Shown in pieces: positions 1 to 64,000 of a DNA stretch of 64,000 nt (the stretch's first letter is position 1; each line of letters starts with the position of its first letter). The DNA is taken from assembly GCA_028532985.1 (NCBI GenBank), contig JANCIK010000012.1, positions 2,604,001-2,668,000 of the forward strand. The letters run 5' to 3'. The notes beneath the pieces are model-generated. The model made no database searches. It had not been told where the DNA came from and saw only the letters and a program-made list of their open reading frames with translations. This DNA is from Stropharia rugosoannulata. Lineage: Eukaryota; Basidiomycota; Agaricomycetes; Agaricales; Strophariaceae. The translations under genes were made by a program, and so were the position numbers.

Positions 1-1641
1 CAAATCTCTGTTCAATCTTCTGTTACTCCTTTAATATGGCCTTATTGATCTTTGCAAATTATTTGGAGATTAGATGGCGTTTCTGACGTAGAGAGTACGC
101 AGTGATTCATATATTAGCTCGGAACAGAGAACTAACCCGCAGCGTAGTGGTTGATTTATCCGACGAGGGGCACGAAGTACTAGTTGTTGAAAGTGCAATT
201 CCCGCCTTTCACTAACAACCTCCCGGTGTCTTATGTTTGTTGTGTTATCAGGTGCAGACATTGCAACCAACACATCTGGGCATACCCAGCCGAGTCAGGC
301 TAGTAAAGTCGTCCTCGACAACGCTATCTATCTTCCCAGCGCGGCGGATTTTGCGGCGCAGCAGACGTCGCAAACAAGTCCCGAGGAACCACAGACGGAT
401 GTGGAAAATATTCTCTCACCCGAATTATCGCAAACAGATCCAATTTTGACGAAAGAGGTTTTTCTGAGCCGTAAGGACTATTCCTGTTTGCATTTTCGTC
501 TCGCCTCATCCTGCAATATAGTTAGTACGCTTGAATGTTCGCCGGCCCACAAGTTTGAAGACAACTTAACGCTGGTCGTCATGCAGGATGGGGACATTTG
601 TCAGACCTTACCCTTTGCGAAGTACTCTCCTACGCAATGGGTAACCGCCGACATCATTGCCTTGTGAGTCATATTTCAAAACATATTGTCGAGCAAGTTG
701 ATAAAACGGAACACAAGGTCTGCACTGGCACATGCCGATGTAACATTGTGCCTTCAGTCAAGCGATGGAAATGATGAGGCTTTCTATACCATCACCACGG
801 ATGAAATATATGCCACTATGAGTGCTGAAGAAGGTATGCTTAAAACCATCACTTCATTTTTGTAACCTTAAATGGCGTGGTTACAGGAACTGCAGTGAAG
901 TATGAGTTCACATTGCTAAATGATGACGATTTAGGAGGAATGAACATGATTTCATTAGTCAGTAGTAAGTGCGGTTGATGACTTTTCAATATATGTGTTG
1001 ACTTTATTTCAGCTTTCAGTCAGCCATCTAGCGCAAGAAGACACGTGTACAACAGATTGAAAGCGCAACAGATACTTAAAGAAATCGAAGCACTTCATTT
1101 ATGCTTTGAGGAGACAGGAAATGTAGACAAGATTACTCAAGCAATCTGTCTTTATGAAACACTAGTTTCCGAGTACGCTTCTCAATTCAATTCTTCTGAA
1201 AATGTTTGTTTACAGAACAACCTTGGGAATTCATACATGCATCGGTTTCAACGAACCGGAAACAATCAGGATATTGAACATGGCATCTCCCGGCTCCAGC
1301 AGGCTGTTAAATCTACTCCATCATACTCTGCTGATTTTTCTTCTTTTTGCAACAACCTTGGGAATGCATACAGGGATCGGTTTGAACAAACAGGAAACAG
1401 TCAGGATATTGAAGATGCCATCTCACACCTCCAGCAGGCTGTTCAGTCTACTCCTTCTGGTTCTCCCAATCTTTCTTTGTGCAACGACCTTGGAAATGCA
1501 TACATGTGTCAGTTTCAACAGACTGGGAACAGTCAGGATATTGAAGATGCCATCTTGCACCTCCAACAGGCAGTTCAGTCTACTCCTTCTGGTTCTCCCA
1601 ATCTTTCTGCTTGGTGCTATAACCTTGGAAGTGCATATATA

Positions 1642-3126
1642 CGTCGATTTGAATGAACTGGAAACAGTCGGGATATTGACGATAGCATCTTACAGCTTCA
1701 GCATGCTGTTCAATCCACTCCTTCAGATTCTCCCGATCTTTCTTCTGTGTGCAATAACCTTGGGGGGGCATACATGTGTCGATTCCTACGAACTGGAAAC
1801 AGTCAGGATTTAGAAGGTGCCATCTCACACCTCCAGCGGGCTGTTAAATCTACTCCATCGAATTCTCTCAATTTTCCTTCCTTCTGCAACAACCTTGGGA
1901 GTGCATACATTGATCGGTTTGAACAAACAGGAAACAGTCAGGATATTGAAGATGCCATCACCCAGCTCAAGCGTGCTGTTAAATCTACTCCATTGGATTC
2001 CCCCAATCATTCTTCTTGGTGCAACAGCCTTGGAAATGCATACATGCGTCGATTTGAACGAACTGGAAACATTCAGGATGTTGAAGATGGCATCTCACAC
2101 CTACAGCAGGCTGTTCAATCCACTCCTTCAGGTTCTCCTGATTTTTCTTCTTGGTGCACCAACCTCGGAAAAGCATACTTGCATCGATTTGAACAAACTG
2201 GAAACAGCCAGGATATTGAAGATGCCATATCACGCCTCCAGTATGCTGTTAAATCTACTCCATCGGATTCTCCCAATCATTCCATCGCGTGCAAAAATCT
2301 TGGAAGTGCATACATGTGTCGATTTAAACGGACTGGAAACAGTCAGGATATTGAAGATGCTGTCACCCTGCTTAAGCAGGCTGTTAAATCTACTCCATCG
2401 GATTCTCTCAGTCTTCCTTCCTTCTGCATCAACCTCGGCGAAGCATACCAGTGTCGATTTGAACGAACTGGAAACAGCCAGGATATTGAAGATGCAATCA
2501 CCCAGCTCCAGCAGGCTGTTGAATCTACCCCTTCTGGTTCTCCCAAACATTATTCTGCATGCAACAGCCTTGGACTTGCATATCTGTGTCAATTTGAACG
2601 AACTGGAAACAGTCAGGATATTGAATATGCCATCATCAACCTCCAGCAAGCAGTTCAGTCTACTCCTTCAGATTTGCCCAAACATTGTTATGTATGCAAC
2701 AGCCTTGGAATTGCGTACATGCGTCGATTTGAATGAACTGGAAACAGTCGGGATATTGACGATAGCATCTTACAGCTTCAGCATGCTGTTCAATCCACTC
2801 CTTCAGATTCTCCCGATCTTTCTTCTGTGTGCAATAACCTTGGGGGGGCATACATGTGTCGATTCCTACGAACTGGAAACAGTCAGGATTTAGAAGGTGC
2901 CATCTCACACCTCCAGCGGGCTGTTAAATCTACTCCATCGAATTCTCTCAATTTTCCTTCCTTCTGCAACAACCTTGGGAGTGCATACATTGATCGGTTT
3001 GAACAAACAGGAAACAGTCAGGATATTGAAGATGCCATCACCCAGCTCAAGCGTGCTGTTAAATCTACTCCATTGGATTCCCCCAATCATTCTTCTTGGT
3101 GCAACAGCCTTGGAAATGCATACATG
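1642..3126 (+). repeat. 1080 bp tandem segmental duplication within the TPR array
   Basis: The stretch 1642-2046 is repeated without a visible difference at 2722-3126, an offset of exactly 1080 bp, equal to nine 120 bp TPR units. Identity stops at 2047 (C) against 3127 (T). Both copies include the same TGA codon, so the duplication copied the nonsense mutation. Outside the 405 bp block the units are diverged. This is consistent with recent unequal exchange or gene conversion between TPR units. Confidence 0.9.
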
Positions 3127-3263
3127 TGTCGATTTAAACAAACTGGAAACAGTCAGGATATTGACGATAGCATCTTACAGCTTCAGCATGCTGTTCAATC
3201 CACTCCTTCTGATTCTCTCCATGTTCCTTCCCGATGCAGAAACCTTGGCAGTTCATACAAAGT

Positions 3264-3267
3264 CCGT
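3264..3267. repeat. Target-site duplication of element A, left copy (CCGT)
   Basis: CCGT directly precedes the 5' LTR and recurs at 35154-35157 directly after the 3' LTR. Deleting element plus one copy restores the host reading frame. The next host base is T, which is also the first LTR base, so a 5 bp duplication CCGTT cannot be formally excluded. Confidence 0.9.
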
Positions 3268-4475
3268 TGACAGGGCTGCTTTTTGGCTACGGGTGTAAAC
3301 AGTCAGAAGGTCCGTTAGTGGAATAGCTGCGCGCGGGAAAACACAGAGGGACTAGAGTGAAGCCTGACTCGTAGTCTATAGCTATCAGCGCGCTTTATGA
3401 CTACAAGCGCCTGCGCGCACCGTATTGCGAGAGGGATCGGTCAGCGAGCTGCACAGTCTAAAGTGCATAGTCTGGTCATCCGTGCGAGCGATAGAAGAGG
3501 CGTAGAACGGTTAAGCACCAGCGAAGTGCGGTGTGAGTACAGCTGAGCGAGTACCAAGGGCGGTGTGAAGGGCTGTGCGCGCATCTCATGTGCGCGCATC
3601 GCGAAGGCAGAATTTGCCTAAGTCCACACATCATGTGACCGTGGCGGCGCGCATCAAAAGACGCGCAAAAGCCCGAGGGAACGAACGACATGCGCGCAGC
3701 GAATGCCAAGGGGCTGTAACACTAGAGGGAAGCCCGGATGCGATGCGCGGACCTTTGGTCGCGCGTTGCTAGTATTTACTTCACCATATCATTAGTACAC
3801 ATGCGCGCATCGCATATAAACCTGTATCCTTGTCTATAGTAATTTAAGCAATTGTCTACCCACTAGATCTGTGTGCTGGGTTCTGTCCCAGGCCGTCGGC
3901 GGGCTGTGTTTAGCTTTTGTTAGGGTTTTAACTGTGAAGTATTTGTGAATCATAGGAGTTTTGGATAGCTTCTGGCCACCGGGTCAATTGGAGAGCTCAG
4001 TGAGGAGTCAGTACAACCGTGTACGGAAACTCGCACTGTAGTGTTTAGACTGTGAGACTGCACCACCGGGTGAAAGACTTTGGAGAGTCTTGGATTGTTG
4101 GACTTTTGGAGAGTCCACGCATCATACGAGGTCACCGGACCCGGAAGTGCGCGCAGCGGCGTTCGCTAAAACAACTTATTTCATTTATCATTTTGCCTAG
4201 CGCACGCCACTAGCAACCGGGCTCTATCCGAGATTTACTAGAATTAAACCCCTCCTTACAAACGAACTTGCAGGCACTACTTGCTATTACAAAGACTAGA
4301 GGACACGAGGTGCGCGCATCGCACACCCAGACCGGGAACCAGAGCAGAGCAAAGATTATACTAGCCGTTTAGTTGAGGGCGTTCGCTCGATCTAAAGGAT
4401 AGGATCTCGCTCCGCTGGGTGGGTGTGTGTGTTGTGTTTCGCGATTTCGAGTCTAGCCACGCAGTAGACCTCTCA
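3268..4475 (+). repeat. 5' LTR of element A
   Basis: It begins TGACAG and ends CTCTCA (TG...CA with near-perfect 6 bp inverted ends). Length is 1208 bp. It matches 33943-35153 except for one 3 bp indel and one substitution. A TATAAA at 3815-3820, about 545 bp in, is the likely U3 promoter element and sits directly beside a GCGCGCATCGCA motif. I count about eight such GCGCGCA-type motifs in this LTR. Small ORFs within it are not convincing as genes. Confidence 0.97.
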
Positions 4476-4477
4476 TC

Positions 4478-4495
4478 TGGAGCCCACCGCGAGGG
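4478..4495 (+). other. Primer-binding site of element A
   Basis: Two bases after the 5' LTR the sequence reads TGGAGCCCACCGCGAGGG, starting with TGG as expected for pairing to a tRNA CCA end. The identical sequence occupies the same place in element B (15711). I could not assign the tRNA from memory. Confidence 0.75.
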
Positions 4496-4659
4496 GAAGG
4501 TTCAGAAATCTCAATTAGTGTTTCGGGAACTACGGCTTGCGCCTATTACAATAAATTACAAAAATTTCAAATAAAACGGGGACGAGTAACAAGCGAGGCA
4601 AATTTCCTGCGCCTTCATCGCTCGCCGAGCCAGAAGAAGCCAGACCATCCTTTGGAACG

Positions 4660-6612
4660 GTGCCTTCACGCGAGAGAACCACGAGGAGCAAGAAAAACGC
4701 TGAGCTGGTAGAGCCGTTGGTAATTACACCGACGCGAGACAGAAAAGCAAAGAAAAGAGCGAGGGAGGAAGCGCAGTTGCAGATCGAGACTCAGGGATTA
4801 GCGCAGCGCATCCCAGGTGCGCTCACCGAAAGCGACTCGGAATTAAGAGTAGGGACTAGTGGATTTTGGGGACCACCATCTGGCATTGAATCAGAAGACC
4901 AATTAGTGGACGGTGATATTACACTTGAAACCGCACCATTCGGTACTTCTGATAGCCAAGCTACCCAAGACACCCCTCCTCCATTCTCGGAAGTATTTGG
5001 GACTGCTAAGACATCCGCGCAGCGCACGGCGGAAAATAGCGAAAGTGAGGCAGAGCGCGTAGCGAGAGATATATTTGAAGGAGACTTGTCAGATCTTTCA
5101 GAAAGCGAACGGAATTCACCCCCACGAAAACCAGAAACTATGCCTAAGGATATGTCCATGCCAGTACGCGGTGTGCGCGGCGCGCCGAGCTTCGATCCTG
5201 CTGCAGAGCGCGATGAGCTGCCGCGGTACTTCGAGGACCTGGAGGATTGGTTTAAGTGCGCGGAGGTGACGGAGGACGATGAGAAGAGAGGATATGTAAT
5301 CAAATATGTACCCATGCAGACGGCGGAGGAGTGGAAGAATTTACCAGGTTATGATACCAAGGGGTACGCGGAGCTCAAGAAAATGATTCTCAACGAGTAC
5401 CCGGAGGTGATCAGCATTCAGACAGGGTCCATTGCGCGGCTCAAGAAGCTCTGCAAGGAGAATCAGCGCATCTCGGAGGAAGACCTCCAGGTGTTGCTGG
5501 ACTTCAAGCGCGCGTTCTTGGCCGAGGCTGCTAAGCTCACGAAAGCGCCTACCCTGCTCGCGAATCATACCTTGGTGACTTACTTCACCAATAGTCTCAC
5601 TGCAGGGTTCAGGGATCGTCTGTTTAATAAACTGGACATTGATTACACGACGCGCGCATCGTTCGACAAGTTCTTGACTGAGCGCAATATACAGTTCACC
5701 GCACCTACTGGGGTGACGGTAGAAGCGCGCACCGAGGACATGTACCCTCTCAAACAAGTAGCCGAGATGGCGGAACAAATGGCCCGTACCAAGAACCCAA
5801 GCACTACGCTGAGCCTAGGGCGCGATAGCACTGATGGACTTATGCCGGTGCCCGCCATCAAGACTGAGGCCGCGGATGTTGGTTCGCTGCGCGGAGAGAT
5901 TGAGGACCTGAAAGGGTTCGTCGCCTCCTTCAAGGATACCTTGTCGCTAGTGGAGAAGACAGTGGCGAAGTCAAAGGAGTCGAGTAAGAAAGAGTTGGAG
6001 GACATTATCCGCAATGTCATGGCTGCGCGCGCCGCACCGATGTCGGTGCCTGTGCAACCAGTAGCCCCCATGATGCCCATGAGCGCACCGAGTTTTGGTG
6101 GACCGCCACCTAGGCCCTTCCAATACCAACAACGCCTGGAGCCTCGCTGCTTCTACTGCAAGCAGACGGGACATGTGGTGGCTGAGTGCATCGTACGGCA
6201 GCAAGACTTGTCAGCGGGGAGGATTGTCATCACAGAGGCGGGGCGCTTACAGCTACCTGACGGGTCATCGATACCTTGGGACCCTTCGCGCGCGATTAAA
6301 GAGCGCGTCGACGAATGGCATAAGAAGAACAGGCAGCCCGTGCAGCAAGCGTATATGGCACCCGTCCATCCCCCGTACATGAGTATGCCTCCTAGCATGG
6401 TATACTCGCAGATGTACCAACCGGCCAGTTCCTTGGACGAGACCTATGAGGAGCAGATACGCGCACTTCAGCAAGAGCTGGAGAGTAAGAAGGCGTTCCT
6501 GAAGGAGCACGCATCGGCGAAGACGCCTGAGGAAGTGATAGAGGAACAGCGTCAGTTAATAGCGACTATGAAAGCCGAACGCGACGCTGCGCTCAGTCAG
6601 GGTTTCGATTGA
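4660..6612 (+). CDS. gag: Gag polyprotein of element A
   Basis: Structural protein expected to form the virus-like particle. The frame is open from about 4551 to the TGA at 6610-6612. It has a charged, Pro/Ser-rich N-terminal region, a capsid-like region at roughly residues 180-340 of the listed frame (containing YFTNSLTAGFRDRLF), and a CCHC zinc knuckle CFYCKQTGHVVAEC at about residues 497-510, followed by a coiled-coil-like Gln/Glu-rich tail. The listed start (GTG at 4660) is only a boundary: there is no ATG in frame before 5140, yet the 160 codons upstream of 5140 are conserved with element B. Initiation is therefore either at a non-AUG codon, through a spliced leader, or at 5140. Confidence 0.85.
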   Translation: MPSRERTTRSKKNAELVEPLVITPTRDRKAKKRAREEAQLQIETQGLAQRIPGALTESDSELRVGTSGFWGPPSGIESEDQLVDGDITLETAPFGTSDSQATQDTPPPFSEVFGTAKTSAQRTAENSESEAERVARDIFEGDLSDLSESERNSPPRKPETMPKDMSMPVRGVRGAPSFDPAAERDELPRYFEDLEDWFKCAEVTEDDEKRGYVIKYVPMQTAEEWKNLPGYDTKGYAELKKMILNEYPEVISIQTGSIARLKKLCKENQRISEEDLQVLLDFKRAFLAEAAKLTKAPTLLANHTLVTYFTNSLTAGFRDRLFNKLDIDYTTRASFDKFLTERNIQFTAPTGVTVEARTEDMYPLKQVAEMAEQMARTKNPSTTLSLGRDSTDGLMPVPAIKTEAADVGSLRGEIEDLKGFVASFKDTLSLVEKTVAKSKESSKKELEDIIRNVMAARAAPMSVPVQPVAPMMPMSAPSFGGPPPRPFQYQQRLEPRCFYCKQTGHVVAECIVRQQDLSAGRIVITEAGRLQLPDGSSIPWDPSRAIKERVDEWHKKNRQPVQQAYMAPVHPPYMSMPPSMVYSQMYQPASSLDETYEEQIRALQQELESKKAFLKEHASAKTPEEVIEEQRQLIATMKAERDAALSQGFD

Positions 6613-6617
6613 GTCTG

Positions 6618-7887
6618 ATGAAGGGAAACGCGGGCAGAGTTATGCGTAGCGGCTCTGATAAACCCAAGATCCTGGAGGGCGCAAATAAGAAGTTACCAAT
6701 CAGAAATATACCCAGAGCATCAGTTGAGGACGCGAGTGATGATGAGGAAGATGAGTTACGAGAAGTAGTGGAGGAGCAAGGTGCGCGCAGCGCACCAGTA
6801 AAGAAGAAAGTAGTGTTCGAGGTTCCTGCAAAGGCTGGGCCTAGTGCACGACCAGCAGCAGTGCCATATGTAATGGTACCTCCGCTGCGCGTTCCGGAGA
6901 AAGTAAAACCTAAGGTTAGGGAAGAACCCATACCGGTAGTAGAGAAGAGGAAACCTGCTTATAAGCTGCGCGCACCTATCGAAGATGAGGCGCAGGCTGA
7001 CGCAGTCCTCAAGCACTTAGAAAATCAGAAAATTGAGATCACGCAGGGCCAGTTGTTAGGCATCTCGACTGCAGGCTTTAGAAGAAAATTCGTTGAGCGC
7101 ATAGTACCAAGAAAAGGTACCATTGGATTTGAATACGATGCGCGTATTACAACTAGACTACGATGAAGAAGAGCGTGAAGTAGATGAGGCTATCGCGCGG
7201 TTAGCAGGGGAAGAAGAGGAAGAGGAGTTTATGCAGATGGACGAGCTACCAGTGGCCACTTTCCTTACTTGCTCAGATGAGCGCAGCGGACTGCAACCGG
7301 GGACCATCATCATGGAAGACCTGTACGAGCAGTACGTCTCGACTCTGCAGCCAGGCGAAAAGCCTAAGGGACTTATTGTGGCGCGCGAATCGCACCATCT
7401 GAAGGCGGTATTTCCGCTCATCAACGGCAAGGGACACGCAGAGACGTTGCTCGACAGTGGGTCGCAGATTGTGTCAATGGCACAGGACACCGCTGAGCGC
7501 TTAGGACTTAGTTGGGACCCGGACTTCACTATACGAATGCAGAGCGCGAATAAGCAGGTGGAATCCACCAAGGGTTTAGCGCGCAATGTACCGTTTGTGT
7601 TTAACGGGCTGACAGTGTATTTACAAGTACATGTCATCAGCGCAGCGGCTTATGAGGTACTCTTGGGCAGGCCGTTCGAGATCCTCACGGAGAGCAATGT
7701 CAAGACGCGCGGTGATGGAACGGTTGAGCTTACACTCACCGATCCCAACACACAGCGCAAATTGGTCGTACCCACCTATAACCGAGGGTGCGGTCCCAAG
7801 ATTGTGCAGCGCGAACCTAAGTTGCAGGACCCTGGCACGATGGAAAACCCTAACGCAGATCAGGATTTTCAATCCTCGATGATTTGA
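6618..7887 (+). pseudogene. Protease ORF (ORF2) of element A, frameshifted
   Basis: Second sense cistron. Its ATG (6618) lies 5 nt after the gag stop (TGAgtctgATG), and the same junction is present in element B, suggesting termination-reinitiation. The product has a basic, disordered start and a retroviral-type aspartic protease with the active-site triad Asp-Ser-Gly in TLLDSGSQIVSMAQ (Asp codon 7453-7455). Compared with B there is one extra base in the A-rich run at about 7110-7115, which moves the protease domain out of frame with the start. The ORF ends with TGA 7885-7887, whose last base is the first base of the next ATG (TGATG). Confidence 0.8.
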
Positions 7888-10800
7888 TGCGTCAAGGAGA
7901 GGTCGCATTGATGTTTGACAGAGATGATCGCACGGGGAAAATAGAGATAGCGGGGTACGCGCTACCAAAGAATAAGAAGCGGTTTGGGAGCGCTGAGCTC
8001 AGGGATGTATACATGGCTCAAGCAGTACATGAGGCAAAGATGGAGGATGATGAGAAAGAAAGAATATACAAGTATTTTCAGCAGCGCGAATGGCGCAAAG
8101 AGGAAGTAGTCAAAGGAGAGCCTAGGGGGCAGTTCCGCGCATCGCACGAGGAACAGGTCCCTAGTAAGAGACAAGGAGTAACGCGTAAGCGCTTGACTGG
8201 CAAGAATGCCACAACCGTTACGGTGCTCGCAGGAAAGAAGTATAAGCCAGTGGCTGAGAAAGTCAGGCCTGTCTATCAAGATTTACCAGAGAAGTTTAGA
8301 ATAGTGAGGGAGATAAAAGGAGACCCACTAAAGGACATGCCGCAATTGTCACCACATCCGCCAGACTTCGTACCTACAGGTCGGTACACCGCTGAGCGCA
8401 TGGAGGGAATTGACAAGGCGCATGAAGGGGATTTCCTGTGGTCCGAGGAGCGCAAGTTGGTGCATCAAGTTTTCATGCAGCAGAACGAGGCGTTCGCGTG
8501 GGATGACACAGAGAAGGGTAGATTCCGTACGGACTTCTTCCCTCCAGTAGACATTCCCACTGTAGAACACACGCCTTGGGTATTGAAGAACATTCCAATA
8601 CCACCTGGGATGTATGAGCGCGTATGTGAATTCATCGCCACCAAGATTCGCGCAGGCACGTATGAGCCCTCGAGCTCATCGTACCGGTCGCGCTGGTTTA
8701 CAGTGACTAAGAAAGATGGGGTCTCGTTCAGAATTGTGCACAGTCTCGAACCGTTAAATGCGGTAACCATTGCACATTCAGGACTGCCTCCAGCAGCGGA
8801 GAGTCTAGCGGAACACTTTGCGGGGCGCGCATGTGGCGGCATCCTGGACTTGTATGTTGGGTACGATGAGCGGCTGTTAGCTGAGTCCTCTAGAGACCTG
8901 ACTACATTCCAGACGCCGTTCGGTGCGCTGCGCTTAGTAACCCTACCTATGGGATGGACGAACTCCGTGCCCATCTTTCATGAGGATGTCGCATATATAT
9001 TACGCGATGAAATACCTGAAGTTACAGAACCCTATATAGACGATGTACCTATTAGGGGACCTAAAACGCTACGAGTTAGAAGGAGGAGGATATGAGACGA
9101 TACCAGAGAATAAGGGAATAAGGAGATTTGTATGGGAACACATGTTGAATGTCAACAGAATCGTGCAGCGCATGAAGTACTCAGGAGGAACATTTAGTGG
9201 AAAGAAGTCCATACTGTGCGCGGCTGAGATAGTAGTGGTGGGGCACTTGTGTACATACGAAGGACGAAAGCCAGCACCTGATAAAGTGCATGCGATCCTC
9301 AATTGGGGGCCATGCAAGAACATCAGTGATGTGCGCGCATTCATGGGTACAATGGGTCTGCTACGGATTTACATCTCGGATTACGCGAAGCGCGCAGAGC
9401 ACATACAGCGGCTGTTGCGTGGGAAAGAACCCTTTGAGTGGGGGCCCGCTCAGCAAGCTAGCATGGACTCGCTGAAAGACGGTGCGCGCAACGCACATTG
9501 CGTGAAACCACTGGACTACACATTGCCAGGGCCGATTACTTTGGCTGTTGACACATCGTGGCGAGCAGTAGGGTTCTATATTTATCAGCAGGACCCACAA
9601 GATTCGAAGAAGAGGGTATATACGCGCTTCGGATCAATACTGTTAACGGAACGCGAGCAGCGCTTCTCACAGCCCAAACGGGAGTTGTATGGACTCTTAC
9701 GGGCGCTACAAGCCTGTTATTACTGGCTTATCGGTGCGCGCAAGCTGGTGGTGGAAACGGATGCCAAATACTTGAAGGGCATGTTGGATAATCCGGGCAT
9801 GGGCCCTAATGCGACTATTAATCGCTGGATAGATAAAATACTTATGTATCATTTCCAGTTGAAACATGTTGCGGGCAAAACCTTTGGTGCGGATGGTTTA
9901 TCACGTAGGGAAGGGCAATTGGGAGATGAGGCGTACGCGCACTCTGAAGAAGATGATGATCAAGAGGTAGGACCGCTCGAATATGAGAAAGTCTATGAAG
10001 AGGACCCGGATCCCCTGGACTTTGAGGAGTTCAAAGAACAGATTGACGATCGCGGCAGGTATCTATACACAGGACTACTCAACGAGTTGTTTGAAGGTCC
10101 CACCGCGCGCAAGTTGCCAGAAGCGCGCTCTATAGGCTGTTTCCAGCAGGAGCTCGAGCGCGCACGGGAAGAGACGGAAGCGGAAAAGCGGGCCGTGCGG
10201 GACTTCATACAGAAAGAGAGTGTACCGCTCGTGCAGCGCGAGTACTTAGAGAAATTCATACTAGCGCACGCCATACCCGACTCCAGAATAGAGGATCTGG
10301 AGGATGAGGAGTACGATGAGCGCAACAGGACGTCTGCAGGAAAAGATATGGATGAGAAATTGCCGATGATACGCTACTGGTTGCAGAATCCAACCACTAG
10401 GCCTAAAGGCATGACGGAGCGAGAATATCAGAACTTTACGAGGAATGCTCGTAACTTCTTCTTAGACAAGGATGGGCGGATGTACCGGAGATCCATAGAT
10501 GACGCGCATAAGTTGGTGATAGATCAGGTGCAGCGGACACGCATGCTGCGCTCAGCACATGACAGCTTGGGGCACAGGGGAGCGTACGCTACGCGCAAAC
10601 TGCTAGCCGAGCGCTTCTGGTGGCCTGAGTTGGAAAGGGATGTCTACTGGTATGTGAAAACATGTCATGTCTGTCAGTTAAGGCAGAAGACGATCATTCA
10701 GATCCCGCGCACCGAGACACACACGCCGTCTATCTTCCAGCAACTACACGCGGACACTATGCACATGTCCCCGGCCTCCAATGGATATAATTACATAGTG

Positions 10801-11820
10801 CACGGAAGATGTGCGCTAAGCTCATGGGCGGAAGGGCGGCCGTTAAAGAAAGAGAATGCCCGTGCGATAGCGCAGTGGATATTCGAGGACATTATCTGCC
10901 GTTGGGGCTGTCTACAAGAAATCATCACAGATAACGGTGGACCGTTCCGCGCAGCGCTCAAGTATTTAGAAAAGAAGTATGGGATTACAGGGATTACTAT
11001 CTCCGCGTACAACTCGCAAGCGAATGGAAAAATAGAGCGTCCTCATTGGGACATAAGACAGATGTTGTGGAAAGCGTGTGGAGGGACAGAAGGCGCGCAT
11101 AAGCGTTGGAGTAGATTCTTCTACCATGTGTTGTGGGCGGATCGTATCACTGTGCGACGAGGATTTGGGTGTTCCCCATTCTTCATGGTAACGGGCGCGC
11201 ACCCCATACTACCATTCGACATAGCAGAAGCGACTTGGTTGGTGAAACTACCAGATCGCGTGCTGACTACGGAGGAGTTAGTAGGGTATCGCGCGCGCGC
11301 ACTAGCCAAACATCGCGACACAGTAGAGGAGATGCACGCACGAGTATCAAAGACGAAAAGAGATGTGATCAGGGCATTTGAAAAGAAGCACTCGGCTAAA
11401 ATCCGTGACTATGTGTTTAAGCCAGGAGATGTAGTGCTAATGAGGAACTCGGGCATAGAATCCAGTCTGAACCGTAAGATGCTCGCACGGTGGAACGGGC
11501 CTTACATCATTATCGCACGAAAAGATGGTGGAGCGTACTTAGTGGCAGAGATGGATGGCTCTGTGTTGAAGGATAAGGTGGCGGCGTTCCGCCTCATTCC
11601 TTACTTTGCACGGAGGCAGCTGCGCTTACCGGACGGTTTGGATGATATAATTGATCAGACCAAGGAGAACCTAGCTAAAATGTTAGAGGCGCCGGACTAT
11701 GAGCCAGCTATTCCCAAAGATTATATCTTTGATGAACCCGGTGTACCCTCGGGTAGCGGTGCGCTTACAGTAGAAGAGGATGAAGAAGATGATGATGACT
11801 GGGGCGAAGAAGACACTTAG
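7887..11820 (+). pseudogene. pol: RT-RNaseH-integrase ORF (ORF3) of element A, frameshifted
   Basis: Third sense cistron, starting at the ATG of the TGATG overlap. Reverse transcriptase motifs include FRIVHSLEPLN, TTFQTPFGALRLVTLPMGW and the catalytic YIDD (9033-9044). About 20 nt later, near 9061-9068, two bases present in B are missing, so the frame shifts directly after the RT active site. Downstream, in the shifted frame (9043-11820), are RNase H (AVDTSW, KRELYGLL, VETDA), the HHCC integrase zinc finger (HDSLGH ... CHVC), the DDE integrase core (LHADTM, ITDNGGPF, ANGKIERPH) and a GPY/F-like C-terminal module, ending in an acidic tail. The copy cannot make a continuous ORF3 protein unless the frameshift is a sequencing error. 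Confidence 0.88.
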
Positions 11821-11945
11821 GGATGCGAGCATCGTAGGAAGAAAGCGACCACAATATAATATATTGGGTAAAGAAGATGGGAATACAAAGAGAGCTAGCT
11901 ACAGACGCCCCTTTAAGGCGCGCAGCGCACACTGAGCCAGGCTAT

Positions 11946-13263
11946 CTACTGGGCTGGTTTGTCCTCGGTGGCAGTAACGCCAGTAACGTCGAGGCTGCGC
12001 TGCAAGATGACAAGCTGCTCGACGAGGAGCGCGCGGCGCTTGAGGATGAAGTCGACCTTGTGGAGATCACAAATGATCTCTGCTTGTAAATCACCAATGA
12101 GGCGGCGCGTCACCAACTCGGAAGGGTTACCCGTATTAAGGGGCTCCTTAAGGAGGTTAGCGGCGGCATCAAGACAAGCATTGACCTTGTCATTGTCCAA
12201 AACGAGAGAAGTGCCTGAGGGAGAAAGGTTAGAAAAGATTAGTAAGAGAATGGTGCGGTGCACGCACCTTGCATAATAAAAGGAGAGTCGGGGAACGTAG
12301 GAACGCCCTCTGAGCCCAGCCTGGCTTTCTTAGGAGAGGCTTCACCTGCGGCGGCGTCACGGAATGAGCGACGAAGCTCGGTCTGACGATAAGTCATGCC
12401 TCGACCAAGGGGACGAGAGCAGTAACCAGGAGTGTCTCCGCGCTCGCGCTGGTATTTCTATAAGAATCTAAGTGCGCGCAGCGGAGACGGGTCAAACACA
12501 CACCTGTTTAGGAGTATCAGGAGGCGCGGCGCGCTTCTTGTTAGGGCTCGGTTCGGGTGTATGCTGCCTACTGGGAGGACCTCCCTCAGTCGCGGCTTCA
12601 ACTTTATCGTCAAGAGCCATCTTTTTGAGGAGCATGTAAAGTTGCATGTTAGTGATGTCTGGCAAAGAAACCAAGGTTAGCCACACCTTGTCATCGTCAG
12701 AGTCAGGAGATGTAGTACCTCCAGGCGCGGAGGCGGTCTCAAGGTCCGCAGTTGCGGAACGCGTAAGAACGCGAACATTGCGCTGCGCGCACCAAAAAGG
12801 GAGATTAAGTCTAGAAATGGTTAGGGAAGGAAGATGAACATACCGGTCCAGTAGGGGTATGGGTGCGCTGACGAGAAGCGGCAGCCTTGGCCTTGAGGAC
12901 TTGTTCATGCAAGTTGATAAATGCATTGGCGGCAGGGGAGAAGGAGCGAATGTGGTGGTCAGCCTCGAGCGACGTATATATGGCGCGAGTCTCATTAAGG
13001 ATCTCGATAGCTTCATTGTTGTTTATAACGCGAGTGATACCGCCGTGCGCGTCGCGCCAGCGGTTCTGCAATCGTGCCAGACGAAGTCAGTAACATACAA
13101 CAAGGGAATCGCGCGATGCGCGCACCAAATCGACAGCAAGCAGCTCCAGGCTGCCGGTGTAATTCGCAGGAGTGGCAGAGGCCAACCCACGAATGTCCTG
13201 GATCAGTGAGAGTTGATGCTTGACATTGGTGAAGTTAAACAGAGGAGCATGAGTAGTAGCCAT
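11946..13263 (-). CDS. X1, antisense spliced gene of element A
   Basis: Unrecognised protein encoded tail-to-tail with pol. The ATG is at 13263 (MATTHAPLFNFTNVKHQ...). Exon 1 is 13263-13126, followed by a 60 bp GT-AG intron (13125-13066), then exon 2 from 13065 (NRWRDAHGGITRVINNNEA). Further exons carry LPDITNMQLYMLLKKMALDD, a PSPNKKRAAPPDTPKQ basic stretch that may be a nuclear signal, SPKKARLGSEGVPTFPDSPF and a final helical exon with NDKVNACLDAAANLLKEPLN and LVTRRLIGDLQAEIICDLHK. The last exon ends at 11946. The counterpart in B (23172-24485) has the same exon order and intron placement, with conserved protein and diverged introns, which argues for a maintained gene. A TATATAA-like box lies at about 13325 on the minus strand. 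No known domain was recognised. Confidence 0.75.
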
Positions 13264-13389
13264 AGTGGTGGTTGAGAAAGTAGGAATAAAATGCGATGCG
13301 CTCATACAGAAACGGCGAGCGCTTATATAGCATTCATTGGGATGACCAACGCTGCGCGCAGTTGGTGACCGACCGAACAGCAGGCCCAA

Positions 13390-13792
13390 GGAGTTAAGAA
13401 AGGAGGGACTTTACAAAAGGTCCAGATGGGTCATAGCACAGGGCTACACCTGTCCGACATTACATTCACGGAGATTGAGTGGGATGGAAGGGACCTGAAT
13501 ACAAGAGCCCATATAGCAACGAGAAGAAAGGGGAAGATTGTGCGCGCATCGCAGCAAAAGAGTGCGCGCATCAAGGGAGATGCAGGTCTTTCCCCGTTTG
13601 GCAAAATGATGCCTGTTTTGGGATTGATGCCGAAAGTGCATAACAATGTTACCCGACAGTCTTATTTCAAATACAGGGTCATGACACATGTACCAAGGAA
13701 TAGATGCTAGCTATGACTATAGATAGTTATCAATGGAAAGACAGCAAAAGGTCAGTTCGGGAATTAAACATCCTAAGAAGTGATTGTCAGGG
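13390..13792. other. Spacer between X1 and X2 in element A
   Basis: Upstream region of X1 and downstream region of X2. It contains two close TGCGCGCATC motifs (about 13540 and 13562) and one AGCGCAGCGCAC at about 13795. Short ORFs here have no counterpart in element B, so I do not call genes. Confidence 0.5.
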
Positions 13793-14311
13793 TCAGCGCA
13801 GCGCACGAGGAGAAAGACCCACAGGAAAGAATTCTTCCTGGTAAAAGACCTGGGCGGCATAGTGGAGTTGTTGGAAGTGTTCAGAGTGAGGGAGGGTGCC
13901 GTAGCGCTCAGCATCAGTAGTACCACACAAGCGCAGGACGAGCTCGCTATAGTGAAGCTGAGCGCACAAGTGCGATATGCGAGGCGAGTGACAGGTAGCT
14001 TCGGTCAGCGCCAAAGCCCGCTACAAGGACGTCAGAGCCGCGCACGAAAAGGCTGGAGAATGGGGACATGCGCGCACCGCATGGTCTTGAACATGACGCA
14101 TCATGTCTAGGCAGATGGTCATGGGAAGCAGCGGTTCAGTCGCAGCCTCAAGGATAAAATGAAGGGCGCCTATGTAGATGCGGCAGACGCGCTCATGATC
14201 ATCGAGAGGAATATCAGCTAGCGCCCGCTTGGGTAGAGCAGCTAAGCGCAAGAAGGAAGGATCGGACCTTGCGCGTTGAAGGAGATTACTTTCGGTATCG
14301 AAGGAGGGCAT
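13793..14311 (-). CDS. X2, antisense spliced gene of element A
   Basis: Small unrecognised protein of about 150 residues. Exon 1 starts with ATG at 14311 (MPSFDTESNLLQRARSDP) and runs through HERVCRIYIGALHFIL to QDHA. A GT-AG intron beginning gtgcgcgcatg separates exon 2 (RALALTEATCHSP, HLCAQLHYSELVLRLCG, SEHFQQLHYAAQVFYQEEFFPV), with a stop at 13793. The B homologue (24939-25483) has the same structure and strongly similar protein up to FFPV, after which the tails differ. Element B inserted 5 bp upstream of this ATG (14316/14317), moving the presumed promoter to 30287-30352. Confidence 0.72.
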
Positions 14312-14312
14312 G

Positions 14313-14316
14313 ACGA
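14313..14316. repeat. Target-site duplication of element B, left copy (ACGA)
   Basis: ACGA precedes the 5' LTR of B and recurs at 30283-30286 after its 3' LTR. As with element A the next target base is T, giving a shared target pattern nCGnT at both insertions. Confidence 0.85.
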
Positions 14317-15708
14317 TGACAGGCCTGCGTTTATACCAAGGCTGTAAGTGGCCACAGCGAGCGGTTTGGGCTGGAGTGCAGGGGTACAGCGGAGCGGTGA
14401 TTAGCCTGATCAGTCGTCTCAGCGCTCAGCGCGTGCATCACAAATCATCACGCGTGTGCTCAGCGGGCGGTTGTGTGGGGTTCAGCGGACTGTACGGGTC
14501 ATAAGTACACAGTTGGATTACCTGGAATAGCCGTCAGCGGAGCACATAACGGTTACTGTCGTCCCAGCGGAAGGCAGGAGTACAGCTGAGCGGAAAATAT
14601 TAAAGGCGACGAGCAGGACTGTGTGTAGACGGCGTCCCAAAAAGGGCTCAGCGGAACACATCACGAAGGCGAAATTTGCCTAAGTCCACTCGTCAGGTGA
14701 CCGTGGCGCGCGCGCTGGAGCGTGTGATGCCCGAGGGAATGAATAATGCACACAGCACGGACTCCGCTGGGGAACTTTGGCAGCGGTAACCAGGCCTCGA
14801 TGACCAAGAAGGAACCGCCCAGTGGGGTTAAACGGCGTCTCTCGGCGGAGGCTGGCGGCGCAACGGGATCAGGTCGCGCTCAGCGGAGTAGTCATCAAAA
14901 ACGCCCAGCGGAGGCACATGCGCTCAGCGGACCTTTGGTCCGGCGTTGCTAGTATTTACTCTCCACCTAAATTAGTACACAGCGCGCGTCTATATAAACT
15001 TGTAATTGTAACTACGGAAATTAAGCAATTGTCTACCCACTAGATCTGTGTGTTGGGCTCCGTCCCAGACCGTCAGCGGGCTGTGTCTAGCTTTTGTTAG
15101 GGTTTTAACTGTGAAGTGTATTGTGAATTATAGAAGTTTTGGATAGCTTCTGGCCACCGGGTCATTTGGAGAGCTCAGCGGGGAGTCAGTGCAACCGTGT
15201 ACGAAAACTCGCGCTGTAGTGTTTTGAGATTTGAGACTGCACCACCGGGTGAACGAGGTTCTGGATAGCCTCAGCGGAATAGGACTTTGGATAGTCAGCG
15301 GAGCGAGGCACAATTGGGAATACCAGCTTGTGTGAGCATCTGCATCGGTCACCGGACCTCAAACCCACTCAGCGGAATAAGCCCCGCGGAGCCACCATCA
15401 AAACTATACATTACTATCGATACCCTGCGCTCAGCGGAGGTCGCCCAGACATTAATCTGAGACTTCTAGAATTAAACCCCTCCTTAAAAAACGAACTTGC
15501 AGGCACTGTACAGCGGACATCTGGACTGAACTTACGAGACTCTTAAACATCACAGTCGCTCAGCGGAGAGGACCAGGAAAAGCGTAGACATCTATATTCC
15601 GCTTAGCTGAAGAGCGTCGCTCGATCTAGGGGATAGGATCTCGCTCCGCTGGGGTTGTGTGTGTTGTGTTTCTTGTGATTCGAGTCTAGCCCCGCGGCAG
15701 ACCTCTCA
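14317..15708 (+). repeat. 5' LTR of element B
   Basis: 1392 bp, TGACAG...CTCTCA. It matches 28891-30282 apart from one C-to-T change at 14818, which falls in a CAGCGGG motif. TATATAAA at 14991-14998 is the likely promoter box. I count roughly 20 CAGCGG/CCGCTG motifs, about one per 60-70 bp. It is homologous to the LTR of A in its R/U5-like part and around the TATA box. Confidence 0.97.
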
Positions 15709-15710
15709 TC

Positions 15711-15728
15711 TGGAGCCCACCGCGAGGG
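15711..15728 (+). other. Primer-binding site of element B
   Basis: TGGAGCCCACCGCGAGGG, two bases after the LTR end, identical to the site in element A. Confidence 0.75.
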
Positions 15729-15848
15729 GTAGGTTCAGAAATCTCATATAGTGTTTCGGGGACCACGGCTTAGCGCCTATTACAAAACATTTCAAAAATT
15801 TCAAATACAACGGGGACGAGTAACAAGCGAGGCAAATTTCCTGCACCG

Positions 15849-17843
15849 TTGTCGCTAGCAGAACCAGCGGAGGCTAGACCATCATTTGGTATACTACCTC
15901 CGAGCGGGCGATCGACTAGGAGCAAGAAAGACGCCGAGCTTGTGGAACCATTGGTGATTACACCTACTCGAGATAGAAAAGCGAAGAGGAAAGCAAGGGA
16001 AGAGGCGTGGCTACAGATAGAAACGCAGGATCTTGCTCAGCGCGTACCAGGAGCGCTTACAGAGAGTGACTCAGAGCGGGAGGACGGGCCCAGCGGATTC
16101 TGGGGACCGCCTTCTGGAATTGAAACAGACGACCGCTCAGCGGACGGAGACATTACGCTTGAAGCTGCACCATTTGGCTCATCAGATAGCCAAGCTACTC
16201 AAGACACACCTCCTCCGTTTTCGGAAGTATTCGAGACTGCTAAGAGATCCGCTCAGCGGACGACAGATAATAGTGAGAGCGAGGCCGAGCGCGTGGCCAG
16301 AGATATATTTGAAGGGGAATTATCAGACTTTTCCACAAGTAAACACGAACCGCCCCCGGAAATTATCACCATGCCTAAGGAAACATCTATGCCTGTGCGC
16401 GGAGCGCGCGGTGCACCAAGCTTCGACCCCTCCGCTGAGCGTGATGAACTCCCACGCTACTTCGAGGACTTAGAGGACTGGTTCAAGCGCGCTGAGGTGA
16501 CGGAGGATGATGAGAGGAGAGGCTATGTAATCAAATATGTACCCATGCAGACAGCGGAGGAGTGGAAGAATTTACCAGGCTATGACACCAAGAGTTACGC
16601 TGAGCTGAAGAAGATGATCCTCAATGAATATCCTGAGGTGATCAGTATTCAGACGGGGTCCATCGCGCGCCTAAAGAAGCTATGCAAGGAGAACCAGCGC
16701 ATCTCGGAGGAAGACCTCCAGGTGCTGTTGGACTTCAAGCGGGCATTCTTAGCGGAGGCAGCGAAGTTGACCAAGGCGCCTACCTTGCTGGCTAATCATA
16801 CGCTGGTGACCTACTTCACCAACAGTCTCACAGCGGGGTTCAGGGAGAGGTTGTTTAACAAGCTGGATATCGACTACACTACGAGAACGTCGTTTGACAA
16901 GTACCTAAAGGAACGCAATATACCCTTTACGGCGCCAGCGGGGATTCAGGTGGAAGCGCGGACTGAGGACATGTATCCGCTGAAACAGGTGGCGGAAATG
17001 GCAGAGCAGATGGCGCGCACCAAGAATCCTAGCACTTCACTCAGCTTGAGTCGGGACTCAGCGGACGGGCTCATGCCTGTGCCTGCTATCAAGACCGAGT
17101 CAGCGGAGGTGCATACGCTGCGCGGGGAAATTGAGGACTTGAAGGGTTTTGTAGCGTCGTTTAAAGATACGTTGTCGCTGGTAGAAAAGACGGTGTCGAA
17201 GTCAAAGGAGACCAATAAGAAGGAGTTGGAAGATATTCTGCGCAATGTAATGTCGTCGCGGGCAGCGCCTGTCGCTGCGCCAGTCCAGCCAGCGGTACCT
17301 ATGATGCCAATGGGAGGACCAGGTTTCAGCGGAGCGCCGCCGCGTCCGTTTCAATACCAACAGCGACCTGAACCGAGGTGCTTCTATTGTAAACAGACGG
17401 GACACATCGTAGCGGAGTGTATTGTGAGGCAACAGGATCTGTCCGCTGGGAAGATAATCATCACGGAAGCTGGAAGGCTCCAGCTGCCAGATGGATCGTC
17501 ATTACCTTGGGACCCTTCGCGCGCTATCAAAGAACGTGTAGACGAGTGGCATAAGAAGAATGGGCCGCCAGCGCAGCAGACCTACATGGCGCCGGTACAC
17601 CCAGCGTACATGGGGACTCCGCCGAGCATGGTGTATGCCCAGGTCTACCAACCAGCCAGCTCTCTCGATGAGACTTATGAGGAGCAAATTCGAACACTAC
17701 AACAGGAGCTGGACAGTCGGAAGGCGTTCTTAAAGGAGCGCTCAGCGGTCAAGACGCCAGAGGAGGTGATAGAGGAACAGCGGCAGCTGATCGCGACCAT
17801 GAAAGCGGAGCGGGATGCAGCGCTGAGCCAGGGTTTCGATTGA
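15849..17843 (+). CDS. gag: Gag polyprotein of element B
   Basis: Structural protein colinear with Gag of A. It has the same charged N-terminal region with SKKDAELVEPLVITPTRDRK, the same capsid-like region (YFTNSLTAGFRERLF) and a CCHC knuckle CFYCKQTGHIVAEC. It ends at TGA 17841-17843, 5 nt before the ATG of the next cistron. No ATG occurs in frame upstream of 16371; the listed start at 15849 is a TTG and only marks the open frame, which continues upstream to about 15778. The segment between about 15778 and 16371 is conserved with A at the protein level, so translation must start before the first ATG or the mRNA is spliced. Many codons are chosen so that CAGCGGA motifs occur, for example in SAQRT. 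Confidence 0.87.
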   Translation: MSLAEPAEARPSFGILPPSGRSTRSKKDAELVEPLVITPTRDRKAKRKAREEAWLQIETQDLAQRVPGALTESDSEREDGPSGFWGPPSGIETDDRSADGDITLEAAPFGSSDSQATQDTPPPFSEVFETAKRSAQRTTDNSESEAERVARDIFEGELSDFSTSKHEPPPEIITMPKETSMPVRGARGAPSFDPSAERDELPRYFEDLEDWFKRAEVTEDDERRGYVIKYVPMQTAEEWKNLPGYDTKSYAELKKMILNEYPEVISIQTGSIARLKKLCKENQRISEEDLQVLLDFKRAFLAEAAKLTKAPTLLANHTLVTYFTNSLTAGFRERLFNKLDIDYTTRTSFDKYLKERNIPFTAPAGIQVEARTEDMYPLKQVAEMAEQMARTKNPSTSLSLSRDSADGLMPVPAIKTESAEVHTLRGEIEDLKGFVASFKDTLSLVEKTVSKSKETNKKELEDILRNVMSSRAAPVAAPVQPAVPMMPMGGPGFSGAPPRPFQYQQRPEPRCFYCKQTGHIVAECIVRQQDLSAGKIIITEAGRLQLPDGSSLPWDPSRAIKERVDEWHKKNGPPAQQTYMAPVHPAYMGTPPSMVYAQVYQPASSLDETYEEQIRTLQQELDSRKAFLKERSAVKTPEEVIEEQRQLIATMKAERDAALSQGFD

Positions 17844-17848
17844 GTCTG

Positions 17849-19116
17849 ATGAAGGGAAGCGCGGGCAGAGTTCAGCGTAGCGGCTCTGATAAACCCAAGA
17901 ACCCGGAAGGCGTAAATAAGAAGCTACCAGTAAGAAGTACACCAAGGACAACTATCGAGGAGGTCGACAGCAGAGATGAGGAAGAGTTCATAGAGGAGAT
18001 CAGTAGACAGGCGCCCAGCGGAGTGGAGAAAAAGAAAGTAAGCTTTGCAGCGCCAGCGCAGAAAGTTGGGGAGAATAAAAAGCCAGCGCAGGTGCCGTAT
18101 GTAATGGTTCCTCCGCTGCGCGTACCAGAAAAGAGTCGGCCGCCTGTAAGAGAGGCGCCGATGCCAGTGATAGAGAAGAGGAAGCCAGCGTATAAGTTGC
18201 GCGCGGCCATTGAGGATGAAGCGCAAGCGGACGAAGTCCTTAAGCGTTTAGAGAGCCAGAAAATAGAGATCACTCAAGGACAATTATTGGGGATCTCTAC
18301 AGCGGGGTTTAGGAGGAAGTTTGTCGAGCGTATCATACCGCGCAAGGTTCCGCTGGATGTAAATACCATGCGGGTTTTGCAGCTGGATTATGAGGCAGAA
18401 GAGTGGGAGATGGACGAGGCCATCGCCCAGCTGAAGCAGGAGAATGAAGAAGAAGAGTTCATGCGAATGGACGAGCTCCCAGCGGCAACATTCCTCACTT
18501 GCGCGGAGGAGCGCGGTGGCTTACAACCCGGCACAATAATCATGGAGGATCCTTATGAGCAATACATCTCGACGCTACAACCCGGCGAAAAGCCAAAGGG
18601 ATTAATTGTGGCACGAGAATCGCACCATCTCAAGGCGGTATTTCCGCTGATCAATGGGAAAGGCCGTGCAGAGACTCTGCTCGACAGCGGATCGCAAATA
18701 GTGTCCATGGCGCAAGATACCGCGGAGCGACTAGGCTTAAGCTGGGATCCTGACTTTACCATTAGGATGCAGAGCGCTAACAAACAAGTCGAGTCGACTA
18801 AGGGCTTAGCGCGGAATGTACCTTTTGTGTTCAGCGGACTGACAGTGTACCTACAAGTGCACGTTATCAGCGCGGCCGCCTATGAGGTTCTGTTGGGAAG
18901 CCGTTCGAGATTCTCACTGAAAGCAATGTGAAGACGCGCGGGGATGGCACAGTGGAACTTACGCTGACGGACCCAAACACTCAGCGGAAGCTAGTGGTAC
19001 CTACGTATAATCGGGGGTGCGGGCCGAAGATACTTCAGCGGGAGCCAGATGTGCAGGACTCCAGCGCAGCGGAGGAGCCGCACGCCGACCAGGATTTTCA
19101 GTCCTCGATGATTTGA
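17849..19116 (+). pseudogene. Protease ORF (ORF2) of element B, one frameshift
   Basis: Starts at the ATG 5 nt after the gag TGA. It is in frame from 17849 to 18931 and contains the aspartic protease site TLLDSGSQIVSMAQ (Asp codon about 18683). Relative to A one base is missing near 18899-18901 (a GG run), so the last 60 codons continue in another frame (18928-19116). The final stop TGA overlaps the ORF3 ATG as TGATG (19114-19118). The protease core lies upstream of the frameshift, so a truncated protease could still be produced. Confidence 0.82.
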
Positions 19117-22100
19117 TGCGTCAAGGAGAGGTCGCGTTAATGTTCGAGCGGGATGATAGGACTGGAAAGATAGAGATAGCGGGGTATGCGTTGCCAAAGA
19201 AGGGAGGGAGATTTGGCTCCGCTGAGCTGAGAGATGTGTACATGGCTCAAGCTGTGCACGAGGCTAAGATGGAGGATAAAGAGAAAGCATCAATTTATAA
19301 GTACTTTCAGCAAAAAGAATGGCGAGAAAAAGAGACGGTGAAAGGAGAGCCTAGGGGGCAATTCCGCTCAGCGGACCCCGAGCAAGGCCAGTCAGCGCGG
19401 AAAGGAGTAACTAGAGAGCGGTTAACTGGTAAGAATGCCACTACCGTAACCGCCTTTGCAGGAAAGAAATATAAACCAGTCGCTGACAAGGTCAGGCCCG
19501 TTTATCAAGAGCTGCCAGAGAAATTCAGAATAGTGAGAGAGATAAAGGGAGATCCGCTGAAGGAAATGCCTCCGCTGACGGTACACCCACCAGAGTTCGT
19601 ACCCACGGGAAGGTACACAGCAGAGCGGAAGGAGGAAATAGATAAAGCGCACGGAGGAGATTTCCTGTGGCCAGAAGAGCGCAAGCTAGTACATCAGGTG
19701 TTCATGCAGCAGAATGAGGCGTTCGCGTGGGATGACACGGAAAAGGGGAGGTTTAGAACAGACTTCTTCCCGCCGGTAGATATTCCAACGGTAGAACATA
19801 CGCCGTGGGTACTGAAAAATATACCCATTCCGCCAGGCATGTACGAGCGGGTGTGCGAGTTCATCGCTACTAAGATCCGCGCTGGGACTTATGAACCATC
19901 CAGTTCATCATACCGGTCGCGCTGGTTCACAGTAACAAAGAAAGACGGGGTGTCCTTTAGAATAGTACATAGCTTAGAGCCGCTGAACGCTGTTACCATC
20001 GCGCACTCAGGATTGCCACCGGCAGCGGAGAGTTTGGCAGAACACTTCGCGGGGCGTGCGTGTGGCGGAATACTGGATTTGTATGTAGGCTACGACGAGC
20101 GGCTCTTAGCGGAGTCGTCTCGGGACTTAACAACATTCCAGACACCGTTTGGTGCGCTCCGCTTAGTGACCTTGCCAATGGGCTGGACCAATTCTGTACC
20201 CATCTTTCATGAAGATGTAACTTATATTCTCCGCGATGAAATACCAGACGTCACGGAGCCGTACATTGACGATGTGCCTATCCGCGGACCAAAGACACGG
20301 TACGAATTAGAGGATGGAGGGTACGAGACGATTCCGGAGAACAGCGGAATCAGGCGTTTCGTGTGGGAACACATGCAGAATGTGAATAGGATAGTTCAGC
20401 GGATGAAGTACTCAGGAGGGACTTTCAGCGGAAAGAAATCCATATTGTGTGCAGCGGAGATTGTAGTGGTGGGACACTTATGTACCTACGAAGGTCGAAA
20501 GCCAGCGCCAGATAAAGTGCACGCCATCCTCAACTGGGGACCGTGTAAGAATGTCAGCGATGTGCGCGCCTTCATGGGTACAATGGGACTCCTGCGTATT
20601 TACATCTCAGACTACGCTAAGCGAGCGGAGCACATACAGAGATTGTTGCGTGGGAAAGAACCCTTCGAGTGGGGGCCAGCGCAGCAAGCCAGTATGGATG
20701 CGCTGAAGGATGGAGCGCGGAACGCACACTGTGTTAAGCCGCTGGACTATACACTGCCAGGACCAATCACGTTGGCAGTAGATACGTCTTGGCGCGCTGT
20801 AGGATTTTATATCTACCAGCAAGATCCGCTGAACGCGAAGAAGCGTGTGTACGCCCGCTTTGGGTCAATTCTGTTAACTGAGAGGGAACAGCGGTTCTCA
20901 CAACCAAAGAGAGAGCTATATGGGCTATTGCGAGCGCTGCAGGCGTGCTATTACTGGCTCATCGGAGCGCGGAAGTTGGTAGTGGAGACGGATGCCAAAT
21001 ATCTCAAAGGGATGTTGGATAATCCGGGCATGGGACCTAACGCTACCATTAACCGCTGGATAGACAAGATCCTTATGTACCACTTTCAGCTGAAGCATGT
21101 AGCAGGCAAAACGTTTGGCGCGGACGGCCTGTCGCGACGAGAAGGACAACCAGGAGATGAAGAGTATGAGCACTCGGCGGAGGATGATGACCAAGAAGTA
21201 GGTCCGCTGGAGTACGAGAAAGTGTATGAAGAGGATCCCGACCCGCTGAGTTTAGAAGAGTTCAAGGACCAGATTGACGACCGCGGAGGATATCTACAAG
21301 CTGGATTCCTCAACGAGTTGTTTGATGGTCCCGCTGAGCCAGCTAGAACGGAGGCACATTCGGTTGACTGTTTCCAGTTAGAACTGGAGCGGGCGAGAAA
21401 AGAGACGAGAGAAGAACAGCGGACAGTGCGTAACTTCCTACAGACAGAGGAGGTGTCGCCCGCTCAGCGGGCGTACTTAGAGAAATTTGTTCTGGCACAT
21501 GTAATTCCAGAATCAAAGATAGATGAGTTGGAAGACGAAGAGTACGATGAGCGGAACCGAACGTCAGCGGGGAAGGACATGGATGATAAGCTGCCAATGA
21601 TAAGGTATTGGCTGCAAAATCCCAGTACAAGACCCAAGGATATGAGCGAGCGGGAGTATCAGAATTTCATCCGTAACGCACGAAACTTCTTCTTAGACAA
21701 GGATGGGCGGATGTACCGGCGCTCAGTGGACGAGGCACATAAACTAGTAGTTGATCCCGCTCAGCGGACGCGTATGTTGCGTGCCGCGCATGATAGTCTG
21801 GGGCACAGAGGCGCATACGCCACGCGCAAACTGCTGATGGAGCGCTTCTGGTGGCCAGAGCTGGAGCGGGACGTCTACTGGTATGTCAAGACATGCCATG
21901 TGTGTCAGCTGAGGCAAAAGACGATCATCCAGATTCCGCGGACGGAGACACATACGCCTTCCATCTTCCAGCAGCTACACGCGGACACTATGCACATGTC
22001 GCCTGCCTCAAATGGGTATAACTACATAGTGCACGGACGGTGTGCGCTGAGCTCATGGGTGGAAGGTCGTCCGCTGAAGAAAGAGAATGCAAGGGCGATA

Positions 22101-23051
22101 GCGCAGTGGATGTTTGAGGATATTATCTGCCGCTGGGGATGTCTTAGAGAGATAATCACAGATAACGGTGGACCGTTCCACGCAGCGCTCAAGTACTTAG
22201 AAAAGAAGTATGGTATTACAGGGATTACCATCTCAGCGTACAACTCTCAGGCGAACGGAAAGATAGAGCGGCCCCATTGGGACATCAGACAAATGTTGTG
22301 GAAAGCGTGTGGAGGTACCGAGGGCGCACATAAGCGCTGGAGCAAGTTCTTCTACCATGTGCTGTGGGCGGACCGCGTTACAGTGCGCCGCGGATTTGGG
22401 TGTTCACCCTTCTTCATGGTCACTGGCGCGCACCCGATACTACCGCTGGACATCGCTGAAGCGACGTGGCTGGTCAAGTTACCAGATCGGGTACTTACCA
22501 CAGAGGAGTTAGTAGGGTATCGTGCGCGTGCGCTGGCCAAACATAGGGACACAGTGGAGGAGATGCGTCAGCGGGTGTCAAAGATAAAGCGGGATGCTAT
22601 CAGAGAGTTCGAGCGGAAACACTCCGCTAAGATCAGAGACTATGCGTTCAAACCTGGCGATGTCGTACTGATGCGTAACTCTGGCATTGAGTCCAGCTTA
22701 AATCGCAAAATGTTGGCGCGCTGGAATGGACCATACATCGTCATCGCGCGGAAGGAAGGAGGCGCTTATCTAGTCGCTGAGCTGGATGGGTCGGTGCTGA
22801 AAGACAAAGTCGCAGCATTCCGTTTAATACCCTACTTTGCCAGGCGTCAGCTGAAGCTGCCAGCGGACTTAGACGATATCATTGATCAAACGCGCGAGAA
22901 CCTCAACAAGATGATGTCAGCGCCAGACTACGAGCCGGCCATACCTAAAGACTATATCTTTGATGAACCAGGAGTGGTTTCAGGCAGCGGCCAAGTCTCA
23001 GCGGACGAAGAAGATGATGATGAGGATGGGTGGGCGGAGCCCGATGCTTAG
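19116..23051 (+). CDS. pol: RT-RNaseH-integrase (ORF3) of element B, intact
   Basis: Polyprotein of about 1311 residues starting at the ATG of the TGATG overlap (MRQGEVALMFERDD). Domains in order: a linker; reverse transcriptase with FRIVHSLEPLN, TTFQTPFGALRLVTLPMGW and catalytic YIDD (20262-20273); RNase H with AVDTSW (about 20776), KRELYGLL and VETDA; integrase HHCC finger HDSLGH ... CHVC (about 21790-21905); the DDE core Asp in LHADTM, Asp in ITDNGGPF and Glu in ANGKIERPH; and a GPY/F-like module GPYIVIARKEGGAYLV. It ends in an acidic tail. All catalytic residues expected are visible, so this ORF could be active and could in principle supply A-type copies in trans. Confidence 0.93.
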   Translation: MRQGEVALMFERDDRTGKIEIAGYALPKKGGRFGSAELRDVYMAQAVHEAKMEDKEKASIYKYFQQKEWREKETVKGEPRGQFRSADPEQGQSARKGVTRERLTGKNATTVTAFAGKKYKPVADKVRPVYQELPEKFRIVREIKGDPLKEMPPLTVHPPEFVPTGRYTAERKEEIDKAHGGDFLWPEERKLVHQVFMQQNEAFAWDDTEKGRFRTDFFPPVDIPTVEHTPWVLKNIPIPPGMYERVCEFIATKIRAGTYEPSSSSYRSRWFTVTKKDGVSFRIVHSLEPLNAVTIAHSGLPPAAESLAEHFAGRACGGILDLYVGYDERLLAESSRDLTTFQTPFGALRLVTLPMGWTNSVPIFHEDVTYILRDEIPDVTEPYIDDVPIRGPKTRYELEDGGYETIPENSGIRRFVWEHMQNVNRIVQRMKYSGGTFSGKKSILCAAEIVVVGHLCTYEGRKPAPDKVHAILNWGPCKNVSDVRAFMGTMGLLRIYISDYAKRAEHIQRLLRGKEPFEWGPAQQASMDALKDGARNAHCVKPLDYTLPGPITLAVDTSWRAVGFYIYQQDPLNAKKRVYARFGSILLTEREQRFSQPKRELYGLLRALQACYYWLIGARKLVVETDAKYLKGMLDNPGMGPNATINRWIDKILMYHFQLKHVAGKTFGADGLSRREGQPGDEEYEHSAEDDDQEVGPLEYEKVYEEDPDPLSLEEFKDQIDDRGGYLQAGFLNELFDGPAEPARTEAHSVDCFQLELERARKETREEQRTVRNFLQTEEVSPAQRAYLEKFVLAHVIPESKIDELEDEEYDERNRTSAGKDMDDKLPMIRYWLQNPSTRPKDMSEREYQNFIRNARNFFLDKDGRMYRRSVDEAHKLVVDPAQRTRMLRAAHDSLGHRGAYATRKLLMERFWWPELERDVYWYVKTCHVCQLRQKTIIQIPRTETHTPSIFQQLHADTMHMSPASNGYNYIVHGRCALSSWVEGRPLKKENARAIAQWMFEDIICRWGCLREIITDNGGPFHAALKYLEKKYGITGITISAYNSQANGKIERPHWDIRQMLWKACGGTEGAHKRWSKFFYHVLWADRVTVRRGFGCSPFFMVTGAHPILPLDIAEATWLVKLPDRVLTTEELVGYRARALAKHRDTVEEMRQRVSKIKRDAIREFERKHSAKIRDYAFKPGDVVLMRNSGIESSLNRKMLARWNGPYIVIARKEGGAYLVAELDGSVLKDKVAAFRLIPYFARRQLKLPADLDDIIDQTRENLNKMMSAPDYEPAIPKDYIFDEPGVVSGSGQVSADEEDDDEDGWAEPDA

Positions 23052-23171
23052 AGGCACAAAGTAGAAAAGGAGACCACAATAGAATATATTGGGTAAACTA
23101 AAGGAGAAAGGTACAAAAGAAACTAGCTAAGGACCACTTTGAGGCGCTCAGCGGAGTAATTAAGAGGGCCG

Positions 23172-24485
23172 TCACTGCGGCGCGGGCTCCTCAGCGGGGC
23201 TGGTCCCAGTCAAATCCAAGCTGCGCTGTAAAGTCTCTAACTCGTTAACGAGCAGAGCGCGGCGCTTCAGGATGAAGTCAATCTTGTGCAAGTCACAGAT
23301 GATCTCAGCCTGCAAATCTCCGATGAGACGGCGAGTGACGAGCTCGGAGGGGTTCCCGGTGTTCAGCGGTTCCTTAATGAGGTTGGTAGCAGCGTCGAGA
23401 CAGGCATTGACCTTGTCGTTCGAGAGAGTGAGATTGGTACCTAAAAGAAGATGAAAGAGTTCAGCGGACGCGACAGAGAAGAATAAGGGCAAATAGCGCA
23501 CCCTGCACAATGAAAGGAGAATCGGCGAAAGTAGGAACGCCGTCAGCGCCGAGACGAGCCTTCTTAGAGGAAGCGTCGTGGAAAGGTGTGTCGCGCGGAG
23601 GGCGCCGGTTGTCAGAAGAGCGGAGTGTCATGCCGCGGCCAAGCACGCGAGTGCGATGTCCGCTGGCCTCAGTACGCTCTCGCTGACATAGAAGTGAGAA
23701 AGTAACGAGGGAGGGAAAACGCAACAGAACGAACCTGACGAGGAGTGTCGGGAGGAGGCGCTGAGCGCTTCTTCGAAGGACTAGGCTCTGGGGTATTCTG
23801 GCGGCTAGGTACTCCGCCCTCAGTGGCAGCCTCGATCTTGTCATCGAGGGCCATCTTTTTAAGGAGGAGGTACAGCTGCATGTTAGTAATATCTAAAAGG
23901 GTGAGGAAGTCAGTCACACCTTGTCGTCATCAGAATCGGGGGAGGAGGTACCTCCGGGGGCAGAGACCGTCTCAGGATCGGCAGCGGAGCGCGAGAGGAG
24001 GCGAACGTTGCGCTGAGCGGACGATTAAAAAGATAAAGAAAGGCAGCAAGCACACAGCGTACTGGTCCAGTGGGAGTATGCATGCGCTGGCGCGAAGCAG
24101 CGGCTTTCGCTTTTAAAACTTGCTCATGCAGAGTGATAAAAGCGTTGGCAGCGGGAGAGAAAGTGCGGAAGTGGTGATCCGCCTCTAAGGAGGTGTAGAT
24201 GGCACGCGTCTCGTTGAGAATATCAACAGCCTCGCTGTTATTAATGATACGAGTAATGCCGCCGTGGGGATCACGCCAGCGGTTCTAAAAAGTTCGAGTG
24301 GTCAGCGGAGTAAAAGACCCAGCAGACCAGCTAAGTGCTGTGCGTACTAAGTCAATAGCCAGAAGCTCGAGGCTCCCGGTATAGTTGGAAGGCATGGCGG
24401 AAGCCAAGCCTCTGATATCTTGGATTAATGCCAGCTGGTGCTTGACATTACTAAAGTTGTACAGCGGAGCGGGTGCGTTGGACAT
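23172..24485 (-). CDS. X1, antisense spliced gene of element B
   Basis: Homologue of X1 in element A. The ATG is at 24485 (MSNAPAPLYNFSNVKHQ). Exon 1 ends at LAIDL, the next exon begins NRWRDPHGG, and the intron between them falls at the same codon as in A. Later exons contain ITNMQLYLLLKKMALDDK, PSPSKKRSAPPPDTPRQV, SSKKARLGADGVPTFADSPF and a C-terminal exon with NDKVNACLDAATNLIKEPLN and LVTRRLIGDLQAEIICDLHK, ending in PAEEPAPQ at 23172. It converges on pol, whose stop is 121 nt away. A minus-strand TATATATA box lies at about 24520. Function unknown. Basic KKR/KKAR clusters suggest nuclear location, which is inference. Confidence 0.75.
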
Positions 24486-24938
24486 TAGTAGCTGAGTGAT
24501 TCAAAGTAGGAGAGTAGGGCATATATATAGGCTCAGCGGAGCGCAGAGGACCTAATGAGGGGCGGCCAGCGGCGAGGAATGTGGCATCCCAGCGGACCAG
24601 ACTCCCAGCGGAGTTATGGTATGAACGCTGGAGGTAGAGACAGACCACCACATGCACGCTCGCATAAAACGGGGTGCAGAGCGGGAGCAGTTGATAGACG
24701 AAATGAGATCCAGCGGAGAGGCGCGCCTAGCTGAAAGCGCTCAGCGGAGGCTGATCGTGTGATTACCGCATATGGAAAAATTATGTCCGAATCAGGTATT
24801 GGCACCGACAATACATAGTGCCTAACTAGATACTTGTCATTTCAAATAGCAAAGGAGGCACCACATGTAATAGCCATTTACTCTGGTTACTGTAACAAGG
24901 GTACCCTACGGAGTAAACCAAGGAAGGGGCGCAATACC

Positions 24939-25483
24939 TCAAACATCCTGACATAATCTTGGTCTCAGCGCAGCGGGGAAGGAAGAGAAAAGGGGACAGA
25001 CGGGGAAGAAGTCCTCCTGGTAGAAATGCTGGGCGGCGTAATGGAGGCGTTGAAAGTGTTCGGTGTGATTAAGAACGCCGTAGCGCTCAGCGTCGTTGGT
25101 ACCACACAGACGAAGCACAAGTTCGGTGTAATACAGCTGAGCGCAGAGATGAGAAAGAAGCGGTGAATGACAGGTGGACTCGGTCAGCTCTAGGCCGCGC
25201 TGCGCGGACTACTCAGTGGGAGTGCATGGACCGTGGAGAAGGGGCTTACAGCATGATCTTGAACTCGGTTAAGCAGCGGGAGGCAGACACTCATGGGTAG
25301 CTGTTCCTCTGCAGCGGAGTCCAGAATATAGTGAAGGGCAGTTATATAGATTCGGCATACTCGGGCTACATCGTGAGGAGGAATGTCGCTTAGCGGACGA
25401 CGGGACAAAGCATCGAGACGAAGGATGCGAGGATCGGAATGGGCACGTAATAAGAGATTACTCTCAGCGGACAAGGAGGGCAT
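24939..25483 (-). CDS. X2, antisense spliced gene of element B
   Basis: Homologue of X2 in A. Exon 1 starts at 25483 (MPSLSAESNLLLRAHSDP) and ends at QDHA. A short GT-AG intron ends in ccgcgcag. Exon 2 begins RGLELTESTCHSP and contains HLCAQLYYTELVLRLCGTND and HYAAQHFYQEDFFPV, then a tail unrelated to A, with the stop at 24939-24941. Both sides of the intron are conserved in protein, while the intron itself is not. A minus-strand TATA-like stretch lies at about 25515-25530. No known domain recognised. Confidence 0.72.
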
Positions 25484-25552
25484 GTTGGCGTATAGGAATA
25501 CAGACAGAGGGAGTTATATTATATACGTAGATGGTCAGCGCAGCGGACTACC

Positions 25553-26024
25553 CTAATCAGAGCACACATCGTCTACGATGAGCGCGGCATCAGGGTCCAC
25601 TTCTTGAACATCGGCTGCAATTCGTTCAGAAGAAGGCAACAGATGGAATGGCATGCCCAGATGACTGTATCGGTCGAGAACGCGTAAGGCGGCGTTACTG
25701 AGTAGGCGCGGGTCGAAGTGATCATCGCTGAATGTCCGCTGAGCGCGGGCCTCGTAAAACACGATGGTCATGAGGAACGCCTGAAATTGGCGATTAAAGT
25801 CAACGAATCTCAGCGGGAGGGTAATACGATCCTGTGGAAATAGTCAGCGGAGTAGAATTTATAGAAGTAGGCCTTACCAGAGCACGGACAACAGCCTGCG
25901 CGGACTGCAACGACAAATGGAGCGTGGTCTCAGCGGAGTCTTCTGTGAGCTCAACATGGACAGCCAGCTGCTTGAGGATGGAGGTGAACTGGCGGGCGAC
26001 ATTGGTGCGCTGGTAGCGTTGCAT
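25553..26024 (-). CDS. X3, antisense spliced gene of element B
   Basis: Unrecognised protein of about 140 residues. The ATG is at 26024 (MQRYQRTNVARQFTSIL). Exon 1 runs to QSAQAVVRAL; a GT-AG intron begins gtaaggcc and ends ttccacag. Exon 2 begins DRITLPLRFVDFNRQFQAFL and contains MTIVFYEARAQRTFSDDHFD, NAALRVLDRYSHLGMPFH and an acidic end (DPDAALIVDDVCSD). It aligns over its whole length with X3 of element A. Its promoter region is the hairpin and polypurine module at 26059-26096, which on the minus strand contains CACTATAAAA. Confidence 0.74.
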
Positions 26025-26058
26025 GACTAAAGGAAGAAGAAGAAGAATAAAGAGCCTA

Positions 26059-26096
26059 TCAACTGAGGACAGTTGATTTTATAGTGAGGGGGAGAG
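26059..26096. promoter_or_regulatory. Internal hairpin, TATA and polypurine module of element B
   Basis: TCAACTG-AGGA-CAGTTGA forms a perfect 7 bp hairpin. It is followed by TTTTATAGTGAGGGGGAGAGA. On the minus strand this gives CCCCCTCACTATAAAA about 60 nt before the X3 ATG. The same arrangement sits directly before the 3' LTR, so this may also be an internal (central) polypurine tract. Confidence 0.6.
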
Positions 26097-26452
26097 AGCC
26101 CGCAAAAATATGGCCGCGGAGCACGTGTGGGGAAAAGAAGTCCGCTGAGCGGACCTAAGAAAAAGAGAAAGATAGCAGAAGAGAGTCAGCTGTAGGAGAA
26201 CCCGGCCAACAGCTAGGACACCTCCTCAGAGGTCTGCAGGTTGCTCAGCGGGGCGGAGTCTATGGCTAAGGACTTGAGAAGTTGCAAAGTCACACAAAAG
26301 AAGACAGAGCAAAGGAGGCATATTTGATTATAGCAAGATCTAATTTACTTTACATATGCCAGATAAAGTAATACAGAGCAGGAGAACAAGAAATGTAGAA
26401 AAGAGAAATAAAGGCCCCAAGGCCTGACAACCAGCGGAGCGCGCGACATCCC

Positions 26453-28456
26453 TCAATCCCCCTCCGCGGGAACCTCGGCGGCGTCTACCTCGCTAGGGAC
26501 GCGCGAAGGAGTCAGGAAAGTGCGAGCCACAGCGGGGGCCTTGCCCTTGGAAGTGGTGGTTAAGGGCTCGAGGCGCGAAGTACTGGCGGAGGGAGTGGCG
26601 GGAAGAGAGCTGTCCGCGGGAGTCCCTCTCTTGGACGAACGATCGCGCGAGCGTTTGACCTTCTCCGCTGCGATGATAGCATCGGCCTCTTCAGCTTGGC
26701 GGAGGGCCGCGTCCTCGAAAGCTTGAGATTCGGCCGCATTGAAGGCCTCTAGAGTGATGGCCTGGTCAGGCTGGGGGGCAGGGATGAAGGTGGTAGGATC
26801 GAAGCGCGGATGCTTTGGATCGTAGAAAGAGGCGGCGGGGGCAACGATAAGGGGGTCTTCCACGACAGCGGGGGCACAAAGAGAGGCGTAGGCCTCGTGG
26901 AGTCGATCGAGGTCGAGGCAGCGGAGAGCGTCGAAGGTTTCGCAATCACGGAAGCGCGGGCCAACAATGATCCCAGTGGGAAGGGTGAGCGCCATGGCGC
27001 GCGCCAGCTGGGAAAGTTCAATGAGTTGACCAAAGAACATGCGCTCCGCGGAGCGGCGCTGCTCTTCAGCCACGCGAGCTTGCTCTGTATAGGCGCTGAG
27101 GCGAGCGAAGCCAGACAGAAGGCCTAGAAAGAAAGAAAATTACAAGTCAGAATAAGAGAAAAGAGATGGGAAATAGACTCACTGGTCAAGGAAGTGCGAT
27201 GCCACAGGGAGGAGTCCTCGATAGTCTTGTCGACCTCCGCGGGCTCACAACAAAAGAGGCATTTTCCTTTTTGCTGGGTACTGCAAGTACAGCAATTCCG
27301 CGCCCACCCGCGGCAGATGCACTGGTGAAGGCCTTCATTTATGCGAGCATTGAAAGGACGAGCGCAGTGATTGCACACCATTCCCTTCTGTGAGAAGTGG
27401 AAAACCAGTTAGTAAAAATAGAAAGGGGCGCCCAGCGGGCAGATAAGACACGCACAATAATAGCGCCTTCGAGGCGGGCCTCAGAGGGGAGCATGCTCAT
27501 GTCAATCGCGTCGGGCAGAGGAGCGCCAGCCAGGGCGAGTTTAGCGGAGAACACAGGGGGCAAGACGTCGAGAATGGGATAGGTAGACTTGTACGCGATT
27601 TTGTTGCTATCAGGGCGGGTATTGGTGATCTCTTCAATTCCGCTGTCGGTCAGGGCCAAGGTAGGACCGCCAGCGGAGCAGACGACGGAAACTACCGCTG
27701 GGGACTCGAGATCGGCTTGGGCTGGGAAGGATCAGGATAGAGGAATAAAGAAATCTAAAAGAAAAACTTACCAGCGATAGCAGCGCTGGCCGCAAGCGCA
27801 GCGGGGCGCTGGCGTTTAATTAGCTTTGGGGGCGGCGCGGGAGGAACGAAGACGACAGGAGGGGTAGGAAGACGCTTGCGTTTGTCCTTACGAACCGCGG
27901 GCGAAGGCGAAGGGGGCCGTGGAACTTCGTCGTCTGAAACCATGATAATATCCTCCGCAGCGGGAGCGGCCTGGATGGGAGGAGGGGCAGGAGAGACGAG
28001 CGGAGCGGAGGTGGAGAGGGGGCGAGGGCCTGGGGCGGAAGAGCCATCCCACTGAGTAGGGAAGGCGGTAGCAAAGAAATGAACGTAGGAGGACAGGGGC
28101 TGGTGACCACTCGTGAACCAGCGACGCGCTTGCAGCGTCGGGGCCAGGGAGGGGTCGTTGGCGATAAGCATGTTGGCCACAGCGGAGAGGAGGATGCAAA
28201 ATTCGCGGACCCCGTTGTGGTAGAGGCCGTCAGAGCAATGAAAGCTCAGGTGGTCCTCGACAGCGTTGTCGATGTCCACCGGCTCGTCTAACCGCGCCAT
28301 TCCGTCGTCAGGCAAGTTGTCGGCACCAGCCAACGTTTCGAACTCTTGATAAACCATGAGCGCGGGGCGGAGGCGGCGGAAGCGGTCTTGAGCGTCTAAA
28401 AGGGCCTCAGCGCGCTCTTTCTCGCGCTGGCGGCGGTCGAAATTGCGAAAAGCCAT
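26453..28456 (-). CDS. X4, antisense spliced gene of element B with six-cysteine module
   Basis: Largest cassette gene. Exon 1 runs from ATG 28456 to 27772 (MAFRNFDRRQREKERAEALL, later a Pro-rich stretch with VRKDKRKRLPTPP and PPKLIKRQRP, likely nuclear signals). Exon 2 contains YKSTYPILDVLPPVF and LALAGAPLPDAIDM. Exon 3 (about 27190-27381) carries the module C-x2-C-x14-C-x8-C-x2-C-x7-C (CNHC ... HQC ... RNCCTC ... GKC). Exon 4 contains QLIELSQLARAMALTLPTG, GPRFRDCETFDALRCLDLDR and a Lys/Arg- and Ser-rich tail ending at 26453. The Cys spacing resembles a Zn2Cys6 cluster with an enlarged first loop. Homologous exon by exon to X4 of A. Candidate DNA-binding protein; this is inference. Confidence 0.74.
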
Positions 28457-28852
28457 GTTCGGTAGACTAGAGAAGAAAGTATGCAGGGGGTCTGCAGGAG
28501 GAGAGGGGAAAGAAAGGATGAGAAGGGCCAGAGAGCAGTATCCGACGTTTATAAGACAAAGGCTCGCCCAGCGGGAGAATTTTCTGGAAGATAAAAGTAC
28601 GGGGTGGCGGCGTCACATAAACTTTCAGGCGACCTACATAGAGAGCGGGGGTTTAGAAGCAGCGGCACAAGGCTGAAAAAGGGAAAGAATATCCTTAAAC
28701 AGAGAGAGAAACGGATAACAATGAAAGTGGACATCGGAGACGACCGAGAAGCTAAAGATAGGCAAATAGGCGCTGGGGAAAGCTGAAAATAGAAAATGAG
28801 GCGCTAAAAGTAGACGCGGGGACAGTACTGAGTCTAAAAATACAGGCGGATC
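28457..28852. other. X4 upstream region of element B
   Basis: About 400 bp between the X4 start and the pre-LTR hairpin. No conserved ORF. It probably holds the X4 promoter; the minus strand has CACTAAAAATTTT at about 28870-28882. Confidence 0.4.
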
Positions 28853-28890
28853 TTGACTGAGGACAGTCAAAATTTTTAGTGAGGGGGAGA
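28853..28890 (+). promoter_or_regulatory. Hairpin and polypurine tract before the 3' LTR of element B
   Basis: TTGACTG-AGGA-CAGTCAA hairpin, then TTTTTAGTGAGGGGGAGA abutting the LTR at 28891. The purine run is the expected plus-strand primer. The unit is a diverged duplicate of 26059-26096. Confidence 0.75.
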
Positions 28891-30282
28891 TGACAGGCCT
28901 GCGTTTATACCAAGGCTGTAAGTGGCCACAGCGAGCGGTTTGGGCTGGAGTGCAGGGGTACAGCGGAGCGGTGATTAGCCTGATCAGTCGTCTCAGCGCT
29001 CAGCGCGTGCATCACAAATCATCACGCGTGTGCTCAGCGGGCGGTTGTGTGGGGTTCAGCGGACTGTACGGGTCATAAGTACACAGTTGGATTACCTGGA
29101 ATAGCCGTCAGCGGAGCACATAACGGTTACTGTCGTCCCAGCGGAAGGCAGGAGTACAGCTGAGCGGAAAATATTAAAGGCGACGAGCAGGACTGTGTGT
29201 AGACGGCGTCCCAAAAAGGGCTCAGCGGAACACATCACGAAGGCGAAATTTGCCTAAGTCCACTCGTCAGGTGACCGTGGCGCGCGCGCTGGAGCGTGTG
29301 ATGCCCGAGGGAATGAATAATGCACACAGCACGGACTCCGCTGGGGAACTTTGGCAGCGGTAACCAGGCCTCGATGACCAAGAAGGAACCGCCCAGCGGG
29401 GTTAAACGGCGTCTCTCGGCGGAGGCTGGCGGCGCAACGGGATCAGGTCGCGCTCAGCGGAGTAGTCATCAAAAACGCCCAGCGGAGGCACATGCGCTCA
29501 GCGGACCTTTGGTCCGGCGTTGCTAGTATTTACTCTCCACCTAAATTAGTACACAGCGCGCGTCTATATAAACTTGTAATTGTAACTACGGAAATTAAGC
29601 AATTGTCTACCCACTAGATCTGTGTGTTGGGCTCCGTCCCAGACCGTCAGCGGGCTGTGTCTAGCTTTTGTTAGGGTTTTAACTGTGAAGTGTATTGTGA
29701 ATTATAGAAGTTTTGGATAGCTTCTGGCCACCGGGTCATTTGGAGAGCTCAGCGGGGAGTCAGTGCAACCGTGTACGAAAACTCGCGCTGTAGTGTTTTG
29801 AGATTTGAGACTGCACCACCGGGTGAACGAGGTTCTGGATAGCCTCAGCGGAATAGGACTTTGGATAGTCAGCGGAGCGAGGCACAATTGGGAATACCAG
29901 CTTGTGTGAGCATCTGCATCGGTCACCGGACCTCAAACCCACTCAGCGGAATAAGCCCCGCGGAGCCACCATCAAAACTATACATTACTATCGATACCCT
30001 GCGCTCAGCGGAGGTCGCCCAGACATTAATCTGAGACTTCTAGAATTAAACCCCTCCTTAAAAAACGAACTTGCAGGCACTGTACAGCGGACATCTGGAC
30101 TGAACTTACGAGACTCTTAAACATCACAGTCGCTCAGCGGAGAGGACCAGGAAAAGCGTAGACATCTATATTCCGCTTAGCTGAAGAGCGTCGCTCGATC
30201 TAGGGGATAGGATCTCGCTCCGCTGGGGTTGTGTGTGTTGTGTTTCTTGTGATTCGAGTCTAGCCCCGCGGCAGACCTCTCA
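28891..30282 (+). repeat. 3' LTR of element B
   Basis: 1392 bp copy of the 5' LTR. It is preceded by hairpin and polypurine tract and followed by target duplication ACGA, after which element A sequence (promoter region of X2 and then X3) resumes. Confidence 0.97.
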
Positions 30283-30286
30283 ACGA

Positions 30287-30352
30287 TAAAAGACATGTTC
30301 ATTTGAAGGATCATATATAGCACTAAACGATCCATCAGAGCCGCGCACGGGC
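30287..30352 (-). promoter_or_regulatory. Displaced upstream region of X2 of element A
   Basis: Element A sequence resuming after element B. On the minus strand a TATATATGATCC box (about 30311-30322) points toward the former position of the X2 ATG at 14311, now 16 kb away because of the B insertion. It is also the spacer downstream of X3. Confidence 0.5.
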
Positions 30353-30833
30353 TCAATTGTAGCTAATATCATCTACTACAAGGGCAGCGTCGGGATCTGT
30401 GTCTAGAATGGCGGTCCCTGTTGGTTCCGAGGGTGGGAGATTGTGAAAAGGCATGCCAAGATGGCTGTACCGATCGAGAATGTGAAGAGCGGCGTTGCTG
30501 AGCATGCACACATCGAAATGATCATCGCTGAATCTGCGCTGAGCGCGGCCTTCGTAAAACACGATCGTCATGACTAAAGACAGGAATTGGCGATTGAAAT
30601 CGATAAAGCGCAAAGGCAGTGTAATGCGATCCTGGAGGAAAACGTCAGCAGAAGAAGCGCTTGCATGAACATAAGGACTTTACCAGTGCGCGCACGAGGG
30701 ATTGAGCAGACTGTAGAGGAAAGTGAAAAGGGCCGTTGTCGCAGTCCCCTGCGAGCTCCGCATGAACGGCGAGTTGTCTCAGTAAAACAGTGAATTGGCG
30801 AGCAACAGCGGTGCGCTGATATCGGAGAGCCAT
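30353..30833 (-). CDS. X3, antisense spliced gene of element A
   Basis: Homologue of X3 in B. The ATG is at 30833 (MALRYQRTAVARQFTVLLRQ). Exon 1 ends at QSAQSLVRAL; a GT-AG intron begins gtaaagtcc and ends tcctccag. Exon 2 begins DRITLPLRFIDFNRQF and contains MTIVFYEGRAQRRFSDDHFD and NAALHILDRYSHLGMPFH, ending in DAALVVDDISYN at 30353. The intron falls at the same codon as in B. Function unknown. Confidence 0.74.
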
Positions 30834-30853
30834 AACAGAGAGTAAAGAAGCTC

Positions 30854-30892
30854 TCAACTGGGGACAGTTGAATTTATAGTGGGGGGGAGAGA
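30854..30892. promoter_or_regulatory. Internal hairpin, TATA and polypurine module of element A
   Basis: TCAACTG-GGGA-CAGTTGA followed by ATTTATAGTGGGGGGGAGAGA. On the minus strand it reads CCCCCCCACTATAAAT about 40 nt upstream of the X3 ATG. It matches the module at 33906-33942 and the two in element B. Confidence 0.6.
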
Positions 30893-31227
30893 TGGCCTAG
30901 CCAAGCAGAGATAAACCTAGGTGCTTAAGGAGATACTGCAGAGAGATCAGGAACTCAGGACAGGAGCAGAAGGTGATGGGCACATACAAGCAAGGGCGGA
31001 TCATTCATGTGCGCGCATTGCACTTGTACTCGCTCAGGGAATATTACAGAAAATAAAGCACTTAGGATCACACAGGAAGGAGGCAAAAGATAAATAATTC
31101 CAAAGCATATTTAGGCTAGACAATAGCTATTCTACATATGCTAGATAGAATAGTAAGGGAGAGCACAAGAAAAGGGAAAGATAAGAGGAGAAAACAAGCG
31201 CCAAAAATGCGCGCCCCGCAGCAAGAC

Positions 31228-33332
31228 TTAGGCCTCCATGTGAACGACATCTTCTTCCTCAGCGGAGGCCTCAGGGCTCGAGTCGTTAACAACAACGGGA
31301 GAGGACTTGTAGGAACGGATGGGAGCTTTGCCTTTTCCTTTGCCTTTACCCTTGCCTTTGGACGTCGACTTCGGGACTTTGGAAGCCTTAGAAGGCTGGG
31401 GGGCAGGGACAAAGGAAGAAGGATCTTGACGCGGATGGTCGGGACGGTAGAAAGAAGAGGACGGCGGCGCGGACTCGATAGGGTGATCGGGATCCAATGG
31501 TTGGCAGAGCGCATCATAGGAAGCGCAGAGCTGTTCGAGGTCCATGGATCGAAGGGCGTCGAATGTCTCGCAGTCAGTGAAGCGAGAACCAATAATAACA
31601 TTAGTTGGCAGAGTCACTGCCATAGCCTGCGCAAGCTGCACAAGCTGGATGAGTTCGGCGAAGTAGAGGCGCTGAAGGCCTCGACGGGACTCTTCCGCGG
31701 CGCGCGCCTGCTGACCATAGGCCTCGAGACGGGCGAAGGAAGCTTGAAGCTCTGAAAAGAAGAGAAAGTCAGTAAAGTAGAAAGAAAAGATAAAAGATGC
31801 GCGCACCACGGGGGGAGGTGCGATACCAGCCAGAAGTCCCTTCTAGTGCGCTGTCAAGCTCAGCGCCGGTCATGGTATGGAGACAGGGACCTTGGCCCCC
31901 TAGGCGGCAACTCGCGCATTTCCGACCAGGACCGCGAAGGATACAAAAGTGTTTGAGGGAAGGAGTGGAAGAGGATTCGCCCTGAGGGCGCCCGCAAAGC
32001 GAGCAAGTAAACCCGGGCTAAAGAAAGAAGTAATTAAACAAAATTTCGAAAGAGGAGAAAATAAAATGAAAAGACGAACGATGATGGCTTCGCGCAGCGC
32101 CTCCTCAGGTGGGAGTTGGGCCATGCTTATGGCGTCGGGTAAAGGGGCGCCAGCCAGTGCCAGGGACGCATGGTAGACGCCAGGCAGGAGATTGTAAATG
32201 GGGTAGGTTGAGCGGTACTGGGATTTGGAAGCATCGACGCCCTTCAGGCGTGGAAGCTCCTCGAGGCCGCTGGGAATGGCCTCTACGGGGACGACCTTGG
32301 TATGCGATGCGCGCACCTTAGGAACGGCCGGAGAGGCGCGTACGGTGGAAGGCCCCGCTACAGCCTCCTGGGTCGCTAAATAAAATAAAAATAATAAGGG
32401 CGTCAAACAAATGGTATAAGCTGGTAAAAGCAGAATGCCTTACCAGTACTAGCGGCCTTGCGCGTGCGTTTAACAAGGGGGATCACCAGGACTGGCAAAG
32501 TCGAGATAGGGACGAGCGCGGCGCGCTTGCGCTTGGAGGGCGCAGCAGGCGCGGAATCGTCAAGGCGAGGAGATACGGGGTCTGGGGATGGAGGAGGAGG
32601 AGTCGGTGAAGGCGAGGCGCGCTTGCGTTTTGCAGGCACGGCGGGAGTGGGCTCGGTGGGCGCAGGGTCTGGAGAAGGAGGGGGTGGAGTTGACGAAGGT
32701 GAGGCATGCCTCTCTTCGACGGGAGGCGCAGGGATGGTCTCCATAACTGTCCTGCTTCCAGAGGGCTCGCCCATCGCTACGTCGGGCCCAGTCGACGCCA
32801 AGGGCACGCATTGAAGACGAGGCTCAGGCTCGTCTCCAGGAACCCAGAGCGGAAGGAAGGCGGTGGCGAAAGCCCCCTGGTACGAGAGAAGCTAGGGAAC
32901 GAGAAGCGCGCATCGAATGTAAGCGGGGTGAAGAAGAAAAATGAAGAAAGAAAAAGGGGGCACCGGTTCGTGAGTGGGCTCTGAGTACCACACTGCCCGC
33001 CTAGGGGGGTCCTGTGAGTCCCAACCGAAGGAGGCGTTGCTATCGTTCAGGCTCAGAATAGAAAGAATAAGGGCAAGTTCCCGAATGCCAGCATGATGGG
33101 AAAGGTCCTGAGGAAAAGCTAGGACATGCGCTGTGAGACCCGCGCCCAGGGCGTCCCGATAGCTGTTGAAAAGCGACGCTTGGGCAGCGTCAAGAGAGTC
33201 AAGGTCGCCTAAGTCTTCGAGCGCGGCGAAATTGGTAAGGGCTGGGCGCAGGCGGTGGAAACGGTCCACGCCATCGCGTTCGCGATCCTCGGTGCGCTGC
33301 GCGATAAACGAAAAAGCCTTTCTGAAGCCCAT
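31228..33332 (-). CDS. X4, antisense spliced gene of element A with six-cysteine module
   Basis: Homologue of X4 in B. The ATG is at 33332 (MGFRKAFSFIAQRTEDRERD). Exon 1 contains DRFHRLRPALTNF and GIRELALILSIL; an intron present here but not obvious in B follows THEP. The next exon (GAFATAFLPLWVP) leads to a Pro/Ser-rich region with three AKRKRA/SKRKRA basic clusters. A later exon has YRSTYPIYNLLPGVY and LALAGAPLPDAISM. The module C-x2-C-x16-C-x8-C-x2-C-x7-C (CSLC ... HFC ... RKCASC ... GPC, about 31880-32015) follows. The final exon has ELIQLVQLAQAMAVTLPTN, GSRFTDCETFDALRSMDLEQ, a GKGKGKGKGKAP basic run and an acidic end. Family-specific GCGCGCA motifs fall mainly in its introns and spacers. 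Confidence 0.74.
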
Positions 33333-33905
33333 GAACGTCTTGTGGTCCAGTTTTGGAGAAGTGTGGAAAAACAGTAGGGATTTGGAGAAGGAAGCGAGAG
33401 AAAGAAAGGACGGGAAGGGCAGAGGAACTTGTTATATACCCAGGAGAGAATAGTGAAGGAAAATTCTGGAGCATGAGAGAAGCTGAACGGCGATGAGCGC
33501 ATGTCGAATAAACTTACCGGCGACATACTAGAATAGCGTGTAGTAAAAAGGAAGAACTAGCAGGGCCCAGAAAAGGAAAGGGCAAGGCTTGATCAGGAAG
33601 GTGACTCGAGAAGGGATGTAGGCTGGCCCGAAATAGTAATAATGGGACCATTAGGAGTAAGGGATTAGAAAACAAGCGATAGGCGCGGTGCGCGCGGAAG
33701 AAGGGTTGGTCTAAAACAAGTCTAGTTCGGTAGAGGCCCAGTAAGGAGTGTCCGAGGGGGGGAAATCAGGGCGCCGAATAGAGATAGGATGTAGGAAGAA
33801 GGGGGGGGCACTGGGTAAGCCACAGACGGCAGTAACTAAGCCAGGACACAGTAGGATGGGGAAAATAGTGGACTGCTACTATAGAAGCGATGCGCGCATC
33901 TGAAG
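33333..33905. other. X4 upstream region of element A
   Basis: About 570 bp of non-coding element sequence between the X4 start and the pre-LTR hairpin. It contains GCGCGCA-type motifs (about 33690 and 33890). Small ORFs here have no equivalent in B. Confidence 0.4.
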
Positions 33906-33942
33906 TTGACTGGGGACAGTCAAGATTTTAGTGGGGGGGAGA
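33906..33942 (+). promoter_or_regulatory. Hairpin and polypurine tract before the 3' LTR of element A
   Basis: TTGACTG-GGGA-CAGTCAA hairpin followed by TTTTAGTGGGGGGGAGA, which abuts the LTR. It is the expected plus-strand primer site and probably also the X4 promoter region on the minus strand. Confidence 0.75.
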
Positions 33943-35153
33943 TGACAGGGCTGCTTTTTGGCTACGGGTGTAAACAGTCAGAAGGTCCGTTAGTGGAATA
34001 GCTGCGCGCGGGAAAACACAGAGGGACTAGAGTGAAGCCTGACTCGTAGTCTATAGCTATCAGCGCGCTTTATGACTACAAGCGCCTGCGCGCACCGTAT
34101 TGCGAGAGGGATCGGTCAGCGAGCTGCACAGTCTAAAGTGCATAGTCTGGTCATCCGTGCGAGCGATAGAAGAGGCGTAGAACGGTTAAGCACCAGCGAA
34201 GTGCGGTGTGAGTACAGCTGAGCGAGTACCAAGGGCGGTGTGAAGGGCTGTGCGCGCATCTCATGTGCGCGCATCGCGAAGGCAGAATTTGCCTAAGTCC
34301 ACACATCATGTGACCGTGGCGGCGCGCATCAAAAGACGCGCAAAAGCCCGAGGGAACGAACGACATGCGCGCAGCGAATGCCAAGGGGCTGTAACACTAG
34401 AGGGAAGCCCGGATGCGATGCGCGGACCTTTGGTCGCGCGTTGCTAGTATTTACTTCACCATATCATTAGTACACATGCGCGCATCGCATATAAACCTGT
34501 ATCCTTGTCTATAGTAATTTAAGCAATTGTCTACCCACTAGATCTGTGTGCTGGGTTCTGTCCCAGGCCGTCGGCGGGCTGTGTTTAGCTTTTGTTAGGG
34601 TTTTAACTGTGAAGTATTTGTGAATCATAGGAGTTTTGGATAGCTTCTGGCCACCGGGTCAATTGGAGAGCTCAGTGAGGAGTCAGTACAACCGTGTACG
34701 GAAACTCGCACTGTAGTGTTTAGACTGTGAGACTGCACCACCGGGTGAAAGACTTTGGAGAGTCTTGGATTGTTGGACTTTTGGAGAGTCCACGCATCAT
34801 ACGAGGTCACCGGACCCGGAAGTGCGCGCAGCGAAGCCGTTCGCTAAAACAACTTATTTCATTTATCATTTTGCCTAGCGCACGCCACTAGCAACCGGGC
34901 TCTATCCGAGATTTACTAGAATTAAACCCCTCCTTACAAACGAACTTGCAGGCACTACTTGCTATTACAAAGACTAGAGGACACGAGGTGCGCGCATCGC
35001 ACACCCAGACCGGGAACCAGAGCAGAGCAAAGATTATACTAGCCGTTTAGTTGAGGGCGTTCGCTCGATCTAAAGGATAGGATCTCGCTCCGCTGGGTGT
35101 GTGTGTGTGTTGTGTTTCGCGATTTCGAGTCTAGCCACGCAGTAGACCTCTCA
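33943..35153 (+). repeat. 3' LTR of element A
   Basis: 1211 bp copy of the 5' LTR. It is preceded directly by the polypurine tract and followed by the target duplication CCGT (35154-35157), after which the interrupted TPR-CHAT exon resumes. Confidence 0.97.
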
Positions 35154-35157
35154 CCGT

Positions 35158-36971
35158 TTTCATCACTTTTGCCGCTTCTCCGATCTTGAGAAGTGTATTC
35201 AAATATTGGCTGATGGTGCTGTGGCAAACGGCCCTCCGTGTATGCGTCTGAATTGCGCCAATAATGCAGCTTTCACAATTCTAGAAAACACTCCACCTCT
35301 GGACTCTACACAGTCCCTAACTTATCTTTCTATTGCTGTAGATATGCTTGCGGAGATTGCAGGCCTTGAACAAACAATTCACCATCGATATATACACCTA
35401 ACCAAATATTCAGGCCTTGTGAGTCAAGCTGTGGCTATTGCATTGGATATGGATCGAGCAGATCTTGCTCTGGAATGGCTCGAACAAGGGCGCTGCTTGG
35501 TGTGGAATCAACTTGGGCAACTTCGCACACCAATTGACGAACTCAGGATCAAAAATCAAGATTTAGCTGAGCGCTTTATAAAGGTTGCAACTGCTTTAGA
35601 ATCTGATGGATCTCGTTCATCAATGTCCTTATCTGCTCCACTCGATTCACTTGCACAGAGGATTCACCAGCAGGAAATTACTTTAAGCCATACCACCCAT
35701 GCTACGAAATACAAGCAGCTTCTTAATGAAATTCGCAGTCTTGAAGGTTTCCGTGACTTTTTGAAACCATCCCAATGCAGCACTATCCTTTCATCCATAC
35801 CTAAAGATGGTCCAATTGTCATACTCCACGCATATGGCTCACACTGTGGAGCGCTGGCTCTTTCAGCTGGGGCTGAGAATCCTCTGCACATTCATTTGGG
35901 TAATTTCAGTACCGATGATGCTGAAAGACTGCAGAACATGCTTCATGCGGATGTCCTTAAATACCGTGAGGTCGAGGAAGGAGAACGCCTCTCTGGTGGC
36001 CGAAGAAACCGCAAATCTATGTCTGACATACTAAAAGAGCTCTGGTGCAAAGTAGTACACCCAATCCTCGAAGCACTGGAATTTTCAACAGTACGGTACC
36101 TTTGTCATCAACGTAGGTATATACACTAATTTTGCACTGCCAATAGGTCCCTCCATCTCCTTCAAATCGTCCACGTCTATGGTGGTGTCCATCCGGTCCT
36201 TTTTCATTTCTTCCACTCCATGCGGCTGGAATCTATGGCTCGGCCTACGAGCCAGGATCTTGTGTCTCTGACTTTGTGGTTTCATCTTACACACCCACCG
36301 TTCGTTCTGTTAGTGAGAAATTTGCCGCCTCAGCCACACCATTCAGTCATACCAAGCTCCTCCTCGTCAGCCAGCCCCACACACCTGGTCTTAGTCCCAT
36401 CCCTTCAACCACAACAGAGACGCATGCAGTTCAAGACATGATGAAAAAAGAACAGCACATTGACACATTGCTGTTGGAAAATGCCTATGCCTCCGTCGAT
36501 AGAGTGAAGTCCGAGATGATCTCCCATGGTTGGGTTCACTTCGCCTGCCATGGAATTCAGAACAGGGGAGATCCTCTACAAAGTGGTGTCTCTCTGCACG
36601 ACGGACGCCTTGAGCTTCTCGAGATTATACGGCAAAAAATCCCCAACCCCGAGTTTGCTTTTCTGTCAGCTTGTCAAACAAGCAAAGGCGACTTTGAATT
36701 GTCAGACGAGGTCATCCATATTGCTGCTGGCATGCTCGCTTCTGGTTATCGCGGCGTAGTCGGTACTATGTGGAGCATTTCCGATCACTATGGACCAGAA
36801 TTTGCCAAGTTGTTTTATGAATATTTGCTCAACGACATGGGGAAGGGTGGGTTGGACAGCACTCATGCAGCCTACGCCTTGGATTATGCCACGAGGAAGG
36901 TTCGAGAGAAGCTTAATGATAGCCAGACATCATTGTTGACCTGGGTTCCATATGTGCATTTTGGCTACTAA
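35158..36971 (+). pseudogene. TPR-CHAT protein, 3' half (linker and CHAT peptidase domain)
   Basis: This is the carboxy-terminal half of the gene that starts at 233. The exon resumes at 35158 in phase with 3267, runs to 36090, is followed by a 56 bp GT-AG intron (36091-36146), and ends in exon 36147-36971. The last exon encodes a CHAT domain, a caspase/separase-like (clan CD) cysteine peptidase fold. The predicted catalytic His is in HFACHG (codons near 36537-36551) and the Cys in LSACQT (36672-36674). The domain ends in GTMWSISD and WVPYVHFGY. The linker contains LALEWLEQGRCLVWNQLGQL, shared with the paralogue at 60656-63092. This half is intact in sequence but separated from its start by 31.9 kb of retrotransposon. 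Its activity in the cell is not shown here; CHAT-TPR proteins are generally linked to regulated proteolysis and cell-death or defence roles. Confidence 0.9.
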
Positions 36972-37317
36972 TCTTGATTTGCTTTTGTTGTTTTACTACT
37001 ATCATTAGTATTTAGTTTCATATTTTGTATGCTTGTAATGAGACACTTGAGTTGAATGCAGTTCAAATTCGGCCATTGCATGCCATCTAGCATCGGTCTT
37101 GTGGTCTTCCGGTGGTCATCTGATCATAATATGCATTGTGCGAAGACACCAGAGCCCTAACACACGAGCCAGTACAAGCCAGTACTCACCGCACTGTCTA
37201 TCTTGTAGTGGGAACATCAAACATCACAAGGAAACGCCTTCACGACATCAGACACGTTTACCCTTCTATGAAGCTTCATCGCCATGTATGACACCCTCTC
37301 GGGCAAATAGAAAAGGC

Positions 37318-37425
37318 AGTGTGTCGGTCAGTGTGGTCAGTGGGTCAGTGCATGGTCAGTGTATCAAAACACACTGACTTACTGCCAAGCCACACTGACC
37401 TCACACTGACCTTTGCACAGCTTTT
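37318..37425. repeat. GGTCAGTG array with inverted CACTGACC copies
   Basis: Four GGTCAGTG units, then three CACTGAC units in the opposite orientation, with 1-4 nt linkers. Same unit as the larger array 500 bp downstream. Confidence 0.8.
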
Positions 37426-37899
37426 CTTACTATGTAACATGCTTCGTCGGCACGAACACAGCCTGAACCACGGCGAGACCTGGCGAGACGCGGCATTGCC
37501 TTGCCGTTCATTACCGCTGGGCAGTGTCAATCGAAAACGCAACAACGGCTGCCATGCCGATTGCTATGTTGAGTCGGCTATACATATGTGTGATGCAGGA
37601 CGAACGGATTGTGTTACAATACAGCCAGTAAATGTATACATGAGAAATATATGAGACTTACTATATTTTATATGTATTATAGATGTCCATAAAGCCGCAT
37701 ACGGCTTTTATTTTATAGCACAAGTAATACACCACGGGTTTATTCAATGGTTTATTCAATCAATAATCGATGTCGAGTCTGTGTGTAACAAACTGTACGC
37801 TGGGGTGCCGGACTGCGGCACCCCAAGAATAGTGTACTAACTACACACCTCCTGCATAACTGCACATCGGAAGCACAGACCTCACACTTACCGTCACTG

Positions 37900-38040
37900 G
37901 TCAGTGACCCACACTGACCATACACTGACCTACACTGACCCTGCACTGACCCCGCACTGACCTACACTGACCTACACTGACCTTGCACTGACCACCACTG
38001 ACCTCGCACTGACCAACACTGACCTTGCACTGCCCCACTG
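37900..38040 (+). repeat. CACTGACC short tandem array
   Basis: About 11 intact CACTGACC cores in succession with variable 2-3 nt linkers (period 10-11 bp), decaying to CACTGCC and CACTTACC at the right edge. The core is constant while the linker varies, unlike an ordinary slippage microsatellite. Confidence 0.85.
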
Positions 38041-40099
38041 CCGCACACTTACCTCCACACTGCCTTTTTACTGTGCCCCACCCTCTCCCCGTTGTTCACA
38101 TCATTAGTACAGTGGTTTACTATAATTATATTCCTGAATCAAATTGTGAATATTATGATCATCGGATGCCACCCAGAATTGACAACTGAGGGAGGCAGGG
38201 GATGGAATGAACAAGGAGAGAGCAAGGGCGGAGAAGCGGAGCGCCGCCGTCTTCAGCATGGGGCAACCTACTGCGTGAGCTGGCGGTTATCACTGTATCA
38301 TTCCAGGTAGCTTCGTATTCTTTAATGGGGCTCGAAGGAGACGGCCATGTGCGACTTGTATCGTTGCTGGAGGCCGGCAATATGGACGAAGCCATCAGGG
38401 ACATGACCCCGACAGCTTCAGGGTGTATGGGCGGGAACAAACGAGCCTAGAAGTGGATCCATATTCCACCTCGGAGCTGGTATGTATGTAGAAGCATATG
38501 TGCAGAGCTTGACCGAGACGCAGCGCAGGTACATGTGCCTGGATGCAAATGCGCGGATGCCTGTGGTCGGTTCGAGTTGACGCTCTTTTTGAGAGGGTGA
38601 GAGATGCATGGTACGGATTGATTGTGGTAGACAGGTTGGGAGGCTGGGGAAAAGAGCGAGATGATGAAGAGGCAAAACTTGAGGGAGAAGAACAATCAAG
38701 AACGGAAAAATAGCAAACAGGATGGCGTCCACCCGGGGGTGGGTTTAGAAGCCTGCCGTAAGCTATGTAATGGTTAAGTGGCCACAGTAGAATGAGTATG
38801 TCTTGCCAATGTTCTCTCATGGTTTAACTTGCTGTCGCGCGCGTTGCTTGTTCCGCGTCGTATGATGCAGTTTCTGCACAAGTATTCCCACGCGCGCCAC
38901 ACTTTGATGGGGCCGCGCGCGCGTCTCAAACTTGGAGGACATTTCTTGATTCACTACATTCGGCATATATAGAATCTGAATAGAGGCCAGAGAGATCAAA
39001 TCCAGTGTTTAGACCCATATTATCAGTGGAAACAACACAATGAATCATTGCTAATATCCTTTCAATGTACTCGAGGGAGACTACAATCTATTGAATTTTA
39101 AGAGACATATATATTTCTTCAATCCATGCTGTTTTAAATACAAGTGATTTTAACTGTTTTAATGTGATTATAATGACAAAATAGGAAGCAAAAACATTGC
39201 TTATACACTTTTACATCACATTAATGACGATGTATTATGTTATTTTTAGTGAGAAGAAAGTTTACATGTATTGTAACCATGCCCAAAACAATGTACTCTC
39301 GCTCTAAACAAAGCAGAAATGCCCAGCAGATGATGAAGAAGAAATGTCCCCTCAGTTTGTGTCGCGCGCGTGAGCATATCGTGGGAATTTTGGTCCAAGT
39401 ACACTGATGAGATGTATTCTCCTGCCAGAAGTAGTGAGAATGCTCTATGAGCATGGAAGGTGCACCCCCCCCTTCCGGAAACCTCTATATTTATTATATA
39501 GCCTAACTGGGGGAAAAATCTATGCTTGGTGTTGCGAAGGTAGTCCCAACGAGTGTCGCGCGCGTGGGAATACTTGTGCAGAAACCGCATCATAGCGTCG
39601 TGCACTGATGTTCTGCGTGTCCCACTACCTTGCATATCCCGTCAGAAGGTCCCGTTCCCCGACTTGCTTTTGTACCTGCTCCCACCCAATTCCCCGCCCC
39701 GATCTCACGCACGTATATGCCCGCGCCCCGCTATGTCCCACATGTCCCGTGCCCAGACTTTACCTGTTTTCCGGTCAATACCACATTTACGGCACTGCTG
39801 ACTTTACGGCCAGCCTCGATCGACGACATGTACTCCCTCTGCTCTTTGCCTGCGGCTCTCATCGCGTGATGGGAATCTCACTGGTACGCCGTTTAACTCC
39901 AGTTTTGTGAATCAGCATGCACACTCCGTTCATCTTGTATCCTACGTGTCAATAGGTGGGGATGTTGTTCCAGTGGCAACTTGCACTGATGCATGGCCCG
40001 TACCTCGGGGCGCACGTACGTTAGCTTCATACCATTTGCACACCGTGGGGCATTCTAAACGTACCCCTCTACTGTCATCGCCACACACTTGCGCTTATG

Positions 40100-40694
40100 C
40101 TCACTGCGCCACATGTCGGACTGTACTTTCGTCCCAGGCACACGTCCCCGCTTTGTCGCGTTTACCCCGTAATATGTGTCGAGGCAGTGATAGTGGGCAC
40201 CGAGAGGCGTGGCGATCCACTGACGCTCTACCAGTCTTCGATGGCAGGCAGGCATACAGCCTTATGCTTTTGCAGATAAGAATATACAGAAAAAAGCCGA
40301 TGAGACCTCTAGTAGGTGGATCAGGAGCTGATGTTGATAATGATTGATCAAAGGAGATCACAGAGGAAATTATGAGTAGTTTAGGACGCATCGGCAAAGA
40401 TAGGAAGCAGGGAGAGGCGGAGCGCAACACAGAGTGGGTGGGTATGGACGATGCAATTCATTCCAGTCGAGTGCGGCAGCGAGAGAGGCAGAAAATAACA
40501 GACTGAGCGCGGCTAGGAGTGTGAGACAGGACTGGACGCATGGAGATATCTATAGTAGGAGTGAAGGAGAAAAATACAGAAGAAGCGTGCTAGTAAGACA
40601 ATCAGGCAAAGGACGGAAGAAATCGTAATTGGAGCGTGGAGAGGGGAAGTGGAAAATGCTGACAAAGAGTCTGCCGGGCAGTGTCTTTGTCAGC
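40100..40694 (-). repeat. Dispersed hairpin-bearing repeat, copy 1 (reverse)
   Basis: Inverted relative to the 46481-47270 copy. The 37 bp hairpin lies at 40658-40694 (GCTGACAAAG...CTTTGTCAGC). Shared tracts include GCGCAACACAGAGTG near 40420, GGATCAGGAGCTGATG near 40317 and ATAGTGGGCACCGA near 40189. Diverged, no coding capacity seen. Confidence 0.65.
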
Positions 40695-41360
40695 GTCGTC
40701 ACGTAGAGCTGGAGGTGGCGTCGAGGTGGCCACAGCGAGGCCACGGGCTTTGACATTATCACAGGACATATCACCCTTGCTCATATGTCTACGCATGGAG
40801 AAATATGGCAGCATCCCCCTTCCAGGCAGATGTAATTTGAGTGTCAATGGTTAAGCACTAGGCATGTACAAGATTCATTTTTCGTGCTGATAAATGAAAT
40901 AAGTAGATATATTACTCATTCTGTACTGCTAATTGGTAGGAATGTAAGGTGCGCTATTTGCGTGTGCTTAGATTCGGCCGATTTGTGGGACAATTTTCTA
41001 GTGATATGATGTCTTTAAAAATAATCTGTGTGGTGCTTCGGAGTCAGGAGATAATTCTACACATTATTTAGTATTTAAAGACATTGTGTACATGCAGGTA
41101 GCCATTTAATTACCACCCACCTTCGTTTACCGTGCAGGAGCTCGTTACAGCCACCCCAGAAGACGCTAGTCCGTCCAGCACAGTCAAAGCAAAGCCATTC
41201 TTTAATCTCTTACCCTTTTCTTGAGCATCACCCCCAAGACGACCACACAAGTCGTCGCTCGCACCCACACACATCATCAATCTTACAGGAATAACAAAAC
41301 ATAAAGAAAAGATCATCATGTAATGTAGTCAGTAATATCAGGATAAAATCTTGTATTTAT

Positions 41361-42680
41361 TTACACGCTATCGGGTACAAATAGCTCCTCCAAATCATCC
41401 AGGTACCGCGTATAACTTCTGACACGGAACGCAGCATTCATAAACATCTCCTGCGCGTCCTGTGGTGAAATGAAATGAGTAGCAAACCAGTTGTCAATGT
41501 CGGTCGTATTGTAGAGTGGCGCTATTGGTATGCTATTCTCATCAATCTCACGGTATGTATGTATGTCGACCTCCACCTGTAGCTTTCCATGACGCGCCTT
41601 CGATAGTGCAAGCAGATTGTCGCCGAGGGCCTTCCATGTGTCGAGTGCGCTGTTGCATCTGGCAGGCAAGGTATGTGGCACATCGTGATTCTCGTAAAAG
41701 TCTTCAAACAGTAAGCCGATGTATTCAATGTTGCTGGGGCGTATACGAGAGACAAGGTGAAGGTTGTCCAGTGCCATCTGGATAGATTTAACCTTCACTT
41801 CGAGGGGTACTTCCAATTGATGTGAGTCATCCGTGAACTTGAGGTGGAACCTCTTTAGGTAATTGACTAGTTCCCAATCGTACATATAGCCGCTGCTGAC
41901 AGTACTCTCTTCGACTGCGGTAATAATGTCAGAGGTATGTAGCAACATGTAACAGAAAGAATACATACTGATCAGGGTCACTGTTTCCAACGAGTTCCTC
42001 GCCCAATGGATAAGGATGTTGTGAAGATGCCATTCAATAGGCTTTTCGTTAAGGACCATCTTGACGGTCTGTCTTGTAGTGGTGTAAAGCGTCCTCAAGC
42101 ACGAAAAATCGAAGACACGGGTGAGAAAATTGGGAGCCCAATGCGCCTCATAGCTGTACTCAAATATAAGCGTGTGTATCCGTGCACGATCTGGAAGTGG
42201 TTTCGTCAGAGCCACAAACGGGGCGAAGACGTGAGCATCAGCCAGCGCGAGATATTCCAGTGCCTTTAGGCCGTATGCTGCTTCCATAGGAAAGTAGGAT
42301 CTGATAATGGACAAGGACGTCAGGCGAGAGAATGTTCCCGGTGGGGTAAGGGGTGTTTCCCATCTCTCACAAACACATCCGTTAAGGACGAGCGACTTGA
42401 CCAGGAGGAAGCGTGATAGTTGATGTGGGGTCAACGTGACATACCAGAGCTCTACCTCTCCCATGATTTTCTCTGATAGGCGCTCGCCCTGGGGTGTCTC
42501 CATCAACGCCCAGAGCTTATCAAATAGATCACTGCTTTTTACAACAGTTCTGGCAAATACCTGCTTCTGAGCAGCATCCGTGAGGCAAGAGCAGACTAGC
42601 GACAAAGCAGAAGAGGTCTCGTTGTCGCAGAAGGGAACAATCGCTTCTTTGAGCTCTTGAGGAAGTCCGGAGAATAACAT
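41361..42680 (-). CDS. F-box-like protein
   Basis: Single-exon gene of 439 residues. I place the start at the ATG at 42680 (MLFSGLPQELKEAIVPFCDN), because the frame upstream opens only with a non-ATG codon. The N-terminal LPQELKEAIVPF...SALSLVCSCLTDAAQKQVFA matches the fungal F-box pattern (LPxEL...LSLVCxxL...xxxFxxxV), which recruits substrates to SCF ubiquitin ligases through Skp1. The rest has Leu-rich spacing (LTSLSII, LKALEYLALADA, LRTLY), compatible with the irregular LRR-like region of basidiomycete F-box proteins. The substrate is unknown. The gene stands alone between repeat-rich intergenic regions. Confidence 0.75.
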   Translation of the reverse strand: MLFSGLPQELKEAIVPFCDNETSSALSLVCSCLTDAAQKQVFARTVVKSSDLFDKLWALMETPQGERLSEKIMGEVELWYVTLTPHQLSRFLLVKSLVLNGCVCERWETPLTPPGTFSRLTSLSIIRSYFPMEAAYGLKALEYLALADAHVFAPFVALTKPLPDRARIHTLIFEYSYEAHWAPNFLTRVFDFSCLRTLYTTTRQTVKMVLNEKPIEWHLHNILIHWARNSLETVTLISMYSFCYMLLHTSDIITAVEESTVSSGYMYDWELVNYLKRFHLKFTDDSHQLEVPLEVKVKSIQMALDNLHLVSRIRPSNIEYIGLLFEDFYENHDVPHTLPARCNSALDTWKALGDNLLALSKARHGKLQVEVDIHTYREIDENSIPIAPLYNTTDIDNWFATHFISPQDAQEMFMNAAFRVRSYTRYLDDLEELFVPDSV

Positions 42681-43872
42681 GATGGGTAGGTAAGTTGCTT
42701 GTAAGATGTACCTACCGCTTCTCCCATTTATATATGAGGCGTGGTGCGTAAAGTGTATTTTGGGATATATAGATACATTGGCCACTTCTGACTTTTCTTT
42801 TGCTTTGGCATGGGCCAGTTATGCTCCCCGCGTGCTTGAGTGACACAGATGTCTTGGCATCTTATTCATCATTGGCCTAATAGTGTGTAGTTTACTTTGA
42901 GTAGCGTTCATGAACTAGTCGGGGTCAACGGGCTGGTTACCAGGGCTCGATGTCGATGAGACGCACTAGGGATTACGATCAATATTATGAAATTGAACGA
43001 AAATGAGCTACATAACAAGACATAAGCTGTTAGACGTACGTGTGTTAGTTCAGCGCTCTCCCGTTGCACCTACCCTGACAGAACACGAGTCGATACTCCT
43101 TCAAAGCATGAGTGGATCACGGCGGGGCCTCAAGGCCAGAAGCACGGACCTCATAATGCTCTGTCAAACATGTCGAGAGGATCTCGGTATGCTATGGAAT
43201 GCGACGTAACAGGGCATTTGCGGGAAGTCAATGTATCGTGTTGGGATGTGAATGGGTCGCGCCTATTTGACAGTGAAACAAGATAATAAATTTAACGAGC
43301 CCTGAGAGGAGGTATGCGGCATAGAGGTAATACAAGACCTTCTTGGATGTTTCTCGGCGCGGTGCATCGACGTCTGCACAAGGGAGACGGTTAGATCGTG
43401 GGCATACATAAGCATACAATTTATCTCGCCGTTTGTTTACCAGCAAGCAGACATATACAGAGTCACGGCGCATATTCCTGGCCGCGGGTGTGAATGTGTG
43501 GTGACAGGACAGGAAGGACAGGGGAACCAGGGCGGGAGCAGACAAAGGCGAGTCGGGGCACGGGACCTGCTGGCGGGACATGTCGGGACGCGGGACATGG
43601 GGCGTCGATAGCAGATATATGTGAGGCAGACTGAGAGAACACATCAGTACACGACGCGGAACAAGCACTGCGCTGCCGGTATTACGACCGCGGCATGGGC
43701 ATGTCGGGGAATGAGGCAGCAAGACATACCGTGGGAGAACATTGGGGACGCCATCCTGTCTGCTATTTGTCCGTCGCTCTGCCTAAACGCCATTTCAGTA
43801 CATAATGAGCAACGGAGAACTGATGTTATAGAAAGAAGCTTGCGCGTCTCGCCTGCGCGCGCATAGGACATG

Positions 43873-43985
43873 GCTGACAAAGACACTGCCCGGCAGCTGC
43901 TTTGTCAGCATTTTCCACGTCTCCTCTCAACGCTCCAAGTCCGATTTCATCCATCCGTTGCCTGATTCCCTTACTCGCACGTAGC
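43873..43985 (+). repeat. Dispersed hairpin-bearing repeat, copy 2
   Basis: The hairpin at 43873-43909 is identical in architecture (10 bp arms GCTGACAAAG/CTTTGTCAGC, 17 nt inner part) to copies 1 and 3. Similarity continues through TTTTCCACGTCTCC and TTGCCTGATTCCCTTACT and then fades, so this is a short fragment. Confidence 0.65.
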
Positions 43986-46480
43986 TTTGGAATGCATATC
44001 ACAGGAGGACGGAATATCTTAGCGTGTGCGGTGCCCCCCGTGTCGCCCGCCTCGCTCCGTTCTGCCCACCCACTCACAGTTATGTTTGTGTAGTTATCTC
44101 CATCCCTCGTCTCTCGTCAAGCTCCACGCATATGTTAGGGTATACCTACCGGTCTGTTTCCTGCTCGCAATACACATCACACTGCGGGTCCGTCAATGGA
44201 AGATGGAGTACACGCGTGTACCTGCCTGACAATGCAGGGCCCGCCTCGAATCGCCCACCCCTTGTACCCTCCATTTCTGCGACTCCGTGCCTATGTCTCC
44301 GATGATGTACCGACCGTATTGAACTCATGGGTATGCAGACATATTACACCTACCGCCTCTTTACTGTCTCACTCCTTTTCCCAGCCTCCCAAACGGTCCG
44401 AAAACCTGACCATCTCTCCTCGTGATCCCCGCCATCTCAGTACCTCGCGCTCCTCTCCTCTCCCCTCTCAAACGAAGCATTTAACTCACACTGTCCGCAC
44501 CCACGCACCTGCATTCAAGTGGAAGCCCTACCGCAATCCCTTCCCTTAGCACCTGAAGTCCCTCAACGCGTTCAACTCGATTCCGCTCAGGCAGGTCTCG
44601 ACCAAGTATTACTCCAGGCACCCCCTCCCTACCCCAGCTTAGTTGGCCTTGTCCTTGCCATTAATTTTCCTCAAGCATCCCAACAGATACGGCCGTCTCC
44701 TCCCAGCCCCGTTGGAGAACACGGCGCTCCCTGGAATGTAGGACGGACACGTCATTGTGCCTCGGCAGTTGACCGTGTTCTACTCGTACCCGTGCTCTCA
44801 AAGTACGCTAATGCTCCCATCGTGACCTGCCTAGGCTCTGGTCCTGCCCTGGACCGTTGCGCGTCTCAATCCCTCAAGTTCAATCCTATGCTCATTCTAC
44901 CTGCGTATTCACGGTGACATTGGGTCTTCTATCGTGGTATGCGCTCCTCCTCTTGCTGGTTTACAGATGGCGAGATGACTGATATTTGAGTACTTGAGTC
45001 CGCATTCATTCGTCTCTGATCAATAAACGAATGAACTATGATTATATGATTCCTAGATCCGTGAATTTAGAGTATACATACATGCCCGTCCCTCCGGACA
45101 CGACTGAAAAACGCGAGTCTTAATCCAATCCGGCTATTGTTTTGTCACCTTGTCTACACCTTCTATGCGCTGTTACTCTGTATATGCTTTACTAATTAAT
45201 CTATGATCTGTCTCTGTTACTTCAATCCTCCCCCTCCAACTGTTGCATACACAGCTATGGGTTATTGATATACCCTCGTATAGTCTGCACAGGGAAACCA
45301 TAATTCAGAGATCAGCCGCATCAGCAGGCGCAGACCTGGGCTTCCGCGAGACTGAGGCTCTTAGTAGACTCAGTAGAGCGCTTAAGTTTCAACAGGCGCA
45401 GACTTGACAGAGTGGATCCAGGCATAGCACAAGCTTGCGGTCCCACGGGGGTTGGGAATGCTTGTTAATGCTAGTTCATCGTGGTCTTACTACATAATAT
45501 CAACTGTTATATCCTACTACCAACCGTATCACATCAACTGAAAGTTGACCGTGCATACAGTATACTGCTGCTTAAACTTCCCCTTCTTCTCAGGTCCCCG
45601 CCTTGTTCTTAAGTCTCCCCGCGTGCCGACTCCCCATATCGTAATAATGATAATGCATGACTCATTTATGTAATTTACATCAATCAATAATTTACCCCGG
45701 CCACCGGTCGCTCTTTGTCGCAAGATTACAACGTGAGGAACAGGCTTCGGTTTAGGGGTTGTTAGGGGACGGAGACCCTCACCGGCGCTTAGGTTGCGCC
45801 CAGTGGGGTTGGGCTGTCATCCGGGGCAGGGATGGGGGTCTTTGCCGAGTGGGTGGGCGCTTGAGGCGTAAAATAGGCGTGGCGGAGCTAGGAAAGCATG
45901 GCTTAGGGTGACGAAGGGACGAGAAGGAGCGAGGAGCACGGTGTGTGGACACTGGACGCGCGGAGGAGGAAGAGCGAAGCATTCGTCTTTCAAATTCTCT
46001 CCCACGGTTAAACATTTAAACTTGCATGAACTGGGCAACTTGGAAACTTGGCTCTGACAGGTCTGGTTACAGCTCACTGCCCTTGCCTTATTTGTTCATA
46101 CACCCCCCATTTCTCCTCCGTCCTATGTTTAGTGCCGATCGGAGGCGTAGGTGTCTCCCTCTCTTCCACATAGTCCCTTGCCACTTGCCATTGCAGGTAT
46201 AGTCGAATCCTGCGTCCCGTCACGTCTCGTCAGGAGGTCCCGTGCCCCGACTTGTCTCTGGACTTCCCCCCTGCCTGCCCCGCACTTTGCCATTGACACC
46301 CAATATTCTTCCTGCAAACTGCATCAGCCTAGAATATAGGTATCTCTACCTTTATCCACACATGCATGAATAATCAGCGGAGAATTGGCGGCTGATAATC
46401 TAATGAAGACAGCGCCACAACAGCGCCAGCCGCCCCGTGCGCGTGGTGTGTGCGCCTCGTCCGAACACGCACATGGCGAC

Positions 46481-47270
46481 GCTGACAAAGACACTGCCCA
46501 GCAGCTGCTTCGTCAGCATTTCCACGTCTTCTCCTTCATACTTTCATTGCCTGATTCTCTTACTGGCTGCTTTCTCTGCTTCTCTCGCTCGCCCGTTAAT
46601 TCTGCTTTGCACTTCTTCCCGCGTTCAGTGACTCATCTTCTCACTTACTCCTTTCCTCGCACCCTCGCTGCCACACTGGACTGGACTGCGTCGCATCAGA
46701 CCGAAGAATTAAAGGATGCACCCACGCACTCTGTGCTGCGCTCCGCTTCTTTACTCCGCCTTTGCGCCGTAGACCATGCACCAATGCGGCGCCAATGCGC
46801 GACCTGGTTTGATAGAAGACTGTGGTGCGGCTGCATCGCGAAACTGAGCGCGCTGCGCACATAGGCGGGATGCATCTTGTATTTGTATTGCCGTGAGTAC
46901 GACGATTCAGTGTAGGCTGGGAAACTGGACCACAGTCCCGTGCCGTGCGTTTCTCATGGCGAGGTACATGCACGCGCGTTGACGTGAGCAGGGTGGAGCA
47001 GGGGCGTGCGCGCGCTCGGGGAGATGTGGATAGGGAGATATGGGACAGATCACCACGCTTGCTCGTGACCCTCTTACACATCACTTCCTTGTAGTCGCTT
47101 TGAATCGAACATTACCACCATCAGCTCCTGATCCGTCTACTCGAGGTCTACTCGACTGTTTCTATGCATATTTTTATCGACAGAAGGATGAGGGTGTATG
47201 CGTGCCTGCCACACCGCGACGGCTATCGGTGCCCACTATCGCAAACAATACAAGGTAAAAGGGACAAAGC
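46481..47270 (+). repeat. Dispersed hairpin-bearing repeat, copy 3
   Basis: Longest forward copy. The hairpin at 46481-46517 is followed by a pyrimidine-rich tract, GCACTCTGTGCTGCGCTCC near 46730, and the segment with CATCAGCTCCTGATCCG near 47121 and TCGGTGCCCACTATCGC near 47225, all found reversed in copy 1. No transposase reading frame seen, so it is probably non-autonomous. Confidence 0.65.
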
Positions 47271-47607
47271 AGGACGTGCCTAACCCTGCAGCTAAGGCAG
47301 AGGTAACCGCGACACTCTCGGGTGCTCACATTGAGCGTCGAAGCCAGAGTGGGGCAGCATAGCAACAGCGCTGGCCACCGTTGAAGGCGGAGAACTTCGT
47401 ATATTTGGACAGGGTAAAGGTAAAAGTTCTGGTGACTGTCGGAAGAGTATCGATGTGGGCCAACGAAAGGACAGGATGGCATCGGAATCTCCTCAGTAAG
47501 TTAAATGGGCCCAGGCGATGAGGCACTGATGAGGGTATATATGACTAATCGTTGTACAAAAAGACAATATACAAGAATGGAAAGGTGGACGGTACAGGAA
47601 GTACCGT

Positions 47608-49806
47608 TCAAGTATTTGTCAGGTTCACAGGTATCAAAGGGTGTCCCATGTCAACGTAATGCGACGTAGTTATATACTTCCGTCCGTTGGAATATGTACA
47701 ACGTTCCGGTTTCCCCCCATTGACTGAGGTCTTCAATATCCCTCCACATACATAGACCAAGTCGACGTGAACCTCAAGAACGTGTCGTGAGATGCCGCTT
47801 TTGGCACATACTGCCGTGCAAGGTATGTGTCGGCCGCTTTTGGCGCATTCTTTCGAGCATTCGTGCCACAAACATGCTATTTCTTGCCCGCTTTTATCGC
47901 TTTTGTACCCCAGTTTGTGTTTCTTTACGCAATGTACTTCTGCCTCTGAAAACTTTAATTTATCCCGGCACGTTCCCCAGTGACACATAAATTCTCCCTC
48001 CTGTGGTAAACAACAGTCTTTGGGGATGCGCTTCTTGCGCGCGTCACGCTTTGCAGCGCCCTTTTTCTTCACTCCACCTGAATTTGCTGATGGTACCGGA
48101 TCCGGTATCTGCTTCTCCGTCTGGTCCTGCCCACGATCATCCCGCGAGCTCCCAGGAACATACTCGATTATCTGATATTCCCTTTCATTGTTGGAGGGTC
48201 CACCTTCGAAACTCCATTGACCAGAGCCCACGTGCGTGTCCAGCCGTACGTGGGAGTTAAGAGATACTGGATCAGCGCTCCAGTATATGCCTGAGACTGC
48301 ATTCGTGTTGGACGTAGACCAAGACCCGGGCCAGAACGCGGCATCGCTGTAGGCGAGTGGCGGGTCGTAGCTGTGACGTGTGGGTCCCACATGATTGATA
48401 GGCGCCGGGACGTAGACGTTCCGGGCCGAAACATTGATGGCCATGTCTTCGGGGCCATACGTCGGGCCATGAACACGGTCGTTCATCCAGCCCTGCTGAT
48501 GATGGCGAGGAGTAATGACACTCCTTGGGAGCGCGGAGTGACTCTCCACGGACATAGTTGCAGCTGATTGATATGCACGGGCCTGTGGGAGCTGAGGATC
48601 GATTGGGATGGGAAGTGACGCCTCAGGGAAGTGCGGGCGGGGGTTGCTGGCCATCCCGGTCCGCGAGCGCTTCACTGAAGATGAATCGGTGTTTAGTTGG
48701 AAAGTGTGGATATCCGGGGGAGAATAATGGCTGAAGTTGACTGGTTTCAAGTGGTTTGAGTAATTGGAAGGGCGATGGTCTATGCTGGTCCATGCGTGGT
48801 CAGCCCCACCATGAGTGTTTGACGATAGATGATTAAACGCCCGAGTCTTGGTGCTCATAGACGGGACTATTGGGGGGTTGGTAATGTATGACTGGTCAGT
48901 TGACAGTGTATCGATTTCGTGCTTGCGTTTCTTCCCTGATGCTGGAGCACGACTCTGCAGTACTCGAGGCACTGGATCTGCAGATGCTGGACGGGCGTCT
49001 ATGCGGAGGGTTTGATAGGCCTGGTAGGCTGAGTTACTAGTAACGTGCTCACTATAATCCTGCGTACTGGCCGCTCGAGGTAATGGAAAGTTCATCCGGA
49101 CAGGTGGTTCCGAATTGAACCGTTGATGAAGCGATTCGGGGGTCTCCACTTGAATAGACCAAGGTGTATCCAACCATGCATATCTGTTTTCTGAATGAAC
49201 AGCTGCGTCGCTCAGTGACCTTTTAAGCCCTAATGTTGCGCTACTGCCTTTGTGTCCCTGTGCGAGGGGATCAAGGGAAATAGACCCAGTAAGTCTCGGT
49301 GCATGTAGTCCAGCCTCATACATGTGTGATTCCATATGTTTGCTTGGAAGTTGTGGATCAAATTTGGCAGATGATGGGGTGGGGCCGCTAATCTGGATTG
49401 TAACAGGGTCGTTTGAAGTCGTAGGCCAGTGCGCTTCAGGGGTATTAGGCAATGCAAATAAATCTAATAGGTCTTCAAGACGATCGTATTCTCCCCCCAA
49501 GTCAAAAACGTCGCCCTCTTTGTAAGGCTCTACCTCAGAGAGAACGAAGTCGCCGCCGTGTGGGACGTCTTGAAAAGGGGATTTCGCTACAGGTCTCAGC
49601 TTAGATATGGAGTCGACATCAGACAGAATGCTTGTGCTATCGATTTTCAGTGTTGACGAACTCCCGTGATACGCATTAAAACTATTTCCGTTGGTCGAAA
49701 CGTCCGTGAAAAAGTCCGGGAAGGAGCCCAAGTCGAGCCATGAGTCATCACCAATATCTGGAAGGGACTCCGGGGCGGAATCTGGATGTGAGTATGGCTC
49801 TGCCAT
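47608..49806 (-). CDS. C2H2-type zinc-finger protein, probable transcription factor
   Basis: Single long exon of 732 residues. The start chosen is the ATG at 49806 (MAEPYSHPDSAPESLPDIGD), since the frame upstream lacks a better context and upstream residues look non-native. The N-terminal 150 residues are acidic and Ser/Asp-rich, as in activation regions. The middle is long and disordered (Ser, Pro, Asn, His) with SGKKRKHEID, a nuclear-signal-like cluster. Before the fingers is KKKGAAKRDARKKRIPK. The last 130 residues hold C-x4-C type fingers: CHWGTC...HCVKKH and CLWHEC...SRHVLEVH, followed by a third Cys/His region (VCGG...CTYSNGRKY...HYVDMGH). This spacing resembles the GLI/ZIC-like C-x4-C fingers common in basidiomycete hypothetical proteins. 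Targets are unknown. Confidence 0.78.
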   Translation of the reverse strand: MAEPYSHPDSAPESLPDIGDDSWLDLGSFPDFFTDVSTNGNSFNAYHGSSSTLKIDSTSILSDVDSISKLRPVAKSPFQDVPHGGDFVLSEVEPYKEGDVFDLGGEYDRLEDLLDLFALPNTPEAHWPTTSNDPVTIQISGPTPSSAKFDPQLPSKHMESHMYEAGLHAPRLTGSISLDPLAQGHKGSSATLGLKRSLSDAAVHSENRYAWLDTPWSIQVETPESLHQRFNSEPPVRMNFPLPRAASTQDYSEHVTSNSAYQAYQTLRIDARPASADPVPRVLQSRAPASGKKRKHEIDTLSTDQSYITNPPIVPSMSTKTRAFNHLSSNTHGGADHAWTSIDHRPSNYSNHLKPVNFSHYSPPDIHTFQLNTDSSSVKRSRTGMASNPRPHFPEASLPIPIDPQLPQARAYQSAATMSVESHSALPRSVITPRHHQQGWMNDRVHGPTYGPEDMAINVSARNVYVPAPINHVGPTRHSYDPPLAYSDAAFWPGSWSTSNTNAVSGIYWSADPVSLNSHVRLDTHVGSGQWSFEGGPSNNEREYQIIEYVPGSSRDDRGQDQTEKQIPDPVPSANSGGVKKKGAAKRDARKKRIPKDCCLPQEGEFMCHWGTCRDKLKFSEAEVHCVKKHKLGYKSDKSGQEIACLWHECSKECAKSGRHIPCTAVCAKSGISRHVLEVHVDLVYVCGGILKTSVNGGKPERCTYSNGRKYITTSHYVDMGHPLIPVNLTNT

Positions 49807-49929
49807 AGATAGGTAAACTGCGTGGCATTGGTCAGATATCGGAAAGAAGCCTCCACTGAAGCGCGCGTACCTAATGTACGCCTTGAAAAGATTGGCGAGG
49901 AATAAGGGTATATTTGTTACCTCCCACAT

Positions 49930-52470
49930 TGGCCACTGCTACTTATGTGAGGTGCGCAAGTCGAAGACAAAAAACCAACGCTGAGGACGACGTGACGAGA
50001 AGTAATGGAGGTGAATGGACCATGATTTATGGTCCTAGTTACTACATGGTGACGTACTTGGCAGCCCATTCTTTCATTGTTATTCATGCAAACGCAACCA
50101 AATCTTAGAGAGTAAATACGGGCAAAGAAGAAATACCTACAGATCCTGAACTAATGATCAAGACTTCTCTTTCGGCTGAAAGGGTGTCATTTCAGTCGAG
50201 AAAGAATTGTATTGCCGCAAGCAAATATGTAACCTCTTTCTATAAAAGGTGAGAGCGATCTCCAACTTCAGGCAGCTCCGGCCGCCACAACTACTTGAAA
50301 TGCACGTGAGGTTCTGGACAGAAGGACTCACGGAAATGGTTAAACCAATTCCGATATGCTAGCTAGGAGAAACGCGTATCATGTATATCTTCAAAGTTGT
50401 AAGGTATGTTTGGGAGCAAATAAAGGAACTATGGGTGGCTCCCTCATATAGCGATCCATGTCACCTTGAATCTTAGAGCTGCTAGCTTGAATGACCACAT
50501 AATAATTACATGTATGGAACGACGTCGTATACCTTCTCGACGGCCGCTACTACGCCGGGACCGTGCCGCTCCGTGTCAAAGTGATGCCGCCGACAAATCG
50601 TTGACCCAATTATTGTTAATATCCTGAAGGGAGATATGATGCAATTTCGGGTATAATTAGTAATCGAAGGTACTCAAGTACTGGGCACTGGATTTGTCGC
50701 GTGACTCCGGAAAACTCATGATTGTAATAATGACGATCAACAGCTGTCACCGGGCCGCCAACCGAGGCATCTGTAAAAGTGCCTTCGAGACTCTGCGTTC
50801 ACTCGCTCGATGCAGCCTTTTAAATTAACGGTAAGAGCTTTGTACAAGGAAGCCGGGAGATGAACTCCTCACAAGCGATGCGAGAGCCTGGAGGATGTAA
50901 TACACTGTGTATAATTAGAATAAATTGTTATCACTGCATTGGTAGATATTTTTGGGTATGGACTTATCTCATGCCTGTGAAGACAACAGATTTCACGGAC
51001 CGGAGCGGAAGCCCCGTATCCTCGTTTTATATAGCCCTGAAAATAACTGGGACTCAGACTTCGACAGATAAGTAAGTTCGTACGAAAATCCCAACTTAGC
51101 CCTTGACCTGAGTACAAAATACTGAGCAATGCTTACACATTACTCGTGTCGCTGCGCACGTTGTGCCAAGCCTTATTCATGTCATAACGCATCCGGCGAT
51201 GTGGGTTGACACTACAGAACACACCTCAGCTATATCCGTAAGGTAAATTTTGTACATATATTAGCTTACTACATAGATCAGAAAAATAACCTAGGGTCAA
51301 CACAGAACATACAAGAGCTGCTTGACCACCTATGGCTCGAACATTGCTACTAGTAATAAGTATATAACATGTCGGATTGGTGAACTAGATAGTCACGAAT
51401 TCACCTAGAACGCTCTCATGAAAATGCTCCACTGAATCTGTTTCACCCGTCCAACATCAGGTTCACCGATATTGACTGCCTCATGTATATCAGTACTTGG
51501 ATACTATAGTTATTTCTCTCATGTGTTGATCATTTTCTCATGATGTTATACCAAAGCAGTGGTATGAGAGTTTCACCGAAGTGATAGGACCAGTACTGAT
51601 ATAACCAGATCCAGACTTGATCCAGACTAAGAAGATAAGGTTAATTTAGAATCGGAGATTAGAAACTTGAAGAAACGTAAATTATGGCAAGTCCTCGCTG
51701 TTGTACTAGTGAAATAATGGCGGACTTGTACTCCATTATCGGCACAAAAAGGCTTATTACTATGACATTGCTAGTAAATGATAAACTAAGCTACGTAAAC
51801 AGGGTTAAAAACACCCCACAACTCTCGCAGCTTTATCGCTTACACCACTTCGGCTTAGAATTTCAAAGTTGACCAGGTGATAGTTCATAATTTGAATATT
51901 CTATAGACAAACCTGGCGACTGTTGATTCTTGTTGGATACCCGCCTCGTATTATCACAAAAAACACGTAAATATCCGAAACTAACAATCTTTCTTTTTTG
52001 ATTTTGATGCAGTCAACTTGATGAAATCAACTAATATTATCAATGAGTACTAGCAGAGCAGAAAGGAAAAGCCGAGACCACCGCATGAGCCTTAGAAGCA
52101 CATCAGCTTCAGGAGGGTGTTACTACCTGATACGTACAGAATCCACTACGCGTATGCCGTACCCGACTTCAGGAGAGATGTTGATGATCACAAGTTGGAT
52201 CAGCGGAACTCCACATTTCGGACTTTGAACTATAGCTTGCCGAGGCGATGCCGAGACAAATGTCTATCTCAGCCCGTTTCCCGGGTCGTCAGCGGGTTGT
52301 CCCCGGAAGATGTCAATCTCATTCTCCGCATATTCTCTTTTCCCTTCACAATACCACACGGACGTAGCGCAGTTTTATATCTCAATAAGGAGATTCAGAA
52401 AGATGTATAAGAGGTATACCTCAAACACAGGGGTACGCCTTGAACCATTTTGCTTCATTGTAACACTGCA
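49930..52470. other. Intergenic, no gene supported
   Basis: 2.5 kb, AT-richer than the retroelements, with only short unconvincing ORFs. It lies between the zinc-finger gene (minus) and the reductase gene (plus), so it contains both 5' regions. No regulatory element was identified with confidence. Confidence 0.5.
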
Positions 52471-55400
52471 ATGACAGTCGAATTCCCAGCCATTCCGAGC
52501 ACTCAAGCACTACAATCAACGACGTTCCGACCACCTCCCCTGGATGGCACGCTAACATTACCAGAGATATACGATTGGCACGCAAACAATACACCTCATC
52601 ATAGAGTATTTGTTCTCTCTGACGATGTTGGAAAGACTCGCTCGATCTATTGGCCAGAGCTAGTTCACGCCGTGTACAATGGAACCCTGCTTTTGAGTAA
52701 TGTTATTGAAAACCCCGTGGCGTACACAAAGACGCCCATCGTAGCGATCTTGGCGGCAAGCGGTCAGTTTCTTTATTCCTTCTACCGCCCATCCGTTGAT
52801 TATACATCATTTTCTTGTAGACAATGTGACGTACTTCACAATGATCATGGCAATATTGCGTGCGGGATATATCGCGTTTCCAATTTCGCCCCGTAACTCG
52901 TCGGCCGCTGTAGCACACCTTTTACAGTCTGTTGGCGTTGACTATATTCTTGTCAGCAGCGACCAGGCTACGAAGGACCTGGCGAATGACTCCATAAACG
53001 CCTTTAAACAGACGTCATCCACCGTCTCCGCGGTACCACAACTTCTTTCCATGCCGCATTTCGACGAAATCTTTCGGGATCCTAGCAGCGCTTGTACGGT
53101 TACCCCTCTCCCAAAGAAACAACGTAACGAAATAGCCATCTTTCTACACTCTTCAGGTGCTTTTTCAAACCACCATACTCGTTCCGTTTTTTACTTCTAC
53201 TTTCTTCAGGTTCTACAGCGTATCCAAAGCCGATAGCTCTTACCCACAAGCGCTGCCTGGAGTGGGCACTTACGCCATATTTCGGAGAGCGTGACCTGAC
53301 TGATATCGTACTTTCAATCAACTCTATCCCCATGTGCCACGGAATCGGCTTTCTTCAATGCTGCTGGACGGTGAGTGGGAGTGTATGACAATTATGGGCC
53401 AGCTCACTAATACGGGAACATACTTTATAGGCGACATGCGGCCTGGTCATCGGTGATTTTCACCCAAAGTCGACTGCACGCATGCCCACGGTGGATAACT
53501 TGTATCGGTCAGTAGTTGCTATCCAAAGTGATTTGATCTTATGTGTACCATCAATAATTGAGGCGCGTTCATCTCGCTGTTCTGTGGTTCATTTCTAACT
53601 AATGTTGTACTTAGGCTTGGGCGCAGAATATTAAGTACGTTGAATGGCTTGGGAATCGTCACGGCGGCGTTGTTAGTGCGATCCGATATTCAGAAATGGT
53701 TCATCACTTACTCCTATTGATCCCCGTGTACACTTTAGCTTTACGGCGGCGGACCTCTCAATAAAACAATTGGCGATTTTTTGACATCAAAAGGAGTATC
53801 GATATACATTCTTTATGGAGCGTAAGTTGTTATTTTCGTGTAATGGCCGCAATAAAAATCTTTGTTGCACAGGACGGAAGCTGGTACAATGAGTACGGTT
53901 CTTCCAGGTATGGCAGAAGCAATCGTTTCTGGTATTCTATTTTTCAACTTCGTTACTTTTAACAGCGCACGTGGGTTATGACTGGGAATACTTCAAATTC
54001 CCAGACAAGTTCGTAACAGCAGAAATGGTACCGAATCAGAACAATACATTCGAGCTCGTCGTGGTTGTAAGTGTCATACTAACTCTCTTTCACATACTAA
54101 TTACACGCACCGATCTAGTCTAATGAATTCTGTCATCCTTCTGTTATTAACACCAAGGTCATGGGGGCAGCCGCATATGCCACATCGGACCTCCTGACCC
54201 CTCATCTAACGAAGCCTGGCTACTGGAAAGTTTACGGAAGAGCAGACGATCAAATTATGCATAGTACTGGCGAAAAGGTTGGTTTACCACGGCATTTCTG
54301 TAACCCTTTCATTCCTAACATCTTCTGACGACTTTAGACTAATCCTGGTCCTTTAGGCGAGTAGATTTACGTCATTTGTATATCTAGGCAGTACCTGTGG
54401 GTTAACTGGACTTCACACAGAAACTATTTTGAACCAAGACCCACATGTCCGGTCCGCTGTTATTTTTGGGAGAGGGAAGTTCCAGGCGGGTGTCCTGATC
54501 GACCCAAAGCCGGAGTACAGCTTTGATCCTGAAAATGAGGAACAGCTCGGTGCATTTAGAAACATGATATGGCGAGTTCCAAACCTACTCTCTTAAATTG
54601 AAATTAGAGTCTAATCGTGCGTAGGCCAACGGTACAAAAAATGAACAAATACGCCCCTCAGCAATCTCGAATATTTAAGGAAATGATCTTAGTTGCAAAA
54701 CCCAAAAAAAGCTTACAGTACACGGCAAAGGGTACAGCGCGTCGACAAGCTATCATACGCGACTACGAAGATGAAATAGAAGGGCTATTTTTGACAGTGG
54801 AGGCTACGGCGCAATCCAATTTGACGCTTCCCGACACATGGGACCTTGCTTCAGTCACCAACTTCGTTCGTAAGGTTGTTGGAAGTGTACTTGTGTCAGA
54901 AGTGCATGACAACGACGACCTTTTTCAGCATGGATGTGATAGGTATGTTATATGTTTTTACTGTTTAACTGGTGTTCAATTATCGTACAGTCTCCAGGCG
55001 ACATGGATCAGGAACTCCCTTGCCCGCGCTCTGCGCAAGTCCCCCAAACGACAGATGAGACACGATGCGGACAACTTTGTATACGACTATCCGTCTGTCA
55101 ATAAGCTGGCTGAATTCATAACTACAACTGCGACTGGAGATGACACAGAGCGAAACTCTATCGAAACGAGACGACAAGCCATTGAGCATATGGTGGACAT
55201 TTATACAGCTGATTTGAAGGAACACATCCCTCGCCGAGATGGTGGACCGTCCAGTAACAGAATCGTATTACTCACGGGCTCGACGGGAGGCTTGGGAACG
55301 TTCATCCTTGCCCAGCTAGTAAATGACGCGGACGTCGAGAGAGTGTACTGTATTAACCGACCCTCGGGAGGACCGTCTGGTTTAATGGAAAGGCAGCGGG

Positions 55401-56559
55401 AGTCTCTGTTGACCAAATCTCTGCCGGTCGAGATTGTGGACTCCAAGAAGGTCGACTTGATTGAAGCGCGCCTCGACGATGTGCACTTTGGCCTTCGCAC
55501 GTCTGTTTATGACGAGGTAAGCTTTCAGTTGTTAACTTTCATCAGCACCAGATAATAACCATTAACACTACGTTCAAGATGCACAGCTCAGTTACGCATA
55601 TCATACATAATGGTGAGAAGACAGTTATGACAGTCATTTCTTGTGCTCAATATATGTCGTCAGCATGGCCGGTCAATTTTAATTTGGCACTCTCCTCATT
55701 CGAGCCTAACATTAAGGGACTTCGCAATCTGATTGATTTCGCGCTCTCTTCTCAACATCATCGACCCCCGACGATTGTTTATACAAGTAGCGTTGGCATA
55801 TTCCAGAATCCTGGCGCTTTCTCAGACGGTCTTCCGGAGTCGGCTGTCGACCCTGAGGTGGCTGTCGGCACAGGGTATACTGAGTCGAAGTGGGTATGTG
55901 AGCAGATCCTGTCGGTAGCGTCAGAGAAGACTGCCCTAAGGTCCGTGACCGTACGGGTGGGACAAATATGCGGAGGCCACAATGGGTTCTGGAACACAAA
56001 AGAATGGTTCCCTGCACTGGTCCAAAGCGCGAACTTTGTGCGCTGTATTCCAATAGTTGACAAGGTATTTCAAGCTGTTTAATGTGATCGCAAACTTCTT
56101 GCTGATTTATATGTTTCCCAGAGTGTATCGTGGCTACCTCCCAACGTCGTTGCTGCATCGTTAATCGAATTCTTGCAAGCCACAGAATCGGGAATAGTCC
56201 ACCTTGTCCACCCCCGCCCTCTTCACTGGTCGAAAATTAGCCAAGTTCTCTCTGAAGATCTCGGTGTGCCTCTTGTTCCTTATGAGGAGTGGTTGTCCCG
56301 CGTCGAGGATCTGCCTACCAGGAAGGAAGTGAAGATGACGTCTACTAGCGCCCCTGTGGCTTTACGCCTGCTTAGCTTCTACCGCGACATCGGGTTGAAG
56401 ATGCAAAGCTCCGGGAGCTCTTCTGAAGCTTTCGGCCTGGCAAGTCTGGCTACAGAGCGGGCAACGAGTATGTCTCGTGTCTTAGCAGAATCAGAACAGC
56501 TTGAAGAGAGAGATGTAAAATCGTGGCTTGGATATTGGCGATCTGTTGATTTTCTGTAG
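52471..56559 (+). CDS. Adenylate-forming reductase (A-T-R, NRPS-like)
   Basis: Complete 16-exon gene for about 1080 residues. Exons: 52471-52762, 52821-53156, 53210-53370, 53431-53562, 53615-53671, 53739-53821, 53873-53907, 53966-54066, 54119-54277, 54338-54356, 54421-54571, 54625-54942, 54991-55516, 55579-55612, 55664-56064, 56122-56559; all phases agree. Adenylation domain: HSSGSTAYPKP (about 206-216), LYGATEAG (about 351), YGRADDQIMHSTGEK (about 438-452). Carrier domain: HGCDSLQAT with the phosphopantetheine Ser at about 615. Thioester reductase domain: NAD(P) motif TGSTGGLG (about 710) and catalytic Tyr-x3-Lys in YTESK (873/877). Such enzymes activate a carboxylic acid with ATP, tether it and reduce it to an aldehyde. 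The substrate cannot be read from sequence. Three introns are GC-AG. No co-clustered tailoring enzymes seen. Confidence 0.93.
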
Positions 56560-56949
56560 AGTACGTGAAGCAGTTATGTACGAGAATATGCATTTGGTAT
56601 TTCATTTAAACTATCTCCCTAAATCCACGAGAAAGTTGTGTGCATATTACATATGTCACTGGCACTGACCCGTTGACGCAGGTCCAGAGGTCGTGTTAGC
56701 AGTTTTGAAAGACTCTAATGAACAAAGAATATCTCAGTACACGAAACGTTTTGAGTGCGTAGTCGACATAATGTAGACTTACTAAACAAAATAGGATTGC
56801 CTGAGCCATCTGTGCCACCGATACTGTCACAGGATCCAACCGCAGACGATGCGACTGCTTGCTCAGTGCATCTACAAAAGATGTAAATTGTTATACAGGC
56901 ACCGAAAGTTAAATGATCCATACGCAGAGTCCGTGAAAAATTCAACTAT

Positions 56950-57206
56950 CAATAAGTCAATAATAGCCATTGATAAAAGAAGACGTGAAAGTGCTCACAG
57001 GAACAGACGAAGTTATTCTGGACAAGACTAAATGTGTTGACCTGAGGGATAGTTGTACACGGAACGGGAACTTTACCACCGGCTAGAGTAAAAAGAGCAT
57101 CTGCGTTATTGCAGTCGTTCGGCGGCTGGAGGTTTACAGTCCAGACAGATGCTGCCTGGGATGTACCAATGAGAAATAAAGACGACAAGAAGGGGAAAAA
57201 CATCAT
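56950..57206 (-). CDS. Small secreted protein, first exon(s)
   Basis: The ATG is at 57206 (MMFFPFLSSLFLIGTSQA), giving a typical signal peptide with likely cleavage after SQA. The mature part begins ASVWTVNLQPPNDCNNADAL and continues to VPCTTIPQ. A GT donor (gtcaacac) follows, so the protein continues after an intron in the region 56780-56960, where a Cys-containing frame (CTEQAVASSAVGSCDSIGG) is seen. I could not fix the exact 3' exons, and the end given is approximate. It belongs to the broad class of short cysteine-containing secreted proteins of Agaricomycetes. It converges on the reductase gene, whose stop lies about 390 bp away. Function unknown. Confidence 0.5.
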
Positions 57207-57215
57207 CTTTGACAC

Positions 57216-58171
57216 AGATTAATTAATGCACGCACGGTATATATAACGAATGACAATCAATGGGGGACGCTTGCGATTTGCTTGGTATACGTATACCAGG
57301 CTCGGAGTTGTCTGAGTATGTACATGTTTTCTTCAGGTAGTGTCAACCGCTGTCAAGTGCCACAAGATTTTGAATTGTATCCTAGAGCCAAACTCGATAG
57401 AGTCGAAAACATATCATAAGTCAGAGCTATCGGGCGCCGCACTGTCATCATGAAGGTGTAAGGAGAGCTTCAGGGCACATGCATGATATGTCGGTATTCT
57501 CATGGATCAGTGAAGGATACAATGCGCGAGCCTCTTGCTGTGGGAGTCGCCTACGCAGTAGTTCTCATCTGCAGCAAGCAGTCGACATATCGTGAGTACG
57601 CCTGACAGTTTGATATTCTCATTTTATCTGAAGAAGTTCATGATGTCATTACTGAGCGCTGGGCATTTTCAAGGATCTGACCTGAGTGTCAAAGCCTGGT
57701 ATTCACTCCTATTAGAGCAACTTGTACGAGAGCTGTAGTACTAGTAGTTATTCGGATAGAGATTACCCTCCTACGGTCAAGTAACATAACTGCCCGCGTT
57801 CCGGTTACCTTTGATCAGCTGCTGCACTGCGCAACTCCGAATATTGCATGGCTTATGCTCTGTGGGAGCCCACGAGGACTGTTAAACCTCGGCTGATGAG
57901 TCAACCTCTCACACTCGTGCCGGATTCCAGACTGTCAATATGTGATTCCCCACAGACAATCAGTCACCCTTGTACGTACTGGAGATGAAATCTTGGACCC
58001 GGGAAAGTATTGCGACCAACTAGGGCCGGGCCACATGGCCAGGAATGAGGAAGTTCGACTCATTAATACCTATGGAAATGGTCAGAAATAGAGCGTAAGG
58101 CACCAGGCCGAGACGTCGTTCAAATAAGCTGAAATACCCACTTATAAAATACAGGTCACACGTACAAGTTC
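57216..58171. other. Intergenic, no gene supported
   Basis: About 950 bp between the secreted-protein gene and the DUF6699-like gene. Only short frames are present and nothing was recognised. Confidence 0.5.
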
Positions 58172-58914
58172 CTACACCGGTCTCGTCTTTATCTCCCATA
58201 TGCCTTTCCCCCGCCTTACCAGCCCTTCAAAAAGACAGTCCGCTCCAAGAAAATCGACTCTGAGTGCACCGAGAGGCACGAGTTCTGGGTGATTCCGACA
58301 ACGAACTTCGAACGACCTGGTAATTTTAGCTCGTTCTAATTCTCCCAACGCCGTATTCCAGAAATGCTTTGCTTGAATTTGAGTCTGAAGCTGGGCGCTT
58401 AACGCCTCCAGTACGTCCGAGATCATGATTCCATTGGGGTGCGTCGCTACGATGTCTACGTACCACGGCAGACTGGGGTGGAACAAGCGCATTGAAGTCG
58501 CCGAGGGCTGGAATGCGAGTTGCGCGAGGTCAATGCTGTTATGCGGGCGGTCAAGAGTGGGAAAGAGCATGGGAGTCGGAGGGCCTCGTAGATCAAGATG
58601 TACGGGTGGGTGGTGCAGCCTGTACTGGAGAAGGGGGTGGACCTCTCTATGCATAGTGTCTTTCCAATCTAGCCCATATCGTTTAGATTAGATTACTGCG
58701 ATGATTACTAGAGGAAAAACGTACAATAAATATCTGTCGCGGGAAGAAAGACTGTTGGTAGTAGCCCGAGCAGTTTCCATAACCATCCCTCCCTCGTGAA
58801 ATCTGCGCGCCAGTCCCTAGGGCGCCTTGCCAGATTATATTGGTTCCACTGTTCCCCGGCCTGCTGCGTCCATGGTGTTACGAAACCGCCGGCCGTCCCG
58901 GCTCCCCACGACAT
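58172..58914 (-). CDS. DUF6699-like protein
   Basis: Two exons, 58914-58725 and 58668-58172, separated by a 56 bp GT-AG intron (donor gtacgt, phase 1), encode 228 residues. Exon 1 starts MSWGAGTAGGFVTPWTQQAG and is Trp/Gly-rich. Exon 2 has HPLLQYRLHHPPVHLDLRGP, MRLFHPSLPWYVDIVATHPN, GIMISDVLEALSAQL, and the end RVDFLGADCLFEGLVRRGKG. This succession (VHLDLR-P-P, a PW-IDV-like strand, a helix with DVL--L, then RVDFL-G---F-GL) is what I associate with DUF6699, a domain frequent in Agaricomycetes and of unknown function. The family name is from memory, not from a search. Confidence 0.75.
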
Positions 58915-59029
58915 AATCCGGGCGTCCTTGAGAGAGCTTAGGTTTAACTATGTAATTGGAGTCGAAGACACTAAGAGAGCAGTGACATTCGAGTGATAAC
59001 GGGAAGAAACGGCTTGTCGGTGTTTAAGT

Positions 59030-59653
59030 ATGTACGACGGTCTTCGCAAGGTCCGACTCTGCCTCGCCCCTTGCGGCGTACCCCGCGTGGCCTGCCTCGC
59101 GGTTTTCTTATTATGTTCATTGCCGTGCTGGCATGCCTTAAGCGGATATGTGATGATGCGTCGCCATATCAAGCTATACCGGATGAATGTTTCGAGTGTC
59201 GAGATGAGTGCGCGAGGCCGAGACGTGGTGGACGAGGTCGAAGGGGGGAGGAAGCGCCTGGGGATAGGCAGATTAAATGACAACATTGGTACATCCCTTC
59301 TCGCGATTTCAGCAGGCCGTTACTTCAAACGCACCGTAAGACGCTCACCAGCATCACCTCGTCCCAGCCCATCCACGTCGGTTGTTGATTCCACCTCGTT
59401 GCGGTCTTCTTCCACTCTTGTGCTACGTCATCCCCGTCTGGGCCTCTGCTACTCTGACTTTAACAAACAATCCCTCTTCTCTACGATTCATGCCATGTGG
59501 GTGAAGCTTCTGAATAGCCGGGGAGACATGAATTGGTCGTACCGACATTGCGAGATAGCCTATACGCGACTACGCCTACAACAGAGCTGTAAGTGTCGTA
59601 GCAACCCGCCCTGTCCTATGTACGCTTCGAGAAGGCAGGCTGTGCGCGACTAG
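59030..59653 (+). CDS. Uncertain ORF of 207 codons
   Basis: Open frame with a hydrophobic patch (VACLAVFLLCSLPCWHAL) and Arg/Ser-rich remainder. I recognise no domain. Composition resembles translated GC-rich intergenic sequence, and no intron or homologous copy supports it. Listed only because it is the longest frame in this stretch. Confidence 0.15.
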   Translation: MYDGLRKVRLCLAPCGVPRVACLAVFLLCSLPCWHALSGYVMMRRHIKLYRMNVSSVEMSARGRDVVDEVEGGRKRLGIGRLNDNIGTSLLAISAGRYFKRTVRRSPASPRPSPSTSVVDSTSLRSSSTLVLRHPRLGLCYSDFNKQSLFSTIHAMWVKLLNSRGDMNWSYRHCEIAYTRLRLQQSCKCRSNPPCPMYASRRQAVRD

Positions 59654-60655
59654 CTGTGGAGAATGCTGTTTTAGTCATCATGGGGTGGATGTTGGTCGCC
59701 GAGGTTCAGTTCAACGTTCAAAGGTTGTTGATGACATGAAACGTGTGAACTACTGTAAACTAGGACCCCGAAATAGACTTAGACTCCTACAAATTAAACA
59801 CATCTGTATTGTCATTAGAGAACCCAAAATCTGACCCACCTTGCGACCGCCTTTCAATCCAACCGCTATGTCAACGACGCAACACTGTCCGTAATTCTAG
59901 TCAAAGTAAGTATTGAGCTCGAGCTGAGACCGTTGGATATTGATGCTAAGCTGCTCAGCTCACATGATGCTCCACAAGCTTTCAAATACTTGTTACAGTC
60001 TGCGCATATGCACTGGACTCCCTGTATATCCCAAACTTATCTAATCAAGGAGGCCCTTTTTTGCGTCGCGCATCAACTCCACCAGTACTAATCAACATCA
60101 CAGTCGTTTTCCTCGCAACAGTGCAAGTTTTATGCCATCGCTGTGTATGTGTCACTTTCTCCGGGAGTCTACTTACATGAGGCTCAACCCGTTCTTACCA
60201 AGTCACGGTACGCTTTCGTTACCGTGATTAGGTCCCAGCGACTGCAGGAAAACCGTTGCTTAGATGGTGGGATAACAATTTAGTTTGCCATGTCCATCTC
60301 TGATGCAGCGAGGAACATTTGCACGCATAGGCATCCATTAATTCCGCTATCTTAACCCACTTAAAAGCCAATATAAGCACCCGTCAAGACTGCAAACGCA
60401 CTTTTATCCTCTGCCTTGTAGCGAAGCTCACTGTTAGTGCTCCAGCAGCGTGTCCTCGACTTGTAACCGCTCGCAGCACTCAGGACCATCGCGATTCGCC
60501 GCCACTAACATGTTTTTCTGTAAGTTCAGGTAGGTGTCTCATCAAACATTTAACATATACAATTGTCTTGAAATACTGTACAAACAAGAAGCAAGGAAAC
60601 ATCGAAATATTTATTGTGATATTGTTGACGACAAAATAGGAAAATCAAGTCACAA
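59654..60655. other. Intergenic, no gene supported
   Basis: 1 kb downstream of the TPR-CHAT paralogue (which ends at 60656 on the minus strand). No frame or RNA gene recognised. Confidence 0.5.
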
Positions 60656-63092
60656 TCAGTATCCAAAATGGACATACGGAACCCAGGTCAAGAGTGACGA
60701 CTCATCATCTCTAAGCTTCTCTCGAACTTTCCTCGTGGCATCATCCAAGGCGTAGGCAGCGCGAGTACTGTCCAATCCTCCCGTTCCCATTTCATCGAGC
60801 AGATACTGATAGAAGAATTTGGCGAAATCTGGCCCATACGTATCGGAGATACTCCACATCGTACCAACCACCCCGCGATATCCAGACGCGAGCATACCAG
60901 CAGCAAGATGAACGGCCTCGTCCGACAATTCAAGGTCGCCTTTGCTTGTTTGGCACGCCGACAGGAAAGCAAATTCAGGGCTTGGAATCTTCTGTCGTAT
61001 TATCTCGAGAAGCTCAAGACGACCATCATGAAGATGAACACCACTCTGTAGAGGGTCTGATCTGTCCTGAGTTCCATGACAAGCGAAGTGAACCCAGCCA
61101 TGAGAGGCCATCTCGGACTTCACTCTGTCTACAGTAGCTTCAGCATTTTCCAACAGCAATGTGTTGACGTGCTGTTCTTCCTCCATCATGGCTTTAATTG
61201 CGTGCGTCTCTGTTGTAGTTTCAGGTAACGGGCTAAAACCTGGTGTGTTGGGCTGGCTCACGACGAGCATCTTGGTAGTACCCGACGACGTGGTTGAGGC
61301 GGCGAATTTCTCACTAACAGAGCCGACAGTCGGCGTGTAAGATGAAACGACATAGTCGGATACGCAGGATCCTGGCTCGTAGGCTGAGCCATAGATTCCA
61401 GCTGCATGGAGAGGGAGGAATGAGAAGGGGCCAGTTGGACACCACCATAACCGCGGACGATTTGAAGACATTGGAGGGATCTGTTATAAACGTGAACATC
61501 AGTATATCTGCTATAAGTGAATGTCTGAGATACCTCACCGAGAATGCCAGTGTTTCGAAGATAGGTTGAACTACTTTGCACCAAAGTTCTTTCAGAAGAC
61601 CCGACATGGATGACTCCTTGCGGCTTCTTCGGTAACCTGAAAGGCGCTCCTCATCCTCAACATCGCGGTAATGAAGGATCTCCGACTGTAGCATATTCTG
61701 CAGTTTTTCAGCATCCTCGAGACTAAAGTTTTCCAAAGAAATGTGCAGAGGACTCTCGGCGCCAGCTATGAGTGCAAGGGCACTGCACCATGAGTTATAA
61801 GCGGCAAGTATGATGATCGGACCATCTTCAGGTATGGAGGAAAGTATGCTGCTACACTTTGGTGGTTTCAAAAACTCATGGAAATCTGGAAGTTCGCGAA
61901 TTTCACCGAGGATTTGTTTGAATTCTGTAGCATGGAGGGTATGATTTAACGAGCTGTCCTGCTGGGTAATCTCCTGTGCAAGTGTATCAAGTGAAGCAGA
62001 AAGGGACATTATTGAACGCGATCCATAGGACTCTAAAGCAGTTGCAACCTTTATGAAGCGATCAGCTAATTCTCGATTTCCGCTCATGAGTTTGTCAATT
62101 GGCGTTCGGAGCTGACCGAGTTGATTCCACACCAGGCAGCGTCCTTGTTCAAGCCACTCCAGAGCAAGATCTTCTTTATCTACAACGAATGCAAAACCAA
62201 CAGCAAGGTTCAGAAGGTCGGAGGAATCAGTTATGTTGGAATAACGGCGGTCAATTGTCTGCTCCAGCCCTGCAGTATCTGCAAGCAGATCAATAGCAAT
62301 GGAGAAATAAGTCAAGCACTCCATATTATCTTCCGGTTTTCTATCTTGTAGAGACATTATAGCCGCATAAGTGGCGCATCGCAGACGCATAAACGGATGG
62401 CCATTTGACGCAGTACCATTAGCAAATGATGTATGACTGTGCTCAGCATCAGAATTGTCGCCGAGGCATTCAAAACGGAGCTTGTATGCTTCTCCGAGAT
62501 TGTTGTATTGAGGAGCAAGAGCAGCGTTATCTGAAGGAGTGCATTGAGTAGCCTTCTGGAATTGTAAAATGGCATGATCGATATCCTGAATATCTCCAGT
62601 CTGCCGAAATCGACACATGTATGCGTGTCCAAGGTTATCGCGAAAAGAGAAAAGATCAGAGTAATCTGAAGGAGTGGATTGAATGGCCTTCTGGAGGTAT
62701 GAAATAGCATGGTCGATGTCCTTAATATTTGCGCTGTGTTGAAAGCGAGACTTGTATGCATTTCCAAGATTGTTGCACCGCGCAAGAAAGCTAACATGAT
62801 CGGTTGGAGTGGATTGGACGGTATCGCAGAGGTATGAAATGGCATGCTCAATATCTTGAATATTTCCGCTGTGTTTGAATCGAGACGTATACGCAACCCC
62901 AAGGTTGTTACAGTGCCCCAGAAAATCAGCGTGATCAGATGGAGTGGATTGGACGGCATCTAAAATGTATGCAATAGCACGCTCAATATCCTCTTTATCT
63001 CCAGTTCGCTGAAAGCGACACATGTATGCGCTCCCGAGGTTGTTGGAGCATAATGGAAGGGTGGAATGACCAGATAGGGTAGATTCAACCAC
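60656..63092 (-). CDS. TPR-CHAT protein, paralogue with unresolved 5' end
   Basis: Exon 63092-61539, a 58 bp GT-AG intron (61538-61481) and exon 61480-60656, in phase. Five TPR-like units (NLGSAYMCRFQRTGDKEDIE and so on, 40 residues each) precede a linker with LALEWLEQGRCLVWNQLGQL. The CHAT domain follows, with predicted catalytic His in HFACHG and Cys in LSACQT and an end WVPYVHFGY. The intron position matches the paralogue at 35158-36971. An in-frame TAG lies directly upstream of 63092 and reads as a splice acceptor (attag), so either a further upstream exon exists or the gene is 5'-truncated; the first internal ATG is near 63023. The catalytic domain is intact. It probably represents the intact or shortened sister of the gene disrupted by element A. 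Confidence 0.85.
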
Positions 63093-64000
63093 CTAATGCG
63101 ACCACTTCTGTGCACATACTTAGCTAACTAGCACAGAACATGTGTGCAAGAAGTCTTCTTATTAGCACGTTCTAATGTGCACAAGCTCTGCTAACAGAGT
63201 CCACCACCCCCTGGCGCAACAGTGCTTCTCGGAAGGACCGGCTTGTTGCCAGCTGCTGCCACACGCTGCGGCACGTCACGGCATGGATGGAAGATTTTTC
63301 GCAACTGGTTCCGCGCCGCACTTGAGCGGCACTGCGCTCACTGCTCAGTTGCTCGCAAGTATTGGGACGGGTTATCGGCTAACACAAAATTTGAAAGTAA
63401 TGATATTGCATTTAAATATTGTCTCAGTCGAGGCGTGATGACACCTCGCACTCAGGCTTCAGTAGCTCGAGCGTAGTTAGACATGAATGTATGTTTAGTG
63501 TATGTGTGTAGAGTATTTGAGAGTGCATATAAAATCATTTCGAGTTTCCCTGTACTCGTGTGCCGTGTACATGCGAGCCAACCACTCAAGATATTAAATA
63601 TCAGTGTTTCTGCACAGGACCAATACAATTTCAACAAAAAATCTACATCATTTTTGACGCCTGCTGTAGAGTTTGACATAACTTTCACACGAGCGATTTT
63701 CCGCTAGAACTTAGGGGTTGGGTGAATGTGCCAACCTACGCTCTGTTGAGTGTAAAATATGGCTACTTAAAAACCAACTAGATATTTTCTCATTATAAGG
63801 TATACAATAATCAATAATGGTCGATGATCGCGCCCTATTAAATGAGGGCATCGAGATAATAAAAGTGCGTTCTCACGCCTCGGACCTAGCCGACACCGCG
63901 GAGTTGTCCACATACAACTCAATGAGGTCGCACACGGGTCGCACACGGGTCGCACACATTTACATCGCATACGAGGTTGCATTATACGGGTAGTTTTTGC
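63093..64000. other. Upstream region of the TPR-CHAT paralogue, no gene supported
   Basis: No TPR-coding continuation was found. A triplicated 11 bp unit (GTCGCACACGG) lies at about 63928-63958. Remaining frames are short. Confidence 0.45.

Follow-up and report, generated by a model that had tools for sequence, protein, structure and literature searches.

In the VANDAL (MuDR) transposons of Arabidopsis, each of the related families carries a different short motif that is bound by the element-encoded anti-silencing protein VANC (PMC5735166, PMC10398659). In the part of these accounts used here, the motifs sit within tandem repeats of non-coding sequence, and probes from coding regions did not contain them (PMC5735166, PMC10398659). 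Among the fungi, DNA transposons carry TET/JBP dioxygenases, none of which, as far as the consulted part of the report goes, was found in retrotransposons (PMC12730594), and the LTR retrotransposons of bdelloid rotifers have additional ORFs (PMC5408684). In the literature that we searched, we found no account of short words dispersed through a retrotransposon family, or of an antisense gene block, such as those described below.

The window analyzed here is a stretch of 64,000 nucleotides from Stropharia rugosoannulata. It contains two Ty3/Gypsy LTR retrotransposons of the same lineage, both on the plus strand, which were delimited by their LTR pairs, Pfam domains and word counts: element A (3268..35153; word TGCGCGCA) is split by element B (14317..30282; word TCAGCGGA), which is nested within it. 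The two LTRs of A (3268-4475 and 33943-35153) are 99.7% identical and those of B (14317-15708 and 28891-30282) 99.9% identical, and the insertion sites are flanked by the 4-bp repeats CCGT (A) and ACGA (B). The gag-PR-pol frames of A extend over 4555..11820 (+), with gag at 4555-6612, PR at 7105-7887 and pol, in this copy, in two frames at 7854-9095 and 9040-11820; in other A-clade copies, the pol corresponding to 7854-11820 is a single frame of 1322 aa. Those of B extend over 15774..23051 (+), in frames at 15774-17843, 17681-18931 and 19011-23051. The order of gag knuckle, protease, RT/RNase H and integrase zinc domain fits Ty3/Gypsy. Pfam placed the protease, the RT-RNase H and the integrase zinc domain above its cut-off and the CCHC knuckle under it (18 and 18.9 against 20.8 bits), and for the frames tested it did not report RVT_1. 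Element A appears to have landed in a host TPR-CHAT gene and divided it, since an array of 135-bp TPR-like repeats (982-3257) ends 10 bp before A and a CHAT domain (36147-36971) lies beyond it; a second TPR-CHAT pair is found at 60656-63092 (-). The window also has tandem repeats with a unit of about 10 bp, in which CACTGACC occurs on either strand (37326-38017), and two minus-strand frames, of 776 aa (47608-49938) and 485 aa (41361-42818), that are long and have no Pfam match.

The original prediction, made from the letters of the window, held that each of these related elements is filled with a word of its own, and both the counts and the dinucleotide shuffles bear it out. The enriched unit of A is an 8-bp palindrome, TGCGCGCA, which occurs 31 times in A (both LTRs included), never in B and never elsewhere in the window; with one LTR counted it occurs 24 times, against 0.50 (maximum 3) in 200 dinucleotide shuffles. 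The longer form first proposed, “dozens” of words like TGCGCGCA(T/G)CGCA, has to be shortened to this palindrome, as the exact 13-mer is found just 6 times on the plus strand. In B the enriched unit is TCAGCGGA, with the core AGCGG. Read as the word or its complement (TCAGCGGA/TCCGCTGA), it is present 40 times in B with one LTR, against 0.77 (maximum 4) in 200 such shuffles, and CAGCGGA and TCCGCTG together number 91 in B, 8 in A and 4 elsewhere in the window. As was also foreseen, the words lie on both strands and in LTRs, coding sequence, introns and spacers, the LTRs being densest. The 5' LTR of A (3268..4475, +) has 9 sites or 7.5 per kb, against 2.2 in gag-pol. The word-richest part of B is its 5' LTR (14317..15708, +), with 19 sites or 13.7 per kb; the density is 5.9 in gag-pol and, with approximate exon limits, 4.0 in the antisense exons and 6.3 in introns and spacers. 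In host DNA (35154-64000) the density is 0.14 sites per kb for the A word and 0.17 for the B word, and the gag-pol of A also contains 7 B-word sites (0.96 per kb). Genome-wide, GCTCAGCGGA, the core of the B word with its flank, occurs 789 times versus 80 for a reversed control pattern, and most of the first 100 places listed cluster in B copies. The B words of five A-clade slices (L007, L009, L011, L016, L018) are nearly all situated within B-clade insertions that are 92-96% alike to B, and the remaining ones of L007 are in an overlapping B copy.

The excess persists where the encoded protein is held constant. In 400 codon-preserving shuffles, using each family's own word and frames that overlap slightly, B has 12 words in gag versus 1.8, 7 in the PR frame versus 1.2 and 24 in pol versus 3.8. 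The excess is weaker in A, with 9 versus 2.2 in pol ORF3 and 3 versus 0.9 in gag, and small counts in ORF1 (1 versus 0.3) and ORF2 (1 versus 0.1). In B gag, B pol and A ORF3, the words fall in each of the three reading frames. The residues of B at its words match those of A less well than the average residue does: 68% against 85% in gag (P 0.0165, circular shifts), 67% against 88% for pol compared with A ORF3 (P 0.0025) and 75% against 90% for pol compared with the A-clade slice L005 (P 0.0030). This rules out that the words are conserved protein motifs; at the words of A itself, no significant drop in match was seen (P 0.15, 0.62, 0.35). Because the words exceed codon shuffles, occupy all frames and are not conserved protein motifs, these comparisons support selection on the words at the DNA level in coding regions of A, B and D (a further family, below), the DNA being preferred among the two levels, DNA or RNA, that had originally been proposed. 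The examples then quoted (SAQRT, FRASHEE/FRSADPE and the pol/X1 spacer) are present as written, but they are selected cases, and the claim that the words of A and B often occupy the same positions did not survive. Under a strict 7-mer match, one of the 24 A sites has a B site no more than 4 nt away (chance 1.2). Loose 6-mers give 22 of 77 coinciding A sites (chance 8.0), but the words of both elements contain AGCG, and AGCGG in B stands opposite 11 of the 35 AGCGCA sites of A and opposite 28 of its 106 other AGCG sites, so that no clear positional excess is left.

Four old copies (L004, L014, L016, L018) have a CpG observed/expected ratio of 0.59-0.74 with an excess of TpG/CpA, a pattern resembling that of CpG methylation followed by post-insertion decay; among young copies, the ratio is about 1.0 in A, B and C, 0.80 in D and 0.98-1.12 in the word-less groups E-H (below). 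In the eroded L004, 15 of 31 CpGs were kept in words and 169 of 348 outside them, the figure for other bases being 97%, and in four eroded A copies the words kept 28 of 56 and the other sequence 362 of 655. In young copies the CpGs of the words are kept slightly better, in A (154 of 180 versus 1929 of 2306) as in B (79 of 92 versus 848 of 1030). The equal decay excludes a protection of the words in dead copies and indicates that they are renewed in the live lineages. The CpG content itself is no sign of an escape from methylation, because the young word-less E-H are also near 1 and D is at 0.80.

Related families were collected from the same genome. Among the 101 matches listed in one pol search (276 candidates, 100 scored), there were at least 25 near full-length B-clade matches at 94-100% (the window's own counted), at least 46 A-clade matches at 84-89% with one at 81%, and at least 9 matches at 51-52% to a family C, the others being partial. 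A query with family D (94 of 325 candidates scored) gave at least 21 full-length D matches (95-100%), at least 5 at 59-61% that form group E, possibly more than one family, and the further groups F (at least 4), G (at least 2) and H (at least 2). Four families of this one Ty3/Gypsy lineage have words of their own, A, B and D clearly and C more weakly. In D, TCGGAAAC occurs 9 times versus 0.3 and TCGGAAA 16 times versus 1.7 under the shuffle null, and codon shuffles are exceeded in gag (6 versus 1.0) and pol (5 versus 0.6). The word of C has a CCCGG core: CCGGGC is found 23 times versus 5.6 in L019, and in 7.5 kb of L031, where 30 of the 42 CCCGG sites are behind pol, it is clear over the null at k 5 and 6 and marginal at 7 and 8. 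Neither L019 nor L020 passed the 7-mer null, the excess over codon shuffles in the C pol is weak (6 versus 3.3), and a dyad search did not show this word. From one 5-kb slice of each of E-H no word emerged clearly; the signals in E and G were marginal. Their pols have no clear excess of any of the four words over codon shuffles, the largest being 3 B-word sites versus 0.8 in E, and ten slices around other reverse transcriptase matches contained no dispersed word. As to whether other families in the genome each have a word of their own, as the original prediction asked, D does clearly and C less firmly, and in the slices of E-H none is clear. Nesting within the lineage was frequent among the slices examined: B in A, a D element within a C copy (L020:4447-10000) and the B-clade insertions of the five A-clade slices. 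Another A copy has an insertion of about 0.7 kb (L013:5714-6420) dense in CCCGGTA and CGGGCTA, which resemble the words of C, and L017:4601-5597 and L013:8391-9368 share some 1 kb in which AAAAGAC recurs on either strand at corresponding intervals.

Behind pol, A and B carry a block of antisense genes, which we call g1, g2, g3 and Z. In B, g1 (23172..24485, -) is a multi-exon gene read from frames with one tentative splice junction, g2 (24939..25483, -) is a partly spliced model likewise read from frames, g3 (25553..26024, -) has two exons that are fully open once spliced, and Z (26453..28456, -), the candidate reader of the word, has four exons and 608 aa, one exon (27184..27387, -) containing the cysteine cluster C-x2-C-x14-C-x8-C-x2-C-x7-C. 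The block of A consists of g1 (11946..13263, -; start set by similarity to B), g2 (13793..14311, -; from frames and flanks), g3 (30353..30833, -) and a Z of five exons, fully open once spliced (31228..33332, -), whose cluster (31811..32017, -) reads C-x2-C-x16-C-x8-C-x2-C-x7-C. B was inserted between the g2 and g3 of A (14309-14316), 5 bp from the start codon of g2. The last exon of B g1 is found at about 95 genome places, in A and B clades. Family C also has antisense genes behind pol, and one of them has a six-cysteine exon, C-x2-C-x8-C-x8-C-x2-C-x9-C, that recurs at seven other genome places, one represented by two partial matches; the six cysteines are complete in 15 of the 25 A, B and C slices scanned. 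In D, an LTR spacing of 10.6 kb and a pol frame of 1,228 aa (its end estimated) leave about 3.8 kb of room for a block. F is without one, with 7.0 kb from LTR to LTR and the 3' LTR about 0.2 kb behind pol, and G and H, in which an end-of-element frame lies within about 0.4 kb of pol, also appear by sequence to be without one. In E, an antisense ORF pair is found behind pol (L034:3175-3877), at just two places, both on the same contig and 8 kb from each other. From these layouts the block appears to be associated with the words: A, B and C have both, F has neither, and G and H look like F. E, with an antisense ORF and no clear word, counts against the association.

Compared with B, the cysteine exon of Z is 70-93% alike in three B copies and 30-41% in nine A copies, while the pols of these same copies are 96-99% and 84-88% alike; the cluster thus differs more between word groups than within them. 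Z also varies where the word is shared, for among B copies with one word the N-terminal exon is just 54-77% alike, and among A copies the cysteine exon is 57-100% alike to that of the window. Basic patches are present in both proteins (KDKRKR in B, SKRKR in A). Z has no Pfam match, Zn_clus included, and no public relative at E 0.01; its best match among solved structures (E 0.05) is a C2H2 finger, which is not a confident match, and its model, built from two sequences, has a pLDDT of 52 and no confident fold. The cysteine exon of C matched DUF3716 at E 0.07, below the Pfam cut-off. Fungal Zn2Cys6 (Gal4-type) proteins have the spacing C-x2-C-x6-C-x(5-12)-C-x2-C-x(6-8)-C and often bind CGG triplets. 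Z resembles them in having six cysteines in two CxxC-led halves, and CGG is present in three of the four words (B, C, D). It differs in the gap after the second cysteine, which is 8 in C, 14 in B and 16 in A instead of 6, in the position of the cluster in the middle of the protein, in the want of a Pfam match or confident fold and in the word of A, which is without CGG. The observed spacing, C-x2-C-x(8,14,16)-C-x8-C-x2-C-x(7-9)-C in C, B and A, departs from the Zn2Cys6 pattern.

The explanation that we prefer, though tentatively, is that the family word may be the binding site of the antisense Z of the element itself, and that this binding would keep the element expressed against host silencing. 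The antisense genes would be transcribed from their own promoters, and Z, with its basic patches, would enter the nucleus and bind the family word in the LTR and the body, so that the bound copy would remain accessible to transcription. Coding-sequence sites would extend this coverage and be worth the amino-acid changes that they cost, and a private word would spare host genes and withhold the service from related families. When families split, word and reader would change together. The expression of the antisense genes, the role of Z, the effect on silencing and the joint change are here inferred. We consider it possible, with somewhat less assurance, that all this amounts to an anti-silencing code, in which a private word of about 8 bp, spread over the whole body with its coding sequence, and an antisense cysteine-cluster protein that recognizes that word alone are rewritten together at family splits. 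A code of this kind would have no known precedent among retrotransposons.

Another account, which we judge unlikely without thinking it negligible, makes the antisense protein a transcription activator, which on binding the words would switch on the LTR and antisense promoters, the other sites serving as enhancers, with no role in silencing. The peak of word density in the LTR suits it, as do the TATA-like boxes seen by eye near words ahead of the antisense genes, but promoter action alone does not require 43 coding sites in the gag-pol of B that are paid for in amino-acid changes. A little less probable again is that one of g1, g2 or g3 is the reader and that Z is otherwise employed, for instance in a rapidly evolving partnership with host proteins. 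Within the B clade g1-g3 are more constant than Z, as a fixed word would ask, and g2 changes about as much between clades as Z does (88-98% within versus 53-62% between); against this, all three lack both a cysteine cluster and a Pfam match, and the second exon of g1 changes little between clades (83-88%).

The remaining explanations place the reader outside the antisense block, or dispense with it. The words might serve the packaging or processing of the genomic RNA and be recognized there by the Gag of the family; in favour of this, the forward word dominates in the 5' LTR of B (14 to 2) and, as CAGCGGA, overall (56 to 19). The word of A is a palindrome, however, and outside the LTR the reverse word of B is enriched as much as the forward word or about as much: 12 versus 0.33 expected from composition in gag-pol, where the forward word has 23 versus 1.09, and 5 versus 0.26 in the antisense block, where the forward word has 19 versus 1.00. 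Because the reverse-complement word in gag-pol is at least as enriched as the forward one, sites in double-stranded DNA appear to fit better than sites in RNA, and we regard the RNA explanation as improbable. We think equally little of a host DNA-binding protein as the reader, each family having adapted to its own. An element-made reader accords better with the differing words of close relatives, with the lack of a clear word in the slices of four sister families and with the rarity of the words in the host DNA of the window. Least probable is that the words are an artefact, left over from the decay of CpG elsewhere or produced by repeat expansion. All four words contain CpG and old copies do lose it, but in eroded copies the CpGs of words decay as fast as the others, word-less families retain CpG too, the words exceed codon shuffles, and a tandem-repeat search within the elements yielded just one 12-bp array.

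If the preferred reading of Z as the word's reader is correct, element-made self-recognition by private DNA words would extend beyond plant DNA transposons to retrotransposons. It would be a case of a selfish element that adapts its own coding sequence to accommodate binding sites, and up to four natural pairs of word and reader in a single genome would make the joint change of specificity and sites testable. It would also give fungal retrotransposons a way to counter silencing, in a class of elements where the cited part of the survey found no TET/JBP enzyme (PMC12730594). The fungal DNA transposons of that survey are alike in being mobile elements that may counter cytosine methylation, and differ in relying on an enzyme instead of family-specific words. 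The bdelloid LTR elements are alike in their extra genes, and words are not mentioned in the portion of their description used here. It is the VANDAL/VANC system, as far as its published description was drawn on, that is most alike: there, too, each related family has a different short motif at many places along the element and a self-made reader, for which Z is the candidate in the present case. A reader of the VANC type, which removes methylation, knows its own family by a private word and thereby spares relatives and host genes. Yet VANDALs are plant MuDR DNA transposons and the fungal families are LTR retrotransposons, the motifs of the former lie in non-coding tandem repeats and the words of the latter are dispersed, coding sequence included, and the candidate reader gene is here antisense. 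Because of the difference in element class, the dispersal of the words and their presence in coding sequence, the system of families A-D is not a member of VANDAL/VANC, which by analogy serves as its closest working model.
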